Positions 1 through 44,636 of a stretch of 44,636 bases of DNA are shown piece by piece. The stretch is from NCBI GenBank assembly GCA_902765855.1, contig CACXBF010000017.1:1-44636 (forward strand), in the 5' to 3' direction. Below the pieces are notes generated by a model, which worked only from the letters and a program-made list of their open reading frames with translations, was not told where the DNA came from and searched no databases. Positions within the stretch are counted from its first letter, which is position 1; each line of letters begins with the position of its first letter. A program made the translations under genes and the position numbers. This stretch comes from an uncultured Ruminococcus sp. (GTDB lineage Bacteria; Bacillota; Clostridia; Oscillospirales; Acutalibacteraceae).

Positions 1-35
1 TATTCCTGGGTGTATTTCGGATTTTTTGAAGACAT
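1..35 (-). CDS. Start of a probable transposase OrfA (partial)
   Basis: Eleven codons are visible, reading MSSKNPKYTQE, with ATG at 35-33 and the Shine-Dalgarno (SD) site AAAGGAGG at about 41-48. The short basic N-terminus followed by YTQE resembles the beginning of IS3-family OrfA helix-turn-helix proteins, which typically start with a few basic residues and then Y(T/S)xEF. No domain can be seen in so little sequence, so the identity rests on resemblance and on the gene apparently interrupting its neighbour. Confidence 0.35.
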   Translation of the reverse strand, partial: MSSKNPKYTQE

Positions 36-100
36 TTTTATTCCTCCTTTTTCTGTCTTCTATTTTATCATACTTGTCCACTTTTTTATTATATATCCAA
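1..100 (-). mobile_element. End of an IS3-like insertion sequence (partial)
   Basis: On the minus strand, positions 35 down to 1 open a reading frame behind a perfect AAAGGAGG site. Upstream is a compact promoter and a GTGGACAAG motif (about 70-80), a sequence often found in the end region of IS3-family elements. The rest lies left of the window. The outer end cannot be fixed exactly but must lie between about 75 and 110, where the plus-strand gene regains natural protein sequence. The IS assignment is an inference from layout and 11 residues only. Confidence 0.4.
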
Positions 101-801
101 ATGAAAAACTGAACGGTAGCACTGTTAGTGAGGTAGATAAGCTAAAAATTAATGCTCGAATTAAAAAAGTCGAGAGCAAAAGGGATATGCTCATAGCAAG
201 AATAAATAATCTTAACGAGCTTGAACAGGAGCTTAATAAACTTACTAAGATAGAGCTTGTCGATGATAAGATAGACGAGCTTAGAAATACCGCAGTAGAA
301 ACAGCCGAAAAAGCAGCTATGAATGGCAGCAGCGTATCCGAAACTATTGATAATGTAGCTGAAACTTCAAGCGAGGTTATTAAGGAAGTTTTAGAACCTA
401 ACAAAATTAAGGAATCTGAAAATGATATGACAGAAGAACAGAATAAGCAAACTTATAAACAGGAAGAAAATAAACAAGCAGAAGCTGAAACGCAAACTTC
501 AGAAAAAGAAGAAAAAGCTGAAGATAAGCAACAAACTAATTTTGCTGACCAAGAACAAAAAACTGAGGATAAACCTCAAGAGAAAAAAACTCAAGCAAAT
601 AGCAATAATTTTTTGAAGAAAACCGGCTTAACACAAAAGCAGTTATTAGCAATCTTAAATACCGGCATAGCGATAAAGGTAGCTGAAACTATTCCAGACA
701 AGGAATACACGATAGCTTTTACTAAAGAAAATAAAGAAAAGATAAACCAAGTGCTTGAAGCTGTAAATACTCAAGTTCAAGGCAAGCATATGATGAGGTG
801 A
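10..801 (+). CDS. 5'-truncated conjugative-element protein with C-terminal shared module
   Basis: The frame is open from the left edge, but codons 1 to about 30 are translated insertion-sequence DNA, so the native start is lost. The native part begins near position 100. It contains a coiled-coil-like helical stretch (about residues 40-90), a long Glu/Lys/Gln-rich low-complexity linker (about 135-200) and a compact C-terminal module of about 45 residues (about 205-250) with the pattern L..tGI.....d...I.F.......I..vL. The same module ends the LRR protein next door and the ToxN protein at 25.5 kb. The gene ends 5 bp before the LRR gene and stands upstream of virD4. That is where PcfB/DUF3801 proteins sit in Tn1549-like elements, so an accessory transfer role is possible but unproven. 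No ATG occurs before residue 60. Confidence 0.6.
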   Translation: MYFGFFEDIFIPPFSVFYFIILVHFFIIYPNEKLNGSTVSEVDKLKINARIKKVESKRDMLIARINNLNELEQELNKLTKIELVDDKIDELRNTAVETAEKAAMNGSSVSETIDNVAETSSEVIKEVLEPNKIKESENDMTEEQNKQTYKQEENKQAEAETQTSEKEEKAEDKQQTNFADQEQKTEDKPQEKKTQANSNNFLKKTGLTQKQLLAILNTGIAIKVAETIPDKEYTIAFTKENKEKINQVLEAVNTQVQGKHMMR

Positions 802-805
802 TTTT

Positions 806-1660
806 GTGGATAGTTTAATTATTAAAGACAATACGGTTATAGCTTGTTCTGAAACTGATATTTTAAGTCTTAAAATCCCTGAAGGCGTTACCGCAATAAG
901 CGATAACGCTTTTTTTAATTTCAAAAGATTATCCGAGATACAATTACCAAGCTCACTTAAAAAAATCGGTGACAGAGCATTTGAAGGCTGTGAATCTTTG
1001 AAACTTATAAACATTGAAAATGTAAGTATGATTGGTGTCAGAGCGTTTGCAGGCTGTAAATCATTATCTAAAATACATTTTGGGGATAATATAGGATATC
1101 TTTGTAATGCAACATTTTGTGGCTGTACAGCTATTGAGGAAATAGATATTCCTAAAAATATATCCTACATCGGTTGTGAATGCTTTAAAGATTGTACTGG
1201 TCTTACTGATATAAAGCTTGCAGGTGTTATGGAGATTGACAACGGTGCTTTTGAGCATTGCACAGAACTATATAGTATAGCTTTTCCGTATTCACTACTA
1301 CATATTGCACCAAATGCTTTTTCTTTTTGCACAAAACTGCAATCAGTTATAATGCAAAACAGATTTATTGATATTGATGAAACTGCATTTGAATACAATG
1401 TCAATTTGATTATTAAAGCTGCTCAATTTTCAACAGCATATCATTATGCCATTGGAAATGGTTTTACATTTACACCAACGATAATTTCTGCCGATTATCG
1501 CATAGTGACAAATGAAGATGTAGCTATATTAAGTAAAGCAGGAATACTTTTTAGAATGAAAGTTATTGATAGTAGCACTGTTATAATTTCTTTTGATAAG
1601 TCGGCAAAGAGTAAAATCGAAAACTTGATAGGTTCTGACAAACATAACAGAGGTGAATAA
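806..1660 (+). CDS. BspA-type leucine-rich-repeat protein, cytosolic, with C-terminal shared module
   Basis: This 284-residue protein starts at GTG with a GAGGTG SD 5-6 bp upstream. Residues about 20-195 form about seven LRR_5 (BspA/Treponema pallidum type) repeats, seen as recurring I.d.AF.gC..L..I.lP units (GDRAFEGCESL, GVRAFAGCKSL). No signal peptide or membrane segment is visible, so it should stay in the cytoplasm, unlike most BspA-type proteins. After a linker, residues about 230-276 form the same C-terminal module as in the upstream truncated gene and the ToxN protein. It sits between two transfer genes and overlaps or abuts virD4, so it is probably co-transcribed. A protein-binding role is inferred from the repeat type; the partner is unknown. 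Confidence 0.8.
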   Translation: MDSLIIKDNTVIACSETDILSLKIPEGVTAISDNAFFNFKRLSEIQLPSSLKKIGDRAFEGCESLKLINIENVSMIGVRAFAGCKSLSKIHFGDNIGYLCNATFCGCTAIEEIDIPKNISYIGCECFKDCTGLTDIKLAGVMEIDNGAFEHCTELYSIAFPYSLLHIAPNAFSFCTKLQSVIMQNRFIDIDETAFEYNVNLIIKAAQFSTAYHYAIGNGFTFTPTIISADYRIVTNEDVAILSKAGILFRMKVIDSSTVIISFDKSAKSKIENLIGSDKHNRGE

Positions 1661-1661
1661 T

Positions 1662-3677
1662 TTGGAGAGTAAAAATAAACTTCGTGCGGAAAAAAGCAAA
1701 GCACCTATTATATATACTGGTATAGTTTTAGGTCTATTCTTTGTTCTTTTTATGATTTATGGTACATATAACTATATGCAATATACTGCTCGAATGAACT
1801 TAGACGAGCTAAGTATGCAACAGTTTATAGATTCTCTAAATGACCTTTTTAAATCATTTTATCTTCCATTTTCGTGGGAATTATTATGGACAATACTTGA
1901 ATGGCAGGTAACAAAGCTGTGGTGGGTATACCTTTGCGTTGTATTAGTTGTATTTATTATGGCTACATCAAATAACAGAGATGATTTCAAAGGTATGGAA
2001 CATGGCTCAACAAGATGGGCGAATAAATATGAAAAAAAGCGATTTACAGATAATACAGGTATTCCTTGTGGTGATAACTTCTACATAACCGTTTTTAATG
2101 TCAAAGGTGCGTTTTATTCAAGTCATAATCTGAATGAGATAGTCATTGGTGGTTCTGGTGCTGGTAAATCATTCCGTAAAATCAAGCCTGACATTATGCA
2201 AATGACAGGCTCATATGTTGTCACTGACCCATCGGGAGAGTTATACAGAGATTGTGCAAAACTATTAAAAGCAAATGGTTATAAAGTGCGTGTTTTTAAT
2301 CTTAATGACATTACCCTGTCAAACACATATAATCCGTTTAACTATATGGTTACTGATACAGACGCTATAAATGTTGCGGATTTATTTATTAAAAACACTG
2401 CTGGAGAGGGGGAAAAAGATGATTTCTGGTCCGCATCAGCAAAAGAAATGCTGTTTATGATTATGCTGTATCTCTTTAAAGCTCCTGATGAAACAAAGTC
2501 ATTTAGCAGAATTGTAAAATTGCTTACATCACTTCAATTCAAAAATGGAGCAATAGACGAAAACTGTGAAATTGCTAAGTGTATAAAAAGACATCAGCAA
2601 AGGGAAGGTACTATTGATGATGCAGTATCAATCTACTGGAATTCAATTAAGGGTACACCGGAAGAAACATTAGGAAGTATAACAAAAACGCTTTCAACAA
2701 GACTTAGCTTGTGGGCTATAAAAGAAGTAGATATGCTAACATCTACTGATGAAATGGATTTTGACGATATTGGAGTACATAAAACTGCAATATTTTTGAT
2801 TATTCCTGCAGCTCGTCAAACATACAAGGCTTTAGCAAATATCTTCTATACACAGCTTTTTGAGCGTTTAATGTATATTGCGAGCTTAAAATATAACAAT
2901 AGATTGCCTTTGTTAGTTTCCTGTGAACTTGACGAATTTGCCAATATCGGCAGAATACCAAATTTCTCAGAAACATTAGCGGTTGTTCGTAAGTATAACA
3001 TCAGACTTTGTATAGTTCTCCAGGGCTTGTCACAGCTTAAGGCTATATACGAAAAGACCTGGGAAAGTATTATTGGTAACTGCTCAATATTTACCTTTCT
3101 CGGCACAAATGATACAGACAGCATGGAATATGTATCTAAAAAGCTTGGTAAAACAACAGTAAGAGTCGACAGTCGAAGCTATAACAGAGGCAATCAGGGC
3201 GGTGGTTCTGATAGCGAAAGTTATATAGCTCGTGAACTTTTAGCACCTGATGAAATACCAAAAGCACTAAAACGAGGAAGGAATGGCAAATGTATTATAT
3301 TTGTTGATGAATTTTATCCTTTCTTTATTGATAAATTTGATACATTACAGCACCCGAAAATATCAGAGGTTGGCAGTGACAGAGGAGAATCTCAAAAGAA
3401 TAACTCCGATATTACTGTTGATTTTGCTGAAATTAAGTCTAATAGAGAAAAGTGTTATGTCGAAAGACAGCAAAAGGCTCAGCAAATATTAAGAGCAATT
3501 ATGTCAGATGATTATGAGGAAGATATTGCATTTAAGAAAAGTCAAGAGAAATTTACTAAAGAAAAGCTTAGACGGATTTTCGATAGTAATAATAACGAGC
3601 TTGTGACATTTAATGGTGATGATATTAAGGCTGATAATTATATTAACCTTAATGAGGTTAAGGAGGATGAGCAATGA
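1662..3677 (+). CDS. virD4: VirD4/TraG-type conjugal coupling protein
   Basis: This type IV coupling ATPase links the relaxosome to the secretion channel at the membrane. Two N-terminal transmembrane segments (about 15-40 and 85-105) are followed by the family signature HGSTRWA, Walker A GGSGAGKS (about 162-169), the VTDPSGELY motif and Walker B LLVSCELDEFAN (about 418-430). The length of about 671 residues is usual. TTG at 1662 is preferred because AGAGGTG lies 6 bp upstream. GTG at 1653 is within that site and would leave no room. The gene overlaps the upstream LRR gene's SD region and shares ATGA with the next gene, indicating translational coupling in a transfer operon. Confidence 0.93.
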   Translation: MESKNKLRAEKSKAPIIYTGIVLGLFFVLFMIYGTYNYMQYTARMNLDELSMQQFIDSLNDLFKSFYLPFSWELLWTILEWQVTKLWWVYLCVVLVVFIMATSNNRDDFKGMEHGSTRWANKYEKKRFTDNTGIPCGDNFYITVFNVKGAFYSSHNLNEIVIGGSGAGKSFRKIKPDIMQMTGSYVVTDPSGELYRDCAKLLKANGYKVRVFNLNDITLSNTYNPFNYMVTDTDAINVADLFIKNTAGEGEKDDFWSASAKEMLFMIMLYLFKAPDETKSFSRIVKLLTSLQFKNGAIDENCEIAKCIKRHQQREGTIDDAVSIYWNSIKGTPEETLGSITKTLSTRLSLWAIKEVDMLTSTDEMDFDDIGVHKTAIFLIIPAARQTYKALANIFYTQLFERLMYIASLKYNNRLPLLVSCELDEFANIGRIPNFSETLAVVRKYNIRLCIVLQGLSQLKAIYEKTWESIIGNCSIFTFLGTNDTDSMEYVSKKLGKTTVRVDSRSYNRGNQGGGSDSESYIARELLAPDEIPKALKRGRNGKCIIFVDEFYPFFIDKFDTLQHPKISEVGSDRGESQKNNSDITVDFAEIKSNREKCYVERQQKAQQILRAIMSDDYEEDIAFKKSQEKFTKEKLRRIFDSNNNELVTFNGDDIKADNYINLNEVKEDEQ

Positions 3678-4516
3678 GCTTATATGATGAACTTGGCGAT
3701 GAAGTACGAAATAAAACTCGAAACCTAATGCAGAATATTCAACAACTAAGACAACTGATAGACACTTTTATAAAGAATAGTAAAACTGAAAATCAAGCTA
3801 CACATAAATTCGTAAGTGATGTTGTCAACGACAACCCACTTACGAATTTTACATTTACAGGAAAAGATACGGATTTATCATATTTTTTGCAATCTGAAAG
3901 AATGCCTGTATCTGCTATACGCAATATTGCTGATTCGGATATTAAGGACGCTGTTACAAACACATTTGTTAAAGCTGCTGAAAACGATTTAATAGAACTT
4001 GACGGCAACGATATTAAAATAACAGAAAAAGGAAAAGAAAAAATAAATAAACCTGATTTTATAAAATCAGCACAAAAAGACCAATCTGAAGCCTACAATC
4101 AAAAAATAAACTCTACTCTAAGTAAAGGCTGTATGCCAAATGAAGCACAGATGTGTGCTGAACTTACGGGAGATTACATAAATGATTTTACATTTTTTAA
4201 TCATTCAGATAAGCTCGACCTTTCTACAGTCATCAGTCACCCAGATAAACAGCTTTCAAGTAAGATTTTATCAAATGTAAAGCAATGGCAGGCTAATGGT
4301 GCAGTAACCGTCAAAGACGGTGTTGCAACAGTTACAGATATGGGCAAGCAAATGTTAAAAATGCCTGAATTTCAGTCCATAGCGTATAATCCAGTGGCAG
4401 AAAAAGCTTTATCTGCCACTGGAGCTGGCAAGGTGATTGTAGCAACTAAAAAAGTTGTACAAGCTATGCAGTCAGTACAACAAGCAACAAATACAATAAG
4501 CAAAGGTTCACGCTAA
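3674..4516 (+). CDS. Unknown transfer-operon protein with internal duplication
   Basis: This 280-residue soluble, helical protein is of unrecognised family. It starts at ATG overlapping the virD4 stop by 4 bp, with AAGGAGG upstream. Two halves look duplicated. The first (about 70-135) ends in an I.iTekGKekinkPdFiksA block and the second (about 185-237) ends in atvTdmGKqmLkmPeFqsiA. Both are preceded by a helix pair, suggesting tandem winged-helix-like units. No signal peptide is visible; the C-terminus is a Val/Ala/Gln-rich amphipathic helix. A strong terminator follows, so it closes the first transfer transcript. Its place between coupling protein and pilin genes implies a role in conjugation, but nothing in the sequence shows the activity. 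Confidence 0.7.
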   Translation: MSLYDELGDEVRNKTRNLMQNIQQLRQLIDTFIKNSKTENQATHKFVSDVVNDNPLTNFTFTGKDTDLSYFLQSERMPVSAIRNIADSDIKDAVTNTFVKAAENDLIELDGNDIKITEKGKEKINKPDFIKSAQKDQSEAYNQKINSTLSKGCMPNEAQMCAELTGDYINDFTFFNHSDKLDLSTVISHPDKQLSSKILSNVKQWQANGAVTVKDGVATVTDMGKQMLKMPEFQSIAYNPVAEKALSATGAGKVIVATKKVVQAMQSVQQATNTISKGSR

Positions 4517-4518
4517 TA

Positions 4519-4550
4519 AGCTCCGAGAAGTTAAATTCTCGGAGCTTTTT
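4519..4550 (+). terminator. Rho-independent terminator
   Basis: An 11-bp perfect stem (AGCTCCGAGAA at 4519-4529 with its complement at 4536-4546) and a 6-nt loop are followed by a T run. It ends the virD4 transcript before the pilin gene. Confidence 0.9.
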
Positions 4551-4652
4551 ATATAGATATTTTTCTTTCAAGGAGGTGTTGCTAATCAAAACATAAACTG
4601 TCCGAATAAAAGCCATTACATAAGATATTAAATTTAAAGGAGTTTGAAAACC

Positions 4653-5015
4653 ATGAGTAACATTAAAAAGGTAACAAAAAAGAATAAGTCAATTAAGAGT
4701 GCAGTTAAAAAAATGCAAAAAATAACATTTGTTGCTTCAATCATTGCAACAATTATGATTATGTCAACAATGACAGCCTTTGCAACACCATCAGGTGCAA
4801 ATACAACTACAATGAACTCTCTTATAGGAATAGTTATGTGGGTTGTCAGAGGTGCTATATTGTTCATTGGTGCTATACCTGCACTTATTAAGGTTGTTCA
4901 AGGACACCAGAATGAAGATGCTCGTGAAAGAAATGGTGGTCTTGTAGGTATTGCGATTGCAGGTGTGGCTATAGGTGCTACATTTGCTGTAGAACCACTT
5001 TTGTCAAGTTTCTAA
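4653..5015 (+). CDS. VirB2/TrbC-like pilin (Maff2-like conjugal protein)
   Basis: The protein has about 120 residues. A long Lys-rich N-terminus plus a hydrophobic core ends in TAFA, a good signal-peptidase site (about residue 41-44). Two further hydrophobic segments (about 55-78 and 95-113) flank a charged loop (HQNEDARERNGG). Short secreted two-helix proteins of this layout next to VirB6 and VirB4 genes are VirB2/TrbC or Maff2-type pilin or channel proteins. ATG at 4653 is chosen because AAAGGAG lies 10 bp upstream; the in-frame TTG at 4644 is only 1 bp from that site. The gene has its own leader after the preceding terminator and a hairpin after it, so it may be expressed above its neighbours. 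Confidence 0.75.
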   Translation: MSNIKKVTKKNKSIKSAVKKMQKITFVASIIATIMIMSTMTAFATPSGANTTTMNSLIGIVMWVVRGAILFIGAIPALIKVVQGHQNEDARERNGGLVGIAIAGVAIGATFAVEPLLSSF

Positions 5016-5027
5016 AGAATGATTACT

Positions 5028-5079
5028 AATAGAGCAACCGACACCGTTGAGAAGGGGCGGCGGTGTCGCTTTCTCTATT
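5028..5079 (+). terminator. Intergenic hairpin between pilin and VirB6 genes (attenuator or processing site)
   Basis: Arms CGACACCG (5039-5046) and CGGTGTCG (5061-5068) are nested in a weaker outer pair AATAGAG/CTCTATT. The right arm runs into a pyrimidine-rich but not pure-T stretch, so it is a weak terminator or mRNA-stabilising hairpin. Confidence 0.55.
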
Positions 5080-5104
5080 ATTAACTTAAAGAAAGGAGAT
5101 ATGT

Positions 5105-8002
5105 ATGTCACCTTTATCAACTTCGTCAAAATATCGACAGACAATAAATAAAAAGCTTATTCGACTTATTGCTATTGTTCTGATGATTATGACTATACTA
5201 TCATCTATAGGTGCTTTGCAAAGTAATGCAGCAGCAAATTTTAATATAAGTAATTCTACCTTATCGACAACAGATGTTGCCGCAGATGGTAAGATTGTAA
5301 TGAATATTAAGGTTAATGGTACAGGTACAGTTAATCAATATGCTTACTGGTATCGTAAGGAAAGCGAATCTGCATGGTATGCTCTTACTTCATCTAACTG
5401 GGTATCATCAAATAACTTTATTATGTATCCGAGCAGATATTCAAGGATTATGTCTGATACTAATTCCCGATGGATTATTCGATTAGCTGCCAAAGATACA
5501 ACCGGAGCTGAATCTTCAAAAACATTCTATGTAACAGTTGGTCAACCTAAAATTACTATTGATACTTTTACTGCTCCTGATTTAACTTTAGGACAAAGCA
5601 TAAATCTTAAAACTACTTTGTCAGATACAGTAAGTGGATTTTCATATCGGTATAAGTATACATATGTTGATAAATCAGGTACAGAACGCTTAATTACAGA
5701 TTTTCAGAATAATGCAAATTATACTTGGTCTACTGCTAATAATGGTACTTTGCCTGAGAATGCTAATTGTACACTAAAGGTTTATGTCAAAGAAAATAAC
5801 GGCTATGCCAAACAAGCTACAAAAACTACGACTATTAAGATTACTAAGCCAACTTATCCTGATGTCAATATATCATCGTTTAGTGCTTCAAAAAGTGGTT
5901 ATGTTGGTGATTCGGTTACTCTCAAGGCTTCTGTTTCAAGCGGAACAGCACCTTATGAGTATCAATACAGCTATGATGATGCTAAAGGTATAAAACATAT
6001 AATTACAGCTTATACAGCTGGTAAAACCTCAACAACTTGGAATACCTCTTCCCTATCTGCCGGCGATTATACGATAAGGGTTGAGGTCAGGGATAAAAAC
6101 AAAAAAACTGCAACAAAAACAAGTACAATAAGCCTGAAATCAAGAAGCGTTAAAGGCTCAATATCAACTATGGAAATGAGCTACACGCAAAATGACGAAT
6201 GGTATCCGAATGTAAGATTTCAGGTTAATATAAGTGATGAAACCACTGCCCCCTCACCGTATAAGTACAAAGTTCAGTATAAAAAAAGCAGTGATAAGAA
6301 TTATACTAATTTAAGTGATTTCAAGACTTATAGCGGTAGTACCCAGATAGAGCTTCTCCCTACCTCGAAAGATATTGGCACATATAATTATCGCCTTATT
6401 GTTCGTGATAAAAATAATAAGGAATATACAATAAATGCTTCATCAACCTTTGAGATTAAATATAACGCACTAAAATTTAATTTTAATGCGTCTACAAAAG
6501 AATTTCTTACAGGTGGTGGCGACCAAAAGTCGACACTTACAGTTTCTGATGTTAAAGGCGGAAACGGCAAGGATATACAGTATAAATTTGAGTATACGAA
6601 ATACGCAGACTTAACAACAGCTTCTCCAAAACTTGATAGCAACGCAACTTGGACAACTCTCAAGGACTGGTCAGAAGAAAGTACATCAGAACTTATCGTT
6701 GATAAGCAGGAGGACGCAGGCTATTATGCTGTGAGAGTATCTGTTCAGAATAAGGATAATACAGATAGCTCTAAAATATCGACTAAAACCATTGATAAAA
6801 TAAAAGTAAAAAAGCCTGTCGAAGTTGCTCTTACTGATATAAACAATCTTATTACAAAAATAGATACTTGGATGAGTAATAGTCTTACCGATACACAATT
6901 TACTACTATAAAAGAGTGGGAAAATTTTAATAATGGTGCTAATCTACAAATATACGACTATCATTTCAGCGAGTTTCAGGTTGCGTATGATACCGCTAAA
7001 GATGCTGCTAATCACGATAAAAGCGAATACTCTAAGATATATAAGAATCTTGATGATGAATTCACTAAGCTAAAAACATTCTTTAAAAGTAATGAGTTCA
7101 GAAGTTATTCTCCAGATGGTGGTGAAAACACAGACTGGTCATCACCTATGGCAATCTGCAATTTCATATTTGATACATTTGTAAACTATCTTGTAATGGT
7201 AATAGATTGTTTCAGTATGTTAGCAGGTAATGGTAAAACCTCTGTTACTTTCTTTTCCGGATTTGATTATAACCAAATTGCTCAGGTAATATATCCTGTA
7301 TTTCAAGCTATTGCCTATGCCTTAATAGTTATACTTGTTGGAGTTAATGCTATAGAATCAGCCTTTCAATACGAAATGTTCACACTCAGAGGTGGATTCA
7401 AAATTGCTGTTAGACTAATATTTGCAAAGGTTTTTGTAGATTTATCTCTTACAATATGTCAATCTATTATATCTATTGGTGTGGGCTGGACAAATCAAAT
7501 TTTGGAATTAACAAAGGGAATATTGAATAATTTACAATTAACTCTTACGGGTCCAGATGCTTCTGGATTATGGATAGTTGGTTGGATTGTTGATTTCTTT
7601 ACAGGACTGCTCTTTGTTATAATTATCGGTCCGGTTGCGATTGCTTTAGCGATTGCAGCTTTTTGCTTAATGTGTAAATTATTTATTCGTTGTTTTGAGA
7701 TTGCAATGCTCCAATGTGTATCCCCTGCTTTCTTTGCTTGCATTTGTGGAGAAGCAACTAAAGAATATTTCAAGAGATTCATGATTTCATACTTATCTGT
7801 TGTACTTGATGTTGTGTTTACAGCTGTTGTTTTCTATATTTATGCACAATATTTAAATGGTTTCATTACTGATATAAGTATAACAAAACCAGATGATATA
7901 TTGAATACTCAAATGGGATTTTTCTCTTTTATATTTGTTTCAATCGGTGCATTCATACTTATGATAAAAACCCCAAGAGTTCTCAAAAATTTAGTAGCAT
8001 AG
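5105..8002 (+). CDS. VirB6/TrbL-like membrane protein with large Ig-like ectodomain
   Basis: This 965-residue protein has an N-terminal signal or anchor segment (about 15-40). It then has about 600 extracellular residues made of repeated beta-sandwich units rich in Tyr and Thr/Ser. These are built on Y.Y.Y-type strands (PYEYQYSY, FSYRYKYTY, PYKYKVQY), resembling triple-tyrosine/Ig-like domains. From about residue 680 there are six or so transmembrane helices with a hydrophobic pattern typical of VirB6/TrbL channel components. ATG at 5105 has GAAAGGAG 6 bp upstream; the out-of-frame ATG at 5101 is too close. Fusion of cell-surface adhesin-like repeats to a mating-channel subunit suggests contact with the recipient or wall, which is an inference. 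Its neighbours are the pilin gene and a lipoprotein gene. Confidence 0.8.
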   Translation: MSPLSTSSKYRQTINKKLIRLIAIVLMIMTILSSIGALQSNAAANFNISNSTLSTTDVAADGKIVMNIKVNGTGTVNQYAYWYRKESESAWYALTSSNWVSSNNFIMYPSRYSRIMSDTNSRWIIRLAAKDTTGAESSKTFYVTVGQPKITIDTFTAPDLTLGQSINLKTTLSDTVSGFSYRYKYTYVDKSGTERLITDFQNNANYTWSTANNGTLPENANCTLKVYVKENNGYAKQATKTTTIKITKPTYPDVNISSFSASKSGYVGDSVTLKASVSSGTAPYEYQYSYDDAKGIKHIITAYTAGKTSTTWNTSSLSAGDYTIRVEVRDKNKKTATKTSTISLKSRSVKGSISTMEMSYTQNDEWYPNVRFQVNISDETTAPSPYKYKVQYKKSSDKNYTNLSDFKTYSGSTQIELLPTSKDIGTYNYRLIVRDKNNKEYTINASSTFEIKYNALKFNFNASTKEFLTGGGDQKSTLTVSDVKGGNGKDIQYKFEYTKYADLTTASPKLDSNATWTTLKDWSEESTSELIVDKQEDAGYYAVRVSVQNKDNTDSSKISTKTIDKIKVKKPVEVALTDINNLITKIDTWMSNSLTDTQFTTIKEWENFNNGANLQIYDYHFSEFQVAYDTAKDAANHDKSEYSKIYKNLDDEFTKLKTFFKSNEFRSYSPDGGENTDWSSPMAICNFIFDTFVNYLVMVIDCFSMLAGNGKTSVTFFSGFDYNQIAQVIYPVFQAIAYALIVILVGVNAIESAFQYEMFTLRGGFKIAVRLIFAKVFVDLSLTICQSIISIGVGWTNQILELTKGILNNLQLTLTGPDASGLWIVGWIVDFFTGLLFVIIIGPVAIALAIAAFCLMCKLFIRCFEIAMLQCVSPAFFACICGEATKEYFKRFMISYLSVVLDVVFTAVVFYIYAQYLNGFITDISITKPDDILNTQMGFFSFIFVSIGAFILMIKTPRVLKNLVA

Positions 8003-8004
8003 TA

Positions 8005-8033
8005 TTGAAATAAAAATCACTTTATGGTATTAT
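8005..8033 (+). promoter_or_regulatory. Promoter for the LRR lipoprotein gene
   Basis: TTGAAA, a 17-bp spacer, then TATTAT, 31 bp before the gene's ATG. Confidence 0.6.
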
Positions 8034-8064
8034 AATAATCATAGTATTTGAAAGGATTGATTAT

Positions 8065-8829
8065 ATGAAAAACAAAGTGAAAATAACTACTTTAATATTA
8101 GCTTTGATGGTATCTATGGTAAGTATAGTTGGTTGTTCTAATAACAATTCAACAAGCACAGAAGCAAATGTATCAAGCAACTCTTCAATAGAATCGTCTG
8201 CAGAAAGTTCTATAGAAGAATCCTCTACCCTTGAATCATCTGCTGAAATATCATCTGAAACAACAAGTACAGCAGAAAGCAGTATAAGTAGCAGTAGTAA
8301 TAGTTCTGCTGTTGACCCTGCTGTTGAAGAACGCTCATATAGCAAAGAGGAAACATACAAGCCACAACCAACTAAGTTTTCTGATTACAGTTATTATCCG
8401 GCAGGAAATAGTTATTGCTACTCAGGTAGTGCCAGCAAAGTGATAATCCCATCGGAATTTACCGAGTGTCCGGGATTTAACTATGATAATGATGTAAAAG
8501 AAATTATTGTTCCTGAAACAGTAACTAAAATACCAAAGGGAGCTTTTACAGGCTGTACAAACCTTGAAAAACTTGTAATCTTAAATCCTGACTGTGAGAT
8601 TGAAGACGGCAGAATCCTTCCGAAAGCAGACCCTAATGCCAAGTATAATTCATATAACAATAAACTTATTAATATTTACTGTTATTTTAGGTCTGATAAA
8701 ACTATTCCTAAACAACGCTTAGTTGGTATACAGGGTTGCAGTAAGGTATTCAATGCTCTTGGCGGCAGCTATACAGGCAAGGACTTTGATAAGTGCATGC
8801 ACGACTTAGCAGAGGAATCATACGAATAA
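8065..8829 (+). CDS. Secreted lipoprotein with Ser/Glu linker and BspA-like repeat domain
   Basis: This 254-residue protein has a clear lipobox signal peptide (hydrophobic core then SIVGCSNN, lipidated Cys near residue 24). A Ser/Glu/Thr-rich low-complexity linker (about 30-95) probably spans the cell wall. The C-terminal domain carries one to two LRR_5-type units (IIVPETVTKIPKGAFTGC) in a region with many aromatic residues and two to four cysteines. It has its own promoter and terminator, so it is expressed separately from the transfer operon. A surface recognition role is plausible from the BspA repeat type; the ligand is unknown. The element thus encodes one cytosolic and one surface LRR protein. 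Confidence 0.78.
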   Translation: MKNKVKITTLILALMVSMVSIVGCSNNNSTSTEANVSSNSSIESSAESSIEESSTLESSAEISSETTSTAESSISSSSNSSAVDPAVEERSYSKEETYKPQPTKFSDYSYYPAGNSYCYSGSASKVIIPSEFTECPGFNYDNDVKEIIVPETVTKIPKGAFTGCTNLEKLVILNPDCEIEDGRILPKADPNAKYNSYNNKLINIYCYFRSDKTIPKQRLVGIQGCSKVFNALGGSYTGKDFDKCMHDLAEESYE

Positions 8830-8839
8830 AGCCAAAAAT

Positions 8840-8868
8840 AAAAGCACAGCTCAAGCTGTGCTTTTATT
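8840..8868 (+). terminator. Terminator of the lipoprotein gene
   Basis: AAAAGCACAGC/GCTGTGCTTTT stem (8840-8850, 8855-8865) with a 4-nt loop. The same GCACAGC...GCTGTGC hairpin recurs at 9262, 9652 and 10237. Confidence 0.88.
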
Positions 8869-8883
8869 ATGCCCGTCAGAAGA

Positions 8884-8912
8884 TTGACGGAATATGTAGA
8901 TTTTGGTATAAT
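8884..8912 (+). promoter_or_regulatory. Forward promoter of peptide module 1
   Basis: TTGACG, a 17-bp spacer and TATAAT; transcription should begin near 8919. A GAAA-capped hairpin (CACAC 8920-8924, GTGTG 8929-8933) would sit at the very 5' end of the RNA, as in stable type I toxin mRNAs. Confidence 0.85.
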
Positions 8913-8941
8913 GTACTCGCACACGAAAGTGTGTACATAGT

Positions 8942-9040
8942 GCATACCACATAACGGTAGGCGGTTGTTCCCTTAACCTCTTTGAGGTGCAGGGATACAT
9001 AAAATTTTCTTTTATCCCTGCTTTCTTAGTGAAAGGAGGG
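8942..9040 (+). promoter_or_regulatory. Structured leader controlling peptide 1 translation
   Basis: GCATACC (8942-8948) and GCGGTTGTTCCC (8961-8972) are complementary to GGTATGC (9200-9206) and GGGAACAACCGC (9183-9194) beyond the gene. Further on, AGGGATA (8991-8997) and the SD-overlapping AGGGATA (9037-9043) can compete for the single TATCCCT (9013-9019). The ribosome site could therefore be masked or freed by alternative pairing. The pairing is read directly from the sequence; the regulatory effect is inferred. Confidence 0.6.
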
Positions 9041-9045
9041 ATACG

Positions 9046-9138
9046 ATGATGGAATGGAATGATTTCTTCCAGATGATTATTGCAGTTACAAATATACTGC
9101 TTGTCATAAATTCATATCGCAACAATAAAAGAAGATAA
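9046..9138 (+). CDS. Small hydrophobic peptide, holin-like type I toxin candidate 1
   Basis: A 30-residue peptide: MMEWNDFFQ, then a single hydrophobic helix (MIIAVTNILLVI), then a basic tail RNNKRR. This is the layout of Hol_Tox/Fst/TxpA-type type I toxins: a short N-terminus with W-x-D-F-F, one membrane helix and a Lys/Arg C-terminus. GGAGG lies 6 bp before the first ATG and 9 bp before the second (9049), so either may be used. The gene is flanked by a forward promoter and a convergent antisense promoter. Membrane toxicity is inferred from the family and organisation, not shown. Confidence 0.75.
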   Translation: MMEWNDFFQMIIAVTNILLVINSYRNNKRR

Positions 9139-9211
9139 CCGCCCTGCTTCCACATAGGACGGTTATCTTTTAACCAACTACTGGGAACAACCGCTTATCG
9201 GTATGCTCTAT
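9127..9211 (-). ncRNA. Putative antisense RNA of module 1
   Basis: The predicted leftward transcript of about 85 nt runs from the promoter at 9218-9246 to the shared terminator. It overlaps the end of the peptide mRNA. Its 5' end repeats the GCATACC...GCGGTTGTTCCC elements of the toxin leader in the same sense, so the pairing scheme resembles fold-back-regulated type I systems more than simple full-length antisense. Confidence 0.6.
9134..9171. terminator. Bidirectional terminator of module 1
   Basis: GATAACC...GGTTATC with an extended imperfect stem across the peptide stop codon. It is followed by TTTT on the plus strand and by TTCTTTTA on the minus strand, so both convergent RNAs can end here and share complementary 3' stems. 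Confidence 0.8.
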
Positions 9212-9217
9212 GTTTAT

Positions 9218-9246
9218 ATTATACACTACATATTAAAATATGTCAA
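9218..9246 (-). promoter_or_regulatory. Reverse promoter of module 1
   Basis: On the minus strand, a perfect TTGACA, 17-bp spacer and TATAAT. It drives the antisense RNA leftward. Confidence 0.87.
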
Positions 9247-9261
9247 ACATATCATTAAACT

Positions 9262-9283
9262 GCACAGCTTTGGCTGTGCTTTT
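9262..9283 (+). terminator. Distal terminator of module 1
   Basis: GCACAGC/GCTGTGC with a 4-nt loop and TTTT. A forward RNA reaching this point would include both halves of the long-range inverted repeat. Confidence 0.8.
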
Positions 9284-9301
9284 ATAATGCCCGTCAGAAG
9301 A

Positions 9302-9330
9302 TTGACGGAATATGTAGATTTTGATATAAT
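9302..9330 (+). promoter_or_regulatory. Forward promoter of peptide module 2
   Basis: TTGACG, a 17-bp spacer and TATAAT, followed by the same GAAA-capped 5' hairpin as copy 1. Confidence 0.85.
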
Positions 9331-9391
9331 GTACTCGCACACGAAAGTGTGTACATAGTGCATACCACATAACGGTAGGCGGTCAATCCTG

Positions 9392-9409
9392 CTCCCGGAA
9401 ACGGGGGTG
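9392..9409 (+). promoter_or_regulatory. SD-sequestering hairpin of peptide 2
   Basis: CTCCCG (9392-9397), GAAA loop, then CGGGGG (9402-9407). The right arm is the GGGGGTG ribosome site itself, 8 bp before the ATG, so the hairpin would hide it. Copy 1 reaches the same end with a different structure. Confidence 0.65.
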
Positions 9410-9415
9410 TTAAAT

Positions 9416-9523
9416 ATGGAAAATGTTGTTACATGGTCTGATTTATTTCAGTTTATCATAGCAATAGCAACAGTTGGAACTCTTATAGTTTCTATTGTTG
9501 ATTCCCATAACAAAAGGAAATAA
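9416..9523 (+). CDS. Small hydrophobic peptide, holin-like type I toxin candidate 2
   Basis: A 35-residue peptide: MENVVTWSDLFQ, then a membrane helix (FIIAIATVGTLIVSIV), then DSHNKRK. The W-S-D-L-F-Q start and Lys/Arg tail match the putative holin-like toxin (Hol_Tox) layout common in gut Firmicutes. ATG follows GGGGG by 8 bp. It aligns with peptide 1 around the W.D.F/LFQ motif, so the two are paralogues that have diverged. It probably acts in the inner membrane if translated; repression by the convergent RNA is expected. Confidence 0.78.
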   Translation: MENVVTWSDLFQFIIAIATVGTLIVSIVDSHNKRK

Positions 9524-9601
9524 CCGCCCTGCTACCGAATAGGACGGTTATTTCTAAATGACTTACTTATCTGGGAGCGACCGCTTATCGGTATGCTCTA
9601 T
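9515..9601 (-). ncRNA. Putative antisense RNA of module 2
   Basis: Predicted leftward transcript from the reverse promoter at 9608-9636 to the shared terminator. Its 5' part has GCATACC...GCGGTCGCTCCC, matching the altered leader of copy 2 (GCGGTCA...GCTCCC). Confidence 0.6.
9518..9556. terminator. Bidirectional terminator of module 2
   Basis: AAATAACC/GGTTATTT stem with an inner GCC.T/AGG.C part across the stop codon. The T run on the plus side is short (TTTCT). Confidence 0.7.
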
Positions 9602-9607
9602 GTTTAT

Positions 9608-9636
9608 ATTATACACTACATATTAAAATATGTCAA
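9608..9636 (-). promoter_or_regulatory. Reverse promoter of module 2
   Basis: Perfect minus-strand TTGACA, 17-bp spacer and TATAAT, identical in layout to copy 1. Confidence 0.87.
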
Positions 9637-9651
9637 ATATATCATTCGACT

Positions 9652-9675
9652 GCACAGCTTTGGCTGTGCTTTTTT
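9652..9675 (+). terminator. Terminator joined to the next gene's ribosome site
   Basis: GCACAGC/GCTGTGC stem and T6, followed within 10 bp by AAAAGGAGGT. The same terminator-plus-SD cassette is at 10237. Confidence 0.85.
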
Positions 9676-9698
9676 GTTGTCAAAAGGAGGTGGTAATT

Positions 9699-9878
9699 TT
9701 GGAAGAAGTTAATTGGTTTATCTTTATTCCTCTTGGAGGATTATTGTTAATATTGATGTTTAGTGTAGGAGTTTTATTTAGAAATCCTTTTATTCCAATC
9801 ATAAATATTGCACAGAGTATAAAAATAGGAATAAAATTCATCTTAAAAATAGCTAAGAGGTTATCAAAAAAAATATAA
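9699..9878 (+). CDS. Small membrane protein of unknown function
   Basis: A 59-residue protein with TTG start, GGAGG 8 bp upstream. Upstream in-frame ATG (9630) lies inside the antisense promoter and terminator and is rejected. One strong transmembrane helix (about 6-28, FIFIPLGGLLLILMFSVGVLF) is followed by a basic amphipathic helix rich in Ile and Lys ending KRLSKKI. No family is recognised. It lies between the peptide modules and the VirB3/VirB4 genes and is read with the next small gene (22 bp gap). It could be an immunity, structural or transfer accessory peptide; nothing decides between these. Confidence 0.6.
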   Translation: MEEVNWFIFIPLGGLLLILMFSVGVLFRNPFIPIINIAQSIKIGIKFILKIAKRLSKKI

Positions 9879-9900
9879 CAGCAGCAAGGAGTGAAATTAA

Positions 9901-10197
9901 TTGTATTGCTTTTTGGTAAATGTTTTTTTGATTTTAATCGGAATCTATATATCATATATAATTATATACTTAAGTCCTAAGAAACACAATATAAAACATG
10001 TTATCAAAGAAAAATCAGAAATCACAAAAAACGACCATAATAAAAATAAGAATAACCTATCTGTAAGACAACAAGAGGCACAAAAACACGTTGAAACTTT
10101 TAATTTTATGTTTGAGGAAATGTCAAGATTGCAAACAGAAAATACTGAACTTAGGCTTGAAAATTACAATCTAAAAGAAGAAATTAATAGAATCTAA
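9901..10197 (+). CDS. Membrane-anchored coiled-coil protein of unknown function
   Basis: A 98-residue protein starting at TTG with AAGGAG 9 bp upstream. Residues about 3-28 form one transmembrane helix. A charged Lys/Asn-rich linker follows, and residues about 60-97 form a leucine-zipper-like coiled coil (heptads around MSRLQTENTELRLENYNLK). It probably sits in the membrane with the coiled coil in the cytoplasm. A terminator-plus-SD cassette separates it from prgI. Family not recognised; the position next to T4SS genes suggests an accessory transfer role. Confidence 0.62.
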   Translation: MYCFLVNVFLILIGIYISYIIIYLSPKKHNIKHVIKEKSEITKNDHNKNKNNLSVRQQEAQKHVETFNFMFEEMSRLQTENTELRLENYNLKEEINRI

Positions 10198-10236
10198 AGA
10201 ACAAGAAAGACATAGAGGAATTAGACGATAATTTAT

Positions 10237-10260
10237 GCACAGCTCAGGCTGTGCTTTTTT
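10237..10260 (+). terminator. Terminator upstream of prgI
   Basis: GCACAGC (10237-10243), 4-nt loop, GCTGTGC (10248-10254), T6. It leads straight into GTTATCAAAAGGAGGT, copying the arrangement at 9652. Confidence 0.85.
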
Positions 10261-10280
10261 GTTATCAAAAGGAGGTACAT

Positions 10281-10595
10281 ATGATAAAAGTAAAAATCAC
10301 AAAGAATGTCATTAACAAAAGTGTAAGCCCTCTTGGAAGTGCATTAACTCCACGATTGATTGTATGCACTGTACTTGGCTTAGCTGCTGCTATTGCAACA
10401 TTCTTTGCGTTAAAAGACAGTATAGAGTTCAATGCACTTATGTGGATAGTCTTTGCAGAAATAGCACTATTTGTTTCTTTAGGAATACAGATAAACGGAG
10501 TAGGTGTATTAAATCTTTTATTCGGCAAACAAAAAGACACACGACCATTTAATAGAAAAGGAGTATTTAACGATGATGATGAATCTATTTTTTAA
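10281..10595 (+). CDS. prgI: PrgI-family protein (VirB3-like T4SS component)
   Basis: A 104-residue protein. ATG at 10281 follows AAAAGGAGG by 5-6 bp; the frame's upstream codons lie in the terminator. The basic start MIKVKITKNV, then SPLGSALTPRLIV and two adjacent transmembrane helices (about 29-48 and 53-75), match PrgI proteins. These are VirB3-like membrane partners of VirB4 in Gram-positive conjugation systems. The gene overlaps virB4 by 23 bp, the usual PrgI-VirB4 pairing. Confidence 0.8.
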   Translation: MIKVKITKNVINKSVSPLGSALTPRLIVCTVLGLAAAIATFFALKDSIEFNALMWIVFAEIALFVSLGIQINGVGVLNLLFGKQKDTRPFNRKGVFNDDDESIF

Positions 10596-12978
10596 GATAT
10601 TTTCGGTGTTTTCTAAAAAGCCAAGTGATTTTTTGGGGAAGAGAAAGGCAAGGGTACCAAAGACTGCTCAAGATACTATACCATTCATAGAAGCATATGA
10701 AAACGGGCTTTTCCTTACTGGTGAAAACACATATACGCTGATTTTTGCATATAACAACATAGATTACTTTCTTTTTAGAGATGATGAAAAGGAAGATATA
10801 TACGAAAAGTATATGCGTTTGCTCAATGCTTTGCCGTCAGATATAGAGTATCAGGAATTTACGATGAATACCGAGGTTGATTCTGATGTTCTTTATAGAA
10901 CACTCTTGCCGAATAAAGATTCGGAAGAAAAATATCCTGATATTGCAAAGGACTATAAGAAAGTCATAGGAAGCTATATTGAAAATACTTCCGTTGCTGC
11001 GGCTAAGAAAATTATGCTTATTGCAATGACCTATACACCTCAAAACAAGATAGATAACGCAAATATCCTTTTTAAGTATTATCAAAATTTACAGCAGCTA
11101 TTTACAAATCTTCATTCAGAAACGCACCAACTTGGGGCTGAGGATGTGTTTGAGGTTCTATATAAGCTGTACCACCAATTCAGCAATATCCCGTTTATGC
11201 TCCCTAAAAATGTCTTATCGACAGGTGGCAGAATTAAGGATTATATTGCTCCGTCAATATTCGTATTCAGACAGAAGTGCATTGAAATAGGTGATTCTTA
11301 TACTCGTGTACTGTTCTTAAAAAGCTATGACCGTAATATAGATGATGAATTTATTCACGACTTACACGATAATAATGAAAAAATAGTAATATCTAAACAT
11401 TTACGCAGGGTAGACAAAGGTGAAGCTGCAGATATGGTTAAAAAGAATTTAAATAACCTTGAGGGCAGCATACAAAAGCGTATGGAGATAAACCATAAAA
11501 ACGGAACTAATTATGTGCCAAAAACATTAAGCAACAAAGAAAAAGAGCTGCTTGACCTACAAGACCGTCTTAGCGGAACAGGCTGTGAGCTTTTTGAATT
11601 ATCAATTTTCGTAGCTGTTACTGCAAAAACAGAGGAAGAATTAAATGAGCTTACCCGTTATGTGCAGAATAAGGCTAAGTCACATCAAGTGGTGCTCGAC
11701 ACTCTCACAGGACAGCAAGCTAAAGCTCTTGATGCTGTTACACCATTTGCATTAAGTAAATTTAACTCAAAGTTTAATAATAACATAAAAACATATCTCC
11801 TTAGCGATGCCGCCGGAGTTATGATACCGTTCTCTCATGTTGACCATTTTGCAGAGGGCGGTATTTTTTATGGAGAAAATCAAATAACAAAGTCAATTAT
11901 AACTCTTGATAGAACTCAAGAAATGAATGCCAATGGTTATATACTTGGCTGTTCGGGTTCGGGTAAGTCTATGTTCTCAAAGGCTGAAATGTTTGATGTT
12001 TTGCTAAAATATCCAAATGATGAGATTATTGTTATTGACCCAGAAAATGAATATAAACTACTTGTTAAGTACTTTGATGGTTCAATTCTTAAACTTTCCC
12101 CGTCATCACCAACAAAACTAAATATTTTTGATATAGATTTGACGGTATCCGAGGAAGGTACATCAGCAATAGCAATGAAGTCAGAAACAATTATGACTAT
12201 CGTTGAAACAGCAAAGGGTCAGGAACTTACAAGTAACGAGATAACAATTATCGACCGCTGTGTAAAACTTGCTTATCAAAAGTATATTCAGACAAATGGA
12301 GATGAGCGACTTCTTCCAACCTTTGAGGATTTTTATAAACTTCTATTATCTGCACCAGAGCCTGAAGCACGCTCACTTGCTGTTACACTTGAGATTTATG
12401 TTAAAGGTTCATTCAATATCTTTTCCGGCAAAACAAATATTGATACAAATAAGCGTTTTATGGTATTTGATATTGCCCAAATGGGTGAACAAATTCGTGC
12501 TGTAGGCTTACAAGTTATACTTGAATATGTATGGCAGAGAGTTGTTGCAAACAAAAGGCGTGGGGTTCGTACTTGGGTATGGATTGATGAATTTAGTATT
12601 ATGTTTAATGACGGTGCAGGACGAACAACACATAAATCAGGAGAATTTTTTTCAAAGGTCTATAAGCGTATCAGAAAATACGGCGGCGTTCCAACTGCTA
12701 TGACGCAAAATATAACAGAAGTTCTTGAATCACCTCAAGCTCGAACAATGCTTGCTAACTCGGAATTTGTCACATTGCTTCAACAGAAAAAAGAAGATTT
12801 GGACGCCGTTTCAAAGTTATTTGCTCTATCTCCATATCAACAGCTGCCATTGAAATCCGGCAAAGTAGGTACAGGTATCATTGTTTGCGGTAAAAAGATT
12901 ATTCCGTTCGAAAAGATAATTCCAGAGGATAGCTTGATGTACAAAATATGCACAACAAAATTCGATGATATTCGATAG
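10573..12978 (+). CDS. virB4: VirB4/TraE-type conjugal ATPase
   Basis: This 801-residue ATPase powers T4SS assembly and substrate transfer at the membrane. It starts in a run of three ATG codons with AAAAGGAG about 10 bp before the first. Residues about 20-440 are the VirB4 N-terminal domain. Walker A GCSGSGKS is at about 458-465, then IVIDPENEY. Walker B TWVWIDEFS is at about 665-673, followed by the MTQNITEVLESPQ motif typical of VirB4. Full length, no lesions. It directly follows prgI and is 10 bp before the next gene, so it is in the same transcript. Confidence 0.95.
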   Translation: MMMNLFFKIFSVFSKKPSDFLGKRKARVPKTAQDTIPFIEAYENGLFLTGENTYTLIFAYNNIDYFLFRDDEKEDIYEKYMRLLNALPSDIEYQEFTMNTEVDSDVLYRTLLPNKDSEEKYPDIAKDYKKVIGSYIENTSVAAAKKIMLIAMTYTPQNKIDNANILFKYYQNLQQLFTNLHSETHQLGAEDVFEVLYKLYHQFSNIPFMLPKNVLSTGGRIKDYIAPSIFVFRQKCIEIGDSYTRVLFLKSYDRNIDDEFIHDLHDNNEKIVISKHLRRVDKGEAADMVKKNLNNLEGSIQKRMEINHKNGTNYVPKTLSNKEKELLDLQDRLSGTGCELFELSIFVAVTAKTEEELNELTRYVQNKAKSHQVVLDTLTGQQAKALDAVTPFALSKFNSKFNNNIKTYLLSDAAGVMIPFSHVDHFAEGGIFYGENQITKSIITLDRTQEMNANGYILGCSGSGKSMFSKAEMFDVLLKYPNDEIIVIDPENEYKLLVKYFDGSILKLSPSSPTKLNIFDIDLTVSEEGTSAIAMKSETIMTIVETAKGQELTSNEITIIDRCVKLAYQKYIQTNGDERLLPTFEDFYKLLLSAPEPEARSLAVTLEIYVKGSFNIFSGKTNIDTNKRFMVFDIAQMGEQIRAVGLQVILEYVWQRVVANKRRGVRTWVWIDEFSIMFNDGAGRTTHKSGEFFSKVYKRIRKYGGVPTAMTQNITEVLESPQARTMLANSEFVTLLQQKKEDLDAVSKLFALSPYQQLPLKSGKVGTGIIVCGKKIIPFEKIIPEDSLMYKICTTKFDDIR

Positions 12979-12987
12979 GAGGTTATT

Positions 12988-13485
12988 ATGTTTGGTTTTG
13001 GCGAAAGAAAGATTAAAATTAACCAACTTCCTGAAGAAAAAACAGAAACTAAACCTCAAAGTAAAACTGAGCAAAAGCTTACATATACAGAAAAAGAAAC
13101 GGAAAATAAGGATAATAGCCATGATATAAAAAGCTATAAGCAGCTCGATAAGCTGCTTATGAAGCTTTATGATATATCAGCTTTATCAGTTTACTCTTAT
13201 GATTATCAGCAAGATTTCATTAAGCCTAAGCGAATATATGGTATTGAAATATCAAGATTAAGCATAGAAAATTATCTGTCGCTTAAATCTCCAACTGTAA
13301 TGCGTAAAGCTACCGGATTTGATGATGCACCTTTGTATCGTGCAAGATATATTTCAAAATATCGTGCTGATAACAAAGAATATCTTGTTATTATGTCAAG
13401 CACTCGCTTTGAGGGATTTTCTATTCCGGAATTGATTAACATACCTGTGTTAATAAAGAATGCAATATCTAATATAACGGGGTGA
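12988..13485 (+). CDS. Unknown protein downstream of virB4
   Basis: A 165-residue protein with ATG behind AGGAGG at 7 bp. The N-terminal 50 residues are Glu/Lys/Thr-rich and probably disordered. Residues about 50-165 form a compact alpha/beta domain with many Tyr and Ile. No signal peptide, metal site or nucleotide motif is apparent. It is 6 bp from the next gene and belongs to the virB4 transcript. The family is not recognised, so it is best called a conjugation-operon hypothetical. Confidence 0.65.
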   Translation: MFGFGERKIKINQLPEEKTETKPQSKTEQKLTYTEKETENKDNSHDIKSYKQLDKLLMKLYDISALSVYSYDYQQDFIKPKRIYGIEISRLSIENYLSLKSPTVMRKATGFDDAPLYRARYISKYRADNKEYLVIMSSTRFEGFSIPELINIPVLIKNAISNITG

Positions 13486-13490
13486 ATTAA

Positions 13491-14660
13491 ATGAACTTGG
13501 TCATAGCCTGTGACAAGAGAATTCAGAAACAGGTTTCTGGATTTAAATTTAAAGAACATAATCATAATGTTTTAGCGTACATAAATGAGATTGGCAGCAA
13601 CTTTGCAGATAGGATTGAAAATAATCTTCCACATATTTTGGTCATATTTAACGGCATTAATGATAAAGATAATGTCCTTTTCGAGGAGCTTGAGCGTATG
13701 CTTAAGCTCCTTCCGCATTTGCGGATTATATATGTTTATGGTAAGCCTGATGATAATTTTCAGGAAACCAAAAATAAGTTAATATCACTTGGCATTTATG
13801 ATATTATACTGACAGATTTATCTAACATAAGGTTTAAAAATAATCTTATGTCTGTTATTGATAAAAGTATGAATGCAGAAGATTTAGAGAAATCTATTGA
13901 GAAGTATGAATCAATGACAAAACCTATTGGTGTCGAAACAATTCGCAATTATATTGATGATGATACACCTGTAGATTTATCTAAATCATCATTAAACGAA
14001 GAATATCACAACGAAATTGAGCAAGTCGATATTCCGCAAGAATACATTGGAGCGGGCAACATTACGATTGCTATATCTTCTGTAATAGTCAATAGTGCCG
14101 GTGTAGTTCTGACTGCTATGGAAATAGCAACAGTTTTAAAGCAAGCGAAAGAAACAGTTTCTCTTTTTCTGCGTGATGAAACATATAAACGATTCTTAGA
14201 ATTTCATAATATTGATATTGAAAACGCCAACGGAGGTTTTACTCTCAATAAGTTACCTATTTATCCGCTTTCTCTCTATGAACAGCGTAAACGACGCAGC
14301 CGTTTTGATGTTATAGACCTAACAAACAATGGCAATATGACCGACAGAGAAAGAAAAATCTTTGAAAAAGCCGAAATCAAATTACAAATGTGTCGAGGTA
14401 CTGAATGGGATATAGCTGTGCTTCAGGAATATCTCAATTTAGGCTTGCCTTATCTCAAAGAGATAAACTATTGTTTCTATCCAATCTCTCAAAAAGACTT
14501 TCTCAAGTATAATAAATCTATGATACAAGGTCATTGTAAAGCTTGCAGACTGCGTACCAGTCCAAATTATACAAGTCCTTGTGATTGGAACAGAGATGTG
14601 TATGCAGATATTTTGAGCCGATATACAAGTATCGGAAAATCTAAAAAGAGGAGATGGTAA
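13491..14660 (+). CDS. TadZ/CpaE-like protein with degenerate ATPase domain
   Basis: A 389-residue protein. Residues 1 to about 115 look like an atypical receiver domain (beta strands LVIACD, HILVIFNG, LRIIYVYG, YDIILTDL), lacking a clear acidic phosphorylation pocket. After a linker, residues about 185-265 resemble the start of a MinD/ParA fold (GNITIAISSVIVNSAGVVLT...EIATVLKQAKETVSLFL). The deviant Walker A (KGGxGKT) is replaced by SVIVNSAG, so ATP binding is doubtful. The C-terminus has HCKACRLR...SPCDW, a possible metal or disulfide cluster. Receiver-plus-MinD order is that of TadZ/CpaE pole-localisation proteins, so a role placing the transfer machine is an inference. GGGGTG precedes the ATG. 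Confidence 0.5.
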   Translation: MNLVIACDKRIQKQVSGFKFKEHNHNVLAYINEIGSNFADRIENNLPHILVIFNGINDKDNVLFEELERMLKLLPHLRIIYVYGKPDDNFQETKNKLISLGIYDIILTDLSNIRFKNNLMSVIDKSMNAEDLEKSIEKYESMTKPIGVETIRNYIDDDTPVDLSKSSLNEEYHNEIEQVDIPQEYIGAGNITIAISSVIVNSAGVVLTAMEIATVLKQAKETVSLFLRDETYKRFLEFHNIDIENANGGFTLNKLPIYPLSLYEQRKRRSRFDVIDLTNNGNMTDRERKIFEKAEIKLQMCRGTEWDIAVLQEYLNLGLPYLKEINYCFYPISQKDFLKYNKSMIQGHCKACRLRTSPNYTSPCDWNRDVYADILSRYTSIGKSKKRRW

Positions 14661-14661
14661 T

Positions 14662-14826
14662 ATGGAGTGGATTATTATTTTAATGCTCTTAATTCTTGAC
14701 CTTATTGAGGGACTTGTAATAAAAAAGCTTAGAAAAGAAATTGCTCGTCGTGACGGTGCAGAAATAAAGCCAAGTCGTGTAGGAAAATTCTTTAAGAACT
14801 TATTTAGGGATATTGTAGGATTTTAA
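14662..14826 (+). CDS. 54-residue membrane protein
   Basis: ATG starts 1 bp after the preceding stop, with AGAGGAG about 8 bp upstream. A single hydrophobic helix (EWIIILMLLILDLIEGLVI) is followed by a basic cytoplasmic tail (KKLRKEIARRDG...FFKNLFRDIVGF). The family is not recognised. It is part of the post-virB4 block and its short single-span form suggests a structural or regulatory peptide of the transfer machine. Confidence 0.6.
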   Translation: MEWIIILMLLILDLIEGLVIKKLRKEIARRDGAEIKPSRVGKFFKNLFRDIVGF

Positions 14827-14850
14827 TAGACCCTAAAGGAGGTTTTCAAA

Positions 14851-15375
14851 ATGTATGATAAAGACTTTCTTTACGATTATTTGATTAACTTTTATGAATT
14901 TTCCGGTCGTATAATTGATGGCATTTTGGATATGTACGATTACATAATAAATGGCAATGATGAAGATTTTCCTAATAATTTGCCAAAAAAACTACAGATT
15001 TTTTTGGCAGATTATTGGTCGGAAAAGCGATTAACTATATATAAAAATATATGTGAGAAAACATCTGAAGAAAAAATTTCATATTACTTTAAAAATTTTA
15101 ATCTTCAACAACTGTCTGTAATATTTTTTGCACTTGGTTATGGAATAAGTGATGATGAAATTTATCTTCTAATGAAAAAAAGTATGTCAGCAAGAAATCT
15201 TGAATTGATATTGCGAGCATTAATTGAATGGGATTGGAAAGATACTCAACAACTTGAAAAAGAAATTGCTCAAAACTTTAAAACCAGTTTTAATGAAGAA
15301 AAATTTGTCACCTTTATCAAGGAATATGCACAACACAAAGATGTTTTGAACAGAAAGGTTAATTTTTATGATTAA
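14851..15375 (+). CDS. Unknown helical protein
   Basis: A 174-residue protein with ATG behind AAAGGAGG (about 9 bp). It is acidic, aromatic-rich and predicted all-helical; no signal peptide or known motif. The stop overlaps the start of the next gene by 8 bp, so the two are translationally coupled and may act as a pair. AT-richness is higher than in the neighbouring transfer genes, hinting at cargo rather than backbone. Confidence 0.6.
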   Translation: MYDKDFLYDYLINFYEFSGRIIDGILDMYDYIINGNDEDFPNNLPKKLQIFLADYWSEKRLTIYKNICEKTSEEKISYYFKNFNLQQLSVIFFALGYGISDDEIYLLMKKSMSARNLELILRALIEWDWKDTQQLEKEIAQNFKTSFNEEKFVTFIKEYAQHKDVLNRKVNFYD

Positions 15376-15727
15376 TAAATCTGATGGTTGGTATCAAGAA
15401 CTGCATGAGCTTGTTCTTTGGATTATAAATACTAAAAATTTTAGTGAGTTTATCGAATCTAAAATTTATCTTCTTAAATCTGAAATAAAAGATAACTTAG
15501 ATAAACATATTCAAGAATATAAAACAAATCCAAAAACTTCAAGTAAATGTTTAAGTAAATCAATTAATGATGAAAAAAAAGCATTAACATTTGATAGAAT
15601 ATGTAGATTAGTTTTAGCGGATATATGTGGTGTATCTAACGAAAATCAGGAAACATTAATGAACAAAAAGCTTTCTATCAAGCAAATGGATAAATTACTA
15701 TTTGACTATATAAATAACTTAAATTAA
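15368..15727 (+). CDS. Unknown helical protein coupled to the preceding gene
   Basis: A 119-residue protein with ATG inside the end of the preceding gene. Helical, Lys/Asp-rich and soluble, with no recognised motif. A bidirectional terminator follows and separates it from the convergent RelBE pair. The coupled two-gene layout (174 and 119 residues) resembles a small accessory operon; no function can be read from it. Confidence 0.58.
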   Translation: MINKSDGWYQELHELVLWIINTKNFSEFIESKIYLLKSEIKDNLDKHIQEYKTNPKTSSKCLSKSINDEKKALTFDRICRLVLADICGVSNENQETLMNKKLSIKQMDKLLFDYINNLN

Positions 15728-15755
15728 TCTAAATTACACATTTTCAAATATTAAG

Positions 15756-15789
15756 AATAAAGGTTCTCTTAAAACAGAGAACCTTTATT
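15756..15789. terminator. Bidirectional terminator between convergent operons
   Basis: A 14-bp perfect stem AATAAAGGTTCTCT/AGAGAACCTTTATT with a 6-nt loop and flanking T/A runs on both strands. Confidence 0.85.
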
Positions 15790-15796
15790 TATCCAT

Positions 15797-16063
15797 TTAA
15801 CTATATACATCTCGACGATGACCAATATTTAGTGCTGTTATGATAAGCCTATCATCTTCAATGAGGCATATAAGCCTATAATCACCTATTCTGTATCTCC
15901 ATTGCCCTTTTCTGTTTGCAACTAAAGCTTTGCCATGAATTCGTGGATTTTCACAATCAATAAGATTTTTAGTAATCCATGATTTAATCATCAGTTGAGT
16001 ATATCTATCAAGTTTTTTAAATTCTTTATCAAACCTTGAGGTTGTTTCAACTGAATATTTCAT
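15797..16063 (-). CDS. relE: RelE/StbE-family mRNA interferase toxin
   Basis: An 88-residue toxin that cleaves ribosome-bound mRNA in its family. It has the RelE fold signature: F.kefkkLd...Q..I..wI..nL...nPr, then the G.W.RYRIGDYRLIC core with conserved Arg, and a C-terminal NIGHRRDVY, the usual catalytic and RNA-binding tail. The start overlaps the antitoxin stop by 4 bp, standard for type II toxin-antitoxin pairs. No lesion is seen, so it is probably active. Confidence 0.92.
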   Translation of the reverse strand: MKYSVETTSRFDKEFKKLDRYTQLMIKSWITKNLIDCENPRIHGKALVANRKGQWRYRIGDYRLICLIEDDRLIITALNIGHRRDVYS

Positions 16064-16281
16064 AAATCAAGGTCCTTCCACAATTTTTCAATAGGTGTAC
16101 TTTTTTTGCCCTCTTTCAAATATTCATCATATGCTTCATTGGCAATAGCAATATCATATTCATCTTCGATTTTTTCAAATAAAGCCTTTTTAAAGGCTTC
16201 ACCAATGGATATAGAGTGTAGTTTGGCATAGCTGTCAGCTAATTTTCTTTCTTCATCTGTTAATCTAATTGAAAATGCCAT
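16060..16281 (-). CDS. relB: RelB-like antitoxin (ribbon-helix-helix, DUF6290-type)
   Basis: A 73-residue protein. MAFSIRLTDEERKLADSYAKLHSISIGEAFKKAL is the ribbon-helix-helix DNA-binding part; the acidic C-terminus (YDEYLKEGKKSTPIEKLWKDLDL) is the toxin-wrapping tail. ATG follows AAGGAGATG by about 6 bp. It precedes and overlaps the toxin gene and has a palindromic operator over its promoter, consistent with autoregulation. Confidence 0.9.
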   Translation of the reverse strand: MAFSIRLTDEERKLADSYAKLHSISIGEAFKKALFEKIEDEYDIAIANEAYDEYLKEGKKSTPIEKLWKDLDL

Positions 16282-16297
16282 AAAATCATCTCCTTTA

Positions 16298-16334
16298 TAT
16301 AGTACATAGTACTATATAATTCTTATTTTGTCAA
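16298..16334 (-). promoter_or_regulatory. relBE promoter with palindromic operator
   Basis: Minus-strand TTGACA (16334-16329), 17-bp spacer, TACTAT (16311-16306). The -10 lies inside the palindrome TATAGTAC-ATA-GTACTATA (16298-16316), a likely RelB operator that would block polymerase. Confidence 0.78.
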
Positions 16335-16383
16335 TAGTTTTATCTTATGTAGATATAAAATTTTTATAATAAGGAGGAATACA

Positions 16384-16980
16384 ATGAAAATCTTAACTTT
16401 TTCTGATTTACATACACCTTGCATTGAAGCTATATCCAATATTGATTTTAATAATCTCAATTATGATATATGCTTCACACTTGGAGATATAGATTTTGAA
16501 ACATTGAAAACTATACGAAATAATGTAAAATGCAGTATTTATGCGGTTCTCGGCAATCACGATGAATATAATCTCTTATCTGATTTAAATATTCAAAGTA
16601 TCAACAGAAAAAAGATTAATGTTGCTGGCATTTCTTTTGTAGGCTTATCTGGCTCATCAAGATATAAACTTGATAATAAATCTATGCTTACCCAAAAAGA
16701 AAGCATACAAGTTTGTAAAGAACTTGAACCAGCAGATATACTTATTTCTCACGATTGTGCGTTTGGTTTATATGGTTCAAAATCAGATAATACTCATTGT
16801 GGTTTGAAAGGTATATCGAAGTATATAAAAAAGTACAAGCCTTGGCTTAATATTCATGGACACTATCATCAAAATAAGATTATAAAGTGTCGTAACACAA
16901 CGGATATTTGCATTTATGGTTGTGCTATTATTACTCTTAACACTAACCTCAATTTTGAGATTAAGCATATTTTTAGTTAA
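16384..16980 (+). CDS. Calcineurin-like metallophosphoesterase
   Basis: A 198-residue protein with the dimetal phosphoesterase motifs in order: SDLH (D8, H10), LGD (G34-D35), GNHD (57-60), SHD (about 125) and GHYH (about 160). The length fits the small MPP_YfcE-like class. ATG follows AAGGAGGAAT by about 6 bp. The substrate is unknown; such genes are frequent cargo in Clostridia conjugative elements. It lies alone between the RelBE promoter and the next promoter. Confidence 0.85.
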   Translation: MKILTFSDLHTPCIEAISNIDFNNLNYDICFTLGDIDFETLKTIRNNVKCSIYAVLGNHDEYNLLSDLNIQSINRKKINVAGISFVGLSGSSRYKLDNKSMLTQKESIQVCKELEPADILISHDCAFGLYGSKSDNTHCGLKGISKYIKKYKPWLNIHGHYHQNKIIKCRNTTDICIYGCAIITLNTNLNFEIKHIFS

Positions 16981-16999
16981 TAAAATTAAAAACTGTTGA

Positions 17000-17028
17000 T
17001 AGACAAGTAAAATAAATAATGATATAAT
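17000..17028 (+). promoter_or_regulatory. Promoter upstream of the 103-residue gene
   Basis: TAGACA, 17-bp spacer and TATAAT, 15 bp before the ATG at 17043, so the leader is very short. Confidence 0.6.
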
Positions 17029-17042
17029 TGAAAGGAAAAATT

Positions 17043-17354
17043 ATGGAAAATCCAGAATTAAAAGAAATATTTTTTAACCGAGCTAATGTAGAAGAAACTG
17101 AAAGAGTAGTTTGTGACAACTGCTTTGAGCATATGGTCTTTATGCTGCGTGATAATCAACAACACGAATTTTCTGTTGGATTGAGTACAATATTAGAGTG
17201 TCTTACATATGCAATAGGTACCGGAGATTTGCCAAAGCTACCCTTAAGCTGGCTTGATGCTGTTGACCATGTTTACAACACAGCTTTTTCTGATAACAAA
17301 AATATTTCTTATTATGATGATAAAATGTATAAGGAGAGATACAAACATAAATGA
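17043..17354 (+). CDS. Unknown 103-residue protein
   Basis: ATG at 17043 is preferred to the in-frame TTG at 17028, because AAAGGA lies 6 bp upstream and the TTG overlaps the -10 box. The protein is soluble with a VCDNCFEHMVFMLRDN stretch (two Cys plus His, perhaps a partial metal site) and an acidic C-terminus. No family is recognised. It overlaps the next gene by 4 bp (ATGA), so they form a coupled pair with their own promoter. Confidence 0.6.
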   Translation: MENPELKEIFFNRANVEETERVVCDNCFEHMVFMLRDNQQHEFSVGLSTILECLTYAIGTGDLPKLPLSWLDAVDHVYNTAFSDNKNISYYDDKMYKERYKHK

Positions 17355-18265
17355 AATATTTTAAAACAGAAGACACTCGTACTGCTCCAAGATATGAAAT
17401 AACAACTAAGGTATTTGAAGAAGTTACCGGACATAGGCACCCATTTGAACAAGTAAATCATAACCGAACAATTTCACAATATGGGATTTGTCCATCATGC
17501 TTAAATCCTGTGCAGCTAATAGGTATTGCTAAACAAATAAAAGTGAGTCCATACGGTAAACACACAGGAAAAAATATAGCTGGATTTCCACAATGGAATT
17601 ATATTAAATATGAATATTGTCCATATGCTTCAAAAAATGACCATAGAAATATAAATGATGATGAATTATTACCTGAAATAACTGAAGATATTATTGAACT
17701 ATATGAATTGTTAAAGAATCAATTTGATAGAGTTGTATATGTTATATCTCAGGAATTAGATGTAAGATGTTCTTCTTCATTTTGGGAAAAAGCTATAAAA
17801 CAGTATTTAGTGAATAGGTTTTATTGTTACCCTTGGCTTACAGAAGCAAATTTACCATATATCTTTGCATATAAAAGTATGCAGCATCAAAGCATTTATG
17901 GACAGCAATTTGTAGTTGATTCTGATTTATTTAACGCTTTAAAAAAGCATAAATATGTAGACTTTATACCATTAAAAGATGATAATAGTAACTATATGCG
18001 TTTGGTAAGTAATGGTGGTTTCTTAAATCTTCATTTTAGATTTACTGAACATACGCAAAAAGCTATTAATGGTGAAGAACTAAAGGAATCAATGATTTTT
18101 TGTATTGATGATTTGATAAGTGAACAAACTATCTTTCAAAAAAATATAAATTTCAGTGAGAATTATTTTATGAATATAGTAAATAAATCAGGAAATGAAG
18201 ATAAACGACAACAATATCTACTTGATATTGCTATTGAGAATATGCCACCACTAAATCTGGGATAA
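17351..18265 (+). CDS. Unknown zinc-ribbon-like protein
   Basis: A 304-residue protein. Near the N-terminus, ICPSCLNPVQLIG and, about 40 residues later, EYCPYA provide three cysteines that with nearby His residues could bind zinc. The rest is a mixed alpha/beta domain rich in Tyr, Phe and Asn, without known catalytic motifs. Coupled to the upstream 103-residue gene and followed by a terminator. It lies just before topoisomerase III in the element. Family not recognised. Confidence 0.6.
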   Translation: MKYFKTEDTRTAPRYEITTKVFEEVTGHRHPFEQVNHNRTISQYGICPSCLNPVQLIGIAKQIKVSPYGKHTGKNIAGFPQWNYIKYEYCPYASKNDHRNINDDELLPEITEDIIELYELLKNQFDRVVYVISQELDVRCSSSFWEKAIKQYLVNRFYCYPWLTEANLPYIFAYKSMQHQSIYGQQFVVDSDLFNALKKHKYVDFIPLKDDNSNYMRLVSNGGFLNLHFRFTEHTQKAINGEELKESMIFCIDDLISEQTIFQKNINFSENYFMNIVNKSGNEDKRQQYLLDIAIENMPPLNLG

Positions 18266-18281
18266 ACTTAATATAAAGAAC

Positions 18282-18315
18282 AAAATTGCTACAGTATTTA
18301 TGCTGTGGCAATTTT
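18282..18315 (+). terminator. Terminator before topB
   Basis: AAAATTGC.ACAG/CTGT.GCAATTTT stem with an 8-nt loop. The T run is the 3' arm itself (TTTT), so strength is moderate. Confidence 0.7.
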
Positions 18316-18332
18316 AATATGGAGTGATAAAA

Positions 18333-20435
18333 ATGGTAGTAATCTATGCTGAAAAAGCAAGTCTTGCAAAAGAAATTGCTTCTGCACTACACGCAGGGAA
18401 AAGAATAGCTCACCCTAAAGAACCGACCATCGGACACTATGAATTTATATTCAAAGGTGAAAAAGCTATTCTCTGTCATGGTGTCGGACATTTATGTGAG
18501 CTTGCAAACGCTAAAAGCTACGGCGAACGATATGCAAAGTGGGATTTGAATGTATATCCTTGTATTCCACAAGAATATAAAATATCAGTAAAAGATAAGA
18601 CAAAAACTTGCTTTGAGTATGTGAAAGGCTTTTTTGATAAAGCTGATTGGCTTATCAATGCAACAGACCCAGACAGAGAGGGCGAATTGATATTTGCGTA
18701 CATATATGAAGCTATGAATTGTACAAAGCACTGGAAAAGAGTATGGATTGAGGACTTAACTCCTCAAAAAATCCAATACGCTTTTGCTCATCTCAAAGAA
18801 AGTGGTGAAGTTATAAATATACAAAAAGCTGGTCGAGCAAGAGGAATAGCAGACTGGATTTGCGGAATAAATCTTACTATCGCAGCAACTAAAAAACTAT
18901 CATCATCAAAAGATATGCTGTCAATAGGCAGAGTACAGACACCTGTGCTTGCTATGGTTGTAGAGCGTGAGAAAAAGATTTTAAATCATATAAAAACACC
19001 TTTCTGGAAACTATTTGCAAAGTTTACAGCTCCGACAGGTGAATTTATCGCAGAATATGAAAAAGGTCAATTTGATAATGAATCAGAGGCAAAACAAATA
19101 CTTGCAAGCTGCACTGGAAATGGCATAGTAAAATCTAAAACGATTAAAAAGAAAAGTGTAAGTCAACCTTTGCTTTTTAATGCTACGCAACTTCAAGCAA
19201 CAGCGGGCAAAAAGCTTGGCTGGGATTTGAAAAAGACTGTTAAGATTATGCAGGAACTTTATGAACATAAGTTTATGTCATATCCTCGTACAAGCTCAGA
19301 GCATTTGACGGTAGCTATGCAGCCAGAAGTTACAACAACACTTAAAAAGCTATTTCAACTTCCTGAATATAGCCAATATGCAATTCCTGAAGAACAATGG
19401 CAGGCATATAGTAAAAGACACTTTGATGATAGCAAAGTTGATAGCCACCCGGCTATTATTCCAACTATGAATGTTCCCTCCTCCCTATCAGAGCTTTCTG
19501 AAGATGAAAAAATGTTATATGATTTGCTTGTTAAGTCGCTAATAAGAGTAGTATATCCAAAAGCACAGCTTGAAGACACAACAGTTATTATTGATGTAAA
19601 CGGTAATAATTTTAAGACAACAGGCAGTATCATAACTGATAATGGTTGGTATGCTGTTGACGCTATTCCGGAAATGAAAGCCGTATTGCCACAAATAAAC
19701 GAGGGCGAAAGCTATCCTGGCAAATATGAACTTAAACAAGGCTTTACAGAACCACCGAAGCGTTATACTGAACCTGACCTCATAACAGCAATGGAAACAG
19801 CAGGGAAAAATCTTGAAGATGAAGAAGCTCGAACACTTATGAAGCTTGAAAATAAAGGTCTTGGAACAGCTGCAACAAGAGCAGCAACTATAAATGCTCT
19901 TTTCGCAAGAGAGTACATTGCAAAAAAAGGAAAGACGATATATCCAACAGAAAAGGGAATTTTCATAATTGATAATCTTCCGGTTGCAGAACTCAAAAGT
20001 GCTGAGCTTACAGGAGAATGGGAAAAGCGTTTGCACGACATATCTGAAGGCAAAGAAGAATATCAAAAATTTGTAGAAAATATAGAACAGACTGTTCGTA
20101 GCTGGTACGAAACAATAGCACATTCAAACACTGAAACTTATTCTTCTCAGACTGAACAGCTTTCCTGCCCTCTTTGTGGTGCAAAGGTGATAAAGGGTAA
20201 ATTTGGATATTTCTGTTCATCAAAGAAAGAAAAGGGCTGTAATTTTTCAATTCCTGCTGAAATATGTGGTAAGAAAATATCGGATACACAGGCATTAAAG
20301 CTTATTGAAAAGGGCAAGACAACAGTTATTAAAGGCTTTAAGTCAAAAGCTGGAAAAGAATTTGATGCAGCTCTAAAACTTGATAAAACAACAGGAAAAA
20401 TTGAATTTGAATTTCCTAAGAAAAAGAAAAACTAA
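18333..20435 (+). CDS. topB: DNA topoisomerase III (conjugative-element type)
   Basis: A type IA topoisomerase that decatenates or relaxes single-stranded-containing DNA; element copies are thought to help transfer or replication. About 700 residues. Toprim domain at the N-terminus with TDPDREGELIF (about 110), IGRVQTPVL, active-site Tyr in SYPRTSSE (about 315), and GLGTAATRA. A C-terminal zinc ribbon CPLCGAKV...YFCSS...GC (about 611-640) is also present. ATG at 18333 has GGAG 9 bp upstream; the GTG at 18324 overlaps that site. Confidence 0.95.
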   Translation: MVVIYAEKASLAKEIASALHAGKRIAHPKEPTIGHYEFIFKGEKAILCHGVGHLCELANAKSYGERYAKWDLNVYPCIPQEYKISVKDKTKTCFEYVKGFFDKADWLINATDPDREGELIFAYIYEAMNCTKHWKRVWIEDLTPQKIQYAFAHLKESGEVINIQKAGRARGIADWICGINLTIAATKKLSSSKDMLSIGRVQTPVLAMVVEREKKILNHIKTPFWKLFAKFTAPTGEFIAEYEKGQFDNESEAKQILASCTGNGIVKSKTIKKKSVSQPLLFNATQLQATAGKKLGWDLKKTVKIMQELYEHKFMSYPRTSSEHLTVAMQPEVTTTLKKLFQLPEYSQYAIPEEQWQAYSKRHFDDSKVDSHPAIIPTMNVPSSLSELSEDEKMLYDLLVKSLIRVVYPKAQLEDTTVIIDVNGNNFKTTGSIITDNGWYAVDAIPEMKAVLPQINEGESYPGKYELKQGFTEPPKRYTEPDLITAMETAGKNLEDEEARTLMKLENKGLGTAATRAATINALFAREYIAKKGKTIYPTEKGIFIIDNLPVAELKSAELTGEWEKRLHDISEGKEEYQKFVENIEQTVRSWYETIAHSNTETYSSQTEQLSCPLCGAKVIKGKFGYFCSSKKEKGCNFSIPAEICGKKISDTQALKLIEKGKTTVIKGFKSKAGKEFDAALKLDKTTGKIEFEFPKKKKN

Positions 20436-20461
20436 TACAGTAAAACTGAATAATCTAAAAG

Positions 20462-20492
20462 AAGAATGTGTTTAAATGCACATTCTTTTTTT
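20462..20492 (+). terminator. Terminator after topB
   Basis: AAGAATGTG/CACATTCTT with an 8-nt loop and a T7 run, 27 bp after the topB stop. Confidence 0.85.
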
Positions 20493-20522
20493 ATGCTCAA
20501 AATTAGGAAAGGAAGATATATT

Positions 20523-21449
20523 ATGAATGAAAAATTCACACCAGAACAGCTTGAAAAAGCTTATAACGCTGATATAATTGAATTTTTGCAAATGTATAAG
20601 GGATACGATTTTGTGAAGAAAGGTAATTATTATCAGTGCAAACAACACGATAGCCTTATGGTATATGGTAATAGAAAAGGATTTGTTTGGAATAGTCAAA
20701 AAATTGGCGGTGGAGGTGCTATTGATTTTCTATGTAGAGTTGATGGATTAAGCTTTCCAAAAGCTGTTGAAGCAATTATAGGCGAACGAGCTGCAGAATA
20801 CAGGGCGGCTCCTAAATATGAACCAATGGCTCATATAGGAAAATTAGTTTTGCCTGAACGAGCTGAGGGAAAATACAGCAGAGTTTTTGCATATCTATCT
20901 CAAACAAGAGGTATAACTCCAGAAGTTGTTGCCGATTTTATGAAATCTAAGCAGCTCTATCAGGATAAAAAAGGAAATTGTGTATTTGTAGGGTATGATG
21001 AAAAAGGTGTTGCTAAGTTTGCTTCTGTTCGAGGTACTCTGACCGAAAAGAAATATCGTGGTGACTGTAAAAATTCTGACAAAAGATATGCTTTTCAGCA
21101 GGTTGGAACAGATACAACAAAATTATACATATTTGAAGCACCTATCGACCTTATGAGTCACTGTGCATTAACGGATAAACAATTTGGTACTGGTACATAT
21201 AAACAGCAAACAAGAATTGCTCTTTGTGGTACATCTGATGTGGCTTTGGAAGCTTTTCTTGCAAAACACCCAGAAGTCAAAACATTAAATTTCAGATTGG
21301 ATAATGATGAAGCCGGAAAAAAAGCTGTAAAGGACTATAAAGCTAAATATGAAAAAATGGGATATATTGTTAAGGCTGTATTCAGTAATGGCAAAGATAT
21401 AAACGAAGATTTAATTAAACAGAATAAATCAGCAAAAAGAGTGAGATAG
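20523..21449 (+). CDS. DUF3991/toprim primase-like protein
   Basis: A 308-residue protein. The N-terminal part (Y..C..HDSL...KGFVWNSQKIGGGGAIDFLCRVDGLSF.KAV) matches the CHC2-like/DUF3991 region of mobile-element primases, with only a partial zinc set. The C-terminal toprim fold has the catalytic Glu in LYIFEAPIDLMS (about 202) and RLDNDEAG (about 258). Likely primes or processes element DNA during transfer. ATG at 20523 is behind AAAGGAAG; the longer frame start at 20466 runs through the terminator and is rejected. Follows topB, its usual neighbour. Confidence 0.85.
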   Translation: MNEKFTPEQLEKAYNADIIEFLQMYKGYDFVKKGNYYQCKQHDSLMVYGNRKGFVWNSQKIGGGGAIDFLCRVDGLSFPKAVEAIIGERAAEYRAAPKYEPMAHIGKLVLPERAEGKYSRVFAYLSQTRGITPEVVADFMKSKQLYQDKKGNCVFVGYDEKGVAKFASVRGTLTEKKYRGDCKNSDKRYAFQQVGTDTTKLYIFEAPIDLMSHCALTDKQFGTGTYKQQTRIALCGTSDVALEAFLAKHPEVKTLNFRLDNDEAGKKAVKDYKAKYEKMGYIVKAVFSNGKDINEDLIKQNKSAKRVR

Positions 21450-21474
21450 AAAATTTAGAATAAAGGAGAGTAAA

Positions 21475-21903
21475 ATGGATTTTTATAATATTTCAGAAGA
21501 AAAATTATTCGCAGAATATAAAGTTCAAAAACATTATAAAGAAATTGAGAGGCTAAATATTATATCTTTACAATTTATTACGGAGATGTTATTATGTAAT
21601 AAAATAAAGATACAATGGTTACCTTTTGAACTAAGGATTTCTAATATAGATTTTTATATTTCTGCTTTTCGAGTAAGCAGAAACACATCAAAAGAACGAT
21701 TTATAGATGATATAATGCTTCTTTATGATGATACAAAGAAAAATTTTTCTAACAACAAAAAATTTATGGAAATGTTGCTATTAACTTTAGAACGCTATGA
21801 CTTTAAAGGTGAAGAACAATTTGAAATTATTAAGGCTAATATTACAAAAGAAATATTGCTCAAACTGTCTGTTAATAGAGAGTTATCAAAAAATCATAAA
21901 TAA
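21475..21903 (+). CDS. N-terminal half of a frameshifted GNAT-like gene
   Basis: A 142-residue frame with ATG behind AAAGGAGAG. Helical, with no recognised motif. It ends at TAA just after a run of six A (21888-21893). Removing one A would read ELSKIINKLSTENEQMK straight into the next frame, giving one continuous coiled coil and a protein of about 320 residues. The break is probably a frameshift rather than two genes. Whether it is a real mutation, a slippage-controlled switch or an assembly error cannot be told from one sequence. Confidence 0.6.
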   Translation: MDFYNISEEKLFAEYKVQKHYKEIERLNIISLQFITEMLLCNKIKIQWLPFELRISNIDFYISAFRVSRNTSKERFIDDIMLLYDDTKKNFSNNKKFMEMLLLTLERYDFKGEEQFEIIKANITKEILLKLSVNRELSKNHK

Positions 21904-21925
21904 ACTTTCTACAGAAAATGAACAA

Positions 21926-22450
21926 ATGAAAACTCAATATGATACAGCTAATGAGCTATTAAAAACATTGGATGAAAAAATTGATATAAGAAGAAATGTA
22001 ATTTATTTTAAAGCCAAAAATGAATCTATACAATTAATTACTATAGAACCTTTTTATGATTATGAATGCAAATTAAAAAGATTAGAACTTTATGGTTATT
22101 TTTTCAGAGTTCGGGAAATTGGTCGCATTACACCTCAAACTATGAGTGTTGATGTGTTTTATGGAGATTATATTTATAATAATATAATAAGTCATTATGT
22201 AAAGCACTTCTATATTGCTGCACTTGATTGTATACCAAATAAGGGCTATGGTTCTATAATGATGGAGCAATTTTTAAAATACATAAAACCCTTTGGTGCA
22301 GAATATGTAAATGGTATAATCACTAATTACGATGCAAAGGATATTGAACACAAAAATAGATTATTTCATTTTTATAGAAAATTTAATTTTGAAATTGGTT
22401 CTCTTAATGAACAGGGGGATTACCCAATAAAACTAAATTTACATACTTGA
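21926..22450 (+). CDS. C-terminal half of the frameshifted gene: GNAT acetyltransferase-like
   Basis: This frame opens upstream at 21797 but only becomes protein-like after about 21885. The first ATG in the good part is 21926, with no ribosome site. It begins with a coiled coil (MKTQYDTANELLKTLDEK). The second half (about 110-170) has the acetyl-CoA binding pattern IAALDCIPNKGYGSIMMEQF and the late strand RLFHFYRKFNFEIG, both typical of GNAT folds. The substrate is unknown. Lack of an independent start supports reading it as the displaced end of the upstream gene. Confidence 0.55.
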   Translation: MKTQYDTANELLKTLDEKIDIRRNVIYFKAKNESIQLITIEPFYDYECKLKRLELYGYFFRVREIGRITPQTMSVDVFYGDYIYNNIISHYVKHFYIAALDCIPNKGYGSIMMEQFLKYIKPFGAEYVNGIITNYDAKDIEHKNRLFHFYRKFNFEIGSLNEQGDYPIKLNLHT

Positions 22451-22514
22451 ATAATATTTCAATAATTTAGAGGTATTATTTATTTTTATAAAATTAAATA
22501 AGGAGCGAAAAGCT

Positions 22515-23222
22515 ATGCAGGCATATTTTAAACTTGGAAACGATGTACTTGACTGCGGACTCACACCAAACGAGCTTAAAGTAGCAGTGTGCTTGTATAG
22601 CTGTGTTTTCAGAGGTTGTTATATAATCAAAATCAAGCAAAAAACAATCGCAGAAAAATGCTGTATAAAGAAACTGGAAACGGTTGCGAATATTATATGC
22701 TCTTTACAAAGAAAAGGTATTATACAAAGCGTTAGCCGCCGTCAGAAAGCTAATGGCTTGCTTGGAACATATATTTATAGATTAAAAACGATTCCCTCAA
22801 AAGGCTACTTTAAAGTTAAAAGGTACATTCTTGGAAAGCTGAGTAATGTTCAGCTAAGAATGTACCTTTTTATTTGTCGCTGTCTTACTAAGAGAAATGA
22901 TATGTGGAATAGCTTTAATGACATTGCTCGTGCCTTGCAGATTGGCAGAAGTAAAGTAATATCAACTATAAATGAGCTTGTGCAACTGGGATTTATTCGT
23001 AAGCTTAAGATTCTAAAAAGTGATGGCAGTTATTCTGATAATCACTATTCAATCTCTGAACCTGAACAGCTGATAAAAAAAGAAGAAAGCCCCAAACAAG
23101 CCACTACACCGTTCAGAACTTTCAATAAAAGCAATTACAGTTCTGATTATAAGCGTTGTGTGGCTATATGTCAAGTGAAGTTCAATAGCTTGCTTGACTT
23201 TTTTAGTGGGGTAGTCCCCTAA
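22515..23222 (+). CDS. Winged-helix replication/regulatory protein of mobile elements
   Basis: A 235-residue protein with ATG behind TAAGGAGCG. Two winged-helix-like units are visible: LTPNELKVAVCLYSCV...KTIAEKC...VANIICSLQRKGII (about 17-75) and LSNVQLRMYLFICRCL...NDIARALQIGRSKVISTINELVQLGFIRKL (about 112-160). The tail is low-complexity. This double-HTH layout is shared by RepA/DnaD-like helix-turn-helix proteins in plasmids and conjugative elements. The 390-bp non-coding, palindrome-bearing region directly downstream would be a natural binding site (an inference). Confidence 0.7.
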   Translation: MQAYFKLGNDVLDCGLTPNELKVAVCLYSCVFRGCYIIKIKQKTIAEKCCIKKLETVANIICSLQRKGIIQSVSRRQKANGLLGTYIYRLKTIPSKGYFKVKRYILGKLSNVQLRMYLFICRCLTKRNDMWNSFNDIARALQIGRSKVISTINELVQLGFIRKLKILKSDGSYSDNHYSISEPEQLIKKEESPKQATTPFRTFNKSNYSSDYKRCVAICQVKFNSLLDFFSGVVP

Positions 23223-23609
23223 AACGGAGTATGTATAGTATATACCCATTTCTTTATCAAAAAAGAAAAGAAATATTTTATTATATACTAAGAGTATAAT
23301 ATTTACTTAGGGTGATACCTGAACAGCTCTGATAGGAGAGGAAGCTTAGCCTGGCGGAATTGCAATGCCAGGCATAATTATTTTGCAAACATTCTTTCTT
23401 TTTCTTTCGATAATTCCTTTCCTACATACTAAAAGTGTTCGTAAAGGTGTCTGCAAGATTTTTCGGAAAAAGTGTTCGTAAAATAGCTAAAAAGTGCCTT
23501 TTTTACATAAAATTTAGGTATTCGCAAAGGTATACTTTTGCGAATAGAAGTAACTTAGAAATTCGGATTTGACAAACTTTATTTATTTATATAGAATAGG
23601 AGATATATT
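23223..23609. other. Non-coding region with iteron-like and palindromic repeats (candidate oriT/oriV)
   Basis: 387 bp without a gene. It contains a hairpin GCCTGGC/GCCAGGC (23349-23355, 23367-23373) and a 15-bp direct repeat AAAAGTGTTCGTAAA at 23431-23445 and 23468-23482 (period 37). It also has a palindrome TATTCGCAAA/TTTGCGAATA (23519-23528, 23537-23546). Position between an HTH/Rep-like gene and cargo fits an origin. A conjugal nick site cannot be identified by eye. Confidence 0.45.
23569..23597 (+). promoter_or_regulatory. Promoter of the SEC-C/YkgJ gene
   Basis: TTGACA, 17-bp spacer, TAGAAT, 12 bp before the ATG at 23610; AGGAG is inside the short leader. Confidence 0.75.
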
Positions 23610-24455
23610 ATGATTTCAAAAATAAGCGGAATGAGACAAGCACAATTACAAAATAGTTTTGTTTCTGATAATAATGATTTATCCCAATGGCAATACATCA
23701 TATTTTCTGATGCGGAAAATATGAATAAATTCAAAGGAATTATGTTTAAAAAGCTTTATATAGAGGATTTTTGTATGAAATATTCAAGGAATGATTTATG
23801 CTTTTGCGGAAGCGGAAAAAAATATAAAAATTGTCACAGTGATATAAATCCCAACAGTCTTGTTGCACACCAATATAGGATAATGCATTTATTGGATGAA
23901 GAAATTAAAAACTGCCCTTATACTATATGTCAAAAAGGTTGCAGTGATTGTTGTACAGATGACTTTGAAGTTTCAGTAACAGAATTTTTTACAATTCTGA
24001 ATTATCTGCAAATACATTGTAATAACCAACAAATCGAAAACATATGTAAATTATCAAAGGTAAAAATTTCTAGTATTTTATCAAATGAAAAGACAATTGC
24101 TTTTTCAAGATGTATTTTTTTGAATGAACATTCAAATGCTTGTGAAATATATGAAGTACGTCCTATTATATGTCGTAAGTATGGTTATTACAGCACTACA
24201 ACAGATTGTAGTAAAATAATATCAGATAAAAAAGCAAGTATGTCACTTCTTAAAAATACAGAGGTTGATACTTCCAGTAATATTTTATCGTTTATTCTCC
24301 CAAACAACACAAAATTGCTCCAAAAAAGTCATCCCTTAATCTATTGGTTTTCAAGAGTTGAACAAGGAAAATTATCCAGTAATAAAATGAATGATTTATA
24401 TAGGGTAGCAGTTAATTCGCCTATCTCAGAATATATTCGTATTTTACAACTCTAA
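23610..24455 (+). CDS. SEC-C motif and YkgJ-type CxxC cluster protein
   Basis: A 281-residue protein. A SEC-C zinc motif, LCFCGSGKKYKNCH (about 63-76), is followed by a YkgJ/UPF0153-type Fe/Zn-binding domain with KGCSDCCTDDFEVSVTEF (about 108-125), a later C.F......C.IYEVRPIICRKYGY, and further Cys. Both parts are metal-binding; the reaction is unknown. ATG at 23610 has AGGAG 7 bp upstream. ATG 23775 is a weaker alternative that would start just before the SEC-C motif, leaving 55 extra N-terminal residues unexplained. It stands alone with its own promoter, as accessory cargo. Confidence 0.75.
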   Translation: MISKISGMRQAQLQNSFVSDNNDLSQWQYIIFSDAENMNKFKGIMFKKLYIEDFCMKYSRNDLCFCGSGKKYKNCHSDINPNSLVAHQYRIMHLLDEEIKNCPYTICQKGCSDCCTDDFEVSVTEFFTILNYLQIHCNNQQIENICKLSKVKISSILSNEKTIAFSRCIFLNEHSNACEIYEVRPIICRKYGYYSTTTDCSKIISDKKASMSLLKNTEVDTSSNILSFILPNNTKLLQKSHPLIYWFSRVEQGKLSSNKMNDLYRVAVNSPISEYIRILQL

Positions 24456-24479
24456 TAACAGCAGAGAAAACACTTGCCA

Positions 24480-24502
24480 TATCTTTCAAAACTTGAAAGA
24501 TA
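24480..24502 (+). repeat. Perfect inverted repeat
   Basis: TATCTTTCAA/TTGAAAGATA (10-bp arms, 3-nt loop) about 25 bp after the SEC-C/YkgJ gene. No T run follows, so it is a hairpin or protein site rather than a terminator. Confidence 0.6.
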
Positions 24503-24508
24503 GTGACA

Positions 24509-24548
24509 GAGCATAACCGTTATCAGTACGATTACGCTCTATTTTTTT
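24509..24548 (+). terminator. Imperfect hairpin with T7
   Basis: AGAGC.TAA/TTACGCTCT arms followed by a T-rich run. It resembles the CCGnTTATCGGTATGCTCTAT right end of the peptide modules at 9.2 and 9.6 kb, perhaps a relic of another copy. Confidence 0.5.
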
Positions 24549-24579
24549 AATATTGCAACTATTACGGAGGAAAACAAAA

Positions 24580-25212
24580 ATGAGTGAAACAAGAACTTAC
24601 TACTATGCTCGTGTCAGCACAAATGAGCAGAGTTTAGATAGACAGCTTGAAGCGTTTCATCAGCTTGGTGCAGAAGAAAAATATATCTTCGCAGACAAGC
24701 AATCAGGAAAAAACTTAGAAAGAACCAACTATAAAATTTTGAGAAATAACATACTCCGAAGTGGTGACACCCTTGTTATAAAATCTCTCGACCGCCTGAG
24801 CAGAAATAAGCTTGACATAAAATCTGAGCTTGAGTATTACAAACAAAACGGTATTCGTGTAAAAGTCATAGATATGCCTACAACTATGATTGACCTTGAA
24901 GGACAAGAATGGATTATTGAAATGGTTAATAATATCATTATTGAGGTTCTATCTGCTGTTGCAGAGCAAGAGCGTCAGGAAACAAGAAAACGACAAGCCG
25001 AAGGAATCGCCGCAGCAAGAAAGCGTGGACAACATCTTGGCAGACAAGAAATAGACTTCCCCCCTAATTGGTTTGAGGTTTACATCAGATGGAAAAAGAA
25101 AGAAATCAGAGCTAATACAGCTATGGAAATCTTAAATCTGAAAAGAACAACTTTTTATAAGCTTGTTAATAAATATGAGCAAGAAGATAAATGGAATATA
25201 TCTGTAAAATAA
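24580..25212 (+). CDS. Serine recombinase (resolvase/invertase family)
   Basis: A 210-residue protein. The catalytic domain starts YYYARVSTNEQSLDRQ with nucleophile Ser about 13. It continues with DKQSGKNLERTNY, DTLVIKSLDRLSRN and the long helix AVAEQERQETRKRQAEGI. A C-terminal Hin-type helix-turn-helix (TAMEILNLKRTTFYKLVNKY) binds the site. The length is that of a small resolvase, not a large ICE integrase, so it may resolve dimers or invert DNA. ATG at 24580 has CGGAGG about 9 bp upstream; earlier in-frame TTG is rejected. Followed by a strong hairpin. Confidence 0.92.
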   Translation: MSETRTYYYARVSTNEQSLDRQLEAFHQLGAEEKYIFADKQSGKNLERTNYKILRNNILRSGDTLVIKSLDRLSRNKLDIKSELEYYKQNGIRVKVIDMPTTMIDLEGQEWIIEMVNNIIIEVLSAVAEQERQETRKRQAEGIAAARKRGQHLGRQEIDFPPNWFEVYIRWKKKEIRANTAMEILNLKRTTFYKLVNKYEQEDKWNISVK

Positions 25213-25236
25213 GTGGGACTTGAAGTCCCACTTATT
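25208..25236 (+). terminator. Terminator of the recombinase gene
   Basis: 13-bp perfect stem AATAAGTGGGACT/AGTCCCACTTATT with a TGA loop; weak T run. A near-copy with compensating changes lies at 27529. Confidence 0.75.
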
Positions 25237-25262
25237 CTATAATTTAGAATTTTAAAAAATAG

Positions 25263-25294
25263 TTGACATATTTTCAAGAATAATGTAATATAAT
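25263..25294 (+). promoter_or_regulatory. Promoter of the ToxI RNA
   Basis: TTGACA (25263-25268) with TAATAT at a 17-bp spacing, overlapped by a TATAAT at a 20-bp spacing. It lies just upstream of the repeats and of no other gene. Confidence 0.75.
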
Positions 25295-25319
25295 ATTAAT
25301 GATGTTCGATTACTCATCT

Positions 25320-25441
25320 TATCGTTGAGTGTTTCGCCACTTGTAAAAGAGCGAGTGTTTTTATCGTTGAGTGTTTCGCCACTTGTAAAAGAGCGAATGT
25401 TTTTATCGTTGAGTGTTTCGCCACTTGTAAAAGAGCGAGTG
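25320..25441 (+). ncRNA. toxI: ToxI-type RNA antitoxin, three 42-nt tandem repeats
   Basis: Three head-to-tail units start at 25320, 25362 and 25404. Units 1 and 2 differ by a single base (GAGTG/GAATG), and unit 3 lacks only the final TTTT. Each starts TATCGTTGAGTG and carries short self-complementary stretches (GAGTG...CACTT). In type III systems such repeats are cut by the toxin into monomers that fold as pseudoknots and inhibit it. A promoter precedes, a terminator follows, and a ToxN homologue comes next: the exact ToxIN layout. The repeats are contiguous without spacers, so this is not a CRISPR array. Confidence 0.92.
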
Positions 25442-25454
25442 CAAAAGTAATCAA

Positions 25455-25480
25455 AAGCGGGTATTGTTACCCGCTTTTTT
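25455..25480 (+). terminator. Terminator between toxI and toxN
   Basis: AAGCGGGTA/TACCCGCTT stem, TTGT loop, T6. In ToxIN loci this attenuator sets the excess of antitoxin RNA over toxin mRNA; read-through makes toxN. Confidence 0.92.
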
Positions 25481-25506
25481 AATTTAGAAAATTGAGGTTA
25501 TATAAA

Positions 25507-26247
25507 ATGAAAATTGCATTTTATAATGTTGATTTAGATTATATTGATTATTTAAAAAAGTTTGAATCTGCTCATCGTGGTTTTACCAGAGTTCCAAACG
25601 TTCAATATCGAAGTGGAAACAATAAGTTTTTCTATGGAACTGTTTTAAATATCCAAGGGATTGATTACTTTGTGCCTATATCATCTAAACAACACAATAG
25701 AGAAGATGATATTCAAATAAAACCAAAAAATGATAAGTATTGTAAAGAATATGCTACTTTGAGATTTGCATATATGCTTCCAATTCCTCACCAATGTATA
25801 ACGATGCTTAATATTTCTGAAATTTCTAATAATACACAAAAAGAAAGAGTAAGAAAAGAATTAGCTTATTGTAGAAAATTTAAAGATAAAATAGAAAAAC
25901 AAGCAAAAAAAACCTATCATCGTATAGTAGACAAAGTTAATGATAAGTTAGTTCATAATAGCTGCGATTTCAAATTGCTTGAGCAAGCTTACATAAAATA
26001 CTGCATAGATAATGGATTAGAACTCTCCAAGGATTTACAAACACAGGAAACTCTATTTCAAAAAGAAGAAGTTTATCAGCAGATAAACTCAAACCAAATT
26101 AACGATTTAGCCAATAGTGGAATTCCATTTAAGGCTAAGAAAATATCTGATGATAGCTTTATCATTGTATTTGATGAAAAATATAGCGATAGAGTTAATC
26201 AGATACTTAACCAAAATACTCGTGGAAATTTAAAACACAAGATATAA
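25507..26247 (+). CDS. toxN: ToxN/AbiQ-family type III toxin endoribonuclease with C-terminal extension
   Basis: A 246-residue protein; ATG at 25507 with TTGAGG upstream. Residues 1 to about 172 match ToxN/AbiQ: MKIAFYNVDLDYIDYLKKFE, then FYGTVLNIQGIDYFVPISSK (the conserved GxVLxIxGxxYxxPxSSxK core with probable catalytic Ser-Ser-Lys). The family's ELAYCRKFKDKIEKQA helix and the conserved CDFKLLEQAY end of the fold follow. Known members stop near 170 residues. Here about 70 more follow, of which residues about 196-236 are a module also found at the C-termini of the LRR protein (806-1660) and the truncated gene (10-801). The family cleaves RNA and mediates phage abortive infection or plasmid maintenance. 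Confidence 0.9.
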   Translation: MKIAFYNVDLDYIDYLKKFESAHRGFTRVPNVQYRSGNNKFFYGTVLNIQGIDYFVPISSKQHNREDDIQIKPKNDKYCKEYATLRFAYMLPIPHQCITMLNISEISNNTQKERVRKELAYCRKFKDKIEKQAKKTYHRIVDKVNDKLVHNSCDFKLLEQAYIKYCIDNGLELSKDLQTQETLFQKEEVYQQINSNQINDLANSGIPFKAKKISDDSFIIVFDEKYSDRVNQILNQNTRGNLKHKI

Positions 26248-26249
26248 AT

Positions 26250-26299
26250 AATTCCGTAGTTCTTAAGCAATAAATGCTTTAGGGACTACGGAATTTTTA
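26250..26299 (+). terminator. Terminator of toxN with a long composite stem
   Basis: AATTCCGTAGT/ACTACGGAATT arms enclosing a second AAGCA-ATAAA-TGCTT stem; T5 follows. A sequence-related copy with compensating changes is at 27481. Confidence 0.8.
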
Positions 26300-26344
26300 T
26301 AATATATTAGAATTTATTACTTAAAGACAGAAAGGAATTTTATT

Positions 26345-26788
26345 ATGAAAAATATTACAAATATTCACACAGTTTCCGTTTATCAGAATGGATTTTTATT
26401 AGGTATTTCAGGATACGGTCAAGCATTTAATGAATGGGATAAGGATTGTTGGAGTTGGGGCGTTAGAGATGAATCAGGCATTCTTTTAGAATCATATGTC
26501 AACAATCCATATTTAGATATAAAAAGGGCGGAACTGTTTAAACGAATGATAATTGACTGCAAAGAGGATTTCAATCCGTCTATACATATCCTTACAGTTA
26601 AGAGATGGTCAGATGATTTTGCTCTATACTTTCTTGGATACAGAGGCTTAGGAGAAAACATATTCCATAATTATTTTTTTAAAACAGTTGATGAATTACT
26701 TACGGAAAGTAAGGAGGTAGAAGGTTTAGAATGTAATAGGATAATTGAACATTTTAGAATCGTTTACAAGAAAAGAGTAGGAAAATAA
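26345..26788 (+). CDS. Unknown 147-residue protein
   Basis: ATG behind GAAAGGAAT. A small, aromatic-rich protein (several Trp/Tyr/Phe, such as WDKDCWSWGVRDESG) without signal peptide or known motif. Its 3' end overlaps that of the convergent ParB-like gene by 63 bp, so expression of the two may interfere. It follows toxN behind a terminator and lies in a segment bounded by matching hairpins, which suggests defence-type cargo. Family not recognised. Confidence 0.6.
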   Translation: MKNITNIHTVSVYQNGFLLGISGYGQAFNEWDKDCWSWGVRDESGILLESYVNNPYLDIKRAELFKRMIIDCKEDFNPSIHILTVKRWSDDFALYFLGYRGLGENIFHNYFFKTVDELLTESKEVEGLECNRIIEHFRIVYKKRVGK

Positions 26789-27439
26789 ATCTTCATCATT
26801 TATATTAGGATACAAATTCTTGTATTTATACATAAAAAATAATTCTGCTTTTAATATCCAAAATAACTTATCAAACTCTGTTACAAAAAAATTATTATTT
26901 GCAACTGTATAAAAATCAAAGCATACTTCATTAATATAATTAATGTTATGTTTAGCTTTAAATGTCAATCTATGATTGCCGTCAATAACTAAAAATAAAT
27001 CTGGAAAACTGTATATTGGAACAATATAAATTGGAAATTCTGATTTTATATAATCTTCTTCATTGTATCCATTAACTAATTTTTCATTTTTTGTCCAATG
27101 AATATCTTCCGAAAAAATAAATCTACTCATTTGAATGGAGTGATACTTAAATTTCAATAAATTTTGTTTATAAAACATCTCAATGGAAGTAATATCAAAA
27201 TTAATGAAAACCTTAAAATTAGGGAAAATAACTGTATGTTGAAAAAAATCCCCACTATATTTTTTGGCAACTTCATTCTTTAAATCCACATTATCCTGAT
27301 TTTTTAGAAGTTGTATCCATTTATTAGCAAAACAATTCTGAAAAACAATATCATTAAAGATACTGTACGAATTAATTATATCGAATATAGCATTATAATT
27401 TATTTTATACTCTTTTTGGGTGCTTAAATCAATAGGCAT
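26726..27439 (-). CDS. ParB/Srx-like domain protein of unknown function
   Basis: A 237-residue protein. The one recognisable block is PDLFLVIDGNHRLTFKAKHNI (about 150-170), the DGNHR strand-helix of ParB/sulfiredoxin-fold proteins, where it binds nucleotide. The remainder is Phe/Tyr/Asn-rich and unassigned. The second ATG (27439) is preferred because GAAAGG lies about 10 bp upstream, while the first (27463) has no ribosome site. Very AT-rich, unlike the transfer genes, which suggests separate acquisition. Genes of this kind occur singly in mobile elements; role unknown. Confidence 0.55.
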   Translation of the reverse strand: MPIDLSTQKEYKINYNAIFDIINSYSIFNDIVFQNCFANKWIQLLKNQDNVDLKNEVAKKYSGDFFQHTVIFPNFKVFINFDITSIEMFYKQNLLKFKYHSIQMSRFIFSEDIHWTKNEKLVNGYNEEDYIKSEFPIYIVPIYSFPDLFLVIDGNHRLTFKAKHNINYINEVCFDFYTVANNNFFVTEFDKLFWILKAELFFMYKYKNLYPNINDEDLFSYSFLVNDSKMFNYPITF

Positions 27440-27480
27440 AAATTTCAGACCTTTCAAGTTCATAATTTTTTATAATGAAA

Positions 27481-27526
27481 AGCCGTAGTCTTGCAAATAA
27501 ATACTTGCAGGGCTACGGCTTTTTTT
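27481..27526. terminator. Composite hairpin related to the toxN terminator
   Basis: AGCCGTAG/CTACGGCT outer stem with an inner TTGCAA-ATAAA-type stem and T7 on the plus side. It shares the CCGTAGT...ATAAAT...AGGG.TACGG plan with 26250. Confidence 0.75.
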
Positions 27527-27528
27527 GC

Positions 27529-27555
27529 ATAACTGGGACTTCAAGTCCCAGTTAT
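27529..27555 (+). repeat. Hairpin matching the one at 25208
   Basis: ATAACTGGGACT-TCA-AGTCCCAGTTAT, 12-bp perfect arms. Compared with 25208 (AAGTGGGACT-TGA-AGTCCCACTT), paired bases have swapped together, so the structure is conserved. Confidence 0.7.
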
Positions 27556-27599
27556 AATTTTATTCGTAAAAATAAATGAATAAATAATTATAATTTTTA

Positions 27600-27628
27600 T
27601 TGACAAATATATCCAAACGAGGTATAAT
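27600..27628 (+). promoter_or_regulatory. Consensus promoter facing the small-peptide gene
   Basis: TTGACA, 17-bp spacer, TATAAT. The 18 bp starting at its -35 (TTGACAAATATATCCAAA) recur inverted at 27780, where they form the leftward promoter. Confidence 0.85.
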
Positions 27629-27634
27629 AGTTTT

Positions 27635-27832
27635 GTAGATAAAATAAAAAACATCTATAGCCCATAAGTTGTTGGTAGCAACTAATGGGCATACGCCGTA
27701 AAGGTAATAACAGTACCTTAAACGACTTATAGACGCCATTCTTAGGTTTCATTATAACCTATTTTGGATATATTTGTCAAGTCTTATGCCTTTATGATTC
27801 GCAATTTTCGGGGCATAGGTCTTGGCTTTTTT
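27635..27832 (+). ncRNA. Putative antisense RNA to the peptide mRNA 3' region
   Basis: The predicted transcript of about 195 nt runs from the promoter at 27600 to the terminator formed by CAAG.C.TATGCC (27778-27790) and GGCATA.G.CTTG (27812-27824) plus T6. It contains a strong hairpin (27660-27690) whose loop has a TTGG U-turn-type motif, and no meaningful reading frame. It ends against the stop codon of the convergent 36-residue peptide, as RatA-type antitoxin RNAs do. Confidence 0.5.
27751..27780 (-). promoter_or_regulatory. Leftward promoter inside the antisense region
   Basis: Minus-strand TTGACA (27780-27775), 18-bp spacer, TATAAT (27756-27751). A short RNA from here would end near the 27660-27690 hairpin and A/T run, fully overlapping the rightward RNA. 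Confidence 0.7.
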
Positions 27833-27833
27833 A

Positions 27834-27944
27834 TTAGCGTTCATTATACACAGTAAGTGCTCCAATTATAGCAAGTCCAAGTATTAAACCGCCCAATCCA
27901 CCAAGTAATGAATATCCGATTAATTGTACAACAGTTGATATCAT
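27834..27944 (-). CDS. 36-residue hydrophobic peptide (type I toxin candidate 3)
   Basis: MISTVVQLIGYSLLGG, then LGGLILGLAIIGALTV and YNER: a single Gly-zipper-rich membrane helix. ATG at 27944 has AGAAGGTG about 6 bp upstream. The longer frame to 28037 has no ribosome site. Convergent consensus promoters lie just beyond its 3' end. The size and organisation recall type I toxins, but the tail lacks the usual Lys/Arg cluster, so a small membrane protein with another role is possible. Confidence 0.5.
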   Translation of the reverse strand: MISTVVQLIGYSLLGGLGGLILGLAIIGALTVYNER

Positions 27945-28023
27945 GTTTTCACCTTCTTTTTTTAATAATATCTTAGTCGCATTCTCCATAATCGAATTAT
28001 TAAGAGCAGACTTGAAATTGCCC

Positions 28024-28090
28024 TTAAATAAAGTCATAAATTTTAGTTTATGACTTTATTTAAGAGTAATAAAACACTTATTACTCTTAA
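28024..28090. repeat. Two overlapping perfect palindromes
   Basis: 17-bp arms (28024-28040, 28047-28063) with a 6-nt loop, and 13-bp arms (28060-28072, 28078-28090) with a 5-nt loop. They share TTAA at 28060-28063, so the two hairpins compete at their base. CTTAAATAAA occurs at both outer edges. Confidence 0.75.
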
Positions 28091-28119
28091 ATAAAAATTA
28101 AATACACAGAACATAACGA

Positions 28120-28416
28120 AAATACAAAGGTTGTACGGTAACAGTTATGCCACAACGCATTTCTAACGCCGAGCGAACTAATAGAAAAACTTCTATTACT
28201 ACCTCCGTACGCTGGGTAAGGACTTAGTCCTGTTCAATACATCAATCAAAGTAACGGTACCGTTAAATGAAGAATGTCGTGAGATATGCTGAAATGCAAA
28301 ACTCATAAACCGCTGAATTGCGTGAGCTGACTGTAGCGTGAACCTTTTGATAGGTTAAGATAGTTATGCTTCTGTTTTAGAGGCTCTCCCCCACATTTTA
28401 TTTACTCATCAAAAGG
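28120..28416 (+). ncRNA. Candidate structured non-coding RNA (unassigned)
   Basis: About 300 nt without coding potential but with higher GC than its flanks and many short helices: GTTGT/ACAAC (from 28131), AATAGAA/TTCTATT, AGGACT/AGTCCT, TAACGGTACCGTTA and AACCT/AGGTT. It is followed by a T7-tailed hairpin (28417-28476), consistent with a rightward transcript. No known RNA family could be recognised by eye; candidates to exclude are the raiA motif, group II intron remnants and an omega-like guide RNA. Confidence 0.4.
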
Positions 28417-28476
28417 GGATTGCCTTTGAATAATGATACACGCTGTATATCTTTATTCAAGGGCAAAGATTTTTTT
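28417..28476 (+). terminator. Terminator of the candidate RNA
   Basis: TTGCCTTTGAATAA (from 28420) pairs with TTATTCAAGGGCAA (to 28466) around a 23-nt loop, followed by T7. Confidence 0.65.
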
Positions 28477-28515
28477 CTTAGCCTTTGTTCTTCTCTCTTA
28501 AGGTAATCTTATTCC

Positions 28516-28592
28516 AAGGTTGCCTTTGAGCAATACCATTATAACTTGATGATACTGCTCAAAGGCAACAGGTATACACCTATTGCCTTTGA
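28516..28592. repeat. TTGCCTTTGA palindromic repeats
   Basis: TTGCCTTTGA at 28520 and 28583 and its complement TCAAAGGCAA at 28559 allow two alternative hairpins. The inner one is a 15-bp near-perfect stem (TCAAAGGCAACAGGT with ACCTATTGCCTTTGA). The same element forms the preceding terminator. It lies 10 bp from the 3' end of tRNA-Pro. Confidence 0.65.
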
Positions 28593-28601
28593 ATAATTTT
28601 G

Positions 28602-28678
28602 TGGTCGAGGTGACAGGACTTGAACCTGCGGCATCTTGGTCCCAAACCAAGCACTCTACCAAACTGAGTTACACCTCG
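28602..28678 (-). tRNA. tRNA-Pro (anticodon TGG)
   Basis: On the minus strand: acceptor CGAGGTG/CACCTCG, D arm AGTTTGGTAGAGT, anticodon stem CTTGG/CCAAG with loop TTTGGGA (anticodon TGG, reads CCA), T arm GGTTCAAGTCC, discriminator A and encoded CCA. Its 3' end faces the mobile region, the usual side for tRNA-targeted integration. Confidence 0.96.
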
Positions 28679-28696
28679 TTTTCTCACAGCTTCATT

Positions 28697-28725
28697 ATTA
28701 TACTATATGGAATTTATTTTGTCAA
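28697..28725 (-). promoter_or_regulatory. tRNA-Pro promoter
   Basis: Minus-strand perfect TTGACA, 17-bp spacer, TATAAT, 18 bp before the tRNA 5' end. Confidence 0.88.
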
Positions 28726-28967
28726 CGCTTTTTTCAATTTTTTTGAAATTTTTTTGTTTTTTAAATTATAATGACGCAATATAGAGAAAGAGGTTTTATT
28801 CTAAACTTAATTTATACCTTGTACTATTTAAATTTAAAACTATGTAAAGCAATAATTTTACACAGCCATATTAAAACATCGACATTTTCTTAAACAAAAT
28901 TTTCATTTATTGGAGAAAGTCTTTGATAAATTGGCAGCTTCTTTGAGTAATAATGTAAATTTCTTCT
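28726..28967. other. AT-rich spacer, no gene seen
   Basis: About 240 bp of very AT-rich sequence between the tRNA-Pro promoter and the lysC terminator. No ribosome site with a credible frame, no clear hairpin and no repeat were found. Confidence 0.6.
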
Positions 28968-28969
28968 AT

Positions 28970-29003
28970 AAAAATAGATTCACAACAAGTCTGCTGTGAA
29001 TCT
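28970..29003 (-). terminator. lysC terminator
   Basis: AGATTCACA/TGTGAATCT stem with a T-rich tail on the minus strand, about 30 bp after the lysC stop. Confidence 0.8.
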
Positions 29004-29031
29004 ACTTAATTTTTTATATTTTAACTTAATA

Positions 29032-30237
29032 TTAATCAAAGAACTTTGAGTGGATAGCTGAAACAGCCTTATCTGCATCATCTGCATTAATAAGAACTGA
29101 AACCTTAATTTCACTTGTGGAAATCATCTGAATATTGATTTGTGCATCAAAGAGCGCCTCGAACATCTTTGTAGCAACACCTGCATGGCTCTCCATACCT
29201 GCACCGACAATAGAAATCTTTGCAACATCTTCTGAAAGAGTTACAGACTTACCGCCAACAACAGAAATAAAGTCTTCCATAATAGCAACTGCTTCCTTGC
29301 CATTTTCCTTAGCTACTGTGAAAGCGATATCCTTTGTGCCGTCACGGCCGATTGACTGAAGAATAATATCAACATTTATACCCTTAGAAGCAAGCTTGGA
29401 GAAAAGCTTAAATGCAAGACCCGGAACATCCGGAACACCAACAACTGAAATACGAGCAACATTTGTATCCTTAGCTACACCGCTGACCAACATTTTTTCC
29501 ATTTTAACTGCCTCCTTAACGATTGTGCCCGGTGCATTTGTCATACTTGAAAGCACCTCAAGCTCTATGTTATATTTTTTAGCCATTTCTACGCTTCTGT
29601 TATTCAAAACCTGTGCACCGAGAGTTGCAAGCTCAAGCATCTCATCATAAGAAATTGTATTGAGCTTCTTTGCGTTGCTGACCTTTCTTGGGTCAGCTGT
29701 ATAAACACCCTCAACATCTGTGAATATCTGGCAAAGGTCTGCGTGTGCCGCCGCTGCAATAGCAACTGCACTTGTATCAGAACCACCACGACCAAGTGTT
29801 GTAACATCATTATAGCGGTTAAGTCCCTGGAAACCTGCAACAACAACGATGTTATTCTTATCAAGCTCTTTCATTATACGGTCTGTGTTTACACGCTTAA
29901 TTCTTGCACTTGTATAAGCTGAGCTTGTTTCAAAGCCTGCTTGCCAGCCAAGAAGTGAAACAACCGGATAACCAAGCTTTTCGATAGCCATAGCAAGAAG
30001 CGCTATTGACATCTGCTCGCCTGCTGCAAGAAGCATATCTTTCTCACGCTTAGAAGCATTAGGGTTGATTTCGTTTGCTTTTTCGATAAGGTCATCAGTT
30101 GTATCGCCCTGTGCAGATACAACAACGACAACACTGTTGCCCTTTTTATATGTATCTGTAACTATTTTGGCGACATTCATTACTCTTTCAGCATTTGCTA
30201 CAGAGCTTCCGCCGAATTTCTGAACAATTAAACTCAT
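29032..30237 (-). CDS. lysC: Aspartate kinase (monofunctional, two ACT domains)
   Basis: Phosphorylates aspartate, the first step to lysine, threonine, methionine and diaminopimelate. 401 residues, full length: KFGGSS (7-12), the catalytic amino-acid-kinase domain to about 240 (GRGGSDTSAVA, FTDVEGVYTADPR), then two ACT domains (RISVVGVPDVPG and ISIVGAGMESHAG) that bind inhibitory amino acids. ATG follows GAGGGAGA. The order lysC after hom on the same strand groups the first and third steps of the pathway. No lysine riboswitch is visible in the 112-bp gap upstream, only a hairpin. Confidence 0.96.
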   Translation of the reverse strand: MSLIVQKFGGSSVANAERVMNVAKIVTDTYKKGNSVVVVVSAQGDTTDDLIEKANEINPNASKREKDMLLAAGEQMSIALLAMAIEKLGYPVVSLLGWQAGFETSSAYTSARIKRVNTDRIMKELDKNNIVVVAGFQGLNRYNDVTTLGRGGSDTSAVAIAAAAHADLCQIFTDVEGVYTADPRKVSNAKKLNTISYDEMLELATLGAQVLNNRSVEMAKKYNIELEVLSSMTNAPGTIVKEAVKMEKMLVSGVAKDTNVARISVVGVPDVPGLAFKLFSKLASKGINVDIILQSIGRDGTKDIAFTVAKENGKEAVAIMEDFISVVGGKSVTLSEDVAKISIVGAGMESHAGVATKMFEALFDAQINIQMISTSEIKVSVLINADDADKAVSAIHSKFFD

Positions 30238-30274
30238 CTACAATTTCTCCCTCTTTTTATTATATATACGCTGA

Positions 30275-30306
30275 CTTTGGTTAAGCTCATATTTAGTTAA
30301 CCAAAG
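30275..30306 (-). repeat. Hairpin between hom and lysC
   Basis: CTTTGGTTAA/TTAACCAAAG, 10-bp perfect arms with a 12-nt loop. The T run on the minus strand is absent, so processing or weak attenuation is likelier than termination. Confidence 0.55.
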
Positions 30307-30349
30307 CAACGAAATAAACAAGATTATTATATCAGATTTTCTTTAAAAA

Positions 30350-31594
30350 TTAAAGATCTGAAATTCTGATTTTTGAAAGAACCTTTACACCGCTATCTTC
30401 AAGAGCCTTAACAGCTTTTTCTATATCAGATTCTTTCATATCGCCTGTTGTAAAGGCAAACTCGTTTTCCTTAGCGCCATTTCTTGTAAGAACTTTAACG
30501 CCTGCAAAAAGCTCATTAGCTTTTTCAAAAGCTGCCTTTGTGTCATCAGCCTCTGCTCTTACATAAACGCTCATAATAGTATTTGCATAAGGCTCTACAT
30601 CGCTCTCTGAACCATCTGCCCAACCGAGATATTTTCTTGCAGAAAGATGCTTAACGCAGTCTATAATATCAGCAACAACAGCACTTGCAGTAGGAAGCTT
30701 ACCAGCACCCTTACCATAGAATACAACATCACCTGTTGCATCGCCACGAACAAGAATACCGTTGAATACATCGTCAATACCTGCAAGCTGACTGCTGCGT
30801 TCAATGAACATAGGCTCAACTGTAATATCGACCTTACCATCTTCAAGTTTCTTAACTTGACCGATAAGCTTTACTACTCCACCCCATGCGTCTGCATAGA
30901 GAACATCGTCAAGAGTGATTTCTGTTATACCCTTTGTATTAACATAATCAGGATAAATATGCTTGCCATATGCAAGAGAAGCAAGAATACAAATCTTTCT
31001 GCAAGCATCATCGCCCTCAATATCAGCCTTTGGATTTCTCTCGGCATAGCCAAGCTCCTGAGCCATTTTAAGTGCGTCTGCAAAAGGCATTTGCTCACGA
31101 ATCATCTTTGTGAGGATAAAGTTTGTTGTACCATTGAGGATACCGGCAATCTCGATAACATCATTTGCTGCAAGGCACTGGCTCATTGGGCGGATAATTG
31201 GAATACCGCCGCCTACGCTTGCTTCAAAGAGGAAGTTTGCATTCTTTTCCTGCGCGATGGCAAGAAGCTCTGCACCTTTTTTAGCAACAAGTTCTTTATT
31301 TGAGGTTACAACGCTTTTGCCTGCCTGTAAGCAACGCTTAACAAAATCATAAGCAGGGTTTATTCCGCCCATAACTTCGGCAACAACTTTAACCTCATCA
31401 TCATTCAAAATATCCTCAAAATTCTTTGTAAATCTATCCGCAAGAGGACTATCAGGAAATTCTCTTATATCAAGAATATACTTGATATTGATTTCTTCCT
31501 TTGCTCTTTTGGCAATGCTTTCGGCATGGCTTGTTAAAACTTCTACAACGCCTGAACCGACTACACCATGTCCCATAACCGCTACCTGTACCAT
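30350..31594 (-). CDS. hom: Homoserine dehydrogenase
   Basis: Reduces aspartate semialdehyde to homoserine with NAD(P)H. 414 residues: Rossmann motif GHGVVGSGV near the start, the substrate-side block ILNGTTNFILTKM...YAERNPKADIEGDDA with the catalytic Lys/Asp region, and a C-terminal ACT-like domain (about 335-410) for threonine control. ATG follows AAGGGAGA. It is 47 bp downstream of the PBP gene and 112 bp before lysC, all leftward, so some co-transcription is possible. Confidence 0.95.
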   Translation of the reverse strand: MVQVAVMGHGVVGSGVVEVLTSHAESIAKRAKEEINIKYILDIREFPDSPLADRFTKNFEDILNDDEVKVVAEVMGGINPAYDFVKRCLQAGKSVVTSNKELVAKKGAELLAIAQEKNANFLFEASVGGGIPIIRPMSQCLAANDVIEIAGILNGTTNFILTKMIREQMPFADALKMAQELGYAERNPKADIEGDDACRKICILASLAYGKHIYPDYVNTKGITEITLDDVLYADAWGGVVKLIGQVKKLEDGKVDITVEPMFIERSSQLAGIDDVFNGILVRGDATGDVVFYGKGAGKLPTASAVVADIIDCVKHLSARKYLGWADGSESDVEPYANTIMSVYVRAEADDTKAAFEKANELFAGVKVLTRNGAKENEFAFTTGDMKESDIEKAVKALEDSGVKVLSKIRISDL

Positions 31595-31641
31595 TTTTCT
31601 ATCTCCCTTACTTTATAATAATATTATATAATTAAATTAAT

Positions 31642-34002
31642 TTATCTTGTTTCTTCTAAGCTTGTCTGCTCCGGTTCAGATGATTCTACACTTGAATCTA
31701 TACTTTCTGTAGAACTTTCACCACTCTCTGTACTTTCTGTTGAACTTTCGCCGCTTTCGGTACTTTCTGCAGAACTTTCACCTGAACTTTCGTTACTTGT
31801 ATCAGAAGATTCGTTAGACCATTCATAGCTATATTCTGTGTTACTTGATTCTGGAGGTGTGATAATTCTTCCATGATTAGACGTACAGGTTCCAGGCATA
31901 TTATCCGCTGTATAATAACCTGTTACTGTATCAGGACAAAGCGAATTTGCAATAAGACCGTTTTCTCGACAGAATTTCTGAGCAATAACTGTATCTGGTA
32001 TGTTGAAGTCCTTATGTTCTTTCGTCTTGAGATATTCTGTCATAATCTCAGACCACAGAATATGGTTCTTGCCTTCTTCTTCCTGATTTATAGTAGCAGG
32101 AATATCGTGTCCTTGCCAAATACCTGCAACTGCGTAAGGGGAAGCTCCGACAAACCAGTTATCATAGGTATTATCAGTAGTACCTGTCTTACCGATAATA
32201 TCCCAACCGCTGACGGCTGCACGATAACCAAGTCCTTCTTTATCGCTGACAACCTGATGGAGCAATCTATTCATAATTGCTGCTGTTTCTTCACTTATAG
32301 CACGGGAAGAAACTCTTTTATCTCTCTGGTCAAGGATAATGTTGTTATCTTGGTCAGTTACATAATAGTAGGTATATGGTTCGTAGTATGTTCCGCCATT
32401 ACAGAACGGAACATATGAGGCTGTCATTTCACGAACGGTAGTTCCGCCATGAACACCACCCATGGACATAGCAACTATATTTTTTGAATCCTGATCTGGG
32501 TCAAGATGCGCAAGCTTAAACTTATTTGTAGCATAGTTATAGCTTTCGCTCATACCTATTTGATTGAGAAGGTTAACTGTCGCTGCGTTTGAAGAAATCT
32601 CAAGAGCAGTCATCACTGTTATATTGCCACGATAGCCCTCGTACCAGTTATTAGGACCTGCTACAACATTTCCATTTGAATCATAAGACCAATCAGGAAT
32701 TGCTGTATCTGAAATCAATGATGAAAAGTTAACTATCTTATCTTCAATAGCAGGAGCATAAACGGCAATAGGCTTAATTGTTGAACCAGGCTGTAGGTAT
32801 GCGCCATTTGCTCTATCAAAGAGGAATAATCCATCTTTTTCATTACGACTGCCCACTGTTGCAAGAATTCTGCCATCAAGCCCCATCATAATATAACCGC
32901 ATTCGAGCTTCTTATCCTTAGGCGTCTTCCACTGAAGAACTTTTCTTTGTGCAATACTCTGTGCTGTTGGATCCATTGCTGAATAAATCTTTAATCCCTC
33001 TGTATAAAGCTTTCTCTCTGCCTCGCGCTCGCTTATATTAAGATTTTTCTGTAATGCTTCAGAAACCTCTCTGAACAGCATATCGTTATACCAACTTTGG
33101 GTTGGGTTTTCGTCGTCTTCATCGTCATAACTATATCCGACAAAGGTCATTGTTGCCGATTCCTTCATGGCAGCCTCATACTCAGACTGAGTAATTCTGC
33201 CCTGTGAATACATCTCTCCAATAACAACTTCACGGCGTTTTTTATTATTCTCAGGATAAGCAAGAGGATTATAAACTGCAGGATTTTGTGTAATACCTGC
33301 AATAGCAGCACACTCTGCAATAGAACACTCGTTTATATCCTTATCAAAATAAAAATTTGCGGCAGCCTGAACACCACTGCAACCACTTCCGAAGTTTACT
33401 ATATTAAGGTAAGCCTCAAGAATTTCTTCTTTAGTATATTGCTTTTCGAGGTCAAGCGCATGGAATATCTCAGTAATCTTACGATTAAGGCTGACATCGT
33501 CATTTTCCGTAACATTCTTAACAAGCTGTTGTGTTATTGTAGAGCCACCGTAATCAGCCCTACCTGTAATAAGACTTAATACAGCGCCGCTTGTACGAAT
33601 CCAGTCAACACCTTTATGGTCATAGAAACGCTTGTCTTCAATGGAAACAACTGCATCCGTCATCGCCTTTGGAATATTATTATAATCAACCCAAACACGA
33701 TTTTCTGCATTATAAAGGTTTTGGTCGAGCGTTACTGTTCCGTCATCATTCGTGACATAAATACTACTGGTTATGTTTTTCTTTGCATTTCTTAAATCAA
33801 GACTGAATGGCTCATTTGCAACATCAATTATATAAGCCACAATAGAAATCATAACAACAACACCAGTAATAACTCCAACCAACAAGGCGGTAAGAAGTAT
33901 TCTTTTAACAATACCCCATACCCTTGACAGCGCTGGATGACTTTCAGTGAAAATCATTACGCCACCTTCGTCAGAATAATTACTTATATCAGTATTTTTC
34001 AT
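31642..34002 (-). CDS. Class A penicillin-binding protein (PBP1A family)
   Basis: Bifunctional peptidoglycan glycosyltransferase and transpeptidase. 786 residues: a cytoplasmic start, a membrane anchor (about 33-57), then a GT51 domain with EDKRFYDHKGVD (catalytic Glu), GGSTITQQLVKN and ERK-like region. The transpeptidase has STIK (SxxK), SSN (SxN) and GKTGTTDN (KTG). The C-terminus is an extracellular Ser/Glu/Thr repeat tail (about 725-780). The first ATG (34002) has AAAGGCGGG at a long distance; the ATG 15 codons later has GAAGGTGG close by and may be the real start. Confidence 0.94.
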   Translation of the reverse strand: MKNTDISNYSDEGGVMIFTESHPALSRVWGIVKRILLTALLVGVITGVVVMISIVAYIIDVANEPFSLDLRNAKKNITSSIYVTNDDGTVTLDQNLYNAENRVWVDYNNIPKAMTDAVVSIEDKRFYDHKGVDWIRTSGAVLSLITGRADYGGSTITQQLVKNVTENDDVSLNRKITEIFHALDLEKQYTKEEILEAYLNIVNFGSGCSGVQAAANFYFDKDINECSIAECAAIAGITQNPAVYNPLAYPENNKKRREVVIGEMYSQGRITQSEYEAAMKESATMTFVGYSYDDEDDENPTQSWYNDMLFREVSEALQKNLNISEREAERKLYTEGLKIYSAMDPTAQSIAQRKVLQWKTPKDKKLECGYIMMGLDGRILATVGSRNEKDGLFLFDRANGAYLQPGSTIKPIAVYAPAIEDKIVNFSSLISDTAIPDWSYDSNGNVVAGPNNWYEGYRGNITVMTALEISSNAATVNLLNQIGMSESYNYATNKFKLAHLDPDQDSKNIVAMSMGGVHGGTTVREMTASYVPFCNGGTYYEPYTYYYVTDQDNNIILDQRDKRVSSRAISEETAAIMNRLLHQVVSDKEGLGYRAAVSGWDIIGKTGTTDNTYDNWFVGASPYAVAGIWQGHDIPATINQEEEGKNHILWSEIMTEYLKTKEHKDFNIPDTVIAQKFCRENGLIANSLCPDTVTGYYTADNMPGTCTSNHGRIITPPESSNTEYSYEWSNESSDTSNESSGESSAESTESGESSTESTESGESSTESIDSSVESSEPEQTSLEETR

Positions 34003-34273
34003 TCACGACAACCCGCCTTTCCCGAAAAATAATTCATTTTAAGAAACTAAAAATAATCATAACTCGCTTATCTTAACTTAAGAATTGAATGTTATCTTTA
34101 GTATTATACCATAAAATCAAAAAAATGGAATGAAAAATTTAAAAATTCAAAATATATTTGCGATTTACCTAAATTTTAAAAAATTTTTATAGCATTTGAC
34201 GAATAAATCACTATATTTTTGGCAAAATTAAGCTTGAAAAAGCCAAATATTTCATAAAGGGAGAGTAATTATA

Positions 34274-34624
34274 ATGAAAAAAATGATTGCTGTTACGGGT
34301 TGTTTTGTAATCTTCTGTCTGATTATAAACGGTATACTAATACCCTCTCTGCCAAATGTAAATGCAGAAAACACTCCTCCAACAACACAAACAAGCTCTA
34401 GTGAGGAAAGCTCTGAAATTATCTCTAAACCTGAGGAATTTTATATTTTAAAGGATTATAACGGAAAAATTGCCGTTTACTCATCAAATTCTAACAAGCC
34501 GATAGAAATAACTAACGCTTCTACGGCTAAACTTCCCAAAAGTGACCAAGATGCCCTAAGAGCCGGCATTAAAGCAAAATCAAGAAAAGAACTTAATCGT
34601 CTTTTGGAGGATTTTTGCAGCTAA
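34274..34624 (+). CDS. BofC-like secreted protein
   Basis: A 116-residue protein with a signal peptide (MKKMIAVTGCFVIFCLII...NVNA), a short Ser/Thr/Glu linker, and a C-terminal domain of about 60 residues. The pattern is FYILKDYNGKIAVY...KPIEITN...LPKSDQDALRAGI...ELNRLLEDFCS. It matches the BofC C-terminal-like domain family common in Clostridia, often of unknown function outside sporulation. ATG follows AAAGGGAGAG. The 270 bp upstream, divergent from the PBP gene, are AT-rich with no clear promoter assignment. Confidence 0.72.
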   Translation: MKKMIAVTGCFVIFCLIINGILIPSLPNVNAENTPPTTQTSSSEESSEIISKPEEFYILKDYNGKIAVYSSNSNKPIEITNASTAKLPKSDQDALRAGIKAKSRKELNRLLEDFCS

Positions 34625-34671
34625 TCGCTATAGCTTTTCCCCGAGCCATAATGGCGATGTCGCATAATCGC

Positions 34672-34700
34672 TTGACAAAGGCTGTATTATATATTAAAAT
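34672..34700 (+). promoter_or_regulatory. Promoter of the fatty-acid operon
   Basis: TTGACA, 17-bp spacer, TAAAAT, about 138 bp before fabH. No FapR- or FabT-type operator could be recognised with confidence in the leader. Confidence 0.72.
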
Positions 34701-34837
34701 AAAATGTGCATAATATGCCAAAGAAAATTATTTTTATACAATAACACAATATTTAATTTTCCTTGAAGATTCGATTTACTCATCGAATTATTTTTTACAT
34801 CAGATATTTTTATTTCAAAAACGGAGGAAAAGTTTTT

Positions 34838-35797
34838 ATGAGTTTCAGCATTCTCGGAACAGGCAAGGCTGTGCCTGATTATATCCTTACAAATGATGAG
34901 CTTTCGACCATCGTTGAAACAAACGATGAATGGATTCGTACCAGAACAGGTATTGAGGAAAGACGAATCTGTAAGGACGAAACTATTACTGAACTTTGCG
35001 TAAAGGCTGCTAAAGAGGCTCTTGATGATGCGGGTATCACTGCTGAACAGCTTGACCTTATTATTTGCTCTACTATGCGCGGCGAAAATCTTACACCTTC
35101 TCAAGGCTGTATGATTCAAAAAGAAATCGGTGCAAAATGCCCCGCTTTCGACCTCAACGCCGCTTGCTCAGGATTTATCTATGCTCTTGACGTAGCAGAC
35201 GGATATTTCGTAAGAAAAAAAGCAAAATATGTTCTTGTTGTTTCTATGGATAACCTCTCTAACATAACAAACTGGAAAGACCGCTCAACCTGCGTTCTTT
35301 TTGGTGATGGAGGTGCCGCCGCTGTTCTTGGTGAGGGTGATGACCTCCTTGCAATTCACCTTACTGCCGCAGGAAATGATGAAGTTCTTCGTATTCCTCA
35401 CGGCGAAAACTCTTCTCCGTTCTATGAACATAAGCCTGAACCTGCACTTCTTCAAATGATGGGCAATGATGTTTATAAGTTTGCTGTAACTGCTATGCCT
35501 GAGGGCATTAAAACAGTTGTTGATGAAGCCGGACTTCAACAGAGCGACGTTGATTGGGTTATTCCTCATCAGGCTAATATCAGAATTATCAATACAGCCG
35601 CAGCAAAGCTTGATATTCCAAGAGAAAGATTCTTCTGCAATATCAACCACTATGGAAATACATCTTCAGGAAGCGTTCCTATTGCTCTCCACGAGGCAAG
35701 TCAGGCTGGACTTCTTAAGAAGGGTGACATTATCGCTCTTTGTGCTTTCGGTGGAGGTCTTACAACCGGAAGCTGTATTATTCGTTGGTGTAAATAA
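34838..35797 (+). CDS. fabH: 3-oxoacyl-ACP synthase III
   Basis: Condenses acetyl- or acyl-CoA with malonyl-ACP to start fatty-acid synthesis. 319 residues: catalytic Cys110 in LNAACSGF, His in PHQANIRI and Asn in NHYGNTSSGS complete the triad; the C-terminal GGGLTTGS is typical. ATG at 34838 follows ACGGAGG; the upstream in-frame extension from 34763 lacks a ribosome site. First gene of the operon. Confidence 0.96.
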   Translation: MSFSILGTGKAVPDYILTNDELSTIVETNDEWIRTRTGIEERRICKDETITELCVKAAKEALDDAGITAEQLDLIICSTMRGENLTPSQGCMIQKEIGAKCPAFDLNAACSGFIYALDVADGYFVRKKAKYVLVVSMDNLSNITNWKDRSTCVLFGDGGAAAVLGEGDDLLAIHLTAAGNDEVLRIPHGENSSPFYEHKPEPALLQMMGNDVYKFAVTAMPEGIKTVVDEAGLQQSDVDWVIPHQANIRIINTAAAKLDIPRERFFCNINHYGNTSSGSVPIALHEASQAGLLKKGDIIALCAFGGGLTTGSCIIRWCK

Positions 35798-35885
35798 TGC
35801 GTTTTCCGTATAAAATTCGTTTTTTTCGGAATTATATGGAAACACTGCTTAAAATACGATAAAATTAACGGAGGTTAAAAGTCTT

Positions 35886-36803
35886 ATGGCAAAAACTGTT
35901 TTTGTTTTTTCGGGACAAGGTGCTCAATACCCCTCTATGGGCAAAGAATTATATGAAAATTCTCCTGCTGCAAAGGCTGTTTTCGATATGGCGGAGGCAA
36001 TTCGCCCCGGAACTATTAAACAATGCTTTGAGGGTACTAAGGAAGAACTTAGTATAACAATTAATACTCAGCCTTGTATGTTCGCAGTTGACCTTGCAGC
36101 CGCAGCCGCAGTTAAAGAGGCGGGCATTAACCCCGATTACATAGCTGGTTTTTCTCTTGGCGAAATTGCTGCTGTAGCTTTCGCAGGAATCTTATCATAT
36201 GAGGAAGCTTTTAAACTCGTATGCAGACGAGCAGAGCTTATGGACAAGGCTGCAACTGAAAATAAAGGTGCTATGGCGGCTATCCTCAAGCTCACAACAG
36301 ATAAAGTAGAAGAAATCTGCAAGAAATATAATAAAGCTTGGCCTGTAAACTATAACTGCCCCGGACAAACAGTTGTTGCTGCCGCTGAGGATGAAATTGA
36401 CGCTCTCTGCGAAGATGTAAAAGCTGAAAAAGGCAAGGCTGTTAAACTTGCTGTAAGCGGCGCTTTCCACTCTCCGTTTATGGAAAGTGCATCTAAGGGA
36501 CTTGCTGAGTACCTTGAGGGTATTACTCTTAGCGAACCAAACATCCCTGTTTATGCTAACCTCACTGCAAAGCCTTATACATTATCAGACGCTAAGGAAC
36601 TTCTTGCAAAACAAGTTATGAACCCTGTAAAATGGCAGACTACTGTTGAAAACCTTATTGCAGAGGGTGCAGACACCTTTATTGAAGTTGGTGTTGGTAA
36701 AACTCTTGTTGGTCTTGTTAAAAAAACAAGCAAAGAAGTTACTGCTATTAATGTTGAAAACAAGGCTACCTTAGACGAGGCTAAGGCTATTGTTCTTGGT
36801 TAA
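35886..36803 (+). CDS. fabD: Malonyl-CoA:ACP transacylase
   Basis: Transfers malonyl from CoA to ACP. 305 residues: FSGQGAQYPSMGK start, nucleophile Ser90 in GFSLGEIAA, catalytic His in GAFHSPFM (about 200), and late EVGVGKTLVGLV. ATG follows ACGGAGG. The 88-bp gap after fabH has a bulged hairpin (about 35802-35849) with its T-rich loop. Confidence 0.96.
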   Translation: MAKTVFVFSGQGAQYPSMGKELYENSPAAKAVFDMAEAIRPGTIKQCFEGTKEELSITINTQPCMFAVDLAAAAAVKEAGINPDYIAGFSLGEIAAVAFAGILSYEEAFKLVCRRAELMDKAATENKGAMAAILKLTTDKVEEICKKYNKAWPVNYNCPGQTVVAAAEDEIDALCEDVKAEKGKAVKLAVSGAFHSPFMESASKGLAEYLEGITLSEPNIPVYANLTAKPYTLSDAKELLAKQVMNPVKWQTTVENLIAEGADTFIEVGVGKTLVGLVKKTSKEVTAINVENKATLDEAKAIVLG

Positions 36804-36865
36804 AACTAAGATTTAAAATGGTCTTTCAGCTTTAAGGTTTTTAACCTTGAAAGGAATGAGTATAA

Positions 36866-37612
36866 ATGTTTGAATTAACTAATAAAAATGCAATCGTTAC
36901 AGGCGCTTCAAGAGGTATCGGCAAGGCTGTTGCTTTAAAGCTTGCTGCTCTCGGTGCAAATGTAGCTGTTGTATATGCTGGAAACGCTGAAAAAGCTAAC
37001 GAAACTGTTGCAGAAATTGAGGCTCTTGGTGTAAAGGCTAAGGCATACTGCTGTGATGTTTCAAGTTTTGATTCTGCAAAAGAACTTATCGCTTCTGTAA
37101 TCGAAGAATTCGGCGGAGTTGATATTCTTGTAAATAATGCCGGTATTGTTAAGGATTGTCTTGTTCTCTCTATGAAAGAAGATGACTTCGACAGAGTTAT
37201 TGATGTAAACCTCAAGGGTACATTCAATATGATTAAAAATGTATATCAGCATATGATGAAAAAGCGTCGTGGCAGAATTATTAACCTTTCATCTGTTGTC
37301 GGTCTTAACGGCAACGCCGGTCAGGCTAATTACGCTGCTGCTAAAGCCGGTATTATCGGTATGACAAAGTCAGTCGCTAAAGAGCTTGCTGCTCGTGGCG
37401 TAACCGTTAACGCTATTGCTCCCGGTTTTATCGGAACAGATATGACTGCCGCTCTCAGCGACAAAAATAAGGAAGCTATAATGGCGTCTATCCCTGCAAA
37501 GAAAATGGGTACTCCTGATGATATAGCTAACACTGTTGCGTTCCTTGCAAGTGACGAAGCTGCATATATCACAGGTGAAGTTATTAAGGTTGATGGCGGT
37601 ATGGCAATGTAA
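36866..37612 (+). CDS. fabG: 3-oxoacyl-ACP reductase
   Basis: NADPH-dependent first reduction of the elongation cycle. 248 residues, classical short-chain dehydrogenase: TGASRGIGKA cofactor motif (12-21), NNAG (90-93), catalytic Ser143, Tyr156 and Lys160 (YAAAK), and a C-terminal GGMAM. ATG behind AAAGGAATG. Preceded by a small hairpin in the fabD-fabG gap. Confidence 0.96.
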   Translation: MFELTNKNAIVTGASRGIGKAVALKLAALGANVAVVYAGNAEKANETVAEIEALGVKAKAYCCDVSSFDSAKELIASVIEEFGGVDILVNNAGIVKDCLVLSMKEDDFDRVIDVNLKGTFNMIKNVYQHMMKKRRGRIINLSSVVGLNGNAGQANYAAAKAGIIGMTKSVAKELAARGVTVNAIAPGFIGTDMTAALSDKNKEAIMASIPAKKMGTPDDIANTVAFLASDEAAYITGEVIKVDGGMAM

Positions 37613-37706
37613 TTTGCCTTTCGCTTGATAGATATAATATTAGGAGTATAATTGTTTGTAATACTCAGAATTTTATCTGAGCTATTTAAGAAAGGAATTG
37701 TTTTAA

Positions 37707-38933
37707 ATGAGAAGAGTTGTTATAACCGGTATCGGTGCTGTAACACCTGTCGGAAACGATATAGAAACAATGTGGAATTCACTTATAAACGGAAAAAATG
37801 GCATTGACTATATAAAGAGCTTTGATACTGAAAAGCTTAAAGTTAAAGTTGCTGCTGAAGTTAAAGACTTTGACCCGACAAAGTATATTGAAAAAAAGGA
37901 ACTCAGAAAAACTGACCTTTTCTGTCAGTATGCTATTGCAGCAGCTTGTCAGGCAGTCGAGGATAGTGGCATTATCGGCACTATTGAAGACGAAAAGCTT
38001 GGTGTTTATGTTGGTTCCGGCACAGGCGGTATGCACACATTCTTCACTCAGTGCGAAAATATGATTGCTGAGAAGAAGATTTCTCCATTCTTTATTCCTA
38101 TGATGATAGGTAATATGGCTGCTGGTCTTATCGCTATCCGTTTCAGTGCAAAGGGTCCTTGTCTTCCTGTTGTTACAGCTTGTGCTACATCAACACACGC
38201 TGTCGGTGAAGCTTTCCACGCAATTAAGAACGGCTATGCAGACGCTATCATCACCGGTGGTGCTGAGGCTGCTATTACACCTCTTGCAATAGCAGGTTTT
38301 TCAAGCTGTATGGCCCTTTCTACAAGAAATGACCCGAATAGTTCGTCTATCCCATTTGACAAACGCCGTGACGGTTTTGTTATGGGTGAGGGCGCCGGTA
38401 TACTCGTTCTTGAGGAATATGAACATGCTGTTGCTCGTGGTGCTAAGATTTATGCAGAAATTGCAGGATATGGCAATACTTGCGATGCACATCATGTTAC
38501 AGCTCCAGACCCAGAAGCAGCCGGTGCAGCTCGCTGTGTAGAAATTGCATTAAAAGAAGCTGGTATCACAGATGACGATACTCTCTATATCAATGCTCAC
38601 GGCACAAGCACGCCTGCAAATGACAAGACAGAAACAGCCGCTTTCAAGAGAGCTCTCGGCGAAAAGGCTTATGACACATATATCAGCTCAACAAAGTCTA
38701 TGACAGGACATATGCTCGGTGCAACAGGTGCAGTTGAGGCTATTGTCGCTGCTCTTGCTGTTAAGAACGGAATTGTTCCTCCTACTATCGGACTTGAAGA
38801 GCCTGACCCAGAATGCGACCTCAACTATGTTCCTAACAAGGCTGTTGAAGTACCGCTTACTGCCGCTGCATCAACTACATTTGGTTTCGGCGGTCACAAT
38901 GCTTGTATCGCTTTAAAGCAGATAACTGAATAA
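37707..38933 (+). CDS. fabF: 3-oxoacyl-ACP synthase II
   Basis: Elongating condensing enzyme. 408 residues: Cys159 in VTACATSTHA, His residues in NAHGTSTPAND and SMTGHMLGATGA, and the C-terminal FGFGGHNACI. ATG follows AAAGGAAT. The 94-bp gap upstream contains a CTCAGA/TCTGAG hairpin and an AGTAT/ATACT pair. Confidence 0.96.
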   Translation: MRRVVITGIGAVTPVGNDIETMWNSLINGKNGIDYIKSFDTEKLKVKVAAEVKDFDPTKYIEKKELRKTDLFCQYAIAAACQAVEDSGIIGTIEDEKLGVYVGSGTGGMHTFFTQCENMIAEKKISPFFIPMMIGNMAAGLIAIRFSAKGPCLPVVTACATSTHAVGEAFHAIKNGYADAIITGGAEAAITPLAIAGFSSCMALSTRNDPNSSSIPFDKRRDGFVMGEGAGILVLEEYEHAVARGAKIYAEIAGYGNTCDAHHVTAPDPEAAGAARCVEIALKEAGITDDDTLYINAHGTSTPANDKTETAAFKRALGEKAYDTYISSTKSMTGHMLGATGAVEAIVAALAVKNGIVPPTIGLEEPDPECDLNYVPNKAVEVPLTAAASTTFGFGGHNACIALKQITE

Positions 38934-39001
38934 TAAAATTAAAGCTATAAAAGCCTTTAACAAAAAGGAGCGGTAAAAAGCCGCTGAAAGGAATGAATCA
39001 A

Positions 39002-39484
39002 ATGCCAATTTTTGATATTGACGAAATCAAGGAGCTTTTGAACGCATTCGATAGCTCAAAAGCAACTGAGCTTGAAGTAAGAGGAATGGACGGCGAAAGA
39101 TTGATATTCAAACAAACAACAGCCGCTCCTGTTATTGTTGCTAACGAACAGCCTATAATAGCGCAGCCTACTGCTGTTACAACTACTATTCCACAGGCAG
39201 TTTCTAACGATGCGTCAGCTACTTGCACAAAGGATGAACCTGTTCAGGAAGGCACTCCTATTCCATCACCTATGGTAGGCGTTTTCTATGCGGCATCTTC
39301 ACCTGACGCTGAACCTTACATTAAGGTGGGTTCTAAGGTACATAAAGGCGATGTGCTTTGCCTGATTGAAGCTATGAAGCTTATGAATGAGGTCACTGCT
39401 GAAAAAGACGGCGAAATCGTGAGCATCTGTGCTGAAAACGGCCAAGTTGTAGAATACGGTCAGACTTTATTTATGGTAAAATAA
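39002..39484 (+). CDS. accB: Biotin carboxyl carrier protein of acetyl-CoA carboxylase
   Basis: Carries the carboxybiotin between AccC and AccDA. 160 residues: N-terminal helix, a Thr/Pro/Ala-rich flexible linker (about 45-75) and a biotinyl domain with PSPMVGVFY and EAMKLMNE, biotin-accepting Lys126. ATG at 39002 is preferred because GAAAGGA lies 9 bp upstream; ATG 38993 abuts it. Preceded by a short AGCGG/CCGCT hairpin. Confidence 0.94.
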   Translation: MPIFDIDEIKELLNAFDSSKATELEVRGMDGERLIFKQTTAAPVIVANEQPIIAQPTAVTTTIPQAVSNDASATCTKDEPVQEGTPIPSPMVGVFYAASSPDAEPYIKVGSKVHKGDVLCLIEAMKLMNEVTAEKDGEIVSICAENGQVVEYGQTLFMVK

Positions 39485-39500
39485 AATATCAATTCGGAGT

Positions 39501-39541
39501 TTGAAAGAATTTCGACTATTTTAAGTCGTGATTCTTTCAAG
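39501..39541 (+). repeat. Intergenic hairpin between accB and fabZ
   Basis: TTGAAAGAAT.TCGAC with .GTCG.ATTCTTTCAA, about 15 paired bases. The following T-rich stretch is interrupted by G, so partial attenuation or RNA processing is likelier than full termination. Confidence 0.6.
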
Positions 39542-39574
39542 CTTTGTTTTGTTTGTGAAAGGAATTAAAAAACA

Positions 39575-39994
39575 GTGAATAAGGAAGAACTTAAAGCTAT
39601 TATCCCTCACAGAAATTCTATGCTCCTCATTGATGAGGCTACAAAAATTTCAGAAGATACTTCTGTCGGCAAGAAAACTATTGTCGGTGACGAATGGTTT
39701 CTTGACGGTCATTTTCCGGGCAACCCCATTGTTCCGGGAGTTATACTCTGCGAAATGATGGCTCAGACAAGTGCTGTTATTATTGCTGAAAAATCCGCAA
39801 TAAGCACTCCATACTTCACAAGCATTGAAAAGGCTCGCTTTAAGGAAATGGTTCGCCCTGGCGATACATTTGAGATTGAATGCAAGCTTACAAAAAATCG
39901 TGGTATGTTCTATTTTATCGAGGGCAAGGGTACTGTAAACGGTAAACTCTGTGTTAGTGCCAATTTCTCTTTTGCTCTTATTGAAAGGGAGTAA
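39575..39994 (+). CDS. fabZ: 3-hydroxyacyl-ACP dehydratase
   Basis: Dehydrates 3-hydroxyacyl-ACP in the elongation cycle. 139 residues, hotdog fold: PHRNSMLLID start and the signature GHFPGNPIVPGVILCEMMAQ with catalytic His and Glu. Start is GTG, with AAAGGA 9 bp upstream. Five bp before accC, so translation is probably coupled. Confidence 0.95.
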   Translation: MNKEELKAIIPHRNSMLLIDEATKISEDTSVGKKTIVGDEWFLDGHFPGNPIVPGVILCEMMAQTSAVIIAEKSAISTPYFTSIEKARFKEMVRPGDTFEIECKLTKNRGMFYFIEGKGTVNGKLCVSANFSFALIERE

Positions 39995-39999
39995 AGACA

Positions 40000-41361
40000 T
40001 TGTTTTCTAAAATATTGATTGCAAACAGAGGCGAAATTGCTGTAAGAATTATTCGTGCCTGCCGAGAGATGGGCATTTCTACTGTCGCCGTTTATTCTCA
40101 GGCTGATAAGGACGCCCTTCATGTCAGCATAGCTGACGAAAGCTACTGCATTGGCGGTCCTCAAGTTGGTGACAGCTATCTTAATATGGCTGCTATACTT
40201 ACAGTTGCAGTTATTTCTGGTGCTCAGGCTATTCACCCAGGATACGGTCTTCTTTCTGAAAATGCAAAATTCGTTTCACTCTGCGAAAAGTGTAATATTG
40301 AGTTTATCGGACCTTCAAGCGAAATGATTTCTAAGCTTGGCGACAAGGACGAAGCTCGCAGAACTATGAGAAATGCCGGAGTTCCTGTAACTCCCGGCAC
40401 TGATATAATCGAAGATGTAAATATTGCTAAGGAAAAAGCCGCAGAAATCGGCTATCCTATCCTTATAAAAGCTCGTTCCGGCGGCGGCGGTCGCGGTATT
40501 CGTCTTGTACACAATGAAAACGAATTTGAAAATGCTTTCCATTCTGCATCAGCAGAGGCTCAGAGTGCTTTTGGCGACGGTGCCGTCTATATTGAAAAGT
40601 ATCTCAAGCCTGTTAAACATATTGAAATGCAGTTACTTTGCGATAAGTTCGGCAATGTAGTTTGCCTGGGTGAGCGTGAATGCTCTGTTCAGCGCAAAAA
40701 TCAGAAGCTTATCGAGGAAAGCCCCTCCCCTGCTATCACACCTGAAATTCGTGCAAATATGATGGCGGCTGCTAAAAAGGCTGCTCTCGCTGTTGGCTAT
40801 GAAAATGCTGGTACAGTAGAATTTTTGCTCGACAAGGACAAGAATTTCTACTTTATGGAAATGAATACAAGACTTCAGGTTGAACATCCTGTCACAGAAA
40901 TGGTTGTAGGTATCGACCTTGTCCAATGGCAAATCAGAATTGCCGCAGGTGCAAAGCTTTCTATGACACAGGATAAGATTTTTATTCACGGAAGTGCCAT
41001 AGAATGCCGCATAAACGCAGAAGACCCTAACAATAATTATCGTCCAAGCTGTGGTACTATCAATCTTTTACATATTCCTGGTGGTCCTCAGGTTCGTTTT
41101 GATACTGCTATATATCAAGACTACACTGTACCTCCATATTATGATTCTATGATAGGAAAGCTTATAGTTCAGGCTCGTTCTCGTGAACTTGCTATAAGAA
41201 AAATGAAAATGGCTCTCAGTGAGCTTATTATTCAGGGCATTACTCATAACAGAAATCTTCATTTAGATATACTCTCTGATAAGGAATTTGTTGACGGTAC
41301 TTATACAACAGGCTTTATGGAAGATTTTGATAAACGCCGTAACAAACAAAAGGACGAGTAA
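40000..41361 (+). CDS. accC: Biotin carboxylase subunit of acetyl-CoA carboxylase
   Basis: ATP-dependent carboxylation of AccB-biotin. 453 residues: FSKILIANRGEIAVRIIRAC start, HPGYGLLSEN, the ATP-grasp glycine loop SGGGGRGI, and EMNTRLQVEHPVTE. Start is TTG with GGGAG about 8 bp upstream, following fabZ at 5 bp. Full length. Confidence 0.96.
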   Translation: MFSKILIANRGEIAVRIIRACREMGISTVAVYSQADKDALHVSIADESYCIGGPQVGDSYLNMAAILTVAVISGAQAIHPGYGLLSENAKFVSLCEKCNIEFIGPSSEMISKLGDKDEARRTMRNAGVPVTPGTDIIEDVNIAKEKAAEIGYPILIKARSGGGGRGIRLVHNENEFENAFHSASAEAQSAFGDGAVYIEKYLKPVKHIEMQLLCDKFGNVVCLGERECSVQRKNQKLIEESPSPAITPEIRANMMAAAKKAALAVGYENAGTVEFLLDKDKNFYFMEMNTRLQVEHPVTEMVVGIDLVQWQIRIAAGAKLSMTQDKIFIHGSAIECRINAEDPNNNYRPSCGTINLLHIPGGPQVRFDTAIYQDYTVPPYYDSMIGKLIVQARSRELAIRKMKMALSELIIQGITHNRNLHLDILSDKEFVDGTYTTGFMEDFDKRRNKQKDE

Positions 41362-41430
41362 TTTGCTCAAAGCTAACTATAATATATCTACAAGCCTTTG
41401 GGTACTTTGAGCGGAAAGGAAAGAGCTTTA

Positions 41431-42300
41431 ATGTTTAATTCTGATATTTTTAATTTTATGAAGCCAAAAAATGAGCTTGAAAATCAGGGCGAATGGGCAG
41501 AATCCCGTCCATTTATTCCGGATGAGCTTTGGGTTAAATGCCCTGCTTGCAAAAATATGATTCTTACCTCTGACCTTGAGGATAACCTAAAGGTTTGCAG
41601 CAAGTGCGGTCATCATTTCCGCACAAATGCTCGCTACCGCATAAATATAACTGTTGATGAGGACAGCTTTAAAGAAATGGACGCTGACCTCGTTTCTGAA
41701 AATATTCTTGATTTTCCTGAATATACTCGCAAGCTTAAAACATCAAAGATGTCAAGTGGAGAAAATGAGTCTGTTATCTGTGGTACTGCGGAAATCGAGG
41801 GTTCTAAGACTGTGCTTTGTGTAATGGATTCATCTTTTATGATGGGGTCTATGGGAACTGTTACAGGTGAAAAGATAACTCGTGCATTTGAATATGCAAC
41901 AGAAAATAACTTACCTGTTATTGTATTTACTGTTTCTGGCGGTGCAAGAATGCAAGAGGGTATCCTCTCTCTTATGCAGATGGCTAAGACAAGCGGTGCT
42001 GTTAAGCGTCACAGCGACAAGGGCTTACTTTATATAACAGTCCTCACAGACCCTACAACCGGCGGTGTTACTGCAAGCTTTGCTATGGAGGGCGATATTA
42101 TTCTTGCCGAACCAAAGGCCCTTATCGGTTTTGCCGGACCAAGAGTTATAGAACAAACTATTCGTCAAAAACTTCCTAAGGACTTCCAGACAGCTGAATT
42201 TCTCCTTGAAAAAGGCTTTGTTGATGCTGTTGTCAACCGCAAGGATATGAAAAAGACACTTTCAAAGCTTTTGAAGCTTCATTCTAAGGAGGGAATCTAA
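41431..42300 (+). CDS. accD: Acetyl-CoA carboxylase carboxyltransferase beta subunit
   Basis: Moves the carboxyl group to acetyl-CoA with AccA. 289 residues: four-cysteine zinc ribbon (CPACKNM...[10 protein letters not shown], about 34-56), then a crotonase-type carboxyltransferase domain with SGGARMQEG and [16 protein letters not shown] at 41431 follows GGAAAGGAAAG; the earlier frame start at 41398 has no site. The accC-accD gap has a GCTCAAAG/CTTTGAGC hairpin. Confidence 0.95.
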
Positions 42301-42301
42301 G

Positions 42302-43108
42302 ATGAGTGCGATAGATAAAGTTAATGCTGCAAGAGCAAATAACAGACCTACTTCAATCGACTATATAAATAAAATATTCGGAGATTCCTTTATAGAACTT
42401 CACGGCGACAGAAAATTTGGCGACGATAAGGCTATTGTCGGCGGTATAGCAAAGCTTAATGATATGCCTGTAACAGTCATTGGCATAGAAAAAGGCAGAA
42501 ACCTCAAGGAAAGAATGGAAAGGAACTTCGGTTCTGCTCACCCTGAGGGTTACCGCAAGGCTCTAAGACTTATGAAACAGGCCGAAAAATTCAGACGACC
42601 TGTTATCTGTTTTGTAGATACATCGGGTGCATATTGTGGTATCGGTGCCGAAGAGCGTGGTCAAGGTCAGGCAATCGCCGAAAACCTTATGGAAATGATG
42701 ACTCTCAAAACTCCGATTCTTACTATTCTAATCGGTGAAGGCGGAAGCGGCGGTGCATTGGCACTCGCAGTTGCAGACGAGGTATGGATGCTTGAGAATG
42801 CTATTTATTCCGTTATCTCTCCTGAGGGCTGTGCAAGTATTCTTTGGAAAGATTCAAGCAAAACTGCTGAAGCATCTGAATGCTTGAAAATAACTTCTCA
42901 AGACCTTTTCTCTATGGGCGTTATAGAAAGAATTATCAGAGAGCCAAAAGACCTTGACAGCAAGCTTTTTGACGGTTTAAAGCATATCATTGCACAGACT
43001 GTCAGCAAAAAGCTTGAACAGCCAATAGATGTATTGCTTGATAACAGATATAATCGTTTCAGAAAGTTTGGCAAAGATTCTGCTACTTATCTTAGAAATG
43101 ACGAATAA
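42302..43108 (+). CDS. accA: Acetyl-CoA carboxylase carboxyltransferase alpha subunit
   Basis: Partner of AccD. 268 residues, the short Firmicutes form: FIELHGDRKFGDDKAIVGGIA, HPEGYRKALRLMKQAEKF, FVDTSGAYCGIGAEERGQ and GEGGSGGALALAVAD. ATG one base after the accD stop, with AAGGAGGG upstream, so the two subunits are made together. Last gene before the operon terminator. Confidence 0.96.
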   Translation: MSAIDKVNAARANNRPTSIDYINKIFGDSFIELHGDRKFGDDKAIVGGIAKLNDMPVTVIGIEKGRNLKERMERNFGSAHPEGYRKALRLMKQAEKFRRPVICFVDTSGAYCGIGAEERGQGQAIAENLMEMMTLKTPILTILIGEGGSGGALALAVADEVWMLENAIYSVISPEGCASILWKDSSKTAEASECLKITSQDLFSMGVIERIIREPKDLDSKLFDGLKHIIAQTVSKKLEQPIDVLLDNRYNRFRKFGKDSATYLRNDE

Positions 43109-43122
43109 TTGAATTAAAAATT

Positions 43123-43160
43123 AAAGCCATCGTTCATTTTTTATTGAACGGTGGCTTTTT
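43123..43160 (+). terminator. Terminator of the fatty-acid operon
   Basis: AAAGCCATCGTTCA/TGAACGGTGGCTTT stem (with two G-U pairs), 8-nt T-rich loop, then a T tail. Confidence 0.9.
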
Positions 43161-43210
43161 AATTTGAGAAATATTAAATTCAAGGTTTTAGGTAAGTTTG
43201 CCTGTTAATA

Positions 43211-44377
43211 TTAAGCTTTTACAATGTCATCTGCGAGAGTTTCGAGGGCTGTAACTGTTTCTGGTTTTACTGTTGATTTAATTGTAACAACATTATCTAA
43301 GACTGTAAGGTTCTTCATTGTCTCAAGTATACCCTTCATTGTACGAGCTGCAGACGGTGCCCATGAACCGTTTTCGATTATTGCAATCGTACGATTCTGA
43401 TAGTTTTTAGCTTTTAAATGGAGCAAGAAATCCTGCATAACTGGGAATACTCCTCCATCATATGATGCTGATGCAAGGACAAGCTTATTATATCTGAATG
43501 CATCTTCAACATTTTCTGCCATATCACTGCGTGAAAGGTCTGAAACTGTAACCTTAACTGCACCCTTTTCTCTTAGCATCTCTGCAAATTGTTTTGCTGC
43601 TGTAGCTGTATTGCCGTGAATTGAAGCATAGGCAACGAAGATACCTTCATCTTCTGGCTGATAACTGCTCCAAATATCATACTTATTAATATAATAGCCA
43701 AGATTCTCTTTGAGGATAGGTCCATGAAGTGGGCATATCATCTGAATATCAAGTGTTGCAGCCTTCTTGAGAAGAGCCTGAACCTGAAAACCATATTTAC
43801 CTACAATATTAAAGTAGTAGCGTCTTGCTTCGCAAGCCCAATCTTCATCAGCACTCAATGCACCGAATTTTCCGAAACCATCGGCTGAGAAAAGAACTTT
43901 CTCGCTCTCTTCATATGTAACCATAACTTCCGGCCAATGAACCATAGGTGCCATAATAAATTTGAGTGTGTGTGTGCCAATATTAAGAGTGTCACCCTCT
44001 TTTACTACTATCTTTCTTCCCTCAAGGTCAATATCAAAGAACTGAGGAATCATAGCAAAAGTTTTGACATTTCCGACAAGCTTCATCTCCGGATACTTAT
44101 CTGCAAGAATTTTCAAGCTTGCTGCGTGGTCCGGCTCTAAATGCTGAACAACAAGATAATCCGGCTTTTTGCCATCAAGGACTTTTTCGAGATTTTCGAG
44201 CCATTCATCAGTTTTGCGTTTATCAATGGTATCCATAACAGTAATCTTATCATCAAGAATAACATATGAATTATAGGATATGCCATTAGGAACTACATAC
44301 TGACTCTCGAAAAGGTCTATATCGAGGTCATCTGCACCAATATATTTGATGGAATCCGAAACTGTAATATTTGACAT
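43211..44377 (-). CDS. FprA-family flavodiiron protein
   Basis: A-type flavoprotein that reduces O2 or NO to protect anaerobes. 388 residues: a beta-lactamase-like di-iron domain with HLEPDHAA (H-x-E-x-D-H ligands), a His in MVHWPEVM, Asp in SADGFG and His in CPLHGP, then a flavodoxin domain (about 250-388) starting VAYASIHGNT. ATG at 44377 follows GGAGGAATTTATA; the TTG at 44392 overlaps that site. Single gene with its own promoter. Confidence 0.94.
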   Translation of the reverse strand: MSNITVSDSIKYIGADDLDIDLFESQYVVPNGISYNSYVILDDKITVMDTIDKRKTDEWLENLEKVLDGKKPDYLVVQHLEPDHAASLKILADKYPEMKLVGNVKTFAMIPQFFDIDLEGRKIVVKEGDTLNIGTHTLKFIMAPMVHWPEVMVTYEESEKVLFSADGFGKFGALSADEDWACEARRYYFNIVGKYGFQVQALLKKAATLDIQMICPLHGPILKENLGYYINKYDIWSSYQPEDEGIFVAYASIHGNTATAAKQFAEMLREKGAVKVTVSDLSRSDMAENVEDAFRYNKLVLASASYDGGVFPVMQDFLLHLKAKNYQNRTIAIIENGSWAPSAARTMKGILETMKNLTVLDNVVTIKSTVKPETVTALETLADDIVKA

Positions 44378-44410
44378 TATAAATTCCTCCAATTTTAAGA
44401 ATTATTACTG

Positions 44411-44439
44411 AATATATAATAACATATTTATTGGCGCAA
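44411..44439 (-). promoter_or_regulatory. Promoter of the flavodiiron gene
   Basis: Minus-strand TTGCGC, 17-bp spacer, TATATT, about 34 bp before the start codon. Confidence 0.55.
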
Positions 44440-44492
44440 TAAAAGCTATAAAATAAAATTTATATATTTTTTTCAATTCGGGAAGATTTTGC

Positions 44493-44521
44493 TTGACAAA
44501 TCAGGCTCTAAGTGATATAAT
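44493..44521 (+). promoter_or_regulatory. tRNA promoter
   Basis: Perfect TTGACA, 17-bp spacer, TATAAT, 37 bp before the tRNA. Confidence 0.88.
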
Positions 44522-44558
44522 AATTCTTGCTTGATTGAAAGCGTTGTCAACTGAATAC

Positions 44559-44635
44559 GGGGCATTAGCTCAGTTGGTTAGAGCAACCGGCTCATAACCG
44601 GTCGGTCCGGGGTTCGAGTCCCTGATGCCCCACCA
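44559..44635 (+). tRNA. tRNA with CAT anticodon (probably elongator tRNA-Met)
   Basis: Acceptor GGGGCAT/ATGCCCC, D arm AGCTCAGTTGGTTAGAGC, anticodon stem ACCGG/CCGGT with loop CTCATAA, T arm GGGGTTCGAGTCCC and encoded CCA. CAT can be elongator Met or, after lysidine modification, Ile2. Initiator Met is excluded because the first pair is G-C matched and the anticodon stem lacks the GGG/CCC run. Confidence 0.95.
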
Positions 44636-44636
44636 A

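What the first reader, a model, noticed from the sequence alone, without database searches (positions are those of the whole stretch)
10..26247. A ~45-residue C-terminal module shared by a ToxN toxin, an LRR protein and a truncated transfer-region gene
The last part of ToxN (DLANSGIPFKAKKISDDSFI), of the LRR protein (ILSKAGILFRMKVIDSSTVI) and of the first gene (ILNTGIAIKVAETIPDKEYT) align with few or no gaps. All continue into I.F.......I/V..I/vL. Known ToxN proteins end before this region. The module resembles in outline the gI/vdFa.k.......lvFf strand pair of PcfB/DUF3801. It could dock unrelated proteins onto one element-encoded partner or be a regulatory tag; none of this has been shown.
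Basis: partly seen in the sequence, partly recalled or inferred. Interest (0 to 1): 0.85.

Follow-up and report, generated by a model that had tools for sequence, protein, structure and literature searches.

The report
Shared delivery tag on conjugation toxins
A family of mobile elements in gut bacteria ends its DNA-transfer enzyme and several unrelated proteins, including four toxin-like ones, with the same small folded tail, most likely an address label for the element's cell-to-cell transfer channel, which would mean that these bacteria pass proteins as well as DNA to their neighbours.

Summary
It is a ~48-residue beta-alpha-beta-beta-alpha domain, found so far only in genomes of this bacterial family and mostly beside conjugation genes. 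It ends within 18 residues of the stop codon in 27 of 28 carriers, usually followed by a short basic end. Carriers are unrelated: ToxN, zeta toxin, VapD-like, PBECR4 nuclease, SpoVG, LRR, a coiled-coil protein, a polyvalent methylase-helicase, and the relaxase, with one to three recognised copies. A profile of cargo modules alone matches the relaxase C-terminus of other genomes (E 7.9e-10, 0 of 150 shuffles as good). Profile comparison and predicted fold tie it to the C-terminal half of DUF3801, whose gene lies near a virD4 gene in 11 of 19 loci viewed.

Best explanation: a coupling-protein docking and type IV translocation signal, a Gram-positive counterpart of the Bartonella BID domain with an unrelated fold, derived from the relaxase and lent to toxins and establishment proteins. 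Homology and architecture are shown; docking and delivery are inferred. The papers searched gave no description of it.

The parts
10..801 (+). First gene (P1): C-terminal half of a coiled-coil protein that is 362-530 aa in relatives; interrupted or unresolved at the contig edge here
   Evidence: ORF; homologues in L046, L047, L050, L051; halves on C33 and C17; bases 1-99 repeat the end of contig C10
625..765 (+). Module copy in P1, followed by a basic end
   Evidence: HMM aa 209-255, E 1.3e-15 (own row in the model); E 3.1e-10 with an own-genome-free HMM
806..1660 (+). BspA-type LRR protein
   Evidence: Pfam LRR_5 E 4.6e-47
1499..1636 (+). Module copy in the LRR protein (no basic end)
   Evidence: HMM aa 235-280; E 1.2e-11; charge table
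1653..3677 (+). VirD4/TraG-type coupling protein, presumed receptor of the module
   Evidence: Pfam T4SS-DNA_transf E 4.6e-69 and TraG-D_C E 3.9e-33; receptor role inferred
5105..8002 (+). TrbL/VirB6-like channel protein
   Evidence: Pfam TrbL E 6.5e-5, just below its cut-off
10573..12978 (+). VirB4-type ATPase (the name VirB4 is mine)
   Evidence: Pfam P-loop_TraG E 2.6e-19
25319..25441 (+). ToxI-like antitoxin RNA repeats, 2.9 copies of 42 nt
   Evidence: Tandem Repeats Finder; promoter-like site 25263-25291 and terminator-like site 25453-25478; no Rfam family above its cut-off
25492..26247 (+). ToxN toxin with C-terminal extension
   Evidence: Pfam ToxN_toxin E 5.4e-32 on aa 9-170
26080..26217 (+). 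Module copy in ToxN, followed by a nine-residue basic end (26218-26244)
   Evidence: HMM aa 200-245 of the open frame, E 3.3e-19; E 1.4e-15; AlphaFold pLDDT 84.9

Best explanation
The module is a type IV secretion recruitment domain of one family of integrative conjugative elements. Its likely original home is the C-terminus of the element's MobA/VirD2-type relaxase, where one to three recognised copies stand. Single copies have been joined to the C-termini of proteins that would be useful in the recipient during or just after transfer: TA-type toxins (ToxN, zeta/PezT-like, VapD-like), a PBECR4 nuclease, SpoVG and a polyvalent methylase-helicase. A copy binds the VirD4 coupling protein (or an adaptor on it, as DUF3801/PcfB is thought to be), and the basic end completes the signal. 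The tagged protein then travels with the DNA into the recipient. ToxN would leave its ToxI RNA behind or lose it there, and act briefly on the recipient or on an infecting phage. Shown: homology, predicted fold, C-terminal position, sharing with the relaxase, basic ends, neighbourhood. Inferred: relaxase origin, binding to VirD4, translocation, effect in the recipient.
Against: No binding or transfer was measured. Five of the eight relaxases were picked up by a profile that held cargo rows, which flatters that E-value, and 6 of 9 relaxases score only 0.077 to 42 with the cargo-only HMM. Modules do not resemble each other more within a genome than between genomes (3296 of 5000 permutations as high), so there is no sign of co-evolution with one receptor. 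The ParE-type toxin in the same element has no module, and a second ToxN of the same genome (L058:6325-7062) has none recognised either, so not every toxin is tagged. The LRR copies lack a clearly basic end (last-8 charge 0, 0, +1, -2), as does the G032 relaxase (0). PBECR4 copies in two genomes have 45 and 57 residues after the module. The G237 identity could be gene conversion alone. The 28 carriers include near-duplicates and proteins used to build the model.
Confidence: 0.68

Rival explanations
1. Donor-side docking only: the module gathers relaxosome and helper proteins on the coupling protein or membrane, and toxins sit there as guards or stability devices without being transferred.
For: LRR, P1 and small carriers sit next to virD4, and LRR lacks a clearly basic end; DUF3801, its relative, lies near virD4.
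Against: Relaxases are the classical transferred substrate and are carriers; 26 of 30 carriers have a net positive end; swapping of toxin bodies behind a constant module resembles delivered toxins.
Confidence: 0.17
2. Regulatory or dimerisation domain: an ACT/ferredoxin-like unit that senses a ligand or oligomerises its carriers.
For: Several weak matches look like aspartokinase ACT domains (my reading of the sequences), and the fold search lists ACT, PII and KH-like folds at E 0.03 or weaker.
Against: Gives no reason for a position next to the stop, a basic end, or tandem copies in relaxases; no match at E 0.001 or better in PDB.
Confidence: 0.08
3. Antitoxin-binding or protein-stability tag added to toxins.
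For: Several carriers are TA-type toxins.
Against: Carriers include relaxase, SpoVG, LRR and a polyvalent enzyme, which have no common antitoxin; a ToxN homologue without the module exists.
Confidence: 0.05
4. Chance or low-complexity resemblance.
For: One pair is weak on its own (gene1-LRR, 32 of 5000 shuffles as high).
Against: a class-wide search of 391 genomes gave no strong hit outside this genome.
Confidence: 0.01

Closest known systems
BID domain of alpha-proteobacterial relaxases, VbhT/PezT/Zeta toxins and Bartonella effectors (PMC5675462: passages and section 10; PMC6509941: passages)
   Same: C-terminal domain plus short positive end; shared by a conjugative relaxase (there one or two copies) and by TA toxins, PezT/Zeta types among them in both; coded in conjugative elements.
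   Different: BID is about 100 aa and, from recall, a helical bundle; ours is about 48 aa, beta-alpha-beta-beta-alpha; Bacillota (from the related P. massiliensis) instead of alpha-proteobacteria; other cargoes (ToxN, VapD-like, PBECR4, SpoVG, LRR); translocation not shown.
DUF3801 (PF12687), said to include PcfB of pCF10 (recalled)
   Same: C-terminal half has the same strand and helix order and aligns in register; gene near virD4 in 11 of 19 loci.
   Different: DUF3801 has an extra N-terminal half and is a free-standing protein; the module is a tail on other proteins and scores below Pfam's cut-off.
Polyvalent proteins of conjugative elements (PMC5512222, passages)
   Same: Same kinds of cargo domains (PBECR, ArdC-N, peptidase, methylase-helicase) predicted to be sent into recipients.
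   Different: That paper suggests ArdC-N as a delivery header; the words DUF3801, SpoVG, ToxN and secretion signal are absent from its text.
Type III TA system ToxIN
   Same: ToxN domain, upstream tandem RNA repeats, intervening terminator-like site.
   Different: C-terminal extension of about 74 residues with the module.

Membership tests
BID domain | C-terminal domain shared by relaxase and toxins, followed by a positive end | tested here: met
BID domain | BID sequence and fold (about 100 aa; helical by recall) | tested here: not met
   No BID family among the 23 Pfam families listed for 24 modules; predicted fold E-H-E-E-H on 61 aa. Works like BID, is not a member
BID domain | Translocation through a T4SS | not testable with these tools
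   needs a transfer assay
DUF3801 | Score above Pfam cut-off 24.1 bits | tested here: not met
   ToxN tail 14.0 bits; 4 of 24 rows listed, best E 0.0015
DUF3801 | Same fold and profile homology with its C-terminal half | tested here: met
   score 26.8 vs best of 200 shuffles 15.0, reversed 10.0; relaxase-tail profile vs DUF3801 E 6e-4; E63-69 H70-83 E87-90 E101-107 H108-121, mean pLDDT 76.1
ToxIN type III TA | ToxN domain | tested here: met
   E 5.4e-32
ToxIN type III TA | Tandem antitoxin RNA repeats and terminator upstream | tested here: met
   no Rfam match above cut-off
ToxIN type III TA | Toxicity neutralised by ToxI | not testable with these tools
   needs an expression test
Conjugative element with VirD4-type coupling protein | VirD4, VirB4-type ATPase, relaxase | tested here: met
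   VirD4 and P-loop_TraG in the window; relaxase on contig C33, taken to be the same element because C33 and C17 hold the two halves of P1

The most novel reading that the evidence does not exclude
Conjugative elements of Gram-positive gut bacteria run a modular effector-delivery system. A relaxase-derived address domain is attached to an exchangeable arsenal of toxins, nucleases and establishment proteins, which are injected into recipients along with the DNA. In other words, Gram-positive conjugation doubles as interbacterial effector delivery, invented independently of the Bartonella BID route.
Probability: 0.55. Interest if true: 0.93.

Novelty: new variant of a known kind. Interest (0 to 1): 0.86.

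Why it matters
A 2025 review (PMC12857230, passages) calls it surprising that nearly all known Gram-positive T4SS functions are limited to DNA translocation, and calls effector translocation by them a long-standing question that needs more attention. The one exception it describes is the Streptococcus suis 89K system. This module gives a concrete, 48-residue, portable candidate signal with a named candidate receptor and a ready list of candidate effectors, so the question can be tested with a reporter fusion. It also suggests that the relaxase-to-toxin domain loan, known from alpha-proteobacteria, arose a second time with an unrelated fold, and it hints at what DUF3801 proteins do.

Tried and rejected
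Rejected: chance. Rejected: reading the P. massiliensis toxN (L002/G001) as a natural module-less toxin; it is a truncated gene, so the comparison rests on G032 and on plasmid and phage records instead. Dropped after checking: a module in the YodL protein and its neighbour of G021 (L057), which look alike by eye but score only E 5.4 and 0.11. Tried without result: co-evolution of modules within a genome (negative); PDB fold search of the module (0 matches at E <= 0.001); viral-contig scans with ToxN, P1 and a VapD-like protein (no relatives); order- and class-wide searches (outside this family only weak hits at 5e-4 to 8e-4, several looking like aspartokinase ACT domains); relaxase-tail profile in 245 class genomes (only the own genome, two relaxases); Rfam for ToxI (nothing above cut-off). 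The first hhalign shuffle control timed out and was repeated. Of the 16 of 398 family genomes with a hit, I count ten at E <= 1e-5 as real; G229 is a relaxase with a weak hit, G130 a possible relaxase fragment (no relaxase match); G204, G305, G245 and G024 I treat as noise or undecided. Near-duplicate VapD, P1 and PezT copies were left out of the 24-row profile.
Full report
What was checked. The window is contig C17 of a 2.39-Mb draft genome and begins at its first base. A genome of the same genus has a toxN match on a contig of the same length (58,884) as Pseudoruminococcus massiliensis NZ_OLMR01000009.1, so the host is probably a gut bacterium of that genus (inference). The window holds a conjugative element: virD4 at 1653-3677 and a VirB6-like gene, a VirB4-type ATPase, topoisomerase, DUF3991/Toprim and resolvase genes, and toxIN.

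The observation. The three tails align. A profile of them finds clearly only themselves in the own genome, plus two weak hits. The turning point was a search of 60 relatives with ToxN, where genome G026 matched the tail alone in two adjacent genes. That contig has four consecutive genes that all end in the module: the end of a helicase-like protein, two proteins without Pfam match and a SpoVG protein.

How wide it is. A seven-row profile hit 8 of 300 family genomes at E <= 0.01, several with many copies: G237 seven, G026 six, G145 six, G000 four, G124 three. A 24-row profile hit 16 of 398 family genomes at E <= 0.001, of which I count ten, at E <= 1e-5, as clearly real. Among 391 genomes spread over the class only the own genome gave strong hits; two others lay at 5e-4 and 8e-4, a pullulanase-type enzyme and what looks like an aspartokinase ACT domain, which sets the noise level. 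In 394 genomes of the order the strong hits were again in this family only. The samples overlap. The module is thus rare, often multi-copy where present, and so far confined to this family (f1).

What carries it. ToxN and LRR_5; Zeta_toxin, also similar to the NCBIfam PezT model below its cut-off; a VapD-like protein (NCBIfam 80.2 bits, cut-off 100); PBECR4 nuclease; SpoVG; a coiled-coil protein with no family (P1); small 89-92-residue proteins; a polyvalent protein with methylase and helicase domains split over two contigs in G026; and Relaxase PF03432. The homologous G000 polyvalent protein (2785 aa; MuF_C, LPD25, SNF2, Eco57I) matches the G026 one up to the module but has no module.

The relaxase. 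Counting hits of 8 bits or more with the 24-row model (which includes the G026 copies), the G026 and G269 relaxases carry three copies, those of G021, G032 and G178 two, and those of G229, G000 (contigs C33 and C11), G124 and G145 one. To limit circularity I built a profile from 21 cargo rows only and compared it with 8 relaxases other than the G026 one: E 7.9e-10, 0 of 150 shuffles as good, aligned to the relaxase's extreme C-terminus. Five of these eight had been picked up with a profile that held cargo rows, so the figure is somewhat flattered. The cargo-only HMM finds 3 of 9 relaxases at E <= 3.6e-5 and the other six only at 0.077 to 42.

Anatomy. AlphaFold2 gives E3-9 H10-19 E24-27 E32-38 H39-54 at mean pLDDT 84.9 for the ToxN tail. 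No PDB fold reaches E 0.001. The last copy lies 3-18 residues from the stop in 27 of 28 carriers, 57 in the other (near-duplicates and model members included); a further PBECR4 carrier at E 0.0029 has 45 residues after it. The end is basic: mean net charge of the last eight residues +2.2 in 30 carriers (26 of 30 positive) against +0.18 in 228 other ORFs; three of four LRR carriers and the G032 relaxase are the exceptions. The p-value ignores kinship among carriers.

Neighbourhood. P1, LRR and, in relatives, a small protein lie directly before virD4 in the window, L046 and L047; in L057 a SpoVG gene with the module lies there (VirD4 identity). In other loci DUF3801 has a VirD4 homologue within 1.5 kb in 11 of 19 cases (the other eight showed none in the DNA held). 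On C33 of the own genome the order is ssb-like, MobC-like, relaxase, polyvalent protein and the N-terminal half of P1 (ssb and MobC are my reading of the sequences). A VapD-like gene lies 1.6 kb from a relaxase gene in G145 (L053) and a PBECR4 gene 3.4 kb from one in G124 (L049).

DUF3801. Four of 24 modules hit DUF3801 in Pfam below its cut-off, the only family listed more than once. The profile comparison scores 26.8 against at most 15.0 in 200 shuffles and 10.0 reversed. The relaxase-tail profile aligns to the same half (E 6e-4). The predicted DUF3801 fold repeats E-H-E-E-H in that half, at moderate confidence (mean pLDDT 76.1, no residue at 90 or more). DUF3801 appears in 2 papers of the library, neither about its function by title.

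Constant tail, variable body. In G237 three vapD-like genes in a row share a module 98-100% identical in protein and DNA, while their bodies are 53-64% identical. The small proteins coded before each share 90-100% of their first 42 residues but 36-45% of the rest. This is the pattern of exchangeable toxin and partner behind a constant delivery part; gene conversion could contribute.

A second shared tail. In elements of G032 and G178, whose relaxases carry the module, three and two proteins between relaxase and virD4 end in another tail common to them (by eye). Two of the five are ArdC-type (ArdcN with Peptidase_M78; one ArdcN match is just under its cut-off). ArdC is a protein reported to be transferred during conjugation (passage in PMC5512222).

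Mechanism. Relaxase-DNA complexes reach the channel through the coupling protein; for Gram-positive systems the evidence is limited (passages of PMC12857230). A domain shared by the relaxase and unrelated toxins, at the very end and with a basic tail, is the architecture of the BID signal, which is carried by relaxases, FIC, PezT and Zeta toxins, and a Cre fusion of the BID-carrying toxin VbhT has been shown to pass into recipients (PMC5675462 passages and section 10; PMC6509941 passages). Fold and sequence differ, so this is an analogue, not a member. I put 0.68 on the docking-and-translocation reading as a whole; homology itself I regard as settled.

Against. Nothing here measures binding or transfer. 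There is no within-genome similarity of modules. LRR copies lack a clearly basic end. The ParE-type toxin of the same element and a second ToxN on contig C29 of the same genome carry no recognised module. The module is confined to one family in the genomes searched.

Novelty. No paper describing this module turned up in the ten full-text searches, which cover open-licence papers only and of which I saw listings. I read passages or one section of PMC5512222, PMC5675462, PMC6509941 and PMC12857230, and passages of PMC7117660, which does not mention PcfB.

Noticed in passing
window 1-99; G000:C10 end; G000:C33 13459-14061: The first 99 bases of the window equal the end of contig C10, and C33 ends in the N-terminal half of the first gene's protein: the gene looks interrupted by a repeated (insertion-sequence-like) element or is unresolved by the assembly. 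Intact homologues exist in relatives.
   Followed up: partly
L128 9601-12488; L131 11272-14047: Other elements carry a different C-terminal tail shared by three (G032) and two (G178) neighbouring proteins, two of the five ArdC-type: shared tails may be a general habit of these elements.
   Followed up: partly
L048 2377-5040: Triplet of vapD-like genes with near-identical modules, divergent bodies, and partner genes with constant starts and divergent ends.
   Followed up: yes
window 15797-16281: ParE-type toxin with a DUF6290 partner inside the transfer region, without the module.
   Followed up: no
L002 10001-10399: Truncated toxN in P. massiliensis next to a remnant of a similar element, with fewer ToxI-like repeats upstream.
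   Followed up: partly
L058 15512-16420 and 6325-7062 (G000:C29): Another contig of the same genome carries a PBECR4 protein with the module and a second ToxN homologue without a recognised module.
   Followed up: partly
window 20466-21449; L056 13670-14701: Toprim-type proteins without the module also end in a strongly basic stretch; they may be transferred too. The L056 name is my reading of its sequence.
   Followed up: no
L057 7126-9264: Three genes upstream of virD4 in G021 (one YodL) end in stretches that resemble the module by eye but not by HMM (two of them E 5.4 and 0.11).
   Followed up: partly
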